Positions 1 to 32,888 of a stretch of DNA of 32,888 nt are shown here, one piece after another. The notes under the pieces are model-generated. The model ran no database searches. It had not been told where the DNA came from and worked only from the letters and a program-made list of their open reading frames with translations. Each line of letters opens with the position of its first letter. Positions within the stretch are counted from its first letter, which is position 1. Origin of the DNA: Candidatus Dadabacteria bacterium (lineage in GTDB: Bacteria > Desulfobacterota_D > UBA1144 > Nemesobacterales > JADFKM01); the NCBI GenBank assembly GCA_022564935.1, contig JADFKM010000017.1, forward strand, positions 1-32,888, given 5' to 3'. The position numbers and the translations under genes are program-made.

Positions 1-36
1 TCGGATGCGGAGGTTGCGTCTGAGGATTTTTTGTAA
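1..36 (+). CDS. Tail assembly chaperone (gpG-like), C-terminal end wrapped from the right end
   Basis: These 12 codons, ending in TAA at 34-36, repeat the 3' end of the gene at 32336-32797. The gene is cut here only because the circle was opened at this point. The stop lies directly behind the heptamer T TTT TTG, which allows a share of ribosomes to shift into the downstream frame. Confidence 0.85.
   Translation, partial: SDAEVASEDFL
27..33 (+). promoter_or_regulatory. Programmed -1 frameshift heptamer T_TTT_TTG
   Basis: In the chaperone frame the codons read GAT TTT TTG TAA, so the heptamer is in the canonical X_XXY_YYZ phase and one codon from the stop. After a -1 slip, translation continues GTA AGG TTC and stays open to the stop at 426-428. 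The same site recurs at 32788-32794. A weak downstream stem (43-46 with 67-70) is possible, but no strong pseudoknot was recognised. Confidence 0.8.
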
Positions 37-428
37 GGTTCGGGCGCTTTGCAAAGGCACACCTCACGCCGGGCCGCACCCCTATACATAAGGTATACGA
101 GAGCATCGAGAAGCTCGAAGGCAAGCTGTCGTCGGGAGCGTTGAGCGAGCGGGAGCAGGACGAGTACTGTAGGCTCACCTCCTACGCCGAAAGCTACATC
201 AACGACCTCGACGCGCTCGGGGAGGGCAGCCTCAGCGCCTATAACCTGTGGCAGACCGTGAGCGGCCAGCGCATACCGAGCTTTAGCGGGCCCGGCGACC
301 TGGACTTCAAGGCGGTGGGCTGGGTGATGGAGCTGTACGAGGTAGAGCCCAATTGCAGGCTCGATATGTTCGAGAGGATACGCGCGATCGACAAGGTTAT
401 GGTTGAGCTTTATGAGAAGAAAAAGTGA
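33..428 (+). CDS. Frameshift extension of the tail assembly chaperone (T part of GT)
   Basis: This frame is open from the slippery site to a TGA at 426-428, about 131 codons. It joins the preceding chaperone gene in the -1 frame without a stop. In siphophages and Mu-like phages the G and GT proteins are made this way. GT bridges the tape measure protein and the tail tube subunits during tail assembly and is absent from the finished virion. Its position directly upstream of the tape measure module fits. A TTG at 141 could start a shorter free protein, but it has no clear Shine-Dalgarno (SD) sequence, so I prefer expression by frameshift. The sequence is acidic with Tyr and Leu, and no enzyme motif is seen. 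Confidence 0.75.
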   Translation, partial: VRFGRFAKAHLTPGRTPIHKVYESIEKLEGKLSSGALSEREQDEYCRLTSYAESYINDLDALGEGSLSAYNLWQTVSGQRIPSFSGPGDLDFKAVGWVMELYEVEPNCRLDMFERIRAIDKVMVELYEKKK

Positions 429-489
429 TTGACGACTGAAAGCGCTATCGACAAATAAGTAGTGGCTTTACTTCTTTGGTGCAATAAAA

Positions 490-1029
490 ATGGCAGATAT
501 ACAGAGCCTAAAGCTGAAAGTAACCGTTGATGCAAAGCAGCTTAGTGCGCTAAGTGAAGGGTTTTCTAAGTTGGAAAAGTCCGTTGTTACTGCATTCGAT
601 AAGGCGGAAAAGGTTGTCGTTTCAAGGTTAGACAAGTCTATAGAGAGGCTGGATGCATCAATTGACCCACACAGCCCGGTTCTCTATAATAGTATTATGG
701 ATGAAGAACATAACGCTAAAGAAAAAACCGAAATTAAGCCCGAAAAAGTGTGCGCCAATTGCGGGCATGCGGGGTCTGAAAAGGACTTTAGAAAGCCTGT
801 TCACACTGCTTGGATAGTCATTGAGCTGTTTTTTTGGGGGTCAACGATCTTTTACTTAATATCTTCTGACATAGTGGGTTTTGGTGTGTTGTTTATTTGG
901 TCTGTTGCATTTTCTGGTTTGCTTCATGGAAGAGCCCCCAAATGCCCAGTTTGTGAGGCGAAGAATCCAATTCCTGCAGATTCTCCAAGGGGTATAGAAA
1001 TTGTAAAAGAATCAGATAAACAGCCTTAG
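490..1029 (+). CDS. Tape-measure-like N-terminus fused to a split zinc ribbon with membrane helices
   Basis: A 179-aa protein of unknown function. Residues 1-30 (MADIQSLKLKVTVDAKQLSA...) share a motif with the next ORF and, more weakly, with the tape measure start. After a helical, charged linker comes a zinc-ribbon-like pair of knuckles: CANC near residues 88-91 and CPVC near 152-155. Two hydrophobic helices lie between them (about 108-125 and 128-146). This would place the metal site at a membrane face. No SD sequence precedes the ATG. The gene is AT-rich compared with the structural genes around it and lies between chaperone and tape measure, where accessory genes are uncommon. It may be a moron; a role in the host membrane is inference only. 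Confidence 0.6.
   Translation: MADIQSLKLKVTVDAKQLSALSEGFSKLEKSVVTAFDKAEKVVVSRLDKSIERLDASIDPHSPVLYNSIMDEEHNAKEKTEIKPEKVCANCGHAGSEKDFRKPVHTAWIVIELFFWGSTIFYLISSDIVGFGVLFIWSVAFSGLLHGRAPKCPVCEAKNPIPADSPRGIEIVKESDKQP
536..579 (+). repeat. 44-bp direct repeat, copy 1
   Basis: Identical to 1163-1206. Both copies encode the same residues (QLSALSEGFSKLEK) in the same frame, near the N-terminus of two successive genes. Flanking bases are much less similar, which suggests a recent duplication or gene conversion of this segment. Confidence 0.9.
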
Positions 1030-1076
1030 AAAAGTAGAATTTAGTGTATAAAAATCATTATCTATCAAATAGTGCA

Positions 1077-1105
1077 TTGACAATAACTTAAAGCTTCGTT
1101 ATTAG
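1077..1105 (+). promoter_or_regulatory. Candidate sigma-70 promoter before the 1117 gene
   Basis: TTGACA at 1077-1082, a 17-bp spacer, then TATTAG at 1100-1105 (4 of 6 matches to the -10 consensus). It lies in an AT-rich gap inside the tail operon, directly before an accessory gene, as expected for a moron with its own promoter. Confidence 0.4.
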
Positions 1106-1116
1106 GTGGAACAAAC

Positions 1117-1425
1117 ATGGCTACCATTCAAGAATTACAATTAAATGTAAAGGTTGATGCAGAGCAGCTTAGTGCGCTAAGTGAAGGGTTTTCTAAGTTG
1201 GAAAAGATCGTCCAAAATACGGCGAAAACCTTAGAATCGTTTTCTACTCAGTTTGATAATATTGCGGACAATGCTCTGCAAGCGGCAGATAAAATCGCCG
1301 AAGAAGTGCCCAGAAAGGTCGAAGACGACCTCGTCGAGGAATTTGGCACAGTCCCCGAGGCTGTATACGGTAAATCGCAATTGAATAATACACAGAGATT
1401 GTCTATAATCGAAGCATGGCTATGA
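1117..1425 (+). CDS. Small protein with tape-measure-like N-terminus
   Basis: A 102-aa protein with SD AGGTGG about 6 nt before the ATG. The N-terminus (MATIQELQLNVKVDAEQLSA) resembles that of the upstream gene and the tape measure protein (MATLQNLTLAISF). The remainder is predicted helical and acidic with heptad-like hydrophobic spacing. The stop overlaps the next start as ATGA, so the two are probably translated together. With the following gene (zinc ribbon, then membrane helix) it reproduces, in two pieces, the architecture of the single protein at 490-1029. Function unknown. Confidence 0.6.
   Translation: MATIQELQLNVKVDAEQLSALSEGFSKLEKIVQNTAKTLESFSTQFDNIADNALQAADKIAEEVPRKVEDDLVEEFGTVPEAVYGKSQLNNTQRLSIIEAWL
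1163..1206 (+). repeat. 44-bp direct repeat, copy 2
   Basis: Exact match to 536-579, in the same frame relative to its gene. Recombination between the two copies would delete about 627 bp (a multiple of three) and fuse the first gene's start to the second gene in frame. Confidence 0.9.
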
Positions 1426-2003
1426 TCGAATGTAAAGAATGCGGAAAGGAAATAAGCAGCAAGGCAAAGGCGTGCCCCCATTGCGGCTGGCGCAGAGAGA
1501 TGCCGGCATGGGTCAAATACGCCATATTTTTCGGTCTCATATTTACAATGGTCGCAACTATATATTATGCGACCTCGTTACCTGAATCTACGCCTAAGAA
1601 AGATAGCATTTATAACAGCAAGTGGTATAGAGATATGTTATCAGTTAATTCCGAGTACAAAGACTACATTAAATCTATCGACGAAAAATCAATGATGTAT
1701 CTAATTCTGAACGACGACTCAACTTGTGTCAATGTGCACAAAGCACGTGTTAAAGAAATTCGAAAGTATACCAATGGCATAAAGCAAATAGGGGTATCTC
1801 CAGAAAATATAAGTGTTATGGGACCATTGGTTGAATCATATGAAAATCATTTAATGGAAGCAGAGTATTTATTGCATGCCTGCAAAGCTGAAAGTAAAGA
1901 TGAAAAAATTGAGTTAATAGATAAATCTGCAAAGAAATCAGAGATCTCGCTGCAAAAGATGAGGATGGCTAAACAAGCGATAAACGTCATTTTAGGTGAG
2001 TAA
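1422..2003 (+). CDS. Zinc-ribbon, single-pass membrane protein
   Basis: I chose ATG 1422, which overlaps the previous stop as ATGA; an in-frame ATG at 1416 is also possible. From 1422 the protein is about 193 aa. It begins with a short zinc ribbon, MIECKECGKEI...ACPHCGW (two CxxC knuckles, residues about 4-22). A single transmembrane helix follows (about 30-50), then about 140 mainly helical residues that would lie outside the cytoplasm. Such zinc-ribbon membrane proteins are common in bacteria, but no specific function can be assigned. Codon use is AT-rich like its neighbours from 0.43 to 3.2 kb. It may be part of an accessory unit in front of the tape measure gene. Confidence 0.65.
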   Translation: MIECKECGKEISSKAKACPHCGWRREMPAWVKYAIFFGLIFTMVATIYYATSLPESTPKKDSIYNSKWYRDMLSVNSEYKDYIKSIDEKSMMYLILNDDSTCVNVHKARVKEIRKYTNGIKQIGVSPENISVMGPLVESYENHLMEAEYLLHACKAESKDEKIELIDKSAKKSEISLQKMRMAKQAINVILGE

Positions 2004-2059
2004 GACCTAACATAATCCCTGGTCGTTCTAGGCACTTTTTCAGCAACCGGAAGACGATA

Positions 2060-5000
2060 ATGGCAACACTACAGAATCTAACATTAGCAATTTCTTTCAC
2101 CGTCACGGGTGCAAAAGAAGCTGTCAAAGACATAAAGACCGTTAGAAACGAAGTCCAAAAGAACAACGACAATATTGACAAAACAGTAAAGAAAACATCA
2201 AAGCTTAAAAAGACAATAGAAGGGATTAAAATAGGGGTAAATGCAGTAGATATAATCATAGACAATTCTGTTAGGCGTGCAAAAGAACTTGAGGAGCTAT
2301 CGAAGCAGTCAAACATCCCACAAGAGGATATAAAACGCCTAGAAAAAAATCTAAAAGATGCTAAAGAGCTTGTTGAGATCGACAAAACATTAAAGGAGAG
2401 GAAGCAAAGAAGCAGGGAGTTAATACCAGAGGCTTTTCAGCAGATTACTGGAGGCGCTCTTAATGATGCAATAGATAAATTAGGAGAGAGCACTCTTCGT
2501 TTTTCCGCCAAAATTAAGAATCTGCAAATTAGTGTAGAAGATTTCGGAATCGCCCTTCTTGAAGGTCTAATAGACATAGACAAGTCTTTTGAGAGTTCAG
2601 GCCGCAGTATTTTTAACATCTTTAATCCAGCTGTCTCTCAAGAAGAGCTGGACGTTTTAGCGGCTTTCCACGGACGTGTTGAAGAAATAACCAGCGCCCT
2701 GAGTGAAAACGATTTTGCCCGACAGAGCGCGCTTGAGGATTCGGTTAAGTTGCGGGATCTTCAACTCGAATTACTAGGAAAAGAAGAGCAGCTTAATGCT
2801 ATTAGAAAGTTAGGCGGAGGCACGCCGGAAGTAATCGATATATTCAAATCGGAAATTTCAGAACTTGAGCAGAATATAACGAAATTAAAGACCGGTATTA
2901 ATGACACTGTACAGGCGGCCAAGACGTTCGACGCTCAAAATAAAGAATCTTCCGAAGGGGTGGATAAGCTCAAACAGGGCGTTGAAGGGTTAAATAAAGT
3001 AGTAGACAAAGCTTCTCAAAATATAACGCCTATTGATACCGAGGGCTTAGACAACGCACGTGAAAAAGTAGATAATTTGAAGGAAAGTGTTAACGGCGGC
3101 GCCGGGCTTATCGTGGCGGTAAAAGGACTTAATAAGGAAATAATAAACGTTGACGGCCCAGCGGTTAGAGAGGCTTTTAGTTCTTTAGAGGATGAGTTTT
3201 TAGATGTGCAAGATACTGTAAAAGAAACCGCATCGACCATACCGGAGTCGTTCGAAGAAGGATTATCCAAAGCGCAAAGGCTCTTCGAGGATTTCGGAAG
3301 GATAATAGGCTCCACGCTTGAGGACACCTTCGTCAGCATCTTCGAGGGCAGCTTCAAGGACATCGGCAAGATGTGGAAGGACGCGCTCAGTAACATGCTC
3401 AGCCTCTTCCACCGGTTCGTAGCACAGATACTAACCCAGAAGATATTTGTGAGCGTCGGAGCGATATTTGGGGGTGCGGGAGCGACGGCGGGGCAAGGTG
3501 GGAGTGGCGATGGTCTGTTCGGTGGAGGTATCCCCGGCACGGGCTTTATAGGGAATCTGCTCGGCAGACTTCCCGGTGCGGGTTTTGTAGGAAGTGGGTT
3601 AGGTACGGGAATTAATATTGGTGGCACGATAATACCTGCTACGGAGACTGTTCCGTTTGCGACTGCGGTAGGCGGCTTCACCATACCCCTTACCGCTCTA
3701 GCTGGGGCTGCGGCAAGTATCCTGGGGTTTGTCTCAGGTAACATCATTCAGGGCATAGGCGGGGCGCTGGCTACGGGGGTGGCCTTTATCCCCGGTATTG
3801 GCCCGCTGCTCTCTATAGGAACTCTTATTCTCACGAAAATTATAGGTGCAATATTCGGCCTCGGTAAAAAGAAGTTTGTGGTACAAATAGAGGGCACTAT
3901 AAGCGATATAATTGAAGGGGGTGGATTGACCAGGGCTAAGCGGGCCTCGGCCTTTGAGGAGCCGCTACGGGCAGCCGTACAGCAGACACTCAGCAATATA
4001 TTCGATACACTAACATTATTCTCGGATCGGGCGGTAGAGAACTTCCTCAGTACAGAAATCCGGCTACGCCGAAAAACTAAATCCGGCGATGTAGGCCAGA
4101 AATTACAAGAGTTTATCGAAGGCGGTTTCCTCCCGAACTTGTTCGACCAGATACAAGAGAGTTTTGTAATAGCGTTCGAGGACTTCGGCGTCGACCAACC
4201 CCTCGCCGGGCAGTTCGTGGAGGGCTTCTCTGATACACTCCGGGCGATAGAGGATCAGTTCCGGGGAACGGCGGAGCTAGGGGAAAGGCTAAGTGAGGCG
4301 TTCAATTTATTTCTCACGCAGATGAACCTGCTGGCTATTACACTTGACCTTATGCCCGAACGTCTTAAGCACGTGGTGGTCGGTCTTACGAATATTTCCG
4401 ATAGCCTAGAGGAAGCCGCTTTACAGGTAGCTAGCTTCGCAGCGCTCGTGCAACTCGTGGAGCCTGACCTATTCGACCCCATCACGGCGTCTATACAGAG
4501 GCTTAAAGCGCAGGCTGAGGAGCTTGGATTCGAGGGCGGCATACCATCGCTTACGGAGTTTACCGCAAAGATAAACGAGATGATTGACGATATTGCGGCT
4601 CAGTTCACGGAACTGCCGGAAGAGTTTTTTATAGTGGCGAGAGAGTTGGCGGAAGGTATCGATGAGATGCAGAAAAGTATGAAAATCGATCCTGAGCTTA
4701 TACAGCAGTTCGTTGATTTCAGGAACGCCTTAATCCAGCTTCGTCTCGCCCTCGTGGACAGCATAAGCGGTCTCGTATCGTTTATTAACACGCTCAACAC
4801 TCAGATAGTGGCGGGGGGCGGTGCGGCGGTGGATACTACGGGCGCGGTCAACGCCACCATTGACAACCTAATGGAGCTTATTGCCTCCGGCACGCTTTCC
4901 ATTGAAGAACGTCAGCAGGTACTACAGCAGCTTGCGGGTCTCGCGAATCAATTAGCGGCTGCTGAGATTCAGGCCGGACAGGCGGCAATCCAGAGTCAGA

Positions 5001-6049
5001 AAGAAGTCATACAGAGCCGCATAGAGGGGCTTAGAAAGGAACGTCAGGCCATTCAGGAGAGCTTTAGAGCACGCATAGACGCTTTACGAGAGGAGCTGCG
5101 TATAGCCGAGCAGTTCAAGCGGCTTAACGAGCAGATACGCGATACATTGGAAAGCATCGTATTCAGTGCGGGAGCGCCCCTCACGGCGCCGGAGCAGCTT
5201 GCACGGATACAAGCCGAGCTCGCCAAGGCGAGGGGCATACTCGGCGGCGATACCTCCGATCTGGTGAGGCTTGAGACCATCGATAGGCTCAGAGACTTAT
5301 CGCAGGAAGTTTTCAACCTCGGTACGTCTGCCTTCGGCGCCGGAAGCCCGGAGGCGCTCGCCATATTCGAGCAAGTGACGAAGGAGCTTGAGGAGCTTCT
5401 CAGTATCACGGATATACGGGGCAGGACAGTAGAGGCCATACAGGCCGAAATAGAAAGGCTCAACGTCGAGATGGAGGCGAGTTTAAAGAGCATTGATGCT
5501 CGCATTGCGGGCATGTCGGCACAGCTTACGTCCCTAAGCTCTCAGCAGGTGCAGATATCACAAGGTACACTGGAATTGCTAGAGTTCATACGCAGTGAAG
5601 CCCTGGCAATACTCGCCGAGCGTCTCATGCAGTTAAATCAGATTTCGGGAGAGACATTAACGGTTGATGAGCAAATATTAGGAATAAACGAGCAAATGCT
5701 TATTACTCTCCAAAGTATGGACACGCGTATGGCTCAATCGGGCGGTAATGCCCTTGCGGCACTCATACCCGCACAGCACGGCTTCGAGGGCATCGTGCGG
5801 AGGCCGACCATGTTCCTTACGGGCGAGGGATTCAAGCCGGAGAGGGTGAGTATCAGGCCTGTAGGGAGTGAAGGGAGCGGGGATATTCATTTCAGCTTCG
5901 GAGATATCCATATAAGCGGAGAGGCTGGGTTCCCTCCGGGACGCGGAAGGCAATTAGCGAAGGAATTTGAAGAGGGGCTTATGACGGCTCTGCGCGGAAG
6001 GTTCGGGAAAAAGGTGCAGAAAATCGTACACCAGGGGTTGATGAATTGA
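2060..6049 (+). CDS. Tail tape measure protein
   Basis: The largest protein of the genome (1329 aa). It sets tail length and is ejected with the DNA. The first about 420 residues are coiled-coil-like and Lys/Glu-rich. Residues about 465-620 are Gly/Ala-rich and hydrophobic, with several possible membrane segments. Residues about 960-1230 are again long heptad-rich helices. The C-terminus (GFEGIVRRPTMFLTGE...) resembles tape measure C-termini in which such a segment precedes a Gly-rich end. At roughly 1.5 angstrom per residue a tail near 200 nm is expected. Base use changes from AT-rich to GC-rich near 3.24-3.30 kb, suggesting a recombined N-terminal third. A palindromic repeat at 5927-5946 is translated as GFPPGRG. 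Confidence 0.9.
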   Translation: MATLQNLTLAISFTVTGAKEAVKDIKTVRNEVQKNNDNIDKTVKKTSKLKKTIEGIKIGVNAVDIIIDNSVRRAKELEELSKQSNIPQEDIKRLEKNLKDAKELVEIDKTLKERKQRSRELIPEAFQQITGGALNDAIDKLGESTLRFSAKIKNLQISVEDFGIALLEGLIDIDKSFESSGRSIFNIFNPAVSQEELDVLAAFHGRVEEITSALSENDFARQSALEDSVKLRDLQLELLGKEEQLNAIRKLGGGTPEVIDIFKSEISELEQNITKLKTGINDTVQAAKTFDAQNKESSEGVDKLKQGVEGLNKVVDKASQNITPIDTEGLDNAREKVDNLKESVNGGAGLIVAVKGLNKEIINVDGPAVREAFSSLEDEFLDVQDTVKETASTIPESFEEGLSKAQRLFEDFGRIIGSTLEDTFVSIFEGSFKDIGKMWKDALSNMLSLFHRFVAQILTQKIFVSVGAIFGGAGATAGQGGSGDGLFGGGIPGTGFIGNLLGRLPGAGFVGSGLGTGINIGGTIIPATETVPFATAVGGFTIPLTALAGAAASILGFVSGNIIQGIGGALATGVAFIPGIGPLLSIGTLILTKIIGAIFGLGKKKFVVQIEGTISDIIEGGGLTRAKRASAFEEPLRAAVQQTLSNIFDTLTLFSDRAVENFLSTEIRLRRKTKSGDVGQKLQEFIEGGFLPNLFDQIQESFVIAFEDFGVDQPLAGQFVEGFSDTLRAIEDQFRGTAELGERLSEAFNLFLTQMNLLAITLDLMPERLKHVVVGLTNISDSLEEAALQVASFAALVQLVEPDLFDPITASIQRLKAQAEELGFEGGIPSLTEFTAKINEMIDDIAAQFTELPEEFFIVARELAEGIDEMQKSMKIDPELIQQFVDFRNALIQLRLALVDSISGLVSFINTLNTQIVAGGGAAVDTTGAVNATIDNLMELIASGTLSIEERQQVLQQLAGLANQLAAAEIQAGQAAIQSQKEVIQSRIEGLRKERQAIQESFRARIDALREELRIAEQFKRLNEQIRDTLESIVFSAGAPLTAPEQLARIQAELAKARGILGGDTSDLVRLETIDRLRDLSQEVFNLGTSAFGAGSPEALAIFEQVTKELEELLSITDIRGRTVEAIQAEIERLNVEMEASLKSIDARIAGMSAQLTSLSSQQVQISQGTLELLEFIRSEALAILAERLMQLNQISGETLTVDEQILGINEQMLITLQSMDTRMAQSGGNALAALIPAQHGFEGIVRRPTMFLTGEGFKPERVSIRPVGSEGSGDIHFSFGDIHISGEAGFPPGRGRQLAKEFEEGLMTALRGRFGKKVQKIVHQGLMN
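5927..5946 (+). repeat. Palindromic repeat, in the tape measure gene
   Basis: GGGTTCCCTCCGGGACGCGG, 18 of 20 bases as in the consensus. It is translated in frame near the C-terminus of the tape measure protein. Confidence 0.65.
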
Positions 6050-6273
6050 GCATTGGGCATCCTTTGGGAATAGGTATGGGTATGCCTACGTTTCAGCAGA
6101 TCGGGCGGTGTCCGGCCTGCGAAGGGCCGATTGTTATTCCCGTGCATTTATTGAACGTGATATTGCCGTACATAAGATATGTGTGTAACTGTGGAGCTAA
6201 GTTCGACTTGTGTGAGAATAAAAGCGTTGATACGAAACAAGAAGAGCCGGAAGAACTACTATGGGCGGTATGA
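6046..6273 (+). CDS. Small zinc-ribbon protein
   Basis: A 75-aa protein beginning with TTG at 6046, overlapping the tape measure stop (TTGA). An ATG at 6076 is a less coupled alternative. The pattern CPAC near residues 22-25 and CNCG near 47-50 suggests a treble-clef or zinc-ribbon fold. The C-terminal tail is acidic. It lies between tape measure and distal tail gene, spaced 3 bp from the next gene, so it belongs to the tail operon. Function unknown. Confidence 0.6.
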   Translation: MSIGHPLGIGMGMPTFQQIGRCPACEGPIVIPVHLLNVILPYIRYVCNCGAKFDLCENKSVDTKQEEPEELLWAV

Positions 6274-6276
6274 GCG

Positions 6277-7062
6277 ATGGCTAGATTCGCAAAGACGGCA
6301 AACGCAAGGGTGGCAACGGCGTTCTGGACGTACACGGCGGTAGGCAGCACTGAGGCGGCGGGGAGACCCGCAACGAACATCTCGGAGCTCGGCAGGCCGA
6401 GTAAGTCGTGGCGGAGTACGACCACGGGTGAGCAATCTGTGGTGCTCGACTTCAGCACGGCTCGCAGTGTCCCGTCTGTGTTCCTCGACAACTGCAACTT
6501 CGCAACTGTGAAGATTCAGGGCAACGCCGCGGACGTATGGACTTCGCCTTCGTTTGATTCGGGCAATCTCACGCTAAACAATGACCCGAAGCTGGGAAGG
6601 CGCAAGCGGCTCATCGACCTGACCGCATTTAACCTCCGCTTTATGCGTATCCTCATCTCCTCACAAACCGTCGATGACAACGCGAGCTTCTATGAGATAG
6701 GAGACGTGGCTTCCGTACAGACGATTGCAACACTTACAGAAAACATCGAATACCCCCTGCGGTGGGTGGGACGAGTGCCAAAAATACGCAACGATTTTAT
6801 AAGCGGCGGGTTCGAGACGGTGGAGATTTCCTCGGCCAGGCCGCTCAACATACAGTTCGCCGTGCGGCAAAGCAATGACAGCGCGAACGTGCAGGAGATA
6901 TACGACCTGTTCGGCAATAAGAACCGCAAAATAATACTCGACCTGAGCCTGGTGCAGGACTGGGAAAGCTACCTGTGCGAGGTGGAAAGCGATATTAATA
7001 ATTCATGGGTAAATTCCGGCCTATTCGACTTTAACGAGATCGAGGCGGCGGTGTTTGTGTGA
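6277..7062 (+). CDS. Distal tail-like protein with discoidin-type region
   Basis: A 261-aa protein directly downstream of the tape measure region, where siphophages encode the distal tail protein. Residues about 25-150 have the layout of a discoidin (F5/8 type C) beta sandwich: a stretch after NISELGRPSKSWRS, then VVLDFSTARSV, then FNLRFMRILISS. The C-terminal half may form the ring domain. The assignment rests on position and beta-rich character, not on a specific motif. Confidence 0.55.
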   Translation: MARFAKTANARVATAFWTYTAVGSTEAAGRPATNISELGRPSKSWRSTTTGEQSVVLDFSTARSVPSVFLDNCNFATVKIQGNAADVWTSPSFDSGNLTLNNDPKLGRRKRLIDLTAFNLRFMRILISSQTVDDNASFYEIGDVASVQTIATLTENIEYPLRWVGRVPKIRNDFISGGFETVEISSARPLNIQFAVRQSNDSANVQEIYDLFGNKNRKIILDLSLVQDWESYLCEVESDINNSWVNSGLFDFNEIEAAVFV

Positions 7063-7127
7063 TGAAGGCAAATAGCAGATACGTGGTTAGAATCAAAAGA
7101 ACTGGAAAAAGCGGGAGTGGCACATAG
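7062..7127 (+). CDS. Very short ORF ending in a palindromic repeat
   Basis: A 21-aa ORF (MKANSRYVVRIKRTGKSGSG...) whose ATG overlaps the upstream stop (TGATG), suggesting coupling. Its last residues and TAG stop come from the 65-bp repeat. The small terminase-like gene at 20143-20526 ends on the same repeat residues. It may be the remnant of a gene truncated by arrival of the repeat. No function is visible. Confidence 0.3.
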   Translation: MKANSRYVVRIKRTGKSGSGT

Positions 7128-7169
7128 TGGGGGTTCCCCATCGGGGGACAGAAGGGCTTTTCTGCAAAG
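7105..7169 (+). repeat. 65-bp extended palindromic repeat, copy A
   Basis: 62 of 65 bases match copy C at 27769-27833, and the flanks also match copy B near 20505-20565. The centre forms a hairpin: GTTCCCC (7133-7139), loop ATC, GGGGGAC (7143-7149). This copy lies in a short gap between genes. Confidence 0.85.
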
Positions 7170-7172
7170 TTT

Positions 7173-7301
7173 ATGAAAATTCTCTCGATTCATTTTGACT
7201 ATGAAACCCAAATGCCCGAAACGGTCACGGTTAGGCACCCCGAGGGCATCGGGACAATGACTATTGACATAAAAGATTGCGAGATTATAGAAGAACTCTA
7301 A
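7173..7301 (+). CDS. Small hypothetical protein
   Basis: A 42-aa ORF beginning MKILSIHFDYETQMPETVTV and ending in IIEEL. It has a plausible beta-strand pattern and mixed charge, but only a weak SD (AAAG). It follows the repeat and ends 21 bp before the next gene. Coding is supported by its position in a tight operon and balanced amino-acid composition. Function unknown. Confidence 0.4.
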   Translation: MKILSIHFDYETQMPETVTVRHPEGIGTMTIDIKDCEIIEEL

Positions 7302-7322
7302 GGAAATTGGAGGGAACACATT

Positions 7323-8093
7323 ATGGGAAGTATGACAGATTTTTTAGAGCTTGAGCTGCTCGACCACGTGCTAAGGAACGAAGCATTTACATCACCTACG
7401 ACCGTATACATCGGATTGTTCACGGCGGCGCCGGGCGAGGCGGGGGGAGGCACGGAGGTGTCGGGCGGCTCATACGCTCGACAAGCCATTGCCTTCGATG
7501 CGGCAGCCTCACGAACGGCAGCGAATACCGCATTGATAACCTTCCCCGTAGCTACGGCAAACTGGGGAACGATCACCGATTGGGCAATATTCGATGCGGT
7601 AACAACGGGGAATATGCTGTGGTATGGGGTTTTCGATACCTCCATTGTCGTCAATATTGACGATGAAGCCGAGATTGCAGCCGGAGATATTGACCTCACG
7701 GCAAGCGCAGCCGGGGCAACAGATTTTCTTGTGCATAAACTCATTGACCACTCCGTCGGTACGGCGAGCTATACCGCACCCACATCAGTTTTTGCAGCTT
7801 TATTCACCACGGCGACGACAGACGCGGGCGGTGGCACGGAAGTAACCGGCGGCTCATACGCTAGAGAAGTCATTGTGTTTGACGTGGCGGCTGCCGGTGC
7901 AACCGATAATAGTGTCAACGATCCCTTTCCTACCGCTACAGCGGACTGGGGTACGATCACACATGCTGCTATTATGAGCCTGGTAACGGGGGGCGATATG
8001 CTTTTCCACGCCGCACTTACTGACTCCCGGACAATCAACAACGGCCAGAACTCCAAATTCAACGCTGGCGACCTAGACATTACGCTAACATAG
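7323..8093 (+). CDS. Tail fibre protein with two tandem homologous domains
   Basis: A 256-aa protein, SD GGAGGG 9 nt before the ATG. It contains the same about 120-residue domain twice (about 5-122 and 135-256). Matching stations are LLDHVLRNEAFTSPTTVYIG with KLIDHSVGTASYTAPTSVFA, AGGGTEVSGGSYAR with AGGGTEVTGGSYAR, NWGTITDWAIFD with DWGTITHAAIMS, and AAGDIDLT with NAGDLDITL. This domain is common in proteins annotated as phage tail fibre, normally as one copy. The tandem form probably arose by duplication. Likely a receptor-contacting or tail-tip protein. Confidence 0.7.
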   Translation: MGSMTDFLELELLDHVLRNEAFTSPTTVYIGLFTAAPGEAGGGTEVSGGSYARQAIAFDAAASRTAANTALITFPVATANWGTITDWAIFDAVTTGNMLWYGVFDTSIVVNIDDEAEIAAGDIDLTASAAGATDFLVHKLIDHSVGTASYTAPTSVFAALFTTATTDAGGGTEVTGGSYAREVIVFDVAAAGATDNSVNDPFPTATADWGTITHAAIMSLVTGGDMLFHAALTDSRTINNGQNSKFNAGDLDITLT

Positions 8094-8105
8094 AGGGAGT
8101 GAAGT

Positions 8106-8570
8106 ATGCCAACAGCGTGGATAATAAGTCCAGTAATTGAGACTGTTGCGCCTCTGGGTTCCCCTTCGGGGACGCGAAGGTTTAGAGTTCCAAAAGTAAG
8201 GTTAATAGAAGACCCTGGCAGGCCATTGATAGATGGTGCAAGGTCTCACTATGATTATTCCTCGGTAATCACAGAACAGCAGACAGATACTAATGGAGAC
8301 TGGTGCTTGAGCCTTATTAGAGGTATAGACCTCTCAGTATTAGAATCCGACCCTGATATTACAATTATTCACATAAAGGGTGAGGGACTTAACACAAAGC
8401 TCCAAGACCTTCCGGCTGCAAAGAGAGCAAAGATAAGGGCAGCCGTGCAGTCCAAGCGAGGCAACATTGCAGACCTTAGAGATGACATGCAAATATGGGA
8501 GTGGATTGTGGAGGTTGGAAAATTGATAAAACCTGAGTTCAAAGACACAAGGGGTATGTGGTTTAAGTAA
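8106..8570 (+). CDS. Hypothetical tail-region protein containing a palindromic repeat
   Basis: A 154-aa protein, SD GAGGGAGTG before the ATG. No family recognised. A repeat (8156-8176) is translated near residues 17-24 as PLGSPSGT. The central part (DWCLSLIRGIDLSVLESDPD) and the helical C-terminus look like a folded globular domain. The gene is AT-rich by eye and overlaps the next start as TAATG, so it is translated with the large tail hub gene and may assist its assembly. Confidence 0.6.
   Translation: MPTAWIISPVIETVAPLGSPSGTRRFRVPKVRLIEDPGRPLIDGARSHYDYSSVITEQQTDTNGDWCLSLIRGIDLSVLESDPDITIIHIKGEGLNTKLQDLPAAKRAKIRAAVQSKRGNIADLRDDMQIWEWIVEVGKLIKPEFKDTRGMWFK
8156..8176 (+). repeat. Palindromic repeat, in the 8106 gene
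   Basis: GGGTTCCCCTTCGGGGACGCG with stem TCCCC / GGGGA and loop TTC. It is read in frame without disrupting the ORF. Confidence 0.7.
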
Positions 8571-11500
8571 TGCCTACAGTCAAAGTAGAAGATACATTCA
8601 CAGAAGCAAGCGATATTGTTCTAAGTGCGCATACTCCAAGCCCTACAGGGGATGGCTGGACTAGGGAGGCTATTACTGGAACTGTAGATTTGGAGGTTAG
8701 AGGGGCTTCGGATAATGTGGCTACGGATGCAGATGAAAATGATGATTATGTAGTTTACTCAGTTCAGCCCAATCCAACTGTAGCAGAATATGATGTTGAA
8801 GTTAAGAATGTAAATTTAACAGGGCTAAATAATGACTCTTATCAGCTACTTGCTAGATTTACCGATACGAGTAACACATATGGTTTATCTCTTAGGCATG
8901 TTTTTGGAAGTGGCAACGATGATAATGAAATTTTTAAAATAGTTTCTGGCACAGTAACCTCAATAGCTTCATTAACTGAGGAGAGAATTCCCAATGAGAT
9001 TATAAAATTTGAGGTTAGAGACGCAACAAAGAAGATGTTTGTGGATGGAGTAGAGAAATTAAGTACAACTGACAATGCGATAACATCTGCTGGAAAATGG
9101 GGTGTGGCAGCAGGCAATTTATTCGAGAGCGCTAATAATAAACAAAATTCTTGTGCTTGGGATGATTTTAAATGCACAGAGCAGGGTGCTATTGAACACC
9201 TGCTCGCTATGGTGATAAATGCCGTCACAACCACCACGGGCGCTATCACAGCGGCGGTGCCCCTCGCTGCGGTAATGAACGCAGTCACGACCACAACCGG
9301 GGCGGCAAAGGCGTACCGATTACTCAGGACTGTAATGAACGCCGTCACCACAACGGCTGGTGCAATCTCGCTTGTGGGAATCGCCCTCACTATGGTGATA
9401 AACGCCGTCACGACAACGGCGGGTAAAATCGGCGGCACTTTTACTTTCAAGATGGCAATAAGTGCCGTTACCACTACGGCGGGGAAAATCGGGGGCACCT
9501 TCGTATTCAAAGCTGTCATGAACGCCGTTACCTCCACGACTGGGGTAATCACGGTTGGCTTAATTCTAAAGGCTTTAATGCAAGCCGTTTTTCAAACGAC
9601 GGGAATCCTGACCCCGAAAGCCTTTAATTATAAATGGAGCCTTATAGACACGGATGCGGAGACCACGAGTGACATAAAGAAATTGTACGTGGAGATTGAT
9701 TCAAGTACTATGCCGGGAGCGTTCCCTACCGGAGCATTTTTCGAGCGGCGTATTATGGAGCTTCCCACATTCGAGAAAACTCAAACTGACCCGTTGTTCG
9801 GAATCTCAGGATTCGGCTCGACTTCCCTCGTTGTAAGTAACGCCGATAAGCTCTTCAACGTAGTGGATTTGCAAGGTGCCTTCGCAAAAGTATGGGTCGT
9901 TCACGAAAACGTAACCGAGGAGTTCGCCGGGGTGATAACTGCCAAGAAACTCCATTGGAAAACGGTAATTCAGATTGAGGATATGGAGGCTAAAGTATTC
10001 GAGGGGACTCTACCCCACCGCACGGTGAACGATACAACGTTCCCAAACGCCGAGGGACTGGGCAAGCGCGTGCCTATAATATTCGGCAGGGCTAAGAAAG
10101 TCCCGCTTATCAATATCAACGTGGACGACACGAACCGTGACTACGACTTTCTCATAGGCGAAGGTACGGGACTTTCGAGCGGGAACTTCAACACGGTGTA
10201 TACGGCCTACCGCGAGGACTCCGCTCTCGATGAAATCACGGGTACGGCTCAGACTGGTTCGGCGACCACCATAACCTTAGAGAACGCAGACCGCAGGCCG
10301 GACGGCTGGTACAAGTGGTTCTGGGCGGAGATAACGGGCGGTACGGGAAGTGGGCAGATAAGGCACATTACCGATTACATCAGCAGCACTAATATAGCTA
10401 CGGTGGATTCGGCCTGGGGAACTAACCCCGACGCCACCAGCGTGTACCGCCTGCGCGAGTGGCGGTTCTACGACGGCTCGCAGGGCAGCCCGCACGCCGG
10501 TTACGCCTTCCTGCGTTTTAAGAAACGGCTTGGCGAGCGCACCCGATTCGACAACCTGTTCGCCGACGTTAGGGGACTCACGACTGAGGAAAATGTTGTA
10601 CGGGCGATTGAATCAATATTGACGAACACGACCTGGGGGTTAGGGCTTATCATAGACACCGCTTCGTTCGACACAGCAGCCGCCCTCGCCGCCATAACCG
10701 CTATGAAGTGCGAAGGGGCGATCCTCACTGAAAGCGGCATATTCGACATACTCAACGAGCTGCTCATGTTTAGGGGTATGACACTGAGCCGCAGCACGGA
10801 CATCGGCATAACGGTGGACTCTACTAAAACATCCGCAGTGAACTTCGGTTTGGGCGACGGGCTGTATGAGAACATTATAAGCATAGACGGCCTCGAGGAC
10901 GCACCCCTCACGGAGCTGGCAAAGGACGTAGAGACGCACTTCCAAACGGACTATAAGAGCGGCGATATGAATCAGAAGATAACCCGCACTTCCCATGCCA
11001 AGGGCACGGACGTAATATTGTCCCTGCCGTTCGTGCACATTCATGAAACCGCAGACAGGATAGCCGATTATCAGCGCAAGCGTCTACAGAGCTTCGCTAA
11101 GACACTGCGCATCACCGTCGGCCTGGACGCCGAGCCTGTGAACAAAGGCGACTCGGTTACCGTCGATATACCGAGCCTGGCTATTCAGGGCGATTGGGAA
11201 GTAATAGAGGCGTCACGCGGGCTTGCGAGCTACAGCCTCACGCTCATGGAGTACATAGCCAATACTTATACATACGAGGCTACGGGCGGGCTGCCCTCAG
11301 ACCCCGGCAATATACCCGCCGACTTCTCGCTCACTAACCCCGACCCGGTGAGCAACCTTGCGGCCACAATGGCATTCTCGAACGATGAGTCCACCGCAGC
11401 GCTCACGTGGGACTTGCCCGCAACGAACGCAAAAGAGGGCGTGGTGTTCAAGAAACTCAACTCCGCACCGACAAGCTCATGGGAGGAGGTAGGCGTGGGT

Positions 11501-12325
11501 ATAAGCAGCTTCACGGTAGATTTGATTGCGGGACTTGTCTATGACTTCATGGTGCTTACTCGCAATGAACCCAGCCTCTTTAGCGGCGCATTCGACCCAG
11601 GGAGCATCGTTGTGAATAAGCTCGCCCTGGGCGATACATCGGCGCCAGCTACGCCTGGCACACCTACGCTTGAGATAAAATTTAGAACATTTACAGCGAA
11701 AGTCGTTGGATATACGAAGCCTGCGGATTTTAAAACGTTTGAATATCAGCGCACCACAAGCGGGGGTTCCGATGTAGATGATCCAATATTTGACGAATCG
11801 GAAGAAACCTCCTGGACAGAGGACGGAACAACAACCGTATCGAGAAAGGTCAAAGTGCGTGCGATAGATAATTCAGGGAATCCAAGCGCATTCTCCTCCT
11901 TATCCTCAACTAAGACAACGGCGGGCTTAGTTCAAGATGATATAATCCAGGGCGAGGTCACGGTATCGAACAGCGCTGTAATTGCTTCTATAAACCCCCT
12001 ACCTGCCGTTGGAAGCAACTTAATCACCGTCACCATGTTGACTAGAGGGTTTCCGGTAGATATTGAGTTCTCAATGAACGCAAGGCGTTATTCTCCCGGT
12101 GCGTCCGGTATAGTGTTTATGAGTTTGATAAGAGATACTACTACTATACAGCAAGAGTTCGTTAACCACTTTCTCGTTCAGGGTGAGGTGCAGCAAATAG
12201 CCGCTGTTTTTAGAGATACGGGTGCTAATTTCAATTTTCATACTTGGAAGGTCATTATGGGTGGCGGTAATGCCAATACTGCCGGTGGTGAAATAATTAT
12301 CAAGGTTACAGAGAAGAGGAGGTAA
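8570..12325 (+). CDS. Tail hub / fibre protein with LamG-like, tandem-repeat and fibronectin type III regions
   Basis: A 1251-aa protein, second largest of the genome. Residues 1-205 resemble a concanavalin/LamG beta sandwich (MFVDGVEKLSTTDN, then SCAWDDFKC). Residues about 214-355 are seven 20-21-residue repeats. Residues about 360-910 look like the central tail hub that closes the tube, with beta-rich segments such as FEGTLPHRTVNDTTFPNA. Two fibronectin type III-like domains follow (about 925-1015 and 1020-1120). A C-terminal beta domain of about 100 residues completes it. The order tape measure, distal tail, hub/fibre is normal for siphophages. Base use changes from AT-rich to GC-rich near 9.19 kb, so the N-terminal domain was probably exchanged. 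Confidence 0.75.
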   Translation: MPTVKVEDTFTEASDIVLSAHTPSPTGDGWTREAITGTVDLEVRGASDNVATDADENDDYVVYSVQPNPTVAEYDVEVKNVNLTGLNNDSYQLLARFTDTSNTYGLSLRHVFGSGNDDNEIFKIVSGTVTSIASLTEERIPNEIIKFEVRDATKKMFVDGVEKLSTTDNAITSAGKWGVAAGNLFESANNKQNSCAWDDFKCTEQGAIEHLLAMVINAVTTTTGAITAAVPLAAVMNAVTTTTGAAKAYRLLRTVMNAVTTTAGAISLVGIALTMVINAVTTTAGKIGGTFTFKMAISAVTTTAGKIGGTFVFKAVMNAVTSTTGVITVGLILKALMQAVFQTTGILTPKAFNYKWSLIDTDAETTSDIKKLYVEIDSSTMPGAFPTGAFFERRIMELPTFEKTQTDPLFGISGFGSTSLVVSNADKLFNVVDLQGAFAKVWVVHENVTEEFAGVITAKKLHWKTVIQIEDMEAKVFEGTLPHRTVNDTTFPNAEGLGKRVPIIFGRAKKVPLININVDDTNRDYDFLIGEGTGLSSGNFNTVYTAYREDSALDEITGTAQTGSATTITLENADRRPDGWYKWFWAEITGGTGSGQIRHITDYISSTNIATVDSAWGTNPDATSVYRLREWRFYDGSQGSPHAGYAFLRFKKRLGERTRFDNLFADVRGLTTEENVVRAIESILTNTTWGLGLIIDTASFDTAAALAAITAMKCEGAILTESGIFDILNELLMFRGMTLSRSTDIGITVDSTKTSAVNFGLGDGLYENIISIDGLEDAPLTELAKDVETHFQTDYKSGDMNQKITRTSHAKGTDVILSLPFVHIHETADRIADYQRKRLQSFAKTLRITVGLDAEPVNKGDSVTVDIPSLAIQGDWEVIEASRGLASYSLTLMEYIANTYTYEATGGLPSDPGNIPADFSLTNPDPVSNLAATMAFSNDESTAALTWDLPATNAKEGVVFKKLNSAPTSSWEEVGVGISSFTVDLIAGLVYDFMVLTRNEPSLFSGAFDPGSIVVNKLALGDTSAPATPGTPTLEIKFRTFTAKVVGYTKPADFKTFEYQRTTSGGSDVDDPIFDESEETSWTEDGTTTVSRKVKVRAIDNSGNPSAFSSLSSTKTTAGLVQDDIIQGEVTVSNSAVIASINPLPAVGSNLITVTMLTRGFPVDIEFSMNARRYSPGASGIVFMSLIRDTTTIQQEFVNHFLVQGEVQQIAAVFRDTGANFNFHTWKVIMGGGNANTAGGEIIIKVTEKRR
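9209..9634 (+). repeat. Seven tandem 20-21-codon repeats in the tail hub gene
   Basis: Each unit begins with a hydrophobic residue or Met and carries the core NAVTTTTG or a variant, for example MVINAVTTTTGAITA, AVMNAVTTTTGAAKA, TVMNAVTTTAGAISL and MAISAVTTTAGKIGG. The last unit (ALMQAVFQTTGIL) is the most diverged. The nucleotide repeats are imperfect, so the array has diversified but could still change copy number by slippage or recombination. Confidence 0.85.
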
Positions 12326-12327
12326 TC

Positions 12328-12576
12328 ATGCTCGAAGAGCTTCATACGATTGAGTTTGTAATAGCGGATAAAGTCACGGGTGAGATAACGGTTATCTGTA
12401 GCGCATCACAGCAGGAAGATTACGACAACTGGTTATTAGAGGCGGGACAAATAAAACATAGACTAACCTCACGAGCGGAGGTGAATAAGGTTCACGAGCG
12501 AGACCCAAATGACCGCTCAAAATTGAAGCATAAAATCGACCTTGCTGGAGGTAAGATCGTTGTCAAAGCAAAGTGA
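12328..12576 (+). CDS. Small conserved-looking tail operon protein
   Basis: An 82-aa protein 3 bp after the hub gene, with SD GAGGAGG before the ATG. Beta-rich N-terminus (FVIADKVTGEITVICSA), then a charged helical part rich in Lys, Arg and His. It is the last gene of the tail operon. No family recognised. It could be a chaperone or cap for the preceding fibre protein, but that is only inferred from position. Confidence 0.6.
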   Translation: MLEELHTIEFVIADKVTGEITVICSASQQEDYDNWLLEAGQIKHRLTSRAEVNKVHERDPNDRSKLKHKIDLAGGKIVVKAK

Positions 12577-12670
12577 GGAGCAGAAGTATCTACGATATAT
12601 TTTCCATACATACCCGGAGATTGATCGCACCTTCCCGCGACAAACCGTCTGAATAAATCCATCAACCCGT

Positions 12671-12721
12671 GCAAAAAGTTATCGCCAAAATGGCGATGAC
12701 TTTCATTAGAAGCCATGAAGG
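12671..12721 (+). pseudogene. ParB gene fragment
   Basis: About 51 bp aligns with 15518-15569 inside the resident parB (roughly 85% identical by eye). Translated, it gives KVIAKMAMTFIRSHE against KVTDKMAKTFIKSHE in ParB. The upstream frame has a stop, and no start or intact gene surrounds it. The likely origin is a recombination scar from a related but diverged parB. Confidence 0.6.
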
Positions 12722-12778
12722 GCGGGGCGGGGACAGTCCGGATTGCCGTTTCAAATCTCCCAAATAAACCCACTATAA

Positions 12779-12813
12779 TACTAATTTATAAAAGATTAGT
12801 ACATAATTAGTAT
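12779..12813. promoter_or_regulatory. Operator block 1 (TACTAAT / ATTAGTA / ATTAGTA)
   Basis: TACTAAT at 12779, ATTAGTA at 12795 and ATTAGTA at 12806, giving offsets of 16 and 27. The same three motifs recur with identical offsets at 12888-12921. A TATAAT at 12774-12779 abuts the block. Likely binding sites for a dimeric regulator. Confidence 0.6.
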
Positions 12814-12841
12814 TTCTAACTGACTGGCATTAATATATATT

Positions 12842-12876
12842 CCATAATTAGATCAAAATACACTTGATAATTATGG
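12842..12876. promoter_or_regulatory. 35-bp inverted repeat between the operator blocks
   Basis: CCATAATT, a 2-base bulge, ATCAA, a 7-base loop, then TTGAT and AATTATGG: 13 paired positions. It overlaps the -35 hexamer of the promoter at 12864-12891, so occupancy here should control transcription of the Fic gene. Confidence 0.6.
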
Positions 12877-12891
12877 AACTTAGTCTATACT
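12864..12891 (+). promoter_or_regulatory. Promoter of the Fic gene
   Basis: TTGATA at 12864-12869, 16-bp spacer, TATACT at 12886-12891. Transcription should begin near 12898, about 49 nt before the ATG. The -35 lies in the inverted repeat and the -10 overlaps operator block 2. Confidence 0.55.
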
Positions 12892-12921
12892 AATATACAT
12901 AATATTAGTATGTAATTAGTA
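12888..12921. promoter_or_regulatory. Operator block 2 (TACTAAT / ATTAGTA / ATTAGTA)
   Basis: TACTAAT at 12888, ATTAGTA at 12904 and ATTAGTA at 12915: the same spacing as block 1, 109 bp downstream. It covers the predicted -10 and transcription start of the Fic promoter. Confidence 0.6.
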
Positions 12922-12946
12922 TTTGCATGCCGGGAGATTAAATGAT

Positions 12947-14278
12947 ATGAAAAAGCCGCTCAAGCCACCTTACGAAACAATCTCAAAAATTATTACGGAG
13001 AATCCCGACCGCTGGCTTGAGATCGTGAATTTCAAGGGAGACTTGAAGGATACAAAATATCTCCACTGGGATCAGATGTATCATATGACCCCTCCCAAGG
13101 GGCTTTCCCGCGAAGAGTGGTGGCTCGCAATTATACACAATCGAGATAACTCCGCAAAAGATCTTCCTATGTGGGATAAGGAGCGGCGGCGGCTTCTTCG
13201 CTGGGTTATGACCAACCCAATCCCTGAGCGTCTTCATCAGATTGACTTCAACGCTGGGAGCGGGGCGGGGCTTCCCTCAGCGGGGCTGAGCGACGAGACG
13301 AGAGACATATACTACGTCAGCTCCCTAATAGAAGAAGCGTTCACATCGAGCCGGCTCGAAGGGGCGTTGACAACGCGCAGGGTGGCAAAGGATCTCATTC
13401 GCACCGGGAGGAAGCCCGCAGACAAAGCCGAACGAATGGTTCTTAACAACTACCTGACGATGAAGGAAATCAGGGATTTTAAGGACGAGCCGCTCACGAA
13501 GGAGCTTGTGTTTAAGATACACTCGCTGATAACCCAAGGCACGCTGGACGACCCCACGGATGCGGGCCGCCTCAGAACCGCCGCAGACGACATCGCCGTC
13601 GTGGACGAAAAGGGACAGTTGCTCCATACACCTCCCGACCCCAACGAGCTACCGGAAAGGATGGAGGCGATGTGCCGCTTCGCCAACGACAAGAGTACTA
13701 AAAAATTCATCCACCCCGTCATCCGCTCCATCATCCTCCACTTCTGGCTTGCGTACGACCACCCCTTCGTTGATGGCAACGGACGGACGGCACGAACCCT
13801 CTTCTACTGGTCGATGCTTCGCCACGGGTACGAGCTTTTCGAATTCATCTCCATCTCCTCGATCATCCTCAAAGGGCCAAGCAAGTACCTCCGCGCGTTC
13901 CTTTACACCGAGAGTGACGAGAACGACCTGACGTATTTCATCCTCTACCACCTGGACGTGATACGCCGCGCCGTCGATGCGCTCAACGAGTACATTCGGC
14001 GCAAAACGCAGGAGCTGCGCGCGCTCGAGCAGAGGCTGCGGGGCCTGGCAGCTCTCAACCACCGCCAGCGCGCCCTCATCAACCACGCGCTCCACCACCC
14101 CGGCGAGCGCTACACGATCTACGGCCACCGCATGAGCCACGACACCGCCTACGAGACGGCACGCTCTGACCTGCTCCACCTGGAGCGCGAGGGGCTTTTC
14201 ACCGCCGAGAAGATCGGCAAACGGTGGTACTACACGCCCGCCGAAAACTTCGAGCGCAGGCTCGGCGCGTCCCCCTAG
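12947..14278 (+). CDS. Fic family enzyme (probable AMP transferase) with C-terminal winged helix
   Basis: I chose ATG 12947, with SD GGGAG 10 nt upstream, over an upstream TTG at 12923; this gives 443 aa. The Fic catalytic motif HPFVDGNGRTAR is complete at residues 272-283 (His272 as general base). The self-inhibitory motif [S/T]xxxE[G/N] is present as SSRLEG at 134-139, N-terminal to the catalytic core, the class II arrangement. The N-terminus (about 1-100) matches the lead-in region of such Fic proteins, and the end (about 380-440) looks like a winged helix. The family transfers AMP, or occasionally another nucleotide group, to a target hydroxyl. Its elaborate operator region suggests tight control. 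Toxin, defence or host-takeover roles are all possible. Confidence 0.85.
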   Translation: MKKPLKPPYETISKIITENPDRWLEIVNFKGDLKDTKYLHWDQMYHMTPPKGLSREEWWLAIIHNRDNSAKDLPMWDKERRRLLRWVMTNPIPERLHQIDFNAGSGAGLPSAGLSDETRDIYYVSSLIEEAFTSSRLEGALTTRRVAKDLIRTGRKPADKAERMVLNNYLTMKEIRDFKDEPLTKELVFKIHSLITQGTLDDPTDAGRLRTAADDIAVVDEKGQLLHTPPDPNELPERMEAMCRFANDKSTKKFIHPVIRSIILHFWLAYDHPFVDGNGRTARTLFYWSMLRHGYELFEFISISSIILKGPSKYLRAFLYTESDENDLTYFILYHLDVIRRAVDALNEYIRRKTQELRALEQRLRGLAALNHRQRALINHALHHPGERYTIYGHRMSHDTAYETARSDLLHLEREGLFTAEKIGKRWYYTPAENFERRLGASP

Positions 14279-14317
14279 GCTCCCCTTTGGGTTCCCTCTG
14301 GGACACGGAGCCCAGCA
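14270..14317 (+). repeat. Double palindromic repeat after the Fic gene
   Basis: Two adjoining hairpin units: one from GCGTCCCCC through GGCTCCCC, then GGGTTCCCTCTGGGACACGG at 14289-14308 (the exact consensus). Bases 14289-14317 match 29621-29649 at 28 of 29 positions. It overlaps the last codons of the Fic gene. Confidence 0.75.
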
Positions 14318-14328
14318 AAGGGCAAATA

Positions 14329-14526
14329 ATGCTCAGATTCATTAATAGACTACTTGACGCTGTATATACATTCGTATATAAAGTGATTGGATTACCCATG
14401 AGTTATGTGCTGCTATGCGGCTTGCGAAAAGGAGGTAAATTCAACCATCGCTACGAAGACCAAAAAACCGCGTCCCCGAAGGGGAGCCCAGAGAATACCG
14501 ATCGGCAAGCCCACGGTAAAGCATAA
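14329..14526 (+). CDS. Small hydrophobic protein
   Basis: A 65-aa ORF from ATG 14329, with AAGGG 6 nt upstream. The N-terminal half (about 5-33) is largely hydrophobic with scattered charged residues, suggesting a membrane or amphipathic helix. The C-terminal half is polar and basic. A palindromic repeat in reverse orientation (14471-14490) is translated as SPKGSPEN. It overlaps a basic ORF in another frame (14405-14626). No family recognised. Confidence 0.35.
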   Translation: MLRFINRLLDAVYTFVYKVIGLPMSYVLLCGLRKGGKFNHRYEDQKTASPKGSPENTDRQAHGKA

Positions 14527-14626
14527 GAGTAAAAAGGATAAGCAAAAATCCAGGAGGATTAAGCACAGGGACTTGGTGCGCGAGGAAAATAACGTGCAAA
14601 GATATCGGGGAAAGATGACGAGGTAG
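14405..14626 (+). CDS. Small basic protein, overlapping frame
   Basis: A 73-aa ORF, strongly Lys/Arg-rich (KHKSKKDKQKSRRIKHRD). It has no SD at its ATG, while a strong GGAGGT at 14431-14436 lies inside it without a standard start codon at normal distance; the ATC at 14447 would be an unusual start. Either this frame or the hydrophobic one at 14329 may be the real gene, or both. A palindromic repeat is translated here as RPRRGAQRI. Confidence 0.3.
   Translation: MCCYAACEKEVNSTIATKTKKPRPRRGAQRIPIGKPTVKHKSKKDKQKSRRIKHRDLVREENNVQRYRGKMTR
14471..14490 (-). repeat. Palindromic repeat, reverse orientation
   Basis: On the minus strand this reads GGGCTCCCCTTCGGGGACGC, with stem TCCCC / GGGGA and loop TTC. 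It lies within two overlapping small ORFs. Confidence 0.65.
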
Positions 14627-14640
14627 AATGAAGGGGGAAA

Positions 14641-14781
14641 GTGAAAAAATTACTCAGGCGCGCCCACGTTAAGAAGCCCGCAGGCAGGTTTGATAAGACC
14701 GACTGGAAGCCAGCCCCTCAATCCTTCCTATATAATGCAGAATCGCGCGAAGAGCTGGTTCAGCAAGACAGTGGGCGATAG
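14641..14781 (+). CDS. Small basic hypothetical protein
   Basis: A 46-aa ORF starting with GTG 14641 behind a good SD (AGGGGG, 4 nt upstream). The N-terminus is basic (MKKLLRRAHVKKPAGRFDKT), and the C-terminus is acidic and helical. Residues SFLYN are encoded by a segment containing TATATAAT that recurs upstream of parB. Function unknown. Confidence 0.4.
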   Translation: MKKLLRRAHVKKPAGRFDKTDWKPAPQSFLYNAESREELVQQDSGR

Positions 14782-14940
14782 GGGAGGGGGTCTCTATGCG
14801 GAGCGGCGTCCCTCAATTGCTCGGTCGTACCTAAGGTGGCGCGAGTAGGAGGCGGGTCTTTGCACAGGGTTCCAGACAGACATAGAGGGCAGGGGAGCTG
14901 GGAGCAAAATTCTTCCTATATAATAAGGTATGTTTTCCGG

Positions 14941-14965
14941 GCGGCGGAAGCAAAATTACCGCCGC
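14941..14965. promoter_or_regulatory. Inverted repeat upstream of parB, possible centromere or operator
   Basis: GCGGCGG at 14941-14947 and CCGCCGC at 14959-14965, an 11-base loop. No T-run follows, so a terminator is unlikely. Plasmid centromeres and ParB/ParA operators often lie directly upstream or downstream of par genes. Confidence 0.35.
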
Positions 14966-15064
14966 GACGGCCAGGGGGGGCGGTGGGGAGCGTCTTTATG
15001 TAATCCTCCTTTCGTACATCCCGACGCCCTTCGCCGGAGCACGAGGGTCTTTTCCTTAACTCAT

Positions 15065-15093
15065 TTGACAAACGGACGGCCAATGTAAATAAT
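15065..15093 (+). promoter_or_regulatory. parBA promoter
   Basis: TTGACA at 15065-15070, 17-bp spacer, AATAAT at 15088-15093 (5 of 6). The predicted start is near 15100, giving a short leader with SD GGAGGAG at 15116-15122. Confidence 0.75.
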
Positions 15094-15128
15094 ATAAAAA
15101 GTAAAATTCATGTTCGGAGGAGCCTAAA

Positions 15129-16226
15129 TTGGATATTGAGCTTATCGCAACGGATGAGTTCTACAAGAGTATCGACCCGAATTCGGGCCTCATAGAAGGT
15201 CTCATGGAGTCCATCTTAAAGAACCGTCAGGTACAGCCCGTCACCATAGCACCGAACCCCCGGGGCCCAGAGCCGTACAGGATAGTAGACGGCAGGAAGC
15301 GGCTGTTCGTACACAAGCAGTTAGCAAAAGACAACAAGAGATTCCGCAACATCCAGGCGCACATCGAGAAGATGTACGAGGACGAGACGCGCCTTGAGCT
15401 TGCGCGCATAGACACGATGCTCTTAAGAGAGGAGCTGCACCCGGTTGCATACGGGAAACTACTTGCGCAAAAAAAGCAAATATACGAAACGCTTTACCCC
15501 GATTCCGCCAAGACAGGCAAAAAAGTTACTGACAAAATGGCGAAGACTTTCATTAAAAGCCATGAGGAGACCACAGGGATGAACGAAAGGACGGCCTACA
15601 GATTTCACAGCGCCGCTACATCCATTCCCGACGACGTGGCGAAGAATGTCATCAAGCTGAACCTGCCGATGTCGGACTGCGAAAAGCTCGCTAAACTGCC
15701 GCCTGTGGTGCAAAAGAAATATGTAAACATCGAGACGGCGCAGGAAATCAGGGAGCAGGTAGATAGGGACATGGCCGAGATCCTCGAGACGCAGAGAGCG
15801 GCGCAGGGCAAATTAAGCGTGGACATGGAGAAGCTCCTCGCAGAGCCTACGAGCGAGGACAGGACGGTGCTCTCCTCAGCCCGGGGCGTCGTGGAGCGCA
15901 TAGCGGTATCGAACCCGAAGTTCATCGAAGAGCGGTGGATGTTCATCGACTGCAGGATAGCCGTCTCTCCCAAGGGCGACCTAGTGCTCGTCAAGTCGCA
16001 CAAATACAGCGACCCTTTGACCGACGGCGAGAGGAAGGCCATGGGCACGATAGACAGGAGACTCCATGAGGGCGATTTCACGTACCACGGCCTGTTCGCC
16101 GTAGCCCAGATTAACGATCAGCCCGACGAGAGGGTCATGGTCAACGAGAACAAGGGCAGGCACGTGAGAAAGGACAAGGTGAGTCTCTGGGGATACGCAA
16201 ACAGCTACTTCGGCTCCATGGAATGA
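15129..16226 (+). CDS. parB: ParB-like partition protein
   Basis: A 365-aa protein starting with TTG 15129, placed 6 nt after a strong SD (GGAGGAG). The N-terminal ParB nuclease-like domain is clear: GLIEGLMESILKNRQVQPV, then YRIVDGRKRLFVH near residues 50-62. A helix-turn-helix region follows (about 135-185, TFIKSHEETTGMNERTAYRF). The C-terminal about 150 residues are of a less common type and may hold dimerisation or centromere recognition. The order parB before parA with ATGA overlap differs from the usual parA-parB order. It would load at a centromere and move with ParA to keep the episome in both daughter cells. Confidence 0.85.
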   Translation: MDIELIATDEFYKSIDPNSGLIEGLMESILKNRQVQPVTIAPNPRGPEPYRIVDGRKRLFVHKQLAKDNKRFRNIQAHIEKMYEDETRLELARIDTMLLREELHPVAYGKLLAQKKQIYETLYPDSAKTGKKVTDKMAKTFIKSHEETTGMNERTAYRFHSAATSIPDDVAKNVIKLNLPMSDCEKLAKLPPVVQKKYVNIETAQEIREQVDRDMAEILETQRAAQGKLSVDMEKLLAEPTSEDRTVLSSARGVVERIAVSNPKFIEERWMFIDCRIAVSPKGDLVLVKSHKYSDPLTDGERKAMGTIDRRLHEGDFTYHGLFAVAQINDQPDERVMVNENKGRHVRKDKVSLWGYANSYFGSME

Positions 16227-16936
16227 GGGTCATATCGGTTGCCAATCAAAAGGGCGGGGTGGGAAAGACCACGCTGTCTTTCCACCTTGGCTGCTATCTC
16301 AACAAGAGAAACAAAACCGTGCTTTTAGTGGACCTCGACTCTCAGGGGAACCTGACGAAGATCACCGGAGTTAAGAGAGCCGACTGCCTCATATATGACG
16401 TTTTCAGCGATTACCCAGTGCTCAAGACCGAGCCGATAAGGGACGGCCTCTCGATATGCACGTCCGACTACCGCTTCTCAAAGCTGATGTTCAACATGAA
16501 GACGGAACATCAAGGAGCCCTCAAAAAGGCCCTTGCCGGCAAGAGCGCCGACTACGCCGTCGTCGACTGCCCCTCGGGGTTAAACTCCATCACGGCCTCG
16601 GCCTACATCGCCTCCGATTTCCTGCTTATACCGACCCTGCCCTCGGACTTAAGCGTGGACGGCATTGAGCAGTTCCTCGAGATAGTCGGCTCGCTCAAGA
16701 CCCTTAAGGTGCTCGGCATCGTAGTGAACAGGTACATAAAAAAAAGGCATTCAAGCAATAGCATCAAGGCGCTACTAGGAGCCGGCTACAAGATAATCAA
16801 GCCCATTATACCGGAGCGCACCGCCGTCGAGGAGGCCGAGAAACACAACCTGCCGATCTGGGACTACGCCCCAGGCACCGACATCGCCGGTATGTACGAG
16901 CTGCTGATGCGCAATATCATTAAGTCCTTGCATTGA
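16223..16936 (+). CDS. parA: ParA-family partition ATPase
   Basis: A 237-aa protein with the deviant Walker A motif KGGVGKTT at residues 10-17, signature lysine included. The A' motif is in LLVDLDSQGNLT (about 35-46), and the Walker B segment is YAVVDCPSG. It lacks the long N-terminal HTH of type Ia ParA, so it resembles the short ParA (type Ib) and cannot itself be the DNA-binding autorepressor. Its start overlaps the parB stop as ATGA. ParA binds the nucleoid with ATP, and ParB triggers hydrolysis. Together the pair argue for stable maintenance as a low-copy plasmid. Confidence 0.92.
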   Translation: MRVISVANQKGGVGKTTLSFHLGCYLNKRNKTVLLVDLDSQGNLTKITGVKRADCLIYDVFSDYPVLKTEPIRDGLSICTSDYRFSKLMFNMKTEHQGALKKALAGKSADYAVVDCPSGLNSITASAYIASDFLLIPTLPSDLSVDGIEQFLEIVGSLKTLKVLGIVVNRYIKKRHSSNSIKALLGAGYKIIKPIIPERTAVEEAEKHNLPIWDYAPGTDIAGMYELLMRNIIKSLH

Positions 16937-16961
16937 CATTTAAGCGCCTATATGATTTAAT
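16933..16961 (+). promoter_or_regulatory. Promoter at the end of parA, reading rightward
   Basis: TTGACA at 16933-16938, 17-bp spacer, TTTAAT at 16956-16961 (5 of 6). No rightward gene follows for about 500 bp, and the transcript would run antisense to the HTH gene at 17127-17333. A regulatory RNA is one possibility. Confidence 0.5.
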
Positions 16962-17010
16962 GTAAATTATATTTTATAGGTACACTCGATTATATTCCGA
17001 TGTGCCGCGT

Positions 17011-17029
17011 TTGACCCCCAAAAGGTCAA
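17011..17029. promoter_or_regulatory. Inverted repeat TTGACC-N7-GGTCAA
   Basis: Six-base arms at 17011-17016 and 17024-17029, downstream of parA. Operator-sized site; the protein is unknown. Confidence 0.35.
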
Positions 17030-17042
17030 GCAGGATTGTGTA

Positions 17043-17076
17043 GTATTTTATTCGAGGCCGGACCTTCGTAAAATAC
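17043..17076. promoter_or_regulatory. 34-bp inverted repeat downstream of parA, candidate centromere
   Basis: Perfect outer arms GTATTTTA (17043-17050) and TAAAATAC (17069-17076), with further pairing inside (53-57 with 64-68, one G-T pair). No T-run lies outside the stem on either strand, so a terminator is not favoured. The position next to parBA suits a centromere or replication control element. Confidence 0.45.
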
Positions 17077-17126
17077 TGACGCGATAACTTGGCTGCAATA
17101 TGTTAGAGAGATGCGATCAGACTGAT

Positions 17127-17333
17127 TCAGCCTTGAGTAGAATGCCGGCGCTCCTTGCCGACCGTATGACTATCGACAAACTTCTTGTATGCGCTTTCTC
17201 TTATGCGATATGTCCTCGGGCCGACCTCAATAGCCTCGAGCTTTCCCTCCTTGATCCTCCTGTAAATTATGTCCACAGAGGTCCTGAGCTCTTGCGCTAT
17301 CTCTTCTACTGTGTAAATCGATTCTTCGTTCAT
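17127..17333 (-). CDS. MerR/excisionase-type helix-turn-helix regulator
   Basis: A 68-aa protein on the minus strand. YTVEEIAQELRTSVDIIYRR (about 7-26) followed by GKLEAIEVGPRTYRIRES is the standard HTH_17 DNA-binding domain plus wing (used by excisionases and small repressors). The start codon lies 7 bp after a near-consensus -10 with no SD, so the mRNA should be leaderless. It is divergent from the 17465 operon containing the replication initiator. A copy-control or lysogeny repressor is likely by position, but excisionase or other roles cannot be excluded; no integrase is present. Confidence 0.8.
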   Translation of the reverse strand: MNEESIYTVEEIAQELRTSVDIIYRRIKEGKLEAIEVGPRTYRIRESAYKKFVDSHTVGKERRHSTQG

Positions 17334-17340
17334 ATGTATT

Positions 17341-17369
17341 ATTATAAGAATAAATTTCCTTTATATCAA
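17341..17369 (-). promoter_or_regulatory. Leftward promoter of the HTH regulator
   Basis: On the minus strand: TTGATA (17369-17364), 17-bp spacer, TATAAT (17346-17341), one base from consensus. The predicted start falls on or within 1-2 bases of the ATG at 17333. Confidence 0.8.
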
Positions 17370-17410
17370 GTACGTTACGCTATCAGACCTATAAACTATA
17401 TAATATGTTT

Positions 17411-17428
17411 ATTATTTATGCAAATAAT
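17411..17428. promoter_or_regulatory. Palindromic operator ATTATTT-ATGC-AAATAAT
   Basis: Perfect 7-base arms around ATGC, ending 2 bp before the rightward -35 at 17430. A likely target of the HTH regulator or the 17465 product, controlling replication gene expression. Confidence 0.5.
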
Positions 17429-17429
17429 G

Positions 17430-17458
17430 TTGACTTATACAAATAACAATTATAGAAT
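17430..17458 (+). promoter_or_regulatory. Rightward promoter of the replication operon
   Basis: TTGACT at 17430-17435, 17-bp spacer, TAGAAT at 17453-17458. The start site should be at about 17465, the first base of the first gene. Confidence 0.75.
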
Positions 17459-17464
17459 CAAATA

Positions 17465-17731
17465 ATGGCGCGAGGTAAGAATGTTTCCAACCCGATAGAG
17501 CATTTTCGAGAAGGGGGATTGTCCAATAAATCCAACGTCATAGAAAGATTAACAACTAAACGTGAATGCGGCGGACAACTGCTTCCTTTAATGTTTATAT
17601 GCGACGAAGAAACTGACTCAATTCACGGATGCTCACAGGGGGGATGCGTGACTGCGCACGGCGAGTGGTTTTCTTTGAACAATGAAGACGCCGAGCATCT
17701 AAAAACTGTAGAAGAATGTAACGACACATGA
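17465..17731 (+). CDS. Small Cys-containing protein upstream of the replication initiator
   Basis: An 88-aa protein. Its ATG lies 6 bp after the -10 hexamer with no SD, so a leaderless mRNA is predicted. Six cysteines occur at irregular spacing (CGG, IC, GCSQGGC, EC), with His residues between, perhaps a metal site, but no known finger is recognised. The stop overlaps the next start as ATGA, so it is coupled to the replication initiator and may regulate it. Function unknown. Confidence 0.55.
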   Translation: MARGKNVSNPIEHFREGGLSNKSNVIERLTTKRECGGQLLPLMFICDEETDSIHGCSQGGCVTAHGEWFSLNNEDAEHLKTVEECNDT

Positions 17732-18714
17732 AACACTACCCCTATATAAACGCTCTGGCCGACGACAAAGACATTCTCCTGTACAGGAAAAAACTGCGTT
17801 ATCTTTGCGGTACCGTCTCCGCTACAATCCTTTTCAGTCAGCTGCTTTATTGGTTCAAGAAGAACGACTTCGACCCGTTTTACAAATTTATAACGCCCGA
17901 TGTGAAAAACTCTCTGTACAAAGAGGGCGAGAGCTGGGTCGAAGAATTAGGGTTTTCTTATAAAGAGTTTGCAAACGCATTTGATCATATCGGAGCCAGG
18001 CACAAAAGCAAGACCCTCTACGAAGCCGCCGAAAACGAGTTCGTCAATAAAAAAGGAAAAGAGATGATGTTCTCTTTGTATCAAGAAAAAACAACCGGCA
18101 AAACATGGTTCAATATAAATCTTGAACTCGTCGAGAATAAGCTTGTAACAATATACGAAGGGGGAGACACGGGTTTTACCAAAGGGAAAACACGGGTTTT
18201 ACCATCAGTGAAACACGTGAACGACAAAAGCGCAAACACAGGTTTTACAAAAGGTAAAACAGATTATAAGGAACAGTATAATACTACAGAAATAAGGGGG
18301 GAACAGACTACGTTCCCTAAAGGGAAAGTAGAGAAAAAATTGAATGTTAATTCTTTAGAGAACAACCAGGCGTGGAAAAAACTACGCAGCGGCGTTTATA
18401 GAAAGCGTCTCCTGGAGTTCTACGACAACCGTGTTGGAGACATGGAGCTTCTTACCCTAGCCGCCGAACTCGTAGAGCGGGCATTAAAGTCCATCTTCTC
18501 GAATAACGCCGCATACCTGAGGGACGAGCATGAGTTCCTGCCGGACGATTTTGAACTCGCCGACAACCCTTCGTTTTTGAGTGCAATAGTCGATGACATG
18601 CCGATCGGAGAGCTGCGCGTGATGTCTAAAGGGAAGCTGAAGGGTCAGCTTGTAAAGGAAGTAGCCGATGCGGCGGCGGCGCATTTAATAAAATATTTAG
18701 ACGCTAGAAAGTAA
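17728..18714 (+). CDS. Replication initiator with winged-helix domain and internal iterons
   Basis: A 328-aa protein. Residues about 28-135 match the layout of phage winged-helix replication proteins: TILFSQLLYWFKKN, then WVEELGFSYKEFANAFDHIG, then TWFNINLELV. The linker (about 148-215) is low-complexity and repeated (TGFTKGKT twice, NTTEIRGE). The C-terminal half (about 215-328) is helical. In phages such as lambda the origin lies inside the initiator gene, and the linker here is encoded by iteron-like repeats. No helicase or polymerase gene is present, so it would recruit host replication proteins. It could be a different type of initiator, but a replication role is well supported by domain and context. 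Confidence 0.7.
   Translation: MKHYPYINALADDKDILLYRKKLRYLCGTVSATILFSQLLYWFKKNDFDPFYKFITPDVKNSLYKEGESWVEELGFSYKEFANAFDHIGARHKSKTLYEAAENEFVNKKGKEMMFSLYQEKTTGKTWFNINLELVENKLVTIYEGGDTGFTKGKTRVLPSVKHVNDKSANTGFTKGKTDYKEQYNTTEIRGEQTTFPKGKVEKKLNVNSLENNQAWKKLRSGVYRKRLLEFYDNRVGDMELLTLAAELVERALKSIFSNNAAYLRDEHEFLPDDFELADNPSFLSAIVDDMPIGELRVMSKGKLKGQLVKEVADAAAAHLIKYLDARK
18167..18251 (+). repeat. Iteron array, candidate replication origin
   Basis: ACACGGGTTTTACCA at 18167 and again at 18190, a degenerate unit ACACGTGAACGACAA at 18213, and ACACAGGTTTTACAA at 18237: spacings 23, 23 and 24. The first two copies are read in different frames (TGFT and RVLP). Each GTTTTAC half is followed by a partial inverse (GGAAAAC, GTGAAAC, GTAAAAC), so every unit can also form a small hairpin. 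Confidence 0.65.
18308..18331. repeat. 24-bp hairpin downstream of the iterons
   Basis: CTAC, TTCCCT, AA, AGGGAA, GTAG with one mismatch: 10 paired positions inside the initiator gene. Could be a single-strand origin or helicase-loading site, or belong to the iteron region. Confidence 0.5.
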
Positions 18715-18735
18715 GACCTTCGGTTCTATAAAACG

Positions 18736-18758
18736 ATCCGGGGTTGCAAAAACCGGAT
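18736..18758. promoter_or_regulatory. Inverted repeat ATCCGG-N11-CCGGAT over the -35
   Basis: Perfect six-base arms at 18736-18741 and 18753-18758 straddle the -35 hexamer at 18744. A likely autoregulatory operator of the ribbon-helix-helix gene that follows. Confidence 0.55.
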
Positions 18759-18772
18759 TCAATTGATATAAT
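18744..18772 (+). promoter_or_regulatory. Promoter of the RHH gene
   Basis: TTGCAA at 18744-18749, 17-bp spacer, TATAAT at 18767-18772. The ATG at 18779 coincides with the expected start, so the mRNA should be leaderless. Hexamers and spacing are identical to the hicAB promoter at 24096. Confidence 0.75.
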
Positions 18773-18778
18773 GACACT

Positions 18779-18994
18779 ATGAGGCAGGAATATCCGACCA
18801 AGACAAAAAAACACGTCACGACGCTAAGAATGACCAAGGACGAGTTTAGACAGGTCCTGGAAATTGCCCGGCAGAGAAACCTGAGCATGAACAAGATGGT
18901 AATGGAAATTCTCAGGAAAGAACTAAAGCTCAAACCCGACCCGCTAAAACCGAAAGGGGGGCAGTATAAAGAGGGGCCGAAAAGAAAGAGATGA
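18779..18994 (+). CDS. Ribbon-helix-helix DNA-binding protein
   Basis: A 71-aa protein. The segment KKHVTTLRMTKDEFRQVLEI, then RNLSMNKMVMEILRKEL, has the Arc/MetJ/CopG form: a beta strand (VTTLRM) and two helices joined by a short turn. The C-terminal tail is Lys/Pro-rich and disordered. No SD precedes the ATG; the promoter leaves no leader. The operator over its own -35 suggests autorepression. In plasmids such proteins control copy number or partition, consistent with its place between replication initiator and terminase genes. Confidence 0.8.
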   Translation: MRQEYPTKTKKHVTTLRMTKDEFRQVLEIARQRNLSMNKMVMEILRKELKLKPDPLKPKGGQYKEGPKRKR

Positions 18995-19051
18995 GGGGGG
19001 CAGCATGGGGGGGCAACATGGAGGAGCAACAAGGTGGACAACAGAGGCGGC

Positions 19052-19074
19052 GGGTAGGGAGGGGGTGAGCGGGG
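19052..19074 (+). other. G-quadruplex motif
   Basis: GGG-TA-GGG-A-GGGGG-TGAGC-GGGG fits the G3N1-7 pattern with very short loops. It lies between the replication initiator region and the terminase operon. Confidence 0.55.
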
Positions 19075-19281
19075 ACGGCGGACAGGGGGGACAAGAAGCG
19101 AGGCTGGGTGGCAGTTGTGAAGAGCCGCCGTAAAGAGAGTGGCGAGGCGCAGGGTTAAACGAGGGAGAAAAAACACAGGGAAAGGCAAGGCGAAACGCAC
19201 CGTTTAGCCGTAGAGGGTGTTGGGATGAAAGCACATGATCGGGCGAAAGGAAAACCGGTTCAAAGCGGCGATATTCATTCA

Positions 19282-19299
19282 TGATAAAGCGCATTATCA
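19282..19299. promoter_or_regulatory. Palindrome TGATAA-AGCGCA-TTATCA
   Basis: Perfect six-base arms, with GCGC at the centre. Resembles an operator for a dimeric repressor; it lies about 115 bp upstream of the 19412 gene. Confidence 0.4.
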
Positions 19300-19373
19300 C
19301 GTATAAAAAAGGGACAGAACGATACACGGCTTCAATGAATAACTCTGTGGTCTTTACAACAACAAAAGAGTGT

Positions 19374-19393
19374 CTTCCCAGAGGGAACCCAGC
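19374..19393 (-). repeat. Palindromic repeat, reverse orientation
   Basis: The minus strand reads GCTGGGTTCCCTCTGGGAAG, close to the consensus. It lies directly upstream of the coding region I prefer for the 19412 gene and would be translated if a GTG at 19370 were the start. Confidence 0.65.
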
Positions 19394-19411
19394 GGGAGGG
19401 CCTGGAAAAAA

Positions 19412-19705
19412 ATGGAAAAGACTTGGCCGTTGGCCTATGAAATTTTAGAGTTGAGGTATAAAAGAGAGGTCAGGAAGAGCAACGACCTTAGAGAGCAAAT
19501 TAAGAGGCTCCGCGATGAGCTCGACAGGCCGATCGATCTTATGCTGGTAAAGAGGCGGATAGAGAAGCTTGCGCGCCGCGACCGCGTCTTGAAGAGGGTG
19601 GAGGACATGCTCAAGGAAGCCATGAAGCGCGGGCGCAGGTCGGTAGTTACGCGGTTGCTCCACGAGGCCGTTATGCCTAGTCCTTCTAAAAACGGGAGCG
19701 AATAA
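19412..19705 (+). CDS. Basic coiled-coil protein
   Basis: A 97-aa protein. I chose ATG 19412, with SD GGGAGGG about 11 nt upstream, over a GTG at 19370 that would translate a palindromic repeat. Nearly all of it is a charged helix (LELRYKREVRKSNDLREQIK, then KRRIEKLARRDRVLKRVEDM), probably a coiled coil with many Arg and Lys. It might bind DNA or another protein. Located between the replication and terminase regions; no family recognised. Confidence 0.6.
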   Translation: MEKTWPLAYEILELRYKREVRKSNDLREQIKRLRDELDRPIDLMLVKRRIEKLARRDRVLKRVEDMLKEAMKRGRRSVVTRLLHEAVMPSPSKNGSE

Positions 19706-19925
19706 AGGACGCGGACGATAGACACGAGCGAGTAAATTGTGTTAACATTATACACGTGTTTTGAATGATGAAAACCAAAAAACCCCCCAATCTAAACCGA
19801 CTTGATTAGGATTATTAGAGTCGAAAGTCTCAACGGATGCGTCGCATACGCGTCTACCAAAGTAAATTTGCGCATCAAACATCCCATTTGTTGGATGCGG
19901 GAGAGCGGGAGAGAAAAACAGCGAA
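19706..19925. other. Regulatory region before the terminase operon
   Basis: About 220 bp without a gene. GGATGCG occurs at 19835 and 19893, and inverted (CGCATC) at 19871. ATGCG-T-CGCAT (19837-19847) is a perfect small palindrome. A 10-bp stem with one mismatch and a 7-base loop spans 19872-19898. The repeated motif suggests a binding site for a late-gene activator, or terminase recognition (pac). Confidence 0.45.
19872..19898. promoter_or_regulatory. Hairpin with GGATGCG motifs, possible operator or pac site
   Basis: GCATCAAACA (19872-19881), loop TCCCATT, TGTTGGATGC (19889-19898). No T-run follows. It lies 28 bp upstream of the first gene of the terminase operon. Confidence 0.4.
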
Positions 19926-20117
19926 ATGGAAATCGGTGAGCAGAATGTGTTAACCTTTGAAGAGGCCGCGCAGTATTTGAGCCTGAATGAAAATGAGCTT
20001 GCGGGACTCGTGAGGTCGGGCGCGCTGGACGGCCTGGCGATCGAGGACGAAATACTGTTTAACACGCGCGAGCTCGATAAGCTCAGGAGCTTGTACACGG
20101 GGCTGTCCATACAGTAG
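19926..20117 (+). CDS. Small helix-turn-helix protein upstream of terminase
   Basis: A 63-aa protein whose LTFEEAAQYLSLNENELAGL (about 9-28), then VRSGALDGLAIEDEILFNTRELDKL, fits the HTH_17/excisionase fold. It is the third such protein of the genome (others at 17127-17333 and 24745-24951). Only a weak SD is present. It begins the head operon and may recognise DNA with the terminase or regulate late transcription. Confidence 0.6.
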   Translation: MEIGEQNVLTFEEAAQYLSLNENELAGLVRSGALDGLAIEDEILFNTRELDKLRSLYTGLSIQ

Positions 20118-20142
20118 CCTCCGGAGAGCGGATACGTGCACG

Positions 20143-20526
20143 ATGGCTAAGCTAACCGTTGTGAAGGTAGAGAAGGCGATAAAAGACTCGGGCGCCGTTA
20201 TAGAGACCATCGCCGAGCGGTGCAGTGCGTCCAGGGAGGCGGTCTTTCATTTTATCGAGGCACGCCCGCGGCTCAAACAGGCCCTTGCGCAGGAGGACGA
20301 GCGCATGACCGACGTTTCGGAAAAGATGCTGATAGAAGCGATCGAAAAAGGGGACTCCTGGGCGGTGAAATTCAGGCTGACCACGAAAGGGAAGAAACGG
20401 GGCTACGGGTCTAAGAGCGAATCCGAGGAGGCCGTGAGGCCGTCGTCGCTGGAGGAGATTGAGAGAGTATGCAGGGAATACGGGCTGCCGATACCGGGCG
20501 CCGCAAAAAGCGGGAGCGGCACATAG
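20143..20526 (+). CDS. Small terminase subunit-like HTH protein
   Basis: A 127-aa protein. The N-terminal half carries a helix-turn-helix (IETIAERCSASREAVFHFIE, about 25-44), followed by helices and AIEKGDSWAVKFRLTTKGKK, a common feature of small terminase and Mu gp27-like proteins. It lies directly before TerL and overlaps it by 58 bp. The last residues (KSGSG...) and the stop codon are supplied by palindromic repeat copy B, so the original C-terminus may have been lost. It would recognise the packaging site and recruit TerL. Confidence 0.7.
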   Translation: MAKLTVVKVEKAIKDSGAVIETIAERCSASREAVFHFIEARPRLKQALAQEDERMTDVSEKMLIEAIEKGDSWAVKFRLTTKGKKRGYGSKSESEEAVRPSSLEEIERVCREYGLPIPGAAKSGSGT

Positions 20527-21989
20527 TGCCTGGGTTCCCTCTGGGACACGGGCTTTTCTATAAAAGCGAGGCCGCAGGAACAGGGGGGCGCATAGAGAGC
20601 CGCTTACAGAAAGCCGCTGCCCCCGGTCTCCCCTCCGCTGGGCTCCCCTCTGGGGACGCGATTTTCCTTCCGTACCAGCGGCGCTGGCTGGGAGACAGTG
20701 CGCCCGTGAAGCTCTGGGAGAAGGCCAGGCGCATAGGCGCCACCTATACTCAGGCCTATGAAGACGTGATGGACTGCGTCCTCGGGCGGGTGCCTGCGGT
20801 GTGGTACACGTCCTCGGACGAGACGGCGGCGAAGGAGTACATGTTGTATTGTTGGGAGTGGGCGCGCCTGCTGAACATTCTTAATTCAAATCCCGTTATC
20901 GGCGACAAGGGGGCGGCGGTGCACTCTATCGAGTTCGGTAACGGGGCGCGCATAGGCGCCCTCAGCTCGAACCCCAAGCAGTTCCGCTCCAAAGGAGGCA
21001 AGGTCATACTCGACGAGTTCGCTCACCATGAACGGGCTGAGGAGCTGTGGGAGGCCGCGAGGCCGTGCGTTACCTGGGGTTATCCGCTGCGGATTCTCAG
21101 CACTCACAACGGAGAGAACAGTATGTTCTACAGGTTCCTCGAAGCCGTCACGAAAGCGCAGCTTAACTGGAGCCGTCACAGGACGGATATACATGATGCC
21201 GTAGGGGAAGGGCTGCTCGATAAAATAAGGCGGCGCCGGACCACGGCCGGGGAAAGACGGGAGTGGCTCGAAGAGCTCCGCGCGGACTGCGTCGATGAAA
21301 GCACGTGGCAGCAGGAATATTGCTGTCAGCCGGTAGATGAGTCGGTAGTGTTTATTTCTTATGAGCTTATACGTTCGGTGGAGATGCCGAGTCTCTATAA
21401 ATCGATAGAGGGGCTTCACAAAAAGGACCTGTTCCTCGGCATGGACGTAGGCAGAAAAAAAGACCTGAGCGTGATCTGGCTTATTGAGCGCCAAGGGGAG
21501 CGGTGCTGCACCCGCGCGGTGCGCGTGATGGAACGAATGCCCTTTGCCGAGCAGAGGGCGATACTGTATGAATATTTATCGCACCCTTCGTTAAGAAGGG
21601 CGTGTATAGACGCCTCGGGCCTGGGCATGCAGCTTGCGGAAGAGGCGAAAAAATTGTATGGTGAATATAAAGTCGAAGCCGTTAATTTCACCGCGCCCCT
21701 AAAAGAGAGCCTAGCCTATGGGCTTAAAAAACGGTTCGAGCAGAGGACGGTTTTTATCCCCGAAGACGTGAAGATACGCGAGGATCTGCACAGCGTCAAA
21801 AAAATCGTAACGGCTGCTGGGAACGTGAGGTTTGACGTAGCGAGCGGCGCAAAGCCGGACGGGAACGCAGACCGCTTCTGGGCGTTGGCCCTGGCGGTTC
21901 ACGCTGCGGCCGAGTTCAAGGCGCCCTTCAGGGTGACGAGCCGGGGACGCGGAGAAGCCGGCGTCATAACGGCAGGTTATTGGAGCTGA
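20469..21989 (+). CDS. Terminase large subunit (Mu gp28-like)
   Basis: 506 aa from ATG 20469, the only start upstream of the repeat-encoded segment; a later start cannot be excluded. After an unusual N-terminus of about 65 residues that includes two palindromic repeats (PGFPLGHG and LPSGDAIF), the family core begins at LPYQRRWLGD. The ATPase has a variant P-loop, KARRIGATYTQA (about 85-96), and Walker B VILDEFAHH (about 179-187). The RNase H-like nuclease begins at FLGMDVGRKKDLSVIW (about 322-337), with later Asp residues in CIDASGLG and GNADRFWALA. It cuts and pumps DNA into the prohead. Mu's transposition-linked packaging cannot apply here, as no transposase is seen. Confidence 0.9.
   Translation: MQGIRAADTGRRKKRERHIVPGFPLGHGLFYKSEAAGTGGRIESRLQKAAAPGLPSAGLPSGDAIFLPYQRRWLGDSAPVKLWEKARRIGATYTQAYEDVMDCVLGRVPAVWYTSSDETAAKEYMLYCWEWARLLNILNSNPVIGDKGAAVHSIEFGNGARIGALSSNPKQFRSKGGKVILDEFAHHERAEELWEAARPCVTWGYPLRILSTHNGENSMFYRFLEAVTKAQLNWSRHRTDIHDAVGEGLLDKIRRRRTTAGERREWLEELRADCVDESTWQQEYCCQPVDESVVFISYELIRSVEMPSLYKSIEGLHKKDLFLGMDVGRKKDLSVIWLIERQGERCCTRAVRVMERMPFAEQRAILYEYLSHPSLRRACIDASGLGMQLAEEAKKLYGEYKVEAVNFTAPLKESLAYGLKKRFEQRTVFIPEDVKIREDLHSVKKIVTAAGNVRFDVASGAKPDGNADRFWALALAVHAAAEFKAPFRVTSRGRGEAGVITAGYWS
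20505..20565 (+). repeat. Extended palindromic repeat, copy B
   Basis: The left 24 bases equal those of copy C, and the right flank GGGCTTTTCTATAAA is shared, but the centre is the consensus GGGTTCCCTCTGGGACACGG (20532-20551) instead of the ATC-loop version. It spans the end of the small terminase-like gene and the beginning of terL. Confidence 0.85.
20641..20660 (+). repeat. Palindromic repeat, second copy in terL
   Basis: GGCTCCCCTCTGGGGACGCG, stem TCCCC / GGGGA, loop TCT. It is translated in frame just before the conserved core of TerL. The preceding bases (CTCCCCTCCGCTGGG) look like another, degraded unit. Confidence 0.65.
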
Positions 21990-22153
21990 GCGGGAAACAA
22001 ATGAAGGGACGGACGGGGCACTCGGCGCGCAGTTCGATAAGTCTGGGAAGAGGGAAAGCCGGCGGGCGATAAGGGCGCAGTTAAAAAAGAAAATTAGAGC
22101 ACAGAGAGCTTCAGCGTTCTGCGCAAAAAAAACAATAGGAACGGAGAGATGAC
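21990..22153. other. Gap between terL and portal
   Basis: No convincing gene. One frame is open to a TGA next to the portal start and encodes a basic stretch (RRAIRAQLKKKIRAQRA), but it has no ATG, GTG or TTG start. It may be a decayed small gene. Confidence 0.4.
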
Positions 22154-23434
22154 ATGAGCAAGCAAGGAATAATCCAAAAAGCGCTCCGCATATTCGACAG
22201 GAGCAATCGATACTACGCGGCGCACAATGGGACGTTTGGCAAGCAGATAGCGCAGATCGCCACCAGGGACGTGAGCGCGGCGACCCTTACGCTGCTCTCG
22301 AGCATGACGCTGCCTGACCCCGACCCGATACTAAAGAAGGCGGGCAGGGACATAACGGCGCTCAGAGACCTCATAGCCGACGCGCACCTCTACGCCACTG
22401 TGCAGAGCAGGAAGGCGGGCGTGCTCTCGCTGGAATGGGAGATCGCCCGCAGCGGCGCCGCGTCCCCAGAGGGGGAATCTGAAGGAGAAGCCCGGAGGGA
22501 TCAAGGAAGAGTGGAAGTGATCGAGGGCATGTTCAAGCGGTACGACATGGGCGCGGTTATCGGCGAAATATTGAACGCGCCGCTCTATGGCTTCCAGCCT
22601 CTGGAGGTGTTGTGGGAGACCGACGCAAACGGCCTCCGTCTCCCGGTGCGCGTGATCGGGAAGCCCCCGGAGTGGTTCACCTTCGACAGTGAGAACCTAA
22701 TGCTGTTCAAGACCAAGCGCAACCCCGAGGGCGAGCCGCTGCCCCCGTTCTCTTTCCTCGTGGCCGCGCACGACGCCTCGTACGACAACCCGTTCGGCGA
22801 GAAGGTGCTGTCGCGCTGCTTCTGGCCCGTCACGTTTAAGAGGGGCGGTATAAAGTTCTGGGCGCGGTTCGCGGAGAAATTCGGGATGCCGTTTATAGTG
22901 GGAAAGCACCCCGCCGCCGCAAGCCAGGAGGAGATAGACAGGATGCTGGATATGATGGAGAAGATGGTCCAGGACGCCGTGGCCGCCATCCCTGAGGGGA
23001 GCGACATAGACACGCTGGAGACGAGCACGAGGGGCTCTTCCACCTCCACGTACGAGAAGTTCCTCGGCGCCATGAACTCCGAGATATCGAAGGCCGTTCT
23101 GGGACAAACCCTCACCACGGAGGTGGGGGACAGGGGGAGCCTCGCGGCCGGGCGCGTCCACATGGACGTGAGGCGCGATATTATAGACGGTGACCGCAGG
23201 ATAGTAGAGGGCGTTTTCAACACGCTCATAAAGTGGGTATGGACAATCAACTTCAGCAATGACCTGCGGGCAATGCCAAGGTTCAGGATGTTCGAGAGGG
23301 AGCGGGTCGATAAGACGCAGGCCGAGCGCGACGAGATACTCTCCAGAGCGGGTGTTGCTTTCACGGACGAGTACTGGAAGAAGACCTACGGCCTCGGAGA
23401 TGGGGATATTGCCCCCCGCGTCGCAAGGGGATAG
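22154..23434 (+). CDS. Portal protein (DUF935, Mu gp29-like)
   Basis: A 426-aa protein with SD GGAGAG before the ATG. The family is recognised from the N-terminal region (AATLTLLSSMTLPDPDPILK, then LYATVQSRKAGVLSLEWEI), YDMGAVIGEILNAPLYGFQP, and GIKFWARFAEKFGMPFIVGK, then GQTLTTEVGDRGSLAAGRVH. It is somewhat shorter than typical gp29 (about 500 aa). It forms the 12-subunit ring through which DNA enters and to which the tail connects. A reverse palindromic repeat is translated as SPEGESEG (about 108-115), where it probably sits in a surface loop. Confidence 0.92.
   Translation: MSKQGIIQKALRIFDRSNRYYAAHNGTFGKQIAQIATRDVSAATLTLLSSMTLPDPDPILKKAGRDITALRDLIADAHLYATVQSRKAGVLSLEWEIARSGAASPEGESEGEARRDQGRVEVIEGMFKRYDMGAVIGEILNAPLYGFQPLEVLWETDANGLRLPVRVIGKPPEWFTFDSENLMLFKTKRNPEGEPLPPFSFLVAAHDASYDNPFGEKVLSRCFWPVTFKRGGIKFWARFAEKFGMPFIVGKHPAAASQEEIDRMLDMMEKMVQDAVAAIPEGSDIDTLETSTRGSSTSTYEKFLGAMNSEISKAVLGQTLTTEVGDRGSLAAGRVHMDVRRDIIDGDRRIVEGVFNTLIKWVWTINFSNDLRAMPRFRMFERERVDKTQAERDEILSRAGVAFTDEYWKKTYGLGDGDIAPRVARG
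22466..22486 (-). repeat. Palindromic repeat, in the portal gene
   Basis: The minus strand reads GATTCCCCCTCTGGGGACGCG. It is translated in frame in the portal protein without interrupting the conserved segments on either side. Confidence 0.65.
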
Positions 23435-23554
23435 GAGCGCGGGGAGTAGAGCTAAGGGGTAAGGCAGGTGCGGAATATTTTAAACTGAACGGATAACCAT
23501 AAAGTTGAGACACGGAGGGCATGTTATGGGTAAGTATGCGACAAGGAGAGAGCG

Positions 23555-23983
23555 ATGCTCATAACAGTCGACTTTAATCAGGTGATAAGGGCGCTCGATG
23601 CGCTTGCGAAGGAAGTGGAGCGCAAAGCGGCAGGCTCGCCCGCAGTGATGCGCGAGATTGCAGATGCGATGGCGGCAGCGGTAGCTGAGAACTTCGAGCG
23701 GGAGGGGAAGCCCCCCTGGCCCGACATCGCCCCCTCAACAAAGGAGGCGCGCAGGAGACGGGGCGCCTGGCCTGGCGACATCCTCAACGAAAGCGGCGCG
23801 CTCAAAAGCTCTATCGCCTCGGAGTTCGGCGCTGACTTCGCCTCCGTGGGCACCGACGTCCCATACGCCGCAGCCCTTCAGTTCGGCACGGAGTTCATGC
23901 CCGCCCGCCCGTTCCTCACCCTCACGAACCCCGACATGGAGTGGATCGCCGCGCTCTACAGCGACTTCCTGGGGGATTTTTAG
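23555..23983 (+). CDS. Virion morphogenesis / tail completion protein (Mu gpG-like)
   Basis: A 142-aa protein, SD AAGGAGAG before the ATG. WPDIAPSTKEARRRRG, ILNESGALKSSIASEFGADF, and VGTDVPYAAALQFGTEFMPARPFL are the hallmarks of the phage virion morphogenesis family. It acts in head completion or head-tail joining. In Mu a minor head protein (gpF, SPP1 gp7-like) lies between portal and this gene; here only 120 bp separates them. Confidence 0.88.
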   Translation: MLITVDFNQVIRALDALAKEVERKAAGSPAVMREIADAMAAAVAENFEREGKPPWPDIAPSTKEARRRRGAWPGDILNESGALKSSIASEFGADFASVGTDVPYAAALQFGTEFMPARPFLTLTNPDMEWIAALYSDFLGDF

Positions 23984-24081
23984 GGGGGACTTCTCGGGAG
24001 TTGCTTCACAGGGGTAGTGCCGGTCCTCCCTCGCCTCTCTCTGCACTATTAAAACGGAAGGGTCACGCATTTTTCTCATTA

Positions 24082-24099
24082 GCGACTAGTACTAGTTGC
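24082..24099. promoter_or_regulatory. Palindromic operator of hicAB
   Basis: GCGACTAGTACTAGTTGC, a palindrome with one mismatched pair. It overlaps the -35 hexamer at 24096, consistent with autorepression by HicB. Confidence 0.6.
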
Positions 24100-24124
24100 A
24101 ATTCTCTATAATATGTGCTATAAT
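24096..24124 (+). promoter_or_regulatory. hicAB promoter
   Basis: TTGCAA at 24096-24101, 17-bp spacer, TATAAT at 24119-24124. An ATG at 24131, 6 bp after the -10, opens only an 8-codon frame overlapping the start of hicA. Confidence 0.7.
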
Positions 24125-24135
24125 CAATCTATGAC

Positions 24136-24405
24136 TTGTTGGAGCGGCAGCTTGTGAGCAGGGTAGAAAAACTGATAAAGAGACTGCTTGACAGGCCGAA
24201 GGATTTTAAGTGGAGGGAGCTTGTGATGTTGTTGAAGGCGCTTGGGTATGAGGAGGCGAAAAGAGGGAAGACAGGAGGGTCGCGGAGACGCTTCGTTCAC
24301 GAAAGAACCGCCCCAATCACACTGCACGAGCCGCACGACGGTGTTTTGAGGAGGTATCAGATCGACCTGGTAATAGAAAATTTAGAGAGAGGCGGGATGA
24401 TATGA
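24136..24405 (+). CDS. hicA: HicA-family toxin
   Basis: Up to 89 aa. TTG 24136, TTG 24139 and GTG 24154 are possible starts; none has a strong SD, and GTG 24154 gives a size nearer the family. The core is typical: WRELVMLLKALGYEEAKRGK, then GGSRRRFVHERTAPITLHEP, then RYQIDLVIENLERGG. The classical GSH motif with its catalytic histidine is GSR here, as in a subset of HicA annotations, so activity should not be taken for granted. HicA proteins are double-stranded-RNA-binding mRNA interferases. The stop overlaps hicB as ATGA. Confidence 0.8.
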   Translation: MLERQLVSRVEKLIKRLLDRPKDFKWRELVMLLKALGYEEAKRGKTGGSRRRFVHERTAPITLHEPHDGVLRRYQIDLVIENLERGGMI

Positions 24406-24743
24406 GCGACATGATGAGGTACAAGGGCTACGACGGCTCAGTGAAATACAGCGACGAGGACGGCTTGTTTTACGGCAAGCTGGAGTTCATAAAGGCGCTC
24501 ATCACCTACGAAGGCACGGACGTAAAATCACTGCGCGACGACTTCCACGAGGCCGTGGACGACTACCTCGATTTGTGTGAGCAGGAAGGGATAGAGCCGG
24601 AGAAGCCGTTTAAGGGCAGCTTCAATGTCCGGCCCGGAAGCGGCCTCCACCGCCGGGTCGTCATGTACGCCAGGGAGAAGGGCAAGACCCTCAACCAGGT
24701 CGTCAAGGACGCCCTCGAAAAATACCTCGAAGCCGAGGGGTAG
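24402..24743 (+). CDS. hicB: HicB-family antitoxin
   Basis: A 113-aa protein. The partial RNase H-like fold (YKGYDGSVKYSDEDGLFYGK, then SLRDDFHEAVDDYLDLCEQE, about 7-68) is followed by an RHH DNA-binding segment (SFNVRPGSGLHRRVVMYARE, then TLNQVVKDALEKYL). It neutralises HicA and represses the operon through the palindrome at 24082-24099. In a phage-plasmid it may provide addiction or exclusion of other phages. The operon interrupts the head gene order between gpG and protease. Confidence 0.9.
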   Translation: MSDMMRYKGYDGSVKYSDEDGLFYGKLEFIKALITYEGTDVKSLRDDFHEAVDDYLDLCEQEGIEPEKPFKGSFNVRPGSGLHRRVVMYAREKGKTLNQVVKDALEKYLEAEG

Positions 24744-24751
24744 ATTACCCC
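24737..24751 (+). terminator. Possible terminator between convergent genes
   Basis: GGGGTA, loop GAT, TACCCC, then a pyrimidine-rich TTCCTTTCC. The stem covers the hicB stop and the end of the opposing HTH gene. The T tract is interrupted, so the call is weak. Confidence 0.35.
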
Positions 24752-24951
24752 TTCCTTTCCGGGGGAACCTTCTGATCCTCTATCCAGTCCCGCAGGTCCG
24801 AGCGGTCGAAGTATATGCGCCTGCCGATGCGAACGAACGGCACCTCCCGGTTCGCTATGCGCTTGCGGAGCGCGTGCACCGACATGCACAGGAGCTTCGC
24901 CGCCCCTTTTACGTGAATGAGCGCGATCGTTAAGTCGTCGTGTGTGGTCAT
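24745..24951 (-). CDS. Excisionase-type helix-turn-helix protein
   Basis: A 68-aa minus-strand protein. IHVKGAAKLLCMSVHALRKR (about 12-31), then REVPFVRIGRRIYFDRSDLRDWIEDQ, is the standard HTH_17 domain with its wing. It converges with hicB with 1 bp between the stops. No SD is seen. Possibly a regulator of the protease/capsid genes that start divergently 180 bp away, or a moron regulator. Confidence 0.8.
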   Translation of the reverse strand: MTTHDDLTIALIHVKGAAKLLCMSVHALRKRIANREVPFVRIGRRIYFDRSDLRDWIEDQKVPPERKG

Positions 24952-25049
24952 AGACAGTCTCGGTTGGTAAATTGTGTTTCGGTTACTGACTTCCTGCTTC
25001 GTTATAGAGTATCATAGGCTTAAGGTCGCCGCAACGGAGAGCATGAGAC

Positions 25050-25133
25050 GGCGGAACATATGCGGAAAGTGGAACCAGAACGGAAGGCGGAACACATGCA
25101 GAAGGTGGAACACATGCGGAAGGTGGAACCATG
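25050..25133 (+). repeat. 18-bp tandem repeat ending in the protease start codon
   Basis: Four full units and one partial: GGCGGAACATATGCGGAA (25050), AGTGGAACCAGAACGGAA (25068), GGCGGAACACATGCAGAA (25086), GGTGGAACACATGCGGAA (25104), GGTGGAACCATG (25122). The last unit supplies the SD-like bases and ATG of the protease gene. Most units contain a similar GGAA...CATG arrangement. Confidence 0.9.
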
Positions 25134-26207
25134 TGGATAGAAATATTTAAGACCGGAACACACACCGACTCGGCGGGTCTCTCAAAGACGTGGACTAACG
25201 CCGACCTCGACGGGATCGCCGGAAAGTACGACCCGGCGGTTCACGAGGCACCCGTGGTGATAGGGCACCCCAAGGACAACAAGCCCGCCTACGGCTGGGT
25301 TGAGGCACTCAAGCGGAGCGGCAGCGTCTTGATGGCGAAGGTCAAAAACCTCGCGCCTGAGCTGATGGATGCCCTCAAGAGCGGACTCTACAAGAAGCGC
25401 TCCATATCCCTTTACCCCGACGACGCGCTGCGGCATGTGGGCTTCCTTGGAGCCGTTCCCCCTGCGGTAAAGGGGCTTGCCGACGTGCAGTTCGCAGCCG
25501 ACGGGGAGTTCAGGGAGTGGGAATGGGTGGTCGAGAACAAGGAGCGTAAGATAAACAACTCCGGAGGTGAAAACCATATGGACGACAACGCTCGGGTTAC
25601 CCCGCATGAGGGAAATGACGACCGGCAGAAAATAACGGAGCTTGAGGCCGGTCTTAAAGCTGCGCTGGAGCGTATAGCGGAGCTTGAGGCGAGACTCGAA
25701 GAGGCCCAATCCCCTGATAACGAGTCTCGTGAGGAAGAGGAAACGGCTCTTGAAAACAGCCCGGATAATGTACGGGCGTTCGAAGAGATCACAGAAATCC
25801 GAGCCAGGGCTGAGCGCGCGGAGAAAAGGGCCGCCGAGCTGGAGGCGAGACTGAACAAGCGCGACTTCATGATATACCTCGACGACGCCGGAAGGCGGTA
25901 CATGCTTTCCCAAGATTTAAGGGCGGGGCTTGTAGACATGCACGAGGCTTTGAGCTCCCGCGACTTCTCCGAGTCGGAGAGCGACGCGGGCGAATTTATA
26001 AAACGCATCGTCGAGCGGATGCCCAAGCTCGCCGATTTCAAGGAGCTGGCGACGAAGGAGCGGGCAAGCGACGCATCCACAGAGTTCGAAGAGAAGCTTA
26101 AGCGCAGGACAAGGGAGATTGCGAAGGACAGGGGGCTCAACGAGTACGCCTCCTACAAAGAGGCGACTAAGGAGCTTTCCAAAGAGAACCCGGATTTTAT
26201 GAAATAA
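25131..26207 (+). CDS. Prohead protease and scaffold (Mu gpI-like)
   Basis: A 358-aa protein. Residues 1-130 are the Mu-type protease: TWTNADLDGIAGKYDPAVHE, APVVIGHPKDNKPAYGWVEA, then SGLYKKRSISLYPD and GFLGAVPPAVKGL. Conserved His and Ser in the GHP and RSISLYP stations are candidates for catalysis. The C-terminal part (about 160-358) is Glu-rich coiled coil (ITELEAGLKAALERIAELEA) and acts as scaffold. It shapes the prohead and is then degraded. Expression may be unusual because of the tandem repeat before the start. Confidence 0.88.
   Translation: MWIEIFKTGTHTDSAGLSKTWTNADLDGIAGKYDPAVHEAPVVIGHPKDNKPAYGWVEALKRSGSVLMAKVKNLAPELMDALKSGLYKKRSISLYPDDALRHVGFLGAVPPAVKGLADVQFAADGEFREWEWVVENKERKINNSGGENHMDDNARVTPHEGNDDRQKITELEAGLKAALERIAELEARLEEAQSPDNESREEEETALENSPDNVRAFEEITEIRARAERAEKRAAELEARLNKRDFMIYLDDAGRRYMLSQDLRAGLVDMHEALSSRDFSESESDAGEFIKRIVERMPKLADFKELATKERASDASTEFEEKLKRRTREIAKDRGLNEYASYKEATKELSKENPDFMK
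25578..26207 (+). CDS. Nested scaffold protein (Mu gpZ-like internal start)
   Basis: Inside the protease gene, an SD GGAGGTG at 25563-25569 lies 8 nt before an in-frame ATG at 25578 (Met150 of the long protein). This would give a separate 209-aa scaffold identical to the C-terminal part, as in Mu I/Z and lambda C/Nu3. The shift from the protease domain to low-complexity linker happens at this point, as expected for independent expression. Confidence 0.7.
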   Translation: MDDNARVTPHEGNDDRQKITELEAGLKAALERIAELEARLEEAQSPDNESREEEETALENSPDNVRAFEEITEIRARAERAEKRAAELEARLNKRDFMIYLDDAGRRYMLSQDLRAGLVDMHEALSSRDFSESESDAGEFIKRIVERMPKLADFKELATKERASDASTEFEEKLKRRTREIAKDRGLNEYASYKEATKELSKENPDFMK

Positions 26208-26258
26208 TGAGACTTTTAAAATAACCGGATTTATGCAATAACGGAGGTGTGAACGAGC

Positions 26259-26642
26259 ATGGCAATTGGACAGAGTTCAGGGATTGAAAAGAAATCGCTG
26301 GCCGGAGCGGCGGTAAACGAGCTGCGGATCGTTAAGTTAGGCGCTGACGATGACCACGTCATTCAGGCTGCGGCCAACTCAGACCAGCTCATAGGCATCG
26401 CCCAGCACACGGCCAGTAGCGCGGAGGACGAGGTGAGGGTGATGATGACGGGTATAAGCCGCCTAAAACTGGGCGGGACCGTCACTAGAGGCGATTACCT
26501 CACGAGCGACGCGAACGGGCAGGGCCTTGCAGCCGCCCCTACGGCGGGCGTTAACAACACGATCATAGGCATGGCCATGCAGTCGGGCGTCAGCGGTGAC
26601 ATAATCGCGTGTCTGCTCATGCCCAGCCGCATACAGGGATAA
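26259..26642 (+). CDS. DUF2190-type capsid decoration protein
   Basis: A 127-aa protein, SD GGAGGTG before the ATG. The segments VIQAAANSDQLIGIAQHTAS, EVRVMMTGISRLKLGGTVTR, GDYLTSDANGQGLAAAPTAG and IIGMAMQSGVSGDIIACLLM follow the DUF2190 pattern. Such proteins cap or decorate heads. It lies between scaffold and major capsid protein. Confidence 0.8.
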   Translation: MAIGQSSGIEKKSLAGAAVNELRIVKLGADDDHVIQAAANSDQLIGIAQHTASSAEDEVRVMMTGISRLKLGGTVTRGDYLTSDANGQGLAAAPTAGVNNTIIGMAMQSGVSGDIIACLLMPSRIQG

Positions 26643-26671
26643 ATACTTTACAATTGGGAGGTGAAAAATAG

Positions 26672-27610
26672 ATGCCGGAGAGAACTGACGTACATATCGA
26701 CACACCGCTGACGAACCTGAGCGTTAAATACAGCAACGACGAGCTTATATGGCGTAGCGTAATGCCTATCGTCAGGGTAAGGAAGCCGAGCGATAAATAC
26801 TTCGAGTACACCAAGGCCGACGTTTACTCTATAGTCGACGACGCCGTGGGGCCGAAGAGCATGCCGAACGAGGTGGACTGGGACCTTGGCACGAAGACCT
26901 TTACGGTGACCGACCATGCCCTTGCGGACTGGGTGCCGCAGGAGGTCGTGGACGCCTCGGACAATCCCGTCTCCCCGCTCGTGGACACGAACGACTTCCT
27001 GAACGAGCGGCTCGACCTGGCGCAGGAGGACAGGGTGGCGGCGCTCGTGTTTTTGGCCGCAACTTACCCGTCGGGCAACAAGGTGACGTTGTCTGGAACC
27101 AGCCAGTGGAGCGGCTCGGCGGACGACCCGGTAAGCGATGTGCTCACCGCCGTGGAGACCTGTTTCATGAGGGCTAACACCCTCGTTTTCGGAGAGGAAG
27201 CCTGGAAGGTTTTTCGCATACTGCCCGAGGTGCTCGACGCGGTGAAATCATCGACGCGGTTCCAGGGCTCGCAGGGCGGACTCGCCTCCTCATCCGAGGT
27301 GGCTTCGCTCTTCGACGTGAACAGGGTGCTCATCGGCAGGGCGCGCAAGAACACAGCCGACGAGGGGCAGACCCCTGCATACGCAAGGATATGGGGCAAG
27401 CACATGGTGGCGCTCCACGTAAATCCGAGCCCCGGCATAAAGGGCATAACGTTTGGCGTTTCCTTCGTAGAGACCGACCGGACCACCTACCGGGACTTCG
27501 ACGGGAAGATGGGCGTTAAGGGCGCGCATTACATCAAGGTCGGCTGGAACTCGGATGAAAAAATCATAGCATCTGACCTCGGGTACATGATCGAAGACGC
27601 AGTGGCGTAA
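26672..27610 (+). CDS. Major capsid protein
   Basis: A 312-aa protein with strong SD GGGAGGTG before the ATG. The sequence (SDKYFEYTKADVYSIVDDAV, then VTDHALADWVPQEVVDASDN, LDLAQEDRVAALVFLAATYP, NTLVFGEEAWKVFRILPEVL) matches the HK97-fold Mu-like major head subunits. Its position after protease and decoration genes confirms it. Little or no N-terminal propeptide is evident, in keeping with the separate scaffold. Confidence 0.9.
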   Translation: MPERTDVHIDTPLTNLSVKYSNDELIWRSVMPIVRVRKPSDKYFEYTKADVYSIVDDAVGPKSMPNEVDWDLGTKTFTVTDHALADWVPQEVVDASDNPVSPLVDTNDFLNERLDLAQEDRVAALVFLAATYPSGNKVTLSGTSQWSGSADDPVSDVLTAVETCFMRANTLVFGEEAWKVFRILPEVLDAVKSSTRFQGSQGGLASSSEVASLFDVNRVLIGRARKNTADEGQTPAYARIWGKHMVALHVNPSPGIKGITFGVSFVETDRTTYRDFDGKMGVKGAHYIKVGWNSDEKIIASDLGYMIEDAVA

Positions 27611-27625
27611 GGGGATCACTAAAAC

Positions 27626-27856
27626 ATGAAACTCAAGATGCTCTCAAGCGTTAAGCACGACGGCGAGTATTACGAATACGGCGTGGAGTACGAGCTTGAC
27701 CCGAAGACGGGGAAGATGTTCATAGAGAAGGGATGGGCGGAGAAGCTCATTCCCGATACGAAGAGAAAGAAAAAGCGGGAGCGGCACATAGTGGGGGTTC
27801 CCCATCGGGGGACAGAAGGGCTTTTCTATAAAGAGAGCCGGGACGCAGGTGACTGA
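27626..27856 (+). CDS. Small gp35-like protein with repeat-encoded C-terminus
   Basis: A 76-aa protein. The first about 45 residues (MKLKMLSSVKHDGEYYEYGV, then GWAEKLIP) resemble the small beta-barrel head proteins that follow major capsid genes in Mu-like phages. The last about 25 residues (KRERHIVGVPHRGTEGLFYK...) come from repeat copy C, so the gene was probably extended by insertion of the element. The stop overlaps the next start as TGATG. Confidence 0.7.
   Translation: MKLKMLSSVKHDGEYYEYGVEYELDPKTGKMFIEKGWAEKLIPDTKRKKKRERHIVGVPHRGTEGLFYKESRDAGD
27769..27833 (+). repeat. 65-bp extended palindromic repeat, copy C
   Basis: 62 of 65 bases match copy A at 7105-7169. It is read in frame as the C-terminus of the 27626 gene. 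The central hairpin is GTTCCCC, ATC, GGGGGAC. Confidence 0.9.
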
Positions 27857-28293
27857 TGGCCTACAGCGTTCAAGCAGACATCGAGAAGTCCCTGCCTACG
27901 GCCACTGTGGCGCTTCTCACCGATGACGTGAACGGTACGACAATAGACGTCGCCGTATTGAATGAGGCCGTAGCGGACGCGGACGAGACGATCGACGCAT
28001 ATTTGAGGAGCAGATACACGGTTCCCCTCAACCCCGTTCCGGCGATCATAAAGAAGCTGTCCGTTGATCTCGCCATCTGGGAGCTATATACGCGCAGGCC
28101 GGAATCGGAGACCCCGGAGGACGTAAAGACGCTGCACGCAGATGCGTTGAAGCTGCTGAAGGACGTACAGGCGGGAAGGGCGCAGATAGGCGCCCCGGAG
28201 GAGACGGACGAGGCTCTGGGCAGCTACAAGACAAACAGGGTCGCAGACGACAGGGTATTCGATACGGACAAACTTGACCGGATGCTATCATGA
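27856..28293 (+). CDS. DUF1320 head-tail joining protein (Mu gp36-like)
   Basis: A 145-aa protein. The pattern MAYSVQADIEKSLPTATVALL, then ADADETIDAYLRSRYTVPLN, then IKKLSVDLAIWELYTRRPES is the Mu gp36/DUF1320 family. It probably forms the adaptor ring under the portal. The stop overlaps the endolysin start as ATGA, so lysis genes are coupled directly to the head operon. Confidence 0.9.
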   Translation: MAYSVQADIEKSLPTATVALLTDDVNGTTIDVAVLNEAVADADETIDAYLRSRYTVPLNPVPAIIKKLSVDLAIWELYTRRPESETPEDVKTLHADALKLLKDVQAGRAQIGAPEETDEALGSYKTNRVADDRVFDTDKLDRMLS

Positions 28294-28784
28294 ACAACAG
28301 GTTTCTAAGGGTAGTCGAATACGTGCTGAAGCACGAGGGGGGTTACGTCAATGACCCGGACGACCCCGGAGGGGAAACGAAGTTCGGCATAAGCAAGAGG
28401 AGTTTCCCTATTTTAGATATAAAGAGCCTCACGAGAAACCAGGCGGTTGCGATTTATTGGGGCGATTATTGGAAGCCGGAATACGACAAGATTAATAGCG
28501 AGGCGATTGCGACAAAGGTGTTCGACCTGGCGGTGAATACCGGACATAGAACGGCGCACCAAAGGTTGCAAGAGGCGGTCAATATAAGCATGAGTGAAAC
28601 GAAGTTGACAATGGACGGTATTATCGGCCCGGTAACGCTTTCGTGCCTCAATAGGACGAGGCCGATGCAAGTGATGACATGGTTCCTCGTAGCGATGGAG
28701 AAATACTACCGGAGCCTCAATAAGCCAAAGTTCCTCGACGGCTGGCTCAATAGGCTGTATGACATGGAGGTTAAATTAGCATGA
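28290..28784 (+). CDS. Endolysin (GH108 with peptidoglycan-binding domain)
   Basis: A 164-aa protein. The N-terminal motif EYVLKHEGGYVNDPDDPGGE, then TKFGIS, is typical of the GH108 lysozyme-like family, with Glu16 in HEGGY as the expected catalytic residue. The second half (VFDLAVNTGHRTAHQRLQEA, then LTMDGIIGPVTLSCLN) is the PG_binding_3 domain. No signal peptide is seen, so release depends on a holin. The family cleaves the glycan strand of peptidoglycan in Gram-negative hosts. Confidence 0.92.
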   Translation: MNNRFLRVVEYVLKHEGGYVNDPDDPGGETKFGISKRSFPILDIKSLTRNQAVAIYWGDYWKPEYDKINSEAIATKVFDLAVNTGHRTAHQRLQEAVNISMSETKLTMDGIIGPVTLSCLNRTRPMQVMTWFLVAMEKYYRSLNKPKFLDGWLNRLYDMEVKLA

Positions 28785-28999
28785 AATCAGGATACAAAAC
28801 AACGGAATTTTGGGTGACAATAGGGCTTCAAATCGTGGGTGTCGTTATGATTGCCATGTGCCCAACCTGTGATTCCAGTGCCGGAACTTGCACTGAGGGC
28901 GTGCCTATATTGTGCAGGGTGTTGGGCTTTGCTATCATGGCCGCGTCTGCTCTAGGATATTCGGTGAGCAGAGGAATGGCTAAAAAAGGGGCTAATTAA
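28781..28999 (+). CDS. Holin candidate with two membrane helices
   Basis: A 72-aa protein with two hydrophobic segments (about 9-27, FWVTIGLQIVGVVMIAMC, and about 44-62, ILCRVLGFAIMAASALGY) linked by a polar, Cys-containing loop. The tail is short and basic. Size, topology and ATGA overlap with the endolysin gene make a class II holin likely, though similar small membrane proteins occur in lysis cassettes without holin function. Confidence 0.7.
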   Translation: MKSGYKTTEFWVTIGLQIVGVVMIAMCPTCDSSAGTCTEGVPILCRVLGFAIMAASALGYSVSRGMAKKGAN

Positions 29000-29322
29000 T
29001 GAACAGAAATAACGTCTCGATATTTTTAATACTTGCGTTGCTTTTTATAGTGGGCTGTGGAATTAAGCAGACGACTAAGGCGGGGCTTTACATCTCGAAA
29101 ACCACGCATGATGTTGTAAAGACGCAAGTGGTCGAGCGCATGGAAACGCTTGCCTCGCGGGAGCCGACACCGGAAGCTGTTGCGGAGATGAGGAAGCTGC
29201 GAGAGATGGCCCGTGTACTGGATACATACAGCGCTGCCCACAACATGATGGTCGAAGCGGCAAGGAGCATATCCGTCTTGACGGCCGAGCTTGGGATCAA
29301 GACAGGCGGAGGGGATCGATGA
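28999..29322 (+). CDS. Lipoprotein, spanin candidate
   Basis: A 107-aa protein with a signal peptide and lipobox (ILALLFIVGC, Cys about 20). The mature part is a charged helix (KTQVVERMETLASREPTPEA, then VAEMRKLREMARVLDT). Outer-membrane lipoproteins in lysis cassettes are usually o-spanins or unimolecular spanins. There is no second C-terminal membrane segment, so it would need an inner-membrane partner, perhaps the 29678 protein. Confidence 0.65.
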   Translation: MNRNNVSIFLILALLFIVGCGIKQTTKAGLYISKTTHDVVKTQVVERMETLASREPTPEAVAEMRKLREMARVLDTYSAAHNMMVEAARSISVLTAELGIKTGGGDR

Positions 29323-29555
29323 TACAGCTGCTTCCCATTATACTGGCTGTCATAGGCGAGCTGATAAAGACCTCGCCGGAAATAATCGAGGCGTTTGGGA
29401 GCGGCGAGATAGACGAGCGGGAGTTTGAGGAGCTTATGACACAGCCAATCTCTGAAGCTCTGGAATCTAGGGGACTTACCCCGGACAACCTCGACGCGTG
29501 GGAGCGGGGCGAAATGAGGTACAACCCGGATACCGGAGCGATGGAGGAAATATGA
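29319..29555 (+). CDS. Small lysis-cassette protein of unknown function
   Basis: A 78-aa protein overlapping the previous stop as ATGA. The N-terminal 16 residues (MIQLLPIILAVIGELI) form a short hydrophobic helix, and the rest is acidic (pattern IDEREFEELMTQPISEALES). A membrane-associated regulator of lysis (antiholin-like) is possible. No family recognised. Confidence 0.5.
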   Translation: MIQLLPIILAVIGELIKTSPEIIEAFGSGEIDEREFEELMTQPISEALESRGLTPDNLDAWERGEMRYNPDTGAMEEI

Positions 29556-29570
29556 CGGGTGGCGGCGCCG

Positions 29571-29681
29571 ATGAAGAACCTAAAACGGCGGCTTAAACCG
29601 TTAAAAGAGCGCGTCCCTCTGGGTTCCCTCTGGGACACGGAGCCTAGCACGGGTGAGCCCGGCAGGAGCTCGGGTAAATGA
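29571..29681 (+). CDS. Short ORF containing a palindromic repeat
   Basis: A 36-aa ORF that overlaps the next start as ATGA. It is basic at the N-terminus (MKNLKRRLKPLKERV), with the repeat translated as VPLGSLWDTEPS. The region before 14329 gives the same translation in its open frame. An upstream ATG at 29552 opens only 14 codons. It may be a decayed gene or a coupling leader for the 29678 gene. Confidence 0.3.
   Translation: MKNLKRRLKPLKERVPLGSLWDTEPSTGEPGRSSGK
29621..29649 (+). repeat. Palindromic repeat in the lysis region
   Basis: The exact consensus GGGTTCCCTCTGGGACACGG (29621-29640) plus AGCCTAGCA; 28 of 29 bases as at 14289-14317. An extra GTCCCTCT precedes it. Confidence 0.8.
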
Positions 29682-29989
29682 CGAAGATAAACTGCTCGGG
29701 GAAGCCCGGCGACGTGTGGAAGCAGATAGCCATAATTGCCCTGACCGTTGTGGTGACCGGAGCCGGAGCGTGGTTCGGCTTCGCAAGCGATAGGGTATCG
29801 GGCGGAGAAGTCGATAAGCTGATCGATGTAAAATACAGCTCGATGGAAAAGGATCAGAAATACATAAAAGAGAAGGTATCGAAGAACGAGACGAACATAG
29901 AAGAGATCAGGAAAGACCTCGTGGACATCAAAGTTGGATTAGCCGTTCAGACTATGATTCTTAAGGAAATAAAAGAGGCTGTGAAATAG
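29678..29989 (+). CDS. Membrane-anchored coiled-coil protein, i-spanin or holin-associated candidate
   Basis: A 103-aa protein with one transmembrane helix (about 17-37, IAIIALTVVVTGAGAWFGFA), then a long charged helix (EKVSKNETNIEEIRKDLVDI and beyond) predicted as coiled coil. An N-in orientation puts the helix in the periplasm, as for inner-membrane spanins. The lipoprotein at 28999 could be its partner, though the genes are not nested as usual. XhlA-like haemolysin proteins have the reverse order (coil, then helix). Confidence 0.55.
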   Translation: MTKINCSGKPGDVWKQIAIIALTVVVTGAGAWFGFASDRVSGGEVDKLIDVKYSSMEKDQKYIKEKVSKNETNIEEIRKDLVDIKVGLAVQTMILKEIKEAVK

Positions 29990-30007
29990 GCTGTGAAGAA
30001 TTGAACC

Positions 30008-30433
30008 ATGCCGACCACAGAGCAGATTGAAGATGCGATTATCACCAAGCTGCAGACAGACGTCACGGCGGCCACAGCCACAGTCGAGCCGTTCCCCGAC
30101 AGGCCGCAGGACTACATCCTCAGCCATCCCAAGGGGGCCGTATTGGTTCAGTACCGCGGCTCTCAGTTCACAGAGCCGAGGGTCGTCAATACCATCACTC
30201 AGACGAGGACCCTTGAGTTCGTTATCGTCGTGGTTTTCAGGAATCTGCGCTCTCATCAGGGGGCTTACGGGGTGCTCGACTCCGTGCGCTCAAGCCTTAC
30301 GGGGTACGTCGTTACAACGGGCGGCCAGTCCCTTTCTAAGATGTTTCCCGTAAGGGAGGGGTTCATTGCCGAGAAGAGCGGCGTATGGTGGTACGGCATG
30401 ACGTTCAGGATGAACGATAGACACACGGAATAA
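30008..30433 (+). CDS. gp37-like head-tail / tail terminator protein
   Basis: A 141-aa protein. EQIEDAIITKLQTDVTAATA, then AVLVQYRGSQFTEPRVVNTI, TRTLEFVIVVVFRNLRSHQG, VLDSVRSSLTGY and WWYGMTFRMNDR fit the Mu gp37 (Gp37/DUF1834) family. It is expected to terminate the tail tube or connect it to the head. Confidence 0.82.
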   Translation: MPTTEQIEDAIITKLQTDVTAATATVEPFPDRPQDYILSHPKGAVLVQYRGSQFTEPRVVNTITQTRTLEFVIVVVFRNLRSHQGAYGVLDSVRSSLTGYVVTTGGQSLSKMFPVREGFIAEKSGVWWYGMTFRMNDRHTE

Positions 30434-30452
30434 CCTGCCCGCTGAAGGCAGG
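30434..30452 (+). other. Hairpin between gp37-like gene and tail tube RBS
   Basis: CCTGCC, 7-base loop, GGCAGG. It begins at the base after the stop codon and ends 2 nt before GGAGG of the tail tube gene. No T-run follows. It may protect or process the mRNA for the abundant tube protein. Confidence 0.55.
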
Positions 30453-30471
30453 ACGGAGGTAAACATACAGC

Positions 30472-31911
30472 ATGGCACAAGCATCAGGAAGCAATGGATT
30501 AGTCAGCTTTAGGAGAGAGCAGAGCTTCGGGGTTCCCGATTTCCCAGATGTGAGCGGGGGCGGGAGCTCTACGATCTCCGTGGCGGCGGCGGGTCCGGGG
30601 GCTACGAGCATTGAGGTGGCTTCGGCGACGAACTTCGCCATAGGGGACAAGATAAAAGTCGGGGATTCGAGGAACCTTGAATACGTAGAAATTCTTTCCA
30701 TCTCAAGCAATGTTCTTACTCTGCACCCGAACACGCGAATTAATTACCGCCACGAAATAGGAGAGGCGGTGGTGGAGCAAAGTCTTGCCGGGTTCGTAAA
30801 GATAGGCGCGATCACGAGCTATAACCTGGACGGCGAATTGCAGCAGTTCGAGTCGGGGGCCATCGACGGCGTGAGACAGGGGGTTCAAGGTGTGCGCTCG
30901 GGAAACTACGTCGTGAACGGAAACCTCACGGTGGAGATAGCCACCGAGGGCGTAGGGGTGTTCTTAGCCCACGCGCTCAATGCGGCGTATAAGAGCACAG
31001 GCCCGGCAGAGCCCGTAACCCCGGCCGCTACCACTCTTGCGAACGTTGCGGCTATCGGGGATAGGACTATCGAGGTAGCGGCCTTCACAAATATCTCCGT
31101 TGGAGACCTGCTGCGAATAGAGTCCGGGGACAATGCCGAGATTGTAAAAGTAGACGCGGCATGGGGAGGGGCGTCGACCACAGTCGATATAGAGCAGCCC
31201 GTAAGACAGGCGCATGCCGGTTCTTCTACGGTCGATGAGGTCATAACGCCCTTCACTCACACGATTAAAAGAGGCTCACTGCCGCCGGGGATGAGCATGC
31301 TCCTGCACCTCTCGGACATCGACTCCCTGGCGCTCATAAGAGGGGCGAAGATAAACTCTCTAGACCTGACCCTGGACCCAAGCGGCATCAATACAATGAA
31401 CGTGTCGTTCCTTGCGCAGGGGGCGCAGATGCTGCAAAGGGACATATTTGGAACCCTCACCTCCGTGACGCACAACCCGCTGGTGCCGTGGGAAGCGGCA
31501 CTCAAGGAGGGCGGCTCCGCAATAGCCACCGTGGAGAGTATGGCTCTTAATATCGAGAACAACATCTCGGCCGACAGGTTCACCGTGGGCTCGAGGTTCA
31601 TAGGGGCGGCGACCGAAGGCAAGGAGCGGACAAGCGGCAGTATTCAATATCAATATAACGACGCCAGCCTGGTAAAGAAGGCGATAGAGGAAGTGGAATC
31701 GAGCCTCAACGTCAAGTGGACGTACACGCTTGATGCCAACCACACGCTCGAGATCGACCTGCCGAGGGTCAAATACGGGGGCTCCCCGCACCCAGCGCTA
31801 CCCGACGAGGGGCCGATTACCGATACGCGAAGCTTCACGGCCTTGAGAGACGCAACGGAGCAGTCGGACGTGAAAATCACAATTTTGACCACTGAATACA
31901 CTTTATATTAA
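30472..31911 (+). CDS. Tail tube protein with two inserted beta domains
   Basis: A 479-aa protein, clearly longer than usual tube subunits (about 300 aa or fewer). SD GGAGG stands before the ATG. Two homologous about 65-residue inserts are visible: STISVAAAGPGATSIEVASA to EIGEAVVEQ (about 24-106) and ATTLANVAAIGDRTIEVAAF to HAGSSTVDEV (about 185-260). The core segments (GAITSYNLDGELQQFESGAI, INSLDLTLDPSGINTMNVSF) resemble siphophage tube proteins. The inserts probably decorate the outside of the tail. There is no sheath gene, so the tail is non-contractile. Confidence 0.75.
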   Translation: MAQASGSNGLVSFRREQSFGVPDFPDVSGGGSSTISVAAAGPGATSIEVASATNFAIGDKIKVGDSRNLEYVEILSISSNVLTLHPNTRINYRHEIGEAVVEQSLAGFVKIGAITSYNLDGELQQFESGAIDGVRQGVQGVRSGNYVVNGNLTVEIATEGVGVFLAHALNAAYKSTGPAEPVTPAATTLANVAAIGDRTIEVAAFTNISVGDLLRIESGDNAEIVKVDAAWGGASTTVDIEQPVRQAHAGSSTVDEVITPFTHTIKRGSLPPGMSMLLHLSDIDSLALIRGAKINSLDLTLDPSGINTMNVSFLAQGAQMLQRDIFGTLTSVTHNPLVPWEAALKEGGSAIATVESMALNIENNISADRFTVGSRFIGAATEGKERTSGSIQYQYNDASLVKKAIEEVESSLNVKWTYTLDANHTLEIDLPRVKYGGSPHPALPDEGPITDTRSFTALRDATEQSDVKITILTTEYTLY

Positions 31912-31929
31912 TCGCACAGGAGGCCCATA

Positions 31930-32259
31930 TTGAGCAAACTCAACTACCCGAGGGTTAAGCTTTGGATCGAGAGCAAGGAGCCGCCTGCGGGGCTGTTTCG
32001 CCCCGAGAAGCTGACAATGGCCGGCAGGGACATGATGAGCGCCGATTTCAAGGGCTGTATCTGCTATGAGGGCGGCAAGAGAGTGAAGCTCCGGTACTAC
32101 ACCGGCAGGACTATAATCTGCGAGCCGGAGTTCAAGCTGTCAAAGACTGCGCCTGCCGGGCCCGTACCCGCCGGCATTTCACCCCTTGAGACGAATCCCC
32201 TAGAAACAGATCCCCCCGAAACGAATCGCATAGAATACGGCAAGAAAGAAAAGCAATAA
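31930..32259 (+). CDS. Tail region hypothetical protein
   Basis: A 109-aa protein with TTG start 31930 and SD AGGAGG 6 nt before it. Residues 1-75 look globular (WIESKEPPAGLFRPEKLTMA, then GKRVKLRYYTGRTIICEPEF). The tail is repetitive and disordered: SPLETNPLETDPPETNRIEY. It lies between the tube and chaperone genes. Possibly a tube-associated factor; function unknown. Confidence 0.6.
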   Translation: MSKLNYPRVKLWIESKEPPAGLFRPEKLTMAGRDMMSADFKGCICYEGGKRVKLRYYTGRTIICEPEFKLSKTAPAGPVPAGISPLETNPLETDPPETNRIEYGKKEKQ

Positions 32260-32265
32260 CGGAGC

Positions 32266-32299
32266 AGGGGAAGGGGCATACATGTATGCTCCCTCCCCT
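32266..32299. other. 34-bp palindrome before the chaperone gene
   Basis: The centre GCATACATGTATGC is a perfect palindrome. With flanks AGGGGAAGGG and TCCCTCCCCT it gives 17-bp arms with one mismatch and one G-T pair. It could form a long hairpin in the mRNA upstream of the chaperone SD (GGAGG at 32326-32330), or a DNA operator. No T-run follows. Confidence 0.6.
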
Positions 32300-32335
32300 C
32301 TCTCAACAAACAAACCGTCGCAACAGGAGGCGTTT

Positions 32336-32797
32336 ATGGCTACGCTTAAGGGTCTTACGAAGAACGTGGGCGAATATGTATGGATAACTCCGTACGCGGA
32401 CATAAAAGAGTTCCCGACGTACAGGGACGAGGGGGGGGCCGAGGTCGTATTATCGGAGCAGTGGCGGGAGATAGGCTTCAGGGTGAAGTACCCGTCTATG
32501 AAGATAATCAACAACCTGTCCATCCGCAGCTTCAGGAGCTATGCGGTGAGGGGTACGAGCGAGATGCGCAAGGAGTTCGATCCGGAGCGCCTGGCCGACT
32601 TCATAGCCAAGGAGATAATCAAGGAGTGGGAGAATGTGGAGGGCGAAGGTGGCAGCTCCGCCCCGTATGACCCCGCGTTCATGAAAGCGGAGTTCATGAA
32701 ATCGCAGTTCCTTCTCAACGAGTTCATCACCCATTACCAAAGCGTCGGCGAGAGCGCGGCGTCGGATGCGGAGGTTGCGTCTGAGGATTTTTTGTAA
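32336..32797 (+). CDS. Tail assembly chaperone (gpG-like)
   Basis: A 153-aa protein. I chose ATG 32336, with SD GGAGG 5 nt upstream, over an ATG at 32282 inside the palindrome. The sequence (TKNVGEYVWITPYADIKEFP, then EQWREIGFRVKYPSMKIINN, ADFIAKEIIKEWENVEGEGG, FLLNEFITHYQSVGESAASD) has the usual form of siphophage/Mu-like chaperones: an N-terminal beta part and helical end. It ends at TAA 32795-32797 directly after T_TTT_TTG. The -1 product continues at 33-428 of this window. Confidence 0.8.
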   Translation: MATLKGLTKNVGEYVWITPYADIKEFPTYRDEGGAEVVLSEQWREIGFRVKYPSMKIINNLSIRSFRSYAVRGTSEMRKEFDPERLADFIAKEIIKEWENVEGEGGSSAPYDPAFMKAEFMKSQFLLNEFITHYQSVGESAASDAEVASEDFL

Positions 32798-32888
32798 GGT
32801 TCGGGCGCTTTGCAAAGGCACACCTCACGCCGGGCCGCACCCCTATACATAAGGTATACGAGAGCATCGAGAAGCTCGAAGGCAAGCT
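32762..32888. repeat. Terminal direct repeat, right copy
   Basis: Exact second copy of bases 1-127. It contains the last codons of the tail assembly chaperone, its frameshift heptamer, and the beginning of the frameshifted extension. Joining the copies gives a 32761-bp circle. Confidence 0.95.

Follow-up and report, generated by a model that had tools for sequence, protein, structure and literature searches.

What are the short palindromic repeats scattered through this DNA, and how could they have multiplied inside one compact genome? The window, i.e., the whole stretch of 32,888 nucleotides that was analysed, comes from a Candidatus Dadabacteria bin and is a circular phage contig. An earlier note on this DNA had listed a repeat family here, and the family does exist at the listed places, with 11 copies in the 33-kb window (Table 1). 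The copies are probably REP/RPE-like non-autonomous palindromic repeats, resembling the CGTC-tagged superfamily, that increased in number within a single phage-plasmid-like genome. Repeats of this kind are known from bacterial chromosomes, and here one seems to have multiplied inside a phage; no comparable amplification in a phage turned up in a limited search of the open-access literature.

A search for GGGTTCCCTCTGGGACACGG that tolerated 3 mismatches or fewer found 4 occurrences in the window and 0 in 100 shuffles. A de novo repeat search grouped most of the remaining copies (families D4, D6, D7, and D8; inverted pairs I1-I3 and I6). A layout pattern gave exactly 11 matches in the window against 0.02 expected from 200 first-order Markov shuffles; since this pattern was itself derived from the 11 copies, the mismatch search and the de novo search are the independent tests. 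Read on one strand, all 11 copies consist of YGTC, C2-5, a 3-base loop, G3-5, and AR, and a CCCA tail follows AR in 8 of them. The repeat is about 20 bp long and its loop is purine-rich. The arms of the stem co-vary (CC/GGG, CCC/GGGG, and CCCC/GGGG), and in most copies pairing is possible for the final C of the tag, so the tag is not strictly unpaired. Both orientations occur, as had been claimed: 8 copies carry the tag on the minus strand and 3 on the plus strand. One clear double copy (29606-29637) and two degenerate ones (14264 and 19371) were found, and the remaining copies are single. What had been counted as a separate copy at 14270 is the degenerate inverted partner of the copy at 14287-14305, and the Fic gene ends with its stop codon (14276-14278) inside this partner.

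Table 1. Repeat copies and 65-nt long units in the window, with strand and gene context.
Feature	Position	Strand	Context
Copy 1, CGTCCCGGAGGGAACCCAG on minus strand	5925..5943	-	In frame near the tape measure C-terminus; 112 nt from gene end
Copy 2, TGTCCCCCGATGGGGAACCCCCA	7128..7150	-	Spacer between stop TAG of a small ORF and the next small ORF
Copy 3, CGTCCCCGAAGGGGAACCCAG	8154..8174	-	Codons ~17-23 of the 154-aa gene at 8106
Copy 4 with degenerate inverted partner	14264..14305	.	Tagged copy 14287-14305 (-); partner at left
Copy 5, CGTCCCCGAAGGGGAGCCCAG	14471..14491	+	Near the end of small ORF 14329-14526
Copy 6, TGTCTTCCCAGAGGGAACCCAG	19371..19392	+	5' edge of gene 19370/19414-19705
Copy 7, TGTCCCAGAGGGAACCCAG	20530..20548	-	Between TerS stop and TerL core
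Copy 8, CGTCCCCAGAGGGGAGCCCAG	20638..20658	-	Immediately ahead of the conserved TerL start (FLPYQ codon at 20664)
Copy 9, CGTCCCCAGAGGGGGAATCTGA	22461..22482	+	Inside the Mu-type portal gene
Copy 10, TGTCCCCCGATGGGGAACCCCCA	27792..27814	-	
Copy 11, compact double copy CGTCCCTCTGGGTTCCCTCTGGGACA, tags outward	29606..29637	.	Tagged copy 29619-29637 (-); spacer or small ORF ahead of gene 29678
Long unit 1 of 3: A-run, GCGGGAGTGGCACATAGTG, hairpin, GGGCTTTTCTGCAAAG	7105..7169	+	De novo repeat families D7/D8
Long unit 2	20504..20570	+	TerS-TerL junction; TerS end KSGSGT* within the unit
Long unit 3	27769..27833	+	Extends the C-terminus of small gene 27626-27853

The earlier note placed most copies in protein-coding sequence. 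Some copies do lie in genes, but most are outside conserved coding sequence. When a fixed gene list is used, spacers hold 6 of 11 copies, and a gene end is no more than 60 nt away from 9 of 11 (P = 3e-5); with homology-supported genes, 1 of 11 is more than 120 nt inside a gene, whereas 58% of the genome is so placed (P = 0.001). The portal copy is the only one deep in a conserved gene. The GC-rich consensus contains no stop codon in any of the six frames, so an open frame across a copy gives only weak evidence that the copy is translated. The occurrence in several reading frames was confirmed: at 7105, 20504, and 27769, the frame of the 65-nt unit relative to the genes is not the same. Protein conservation therefore cannot account for the repeat, and conservation at the coding level was rejected as its cause.

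Placement near gene ends and co-varying stem arms would also suit cis-acting RNA hairpins, selected at gene junctions in a polycistronic late mRNA for processing, translational coupling, or stability, and TAGTG, in which a stop and a start codon overlap, is present in the long unit at the TerS-TerL junction. This explanation is nevertheless unlikely, as the copies occur in both orientations, one lies deep in the portal gene, and related phages have no equivalents. The folding of the repeats argues against it as well. The earlier description of a hairpin with a 3-base loop is right in loop size, but the stems comprise only 3-5 G-C pairs, and for most copies the folding energies are no better than those of shuffles; exceptional folding stability was not found. 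In a terminator scan only the 14471 copy appeared, with a tail on the minus strand, and counts were at shuffle level. Intrinsic terminators were rejected because the hairpins are not unusually stable and have no U-tract. Known RNA families were rejected too, the only match being a sub-threshold CRISPR repeat at 27622.

Insertion can be examined at the two sites with sufficiently good orthologues, namely the portal and the TerS-TerL junction; no homologues for such a comparison were found for the 8106 gene and the tape measure. At copy 9, the portal is 12-13 residues longer in the window than in close relatives, with 'SGAASPEGESEGEARRDQGRV' opposite 8 residues in L005 and L006, and the same stretch is also shorter in AFS-2018a, KP12, Komp_PAO1_1, B3, and Lsp-JY19. 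In KS10 the loop is partly filled, so its length is variable, and part of the surplus in the window falls outside the 22-nt repeat. The absence of the 12-13 residues from close relatives supports insertion, and copy 9 thus appears to have entered the portal gene without breaking its frame. The earlier note had reasoned that the sequences would be ancestral if orthologues from distant phages had the same residues. Relatives of the portal are without the extra residues. At 20641 some residues are shared: DAIFLPYQ at the edge of the copy is also present in the TerL of phage B3, and the DA residues there may be ancestral.

Two copies had been assigned to TerL itself. Both instead occupy the TerS-TerL junction, which is expanded here and precedes the conserved enzyme: TerL homology begins at residue 58-66 of the 506-aa ORF, essentially downstream of copies 7 and 8. 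From the TerS stop to the TerL FLPYQ there are 138 nt in the window and about 15 (L005), 18 (L006), 44 (Lsp-JY19), and 51 nt (B3) in relatives, i.e., the junction is enlarged. No target-site duplication was found among the available relatives, which at about 40-50% protein identity are too distant for exact empty sites.

The long units at 7105 and 27769 are 95% identical, including their non-palindromic flanks, and all three long units are located at gene ends; in gene 27626-27853, the family match (phrog_2616) spans residues 1-50 only. The shared flanks and the gene-end placement would fit a non-mobile origin through duplication of local DNA and gene conversion among linkers at gene ends within the lineage, with the products kept as recombination boundaries of modules. 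In the eight other copies, only the hairpin, tag, and tail are shared (about 20-35 nt), which points to the hairpin as the spreading unit, and a non-mobile origin is very unlikely. For amplified REP/RPE-like repeats, new copies would arise via hairpin insertion or duplication, at times together with flanking DNA as in the 65-nt unit, and selection would keep those that fell in a spacer, near the end of a gene, or in a protein loop that tolerates them. We infer that the hairpin itself may drive copying, by template switching during replication, recombination between copies, or a trans-acting enzyme.

The extra DNA that accompanies the copies (the 65-nt unit and the enlarged portal loop) also exceeds what point mutation would need to create binding sites. 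Dispersed sites of a phage DNA-binding protein, most likely putative centromere-like sites for a ParB-like protein as in the plasmid-prophage N15, could otherwise be considered: the circular contig carries ParA and a ParB-like gene, no integrase was noticed, and placement at gene edges suits sites chosen to spare genes. Such dispersed sites have been reported for N15, RK2, pSM19035, and pMF1, some of them inside ORFs (PMC3235114). Outside the core, however, the halves of the repeat are asymmetric and the half-site spacing changes with stem length, which is unusual for a dimer site, and no copy adjoins parAB (the nearest is about 640 nt away), while other repeats lie upstream of the Fic gene. 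Binding sites are quite improbable.

Apart from one chromosomal copy, the family is confined to a single genome. A whole-bin pattern search returned one convincing copy in the same bin, on a chromosomal contig, and among 56 genomes of the host phylum no family was found, only two short matches at chance level. A host-wide repeat family picked up by the phage was consequently rejected. In 85,000 species genomes, the exact core was absent. Relaxing the pattern yielded 7 single matches, close to our estimate of the chance level, with no second copy in the retrieved stretches. Scans of IMG/VR gave nothing or one isolated match and no family, and 12 relative phage loci contained no copies. Mobilisation by the host, as proposed earlier, is not supported, given one copy in the host bin and no match of the Y1/RAYT type: the bin, at 89% completeness, gave no hit to the Y1 transposase (PF01797). 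The copies also have no GTAG tag at the stem and so do not correspond to RAYT-mobilised (GTAG) REPs.

More tentatively, and less probably, the repeat could be a REP/RPE-like element that lives mainly in phage, moving around within a phage genome and perhaps from one to another and seeding host chromosomes with copies, its insertion into essential virion genes being tolerated. Under that reading, the single chromosomal copy in the bin might be such a seeding event. No dedicated transposase is known for CGTC-tagged repeats (RPE-4/6, dRS3, and others), and their movement between genomes is unexplained; multiplication of such a repeat in a compact phage genome would suggest phages as carriers. The phage genome is also a small system in which one could measure where copies insert, how they vary, and what they do to virion genes.

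Among known systems, Di Nocera et al. (2013, PMC3733652) describe the CGTC-tagged superfamily, which includes RPE-4 and RPE-6. Its members lack a transposase of their own, occur within genes, often have TGTC as the tag, and without exception carry three bases as a tail, usually CCA; CGTC also forms the end of the R. conorii RPEs. The CGTC-tagged REPs have stems of 8-9 bp that open with two A/T pairs, loops of 4-5, and mostly form inverted dimers in chromosomal families of many copies (PMC3733652). The repeats described here share the tag beside the stem, the tail, gene-edge and some intragenic sites, the lack of a dedicated transposase, and some inverted double copies. They differ in their shorter stems and smaller loops, in having TT/AA pairs only in copy 19371, and in being eleven mostly single copies in a phage; membership in the superfamily is not established, since the stem is too short. 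Copy 19371, with a TTCCC/GGGAA stem, comes nearest to the superfamily layout. It also shares its TTCCC...GGGAA core with Neisseria dRS3, ATTCCC(N8)GGGAAT (PMC3898611), which has been assigned to CGTC-1 (PMC3733652), although the spacer here is 3 nt and dRS3 has hundreds of copies. The proposed likeness to Rickettsia palindromic elements holds for the tag, the tail, and insertion in a gene at the portal, but most copies are at gene edges or in spacers. Both are short tagged palindromes found in several reading frames and in frame in a conserved gene; here the host is a phage, insertion relative to orthologues lacking the element is seen at the portal only, and the likeness is drawn from published descriptions of RPEs. 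The centromere sites of N15 and pMF1, again compared by description, are likewise short repeats scattered over a ParAB-bearing replicon. Finally, the GC clusters of yeast mitochondria are palindromes that proliferate, merge, and shuffle (PMC4478555). Both are GC-rich palindromes multiplying within one small genome, although the yeast unit is 42 nt long, the genome there is that of an organelle, and the population evidence of mobility is on the yeast side only.

The earlier note had located a set of hairpin cores, and these were found where it had placed them. On the tag strand they share a common layout: YGTC, sometimes followed by TT, then a run of C, a trinucleotide (GGA, GAT, GAA or AGA), a run of G, AA or AG and, usually, CCCAG. 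This layout occurs at eleven places in the window compared to 0.02 in Markov shuffles, and once in 266 kb of other contigs of the bin, a sample in which the chromosomal contig C30 was included because of its match. It was absent from twelve relative phage loci. The left and right stem arms grow in step across the copies, which shows that the palindromic core is maintained despite asymmetric flanks.

Placement was assessed with a hand-made, somewhat subjective list of genes from the window ORFs. By this list, spacers (15% of the genome) hold six of the eleven copies, and nine are no more than 60 nt from a gene end, compared to 21% of positions (P = 3e-5). With the better-supported genes, only the portal copy lies more than 120 nt inside a gene, compared to 58% of positions (P = 0.001). 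The proposal that most copies are in protein-coding sequence is right only in part. Copies do leave the frame open, yet all six frames of the consensus are free of stop codons, so open frames are expected and are no proof of translation. RNA hairpins at gene junctions would fit this placement; the orientations, the portal copy and the ordinary folding energies of the copies do not agree with such a role.

Comparison with relatives revealed extra DNA at the portal and TerS-TerL copies. From a conserved R to the next helix, the portal has 21 residues in the window and 8 in the relative phage loci L005 and L006, and this stretch is also shorter in AFS-2018a, KP12, Komp_PAO1_1, Lsp-JY19 and B3; the more distant KS10 portal aligns differently at the repeat site. 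The surplus of approximately 36-39 nt contains the repeat and preserves the frame. Likewise, the TerS stop is separated from the FLPYQ codons by 138 nt in the window and by about 15 (L005), about 18 (L006), 44 (Lsp-JY19) and 51 nt (B3) in relatives; the extra stretch holds two copies, and terminase homology starts at ORF residue 58-66. Because B3 TerL also has DAIFLPYQ (GDAIFLPYQ in the window), the last codons of the copy at this edge may be ancestral. N15, RK2 and pMF1 have known ParB sites of a dispersed kind (PMC3235114), and the copies are candidates for such sites, but their variable half-site spacing and the extra DNA that they bring speak against this.

Three copies are carried by a 65-nt unit. 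The copy at the TerS-TerL junction has the common left (AAAAAGCGGGAGCGGCACATAGTG) and right (GGGCTTTTCTATAAA) parts around another hairpin from this family. The left part reads KSGSGT and a stop in a small ORF (7062-7127) and in TerS, and KKRERHIV, in another frame, in the small gene at 27626, where a phrog_2616 match spans residues 1-50 and the unit begins at about residue 48. The unit is copied at the DNA level, and protein conservation is excluded. Pure duplication of linkers would account for this long unit and leaves the eight short copies unexplained.

The window is contig C97 of a 104-contig bin (1.99 Mb, 89% complete), and its identical ends indicate a circular contig. It encodes a Mu-type portal (PF06074), a terminase akin to the enzymes of B3 and other transposable phages, and a Fic protein. 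Circularity, ParA, a ParB-like protein and the fact that no integrase or transposase was noticed among the window genes suggest a phage-plasmid-like life style with Mu/B3-type head genes. Further features are listed below.

Coordinates of repeats and other features
Feature	Position	Description
Identical ends	1-127; 32762-32888	127 nt
65-nt unit	7105-7169; 27769-27833	95% identical
65-nt unit, TerS-TerL junction	20504	
Copy at TerL edge	20638-20658	
Copy on C30	L015:5815-5839	Between two chromosomal genes, slightly past the end of an ORF stopping at 5857
ParA/ParB-like region	15129-16936	
HicA/HicB toxin-antitoxin pair	24136-24743	PF07927, PF05534; embedded within virion gene cluster
AT-rich 38-nt repeats	12778-12815; 12887-12924	84% identical; upstream of Fic gene; contain ATACTAAT/ATTAGTAT palindromes; possible operator, origin or centromere
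Similar N-termini of two short genes before tape measure	472-584; 1099-1211	113 nt, 78% identical; tape measure start (2060) loosely similar
Five direct repeats	9203-9483	Spacing 60-63 nt; inside 1251-aa tail protein; ~20-residue units, NAVTTTTGAI-like
Tandem Gp80 fibre domains (PF23140)	7323-8093	One gene; 92-nt stretch 75% identical between the two domains

Beyond the window, the core patterns were hit only twice across 56 genomes of the phylum, by isolated short matches no more frequent than chance. Neither the 85,000 species genomes nor IMG/VR contained the exact core; when the pattern was relaxed, the species genomes yielded seven single matches (approximately 7.5 estimated by chance), and another pattern gave one isolated match in IMG/VR. 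The C30 copy is the sole one found outside the phage and the sole sign of phage-host sharing. It could be a chance match, and the bin could join unrelated contigs.

The CGTC-tagged superfamily, which includes RPE-4, RPE-6 and dRS3, has the tag CGTC (often TGTC) and mostly a CCA tail; some members are intragenic, and there is no associated transposase (PMC3733652). The window repeat is likewise a short palindrome with a tag, scattered along gene edges and in some cases lying in frame within genes, with no enzyme of its own. However, its stem is 3-5 bp and its loop 3, compared to the stated 8-9 bp and 4-5, and the tag and tail likeness covers about seven short positions, spotted after the layout was seen. 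We therefore limit the claim to a repeat that appears to work like this superfamily, short of membership. A search of the bin for a Y1 transposase found none. The repeat might spread through template switching driven by the hairpin, through recombination among its copies (flanks can travel with the repeat, as in the long unit) or with the help of a trans-acting enzyme. Comparable palindromes, the GC clusters of yeast mitochondria, proliferate, merge and shuffle within one small genome (PMC4478555).

Follow-up and report, generated by a model that had tools for sequence, protein, structure and literature searches.

A segment of the Candidatus Dadabacteria contig JADFKM010000017.1 is, with a probability of roughly 0.87 on the evidence of its sequence, the origin from which a circular phage-plasmid of ~32.8 kb replicates, embedded in the gene for its own initiator in the manner of lambda ori within gene O. 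The window, by which is meant the whole stretch of 32,888 nt that was analysed and which makes up an entire contig, contains a single array of 23-bp iterons in this gene, and the origin reading is based on the DnaB and DnaC-like genes that adjoin relatives of the initiator, on an unstable segment directly behind the array, and on a GC-skew minimum within the same gene. The features discussed below are collected in Table 1.

Table 1. Coordinates of the initiator gene, its candidate origin elements and the partition genes in the window.
Feature	Position	Strand	Sequence or basis
ParB-like partition protein gene	15129..16226	+	phrog_4715, E 1e-16
ParA partition ATPase gene	16223..16936	+	phrog_164, E 4e-49; PF13614
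rep, replication initiator, 328 aa	17728..18714	+	phrog_9773 'replication initiation O-like', E 3e-6
Predicted N-terminal winged-helix DNA-binding domain, aa 1-144	17728..18159	+	AlphaFold2 model, structural neighbours
Iteron unit 1	18154..18176	+	TACGAAGGGGGAGACACGGGTTT; codon phase 0
Iteron unit 2	18177..18199	+	TACCAAAGGGAAAACACGGGTTT; codon phase 2
Iteron unit 3, degenerate	18200..18222	+	TACCATCAGTGAAACACGTGAAC; codon phase 1
Iteron unit 4	18223..18245	+	GACAAAAGCGCAAACACAGGTTT; codon phase 0
Iteron unit 5, partly degenerate	18246..18268	+	TACAAAAGGTAAAACAGATTATA; codon phase 2
Putative DNA unwinding element	18255..18296		AAACAGATTATAAGGAACAGTATAATACTACAGAAATAAG; window version of the ACAGAGA/TAC word
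C-terminal region, aa 177-262	18256..18513	+	common to same-order initiators
24-nt imperfect hairpin	18308..18331		CTACGTTCCCTAAAGGGAAAGTAG; CTACgTTCCC-TAAA-GGGAAaGTAG, one mismatch

Comparison of the contig ends shows that the first and last 127 bases are exactly identical (1-127 = 32762-32888), and the replicon is therefore most simply circular, with a length of ~32,761 bp. Genes for a terminase, a Mu-type portal, a head protease and a major head protein are present in the window, and the occurrence of ParA and ParB-like genes alongside these head and terminase genes identifies the replicon as a phage-plasmid. The ORFs of the window that were scanned, a subset, include no integrase, and Rfam and tRNA scans returned nothing useful. 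The non-coding DNA behind the initiator gene is G-rich and strongly skewed at 18995-19031 (within 18930-19230), with 13-bp GGGGGGCAACATG repeats. Elsewhere, an 18-bp unit, GGAACACATGCGGAAGGT, is repeated 4.8 times at 25053-25137, immediately before the head protease gene and running into its start; a HicB-family ORF (24402-24743) lies within the head gene module; a Fic/DOC-domain protein of 451 aa is encoded at 12923-14278, upstream of the parAB genes; and a 60-bp tandem repeat (9398-9532) sits inside an ORF of 1251 aa (8570-12325) that has no PHROG or Pfam match.

The product of the initiator gene matches no Pfam or NCBIfam family above threshold. An AlphaFold2 model based on the family alignment (pLDDT 90.6) places an HTH at residues 70-88 and a beta wing at 115-130, among solved structures winged-helix DNA-binding proteins come closest, with Z in the middle range (best 2d1h, Z 7.4, 3.7 Å over 101 residues), and the top BFVD matches include viral HTH and replication proteins. 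Foldseek against the PDB gave no match at E<=0.001 and a profile search of PDB sequences gave chance matches only; the predicted winged-helix assignment rests on the middling Z of a second structural aligner and on the secondary-structure pattern. Initiators from genomes of the same order resemble it in the C-terminus but differ in their N-terminal HTH domain and in their iterons, which are palindromic and 24 bp long (GGTGACAAAAATGTCACC), and no homologue of the window's N-terminal domain was found in same-order and same-phylum genomes. A binding domain and its sites, judged from these sequences, may have been exchanged together onto other C-termini. The in-gene GGTGACAAAAATGTCACC iterons of same-order genomes lie at 1390-1500 in locus L002, at 1411-1505 in L004, and on the minus strand of L005.

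The original prediction was that iterons at 23-bp spacing lie inside the initiator gene and are conserved across reading frames, and this is borne out by five 23-bp units in register at 18154-18268 that together occupy all three codon phases. Along the array, identity reaches 0.61 at a lag of 23 and 0.62 at a lag of 46, against a background of ~0.25, and TRF independently detects the array at 18167-18261 (period 23, 4.1 copies). The array had been placed from 18167 onwards, where the repeats are real, but it extends ~13 bp further upstream and its third unit is degenerate. Exact copies of ACACGGGTTTTACC occur at 18167 and 18190, 23 bp apart, with a further copy at two mismatches 46 bp on, at 18236, and the 20-mer AAACACGGGTTTTACCAAAG has three sites at up to three mismatches in the whole 32.8-kb window, where none is expected, all of them inside the array, so that only one such array is present. 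Units 1 and 2 are identical at 19 of 23 positions though read in different frames, and the same DNA is indeed translated as TGFT in one copy and as RVLP in the next. When each codon was redrawn among its synonyms using the window's own codon usage, 35.9 +/- 4.0 lag-23 matches were obtained against the 57 of 92 observed, a value reached in 0 of 5000 draws, which argues that the DNA of the array is constrained beyond the protein.

The units are imperfect inverted repeats. A quasi-palindrome, GTTTTACC-AAA-GGGAAAAC, spans units 1 and 2 at 18173-18191, an inverted repeat, GTTTTAC-aaaag-GTAAAAC, spans units 4 and 5 at 18242-18260, and GTTTTACCAAAGGGAAAAC and GTTTTACAAAAGGTAAAAC are self-complementary at 14 of 19 positions, the central base being unable to pair. 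The predicted 24-bp hairpin at 18308 is also present, with a DNA fold of -6.5 kcal/mol (z -4.5). Directly behind the array, the least stable 40-mer of the initiator gene begins at 18255, in a segment with an AT content of 75% compared with 56% over the gene, and this AT-rich flank is interpreted as a candidate DNA unwinding element. It contains a partial copy, ATACTACAGAAATAA at 18281, of a word found behind the arrays of relatives, with two mismatches to HTACWACAGAGAHTA, which is insignificant by itself.

The detrended cumulative GC-skew has its minimum at 18,572, within the initiator gene, with no switch elsewhere that would speak against the predicted origin, and the purine-skew minimum lies at 17,919. 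The GC-skew minimum is unmoved when the G-rich spacer at 18715-19370 is masked, and the range of the skew is greater than in all 300 block shuffles. Because nearly all genes lie on one strand, the minimum is supportive rather than decisive.

The first 144 residues of the initiator define a family that is present on four plasmids, on viral contigs and on 29 genome contigs, the last including Nostoc, Brasilonema, Chitinophagaceae, Chlorobiota, Thermoanaerobacterium and Oxalobacter, as well as Gallionella, Geobacteraceae, Acidobacteria, Cetobacterium, Peregrinibacteria and others. Searching the viral contigs with the single protein gave no close relatives, which were reached by alignment only, and tblastn against annotated phages gave no direct relatives. 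Among 49 members scanned, phrog_9773 matches 26 and a DnaD-like loader profile matches 14, and no Pfam or NCBIfam family describes them. The 85 family genes fall into 56 clusters at 70%, and 54 diverse relatives entered an array test in which each gene's strongest repeat period in the range 12-40 was scored against codon shuffles. At p<0.02, 35 of the 54 clusters pass, with a best period of 23 in 18 and of 24 in 12; at z>=3, an array is found in 33 of the 54 family genes, compared with 3 of the 63 ORFs that served as controls at these loci; 18 of the family arrays have a period of 23 and 10 a period of 24. The other 21 relatives, some of them short or fragmentary, show no array at the sensitivity of the test. 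Arrays with periods of 21 to 24 start at residues 97 to 182, behind the DNA-binding domain. The homologue from Nostoc linckia (L028, ~3439-3600) carries near-perfect 24-bp iterons (63/69 matches) followed by the inverted repeat CCTTTGGGCAGTTACGTAACTGCCCAAAGG, and is a possible culturable test case.

Iteron units vary in sequence between clusters and encode unrelated peptides, yet 17 of the 18 period-23 arrays exceed all 500 synonymous recodings. Iterons are more alike where the DNA-binding domains are closer in identity (Mantel r 0.38, p 0.0005). A half-site, TTTAC/GTAAA, recurs in 21 of 32 arrays against 7.6 expected. Cognate binding sites would be expected to show just such tracking, a common half-site and a recoding excess. 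The original prediction, that the DNA is under selection as a site for binding, is supported by the recoding of the window's array, by that of the relatives' arrays and by the Mantel statistic, all of which point to probable binding. Among 11 downstream ORFs scanned, the gene that follows the initiator encodes DnaB in four relatives (L027, L060, L009 and L014), a DnaC-like loader in two (L013 and L069) and a DnaA C-terminal domain in one (L089), so that a helicase or loader gene is adjacent in six of 11.

The common word behind the arrays of relatives is ACAGAGA-HTAC-WACAGAG, and in most of them a run such as TATATAGATACAGAGACTACTACAGAGATTACTACAGAGAATA lies directly behind the array. Downstream words are present in 14 of 32 genes where about one is expected, and number 106 in the 126 nt behind 32 arrays compared with 21.4 +/- 4.6 under synonymous recoding, a count that leans upward because the words were picked from those same genes. 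The family-averaged AT content behind the arrays rises weakly, to 0.62-0.63 from ~0.59, and the specific word is the better signal. All viral contigs were also searched for the 21-mer ACWACAGAGAHTACWACAGAG with no protein as a guide, and at least 120 stretches were found, whereas fewer than one is expected by a composition-based estimate that assumes a collection of ~60 Gb. Among the matches listed, the 21-mer lies inside an ORF in 80 of 80 loci, and these reduce to 36 non-redundant ORFs of initiator-like build, with an N-terminal domain, a repeat-bearing linker and a C-terminal domain. In all 36 of these listed ORFs the word is located behind the initiator-type linker, and the best upstream period is 23 in 29 and 22-24 in 35. 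The word occupies a single codon phase in 36 of 36 of the ORFs among the matches listed, so that shared descent or a preference for the peptide TETT adds to the constraint on the DNA. DnaA-trios were considered as an identity for the downstream word; their polarity would fit, but the match extends to only a quarter or so of the triplets, and this identity is not claimed.

In the mechanism that we propose, the N-terminal winged-helix domain would bind the 23-bp quasi-palindromic iterons, probably as dimers, and the resulting nucleoprotein complex would melt the adjoining AT-rich segment at 18255-18296. The C-terminal part would then recruit the replicative helicase of the host, because the window yielded no gene for a helicase or a loader, and the gene after the initiator encodes a ribbon-helix-helix protein; if the host helicase is recruited directly, an adjacent loader or helicase gene is not essential. 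The direction of replication is a further part of the model that we infer. The iterons would occupy DNA coding for a flexible linker between the two domains, in which many readings are tolerated, and the spacing of the repeats could therefore follow the DNA helix (23 bp) and not the codon (24 bp). A wider proposal, to which we give even odds, is that initiators of phages and plasmids, forming one large superfamily, share an origin code consisting of the domain, cognate in-gene iterons whose helix-set 23-bp pitch overrides the frame, and a conserved and repeated 12-nt unwinding word, ACAGAGA-HTAC-W. As the binding sites are contiguous with the binding domain, the two could be transferred together, as a single cassette, to one helicase-recruiting C-terminus or another.

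In iteron plasmids, additional iterons serve to control copy number, and the array could instead be a control locus, bound by the initiator for autorepression or as incompatibility iterons that count copies, like P1 incA, without being the start site. The parAB genes fit this explanation, because an element that carries them is probably a low-copy plasmid prophage. A single array in 32.8 kb, however, leaves no separate origin array for a control locus to act on, and the unstable segment and family unwinding word directly behind the array, together with the skew minimum within the same gene, make a role confined to control improbable.

Two further explanations carry still less weight. Some plasmid centromeres are iteron arrays, and the ParA and ParB-like genes end ~1.2 kb upstream, such that the array might be the parS partition site of this pair; but relatives of the same layout adjoin DnaB, DnaC-like or DnaA-domain genes, the position of the array is tied to the initiator gene, and the iterons track the initiator's own DNA-binding domain, all of which renders a partition site very improbable. 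Least probable, and scarcely credible, is that the repeats merely reflect a protein repeat, TGFTKGKT, with the likeness of the DNA being secondary: units 1 and 4 do share a frame and both read TGFTKGKT, but the near-identity of units 1 and 2 in different frames, the failure of synonymous recoding ever to attain the observed identity, and the retention by relatives of period 23, which is no multiple of three, with unrelated peptides are contrary to it. An origin within the initiator gene is therefore the preferred reading.

For most uncultured phages and phage-plasmids we know of no identified origin, whereas the one described here is legible from sequence alone. A 23-bp array behind the domain, together with the ACAGAGA/TAC word, predicts origins in many replicons in which the gene bears the label 'hypothetical protein'. 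The spacing, which changes frame from unit to unit, shows cleanly and in a natural sequence how a DNA constraint can override the codon frame, and the downstream word raises the question of whether its contact is the initiator, the helicase loader or the helicase. Three things appear to be undescribed in the open-access literature: the initiator family that spans many phyla, the 23-bp pitch that it keeps in spite of the codon frame, and the unwinding word that its members share, which would mark a larger superfamily.

Among known systems, the name of phrog_9773 is itself inferred, and no iterons, spacing or in-gene origin are attached to that profile. No Pfam match links the window protein to the Rep_3/RepE initiators of iteron plasmids, and the RepE54 chain aligns to the initiator model with Z 4.7 over 88 residues (rmsd 3.8). 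TP901-1 ORF13 and Tuc2009 Rep2009 bind repeats in their own genes that serve as ori (PMC8965321), and SPP1 oriL, inside gene 38, combines repeats with an AT-rich unwinding element (PMC6316719). Like the proposed origin of the window, these are direct-repeat origins inside an initiator gene, theirs being experimentally supported, but the TP901-1 and Tuc2009 genes are most strongly periodic at 15 bp, which keeps the frame, whereas the period of the window's array is 23 bp and changes it. Vibrio phage X29, with an 'O' protein annotated as HTH_36-type, and Acinetobacter phage TRS1 share the layout of the window: their 'O' genes contain arrays that change frame at 22-23 bp, and ACAGAGA/TAC words come behind them. 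The gene after each of these 'O' genes encodes a DnaC-like loader or DnaB, and neither was found in the window.

In lambda, the ori is established to lie inside gene O, and its iterons are imperfect inverted repeats (PMC7466680). Homology between the window's initiator and lambda O was not detected (hhalign probability 0.4%), and the initiator may work like O without being established as its homologue. The iterons differ in sequence, the window has five units at a regular 23 bp, and no P-like loader gene lies next door, unlike in lambda, where four iterons in the middle of gene O are spaced at 20, 24 and 23 bp in codon phases 0, 2, 2 and 1. Since the lambda iterons also change frame, conservation of iterons across frames is not new as such, and no statement of it for lambda was found in the open-access literature. 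The predicted lambda-like layout and the difference in iteron sequence both stand, whereas the supposed difference in unit hairpins falls away, as the iterons of both systems are imperfect inverted repeats. With iterons of this form in mid-gene, changing codon phases and an A-rich flank downstream, lambda ori/O is the closest known arrangement, and the likeness is closer than had originally been claimed.
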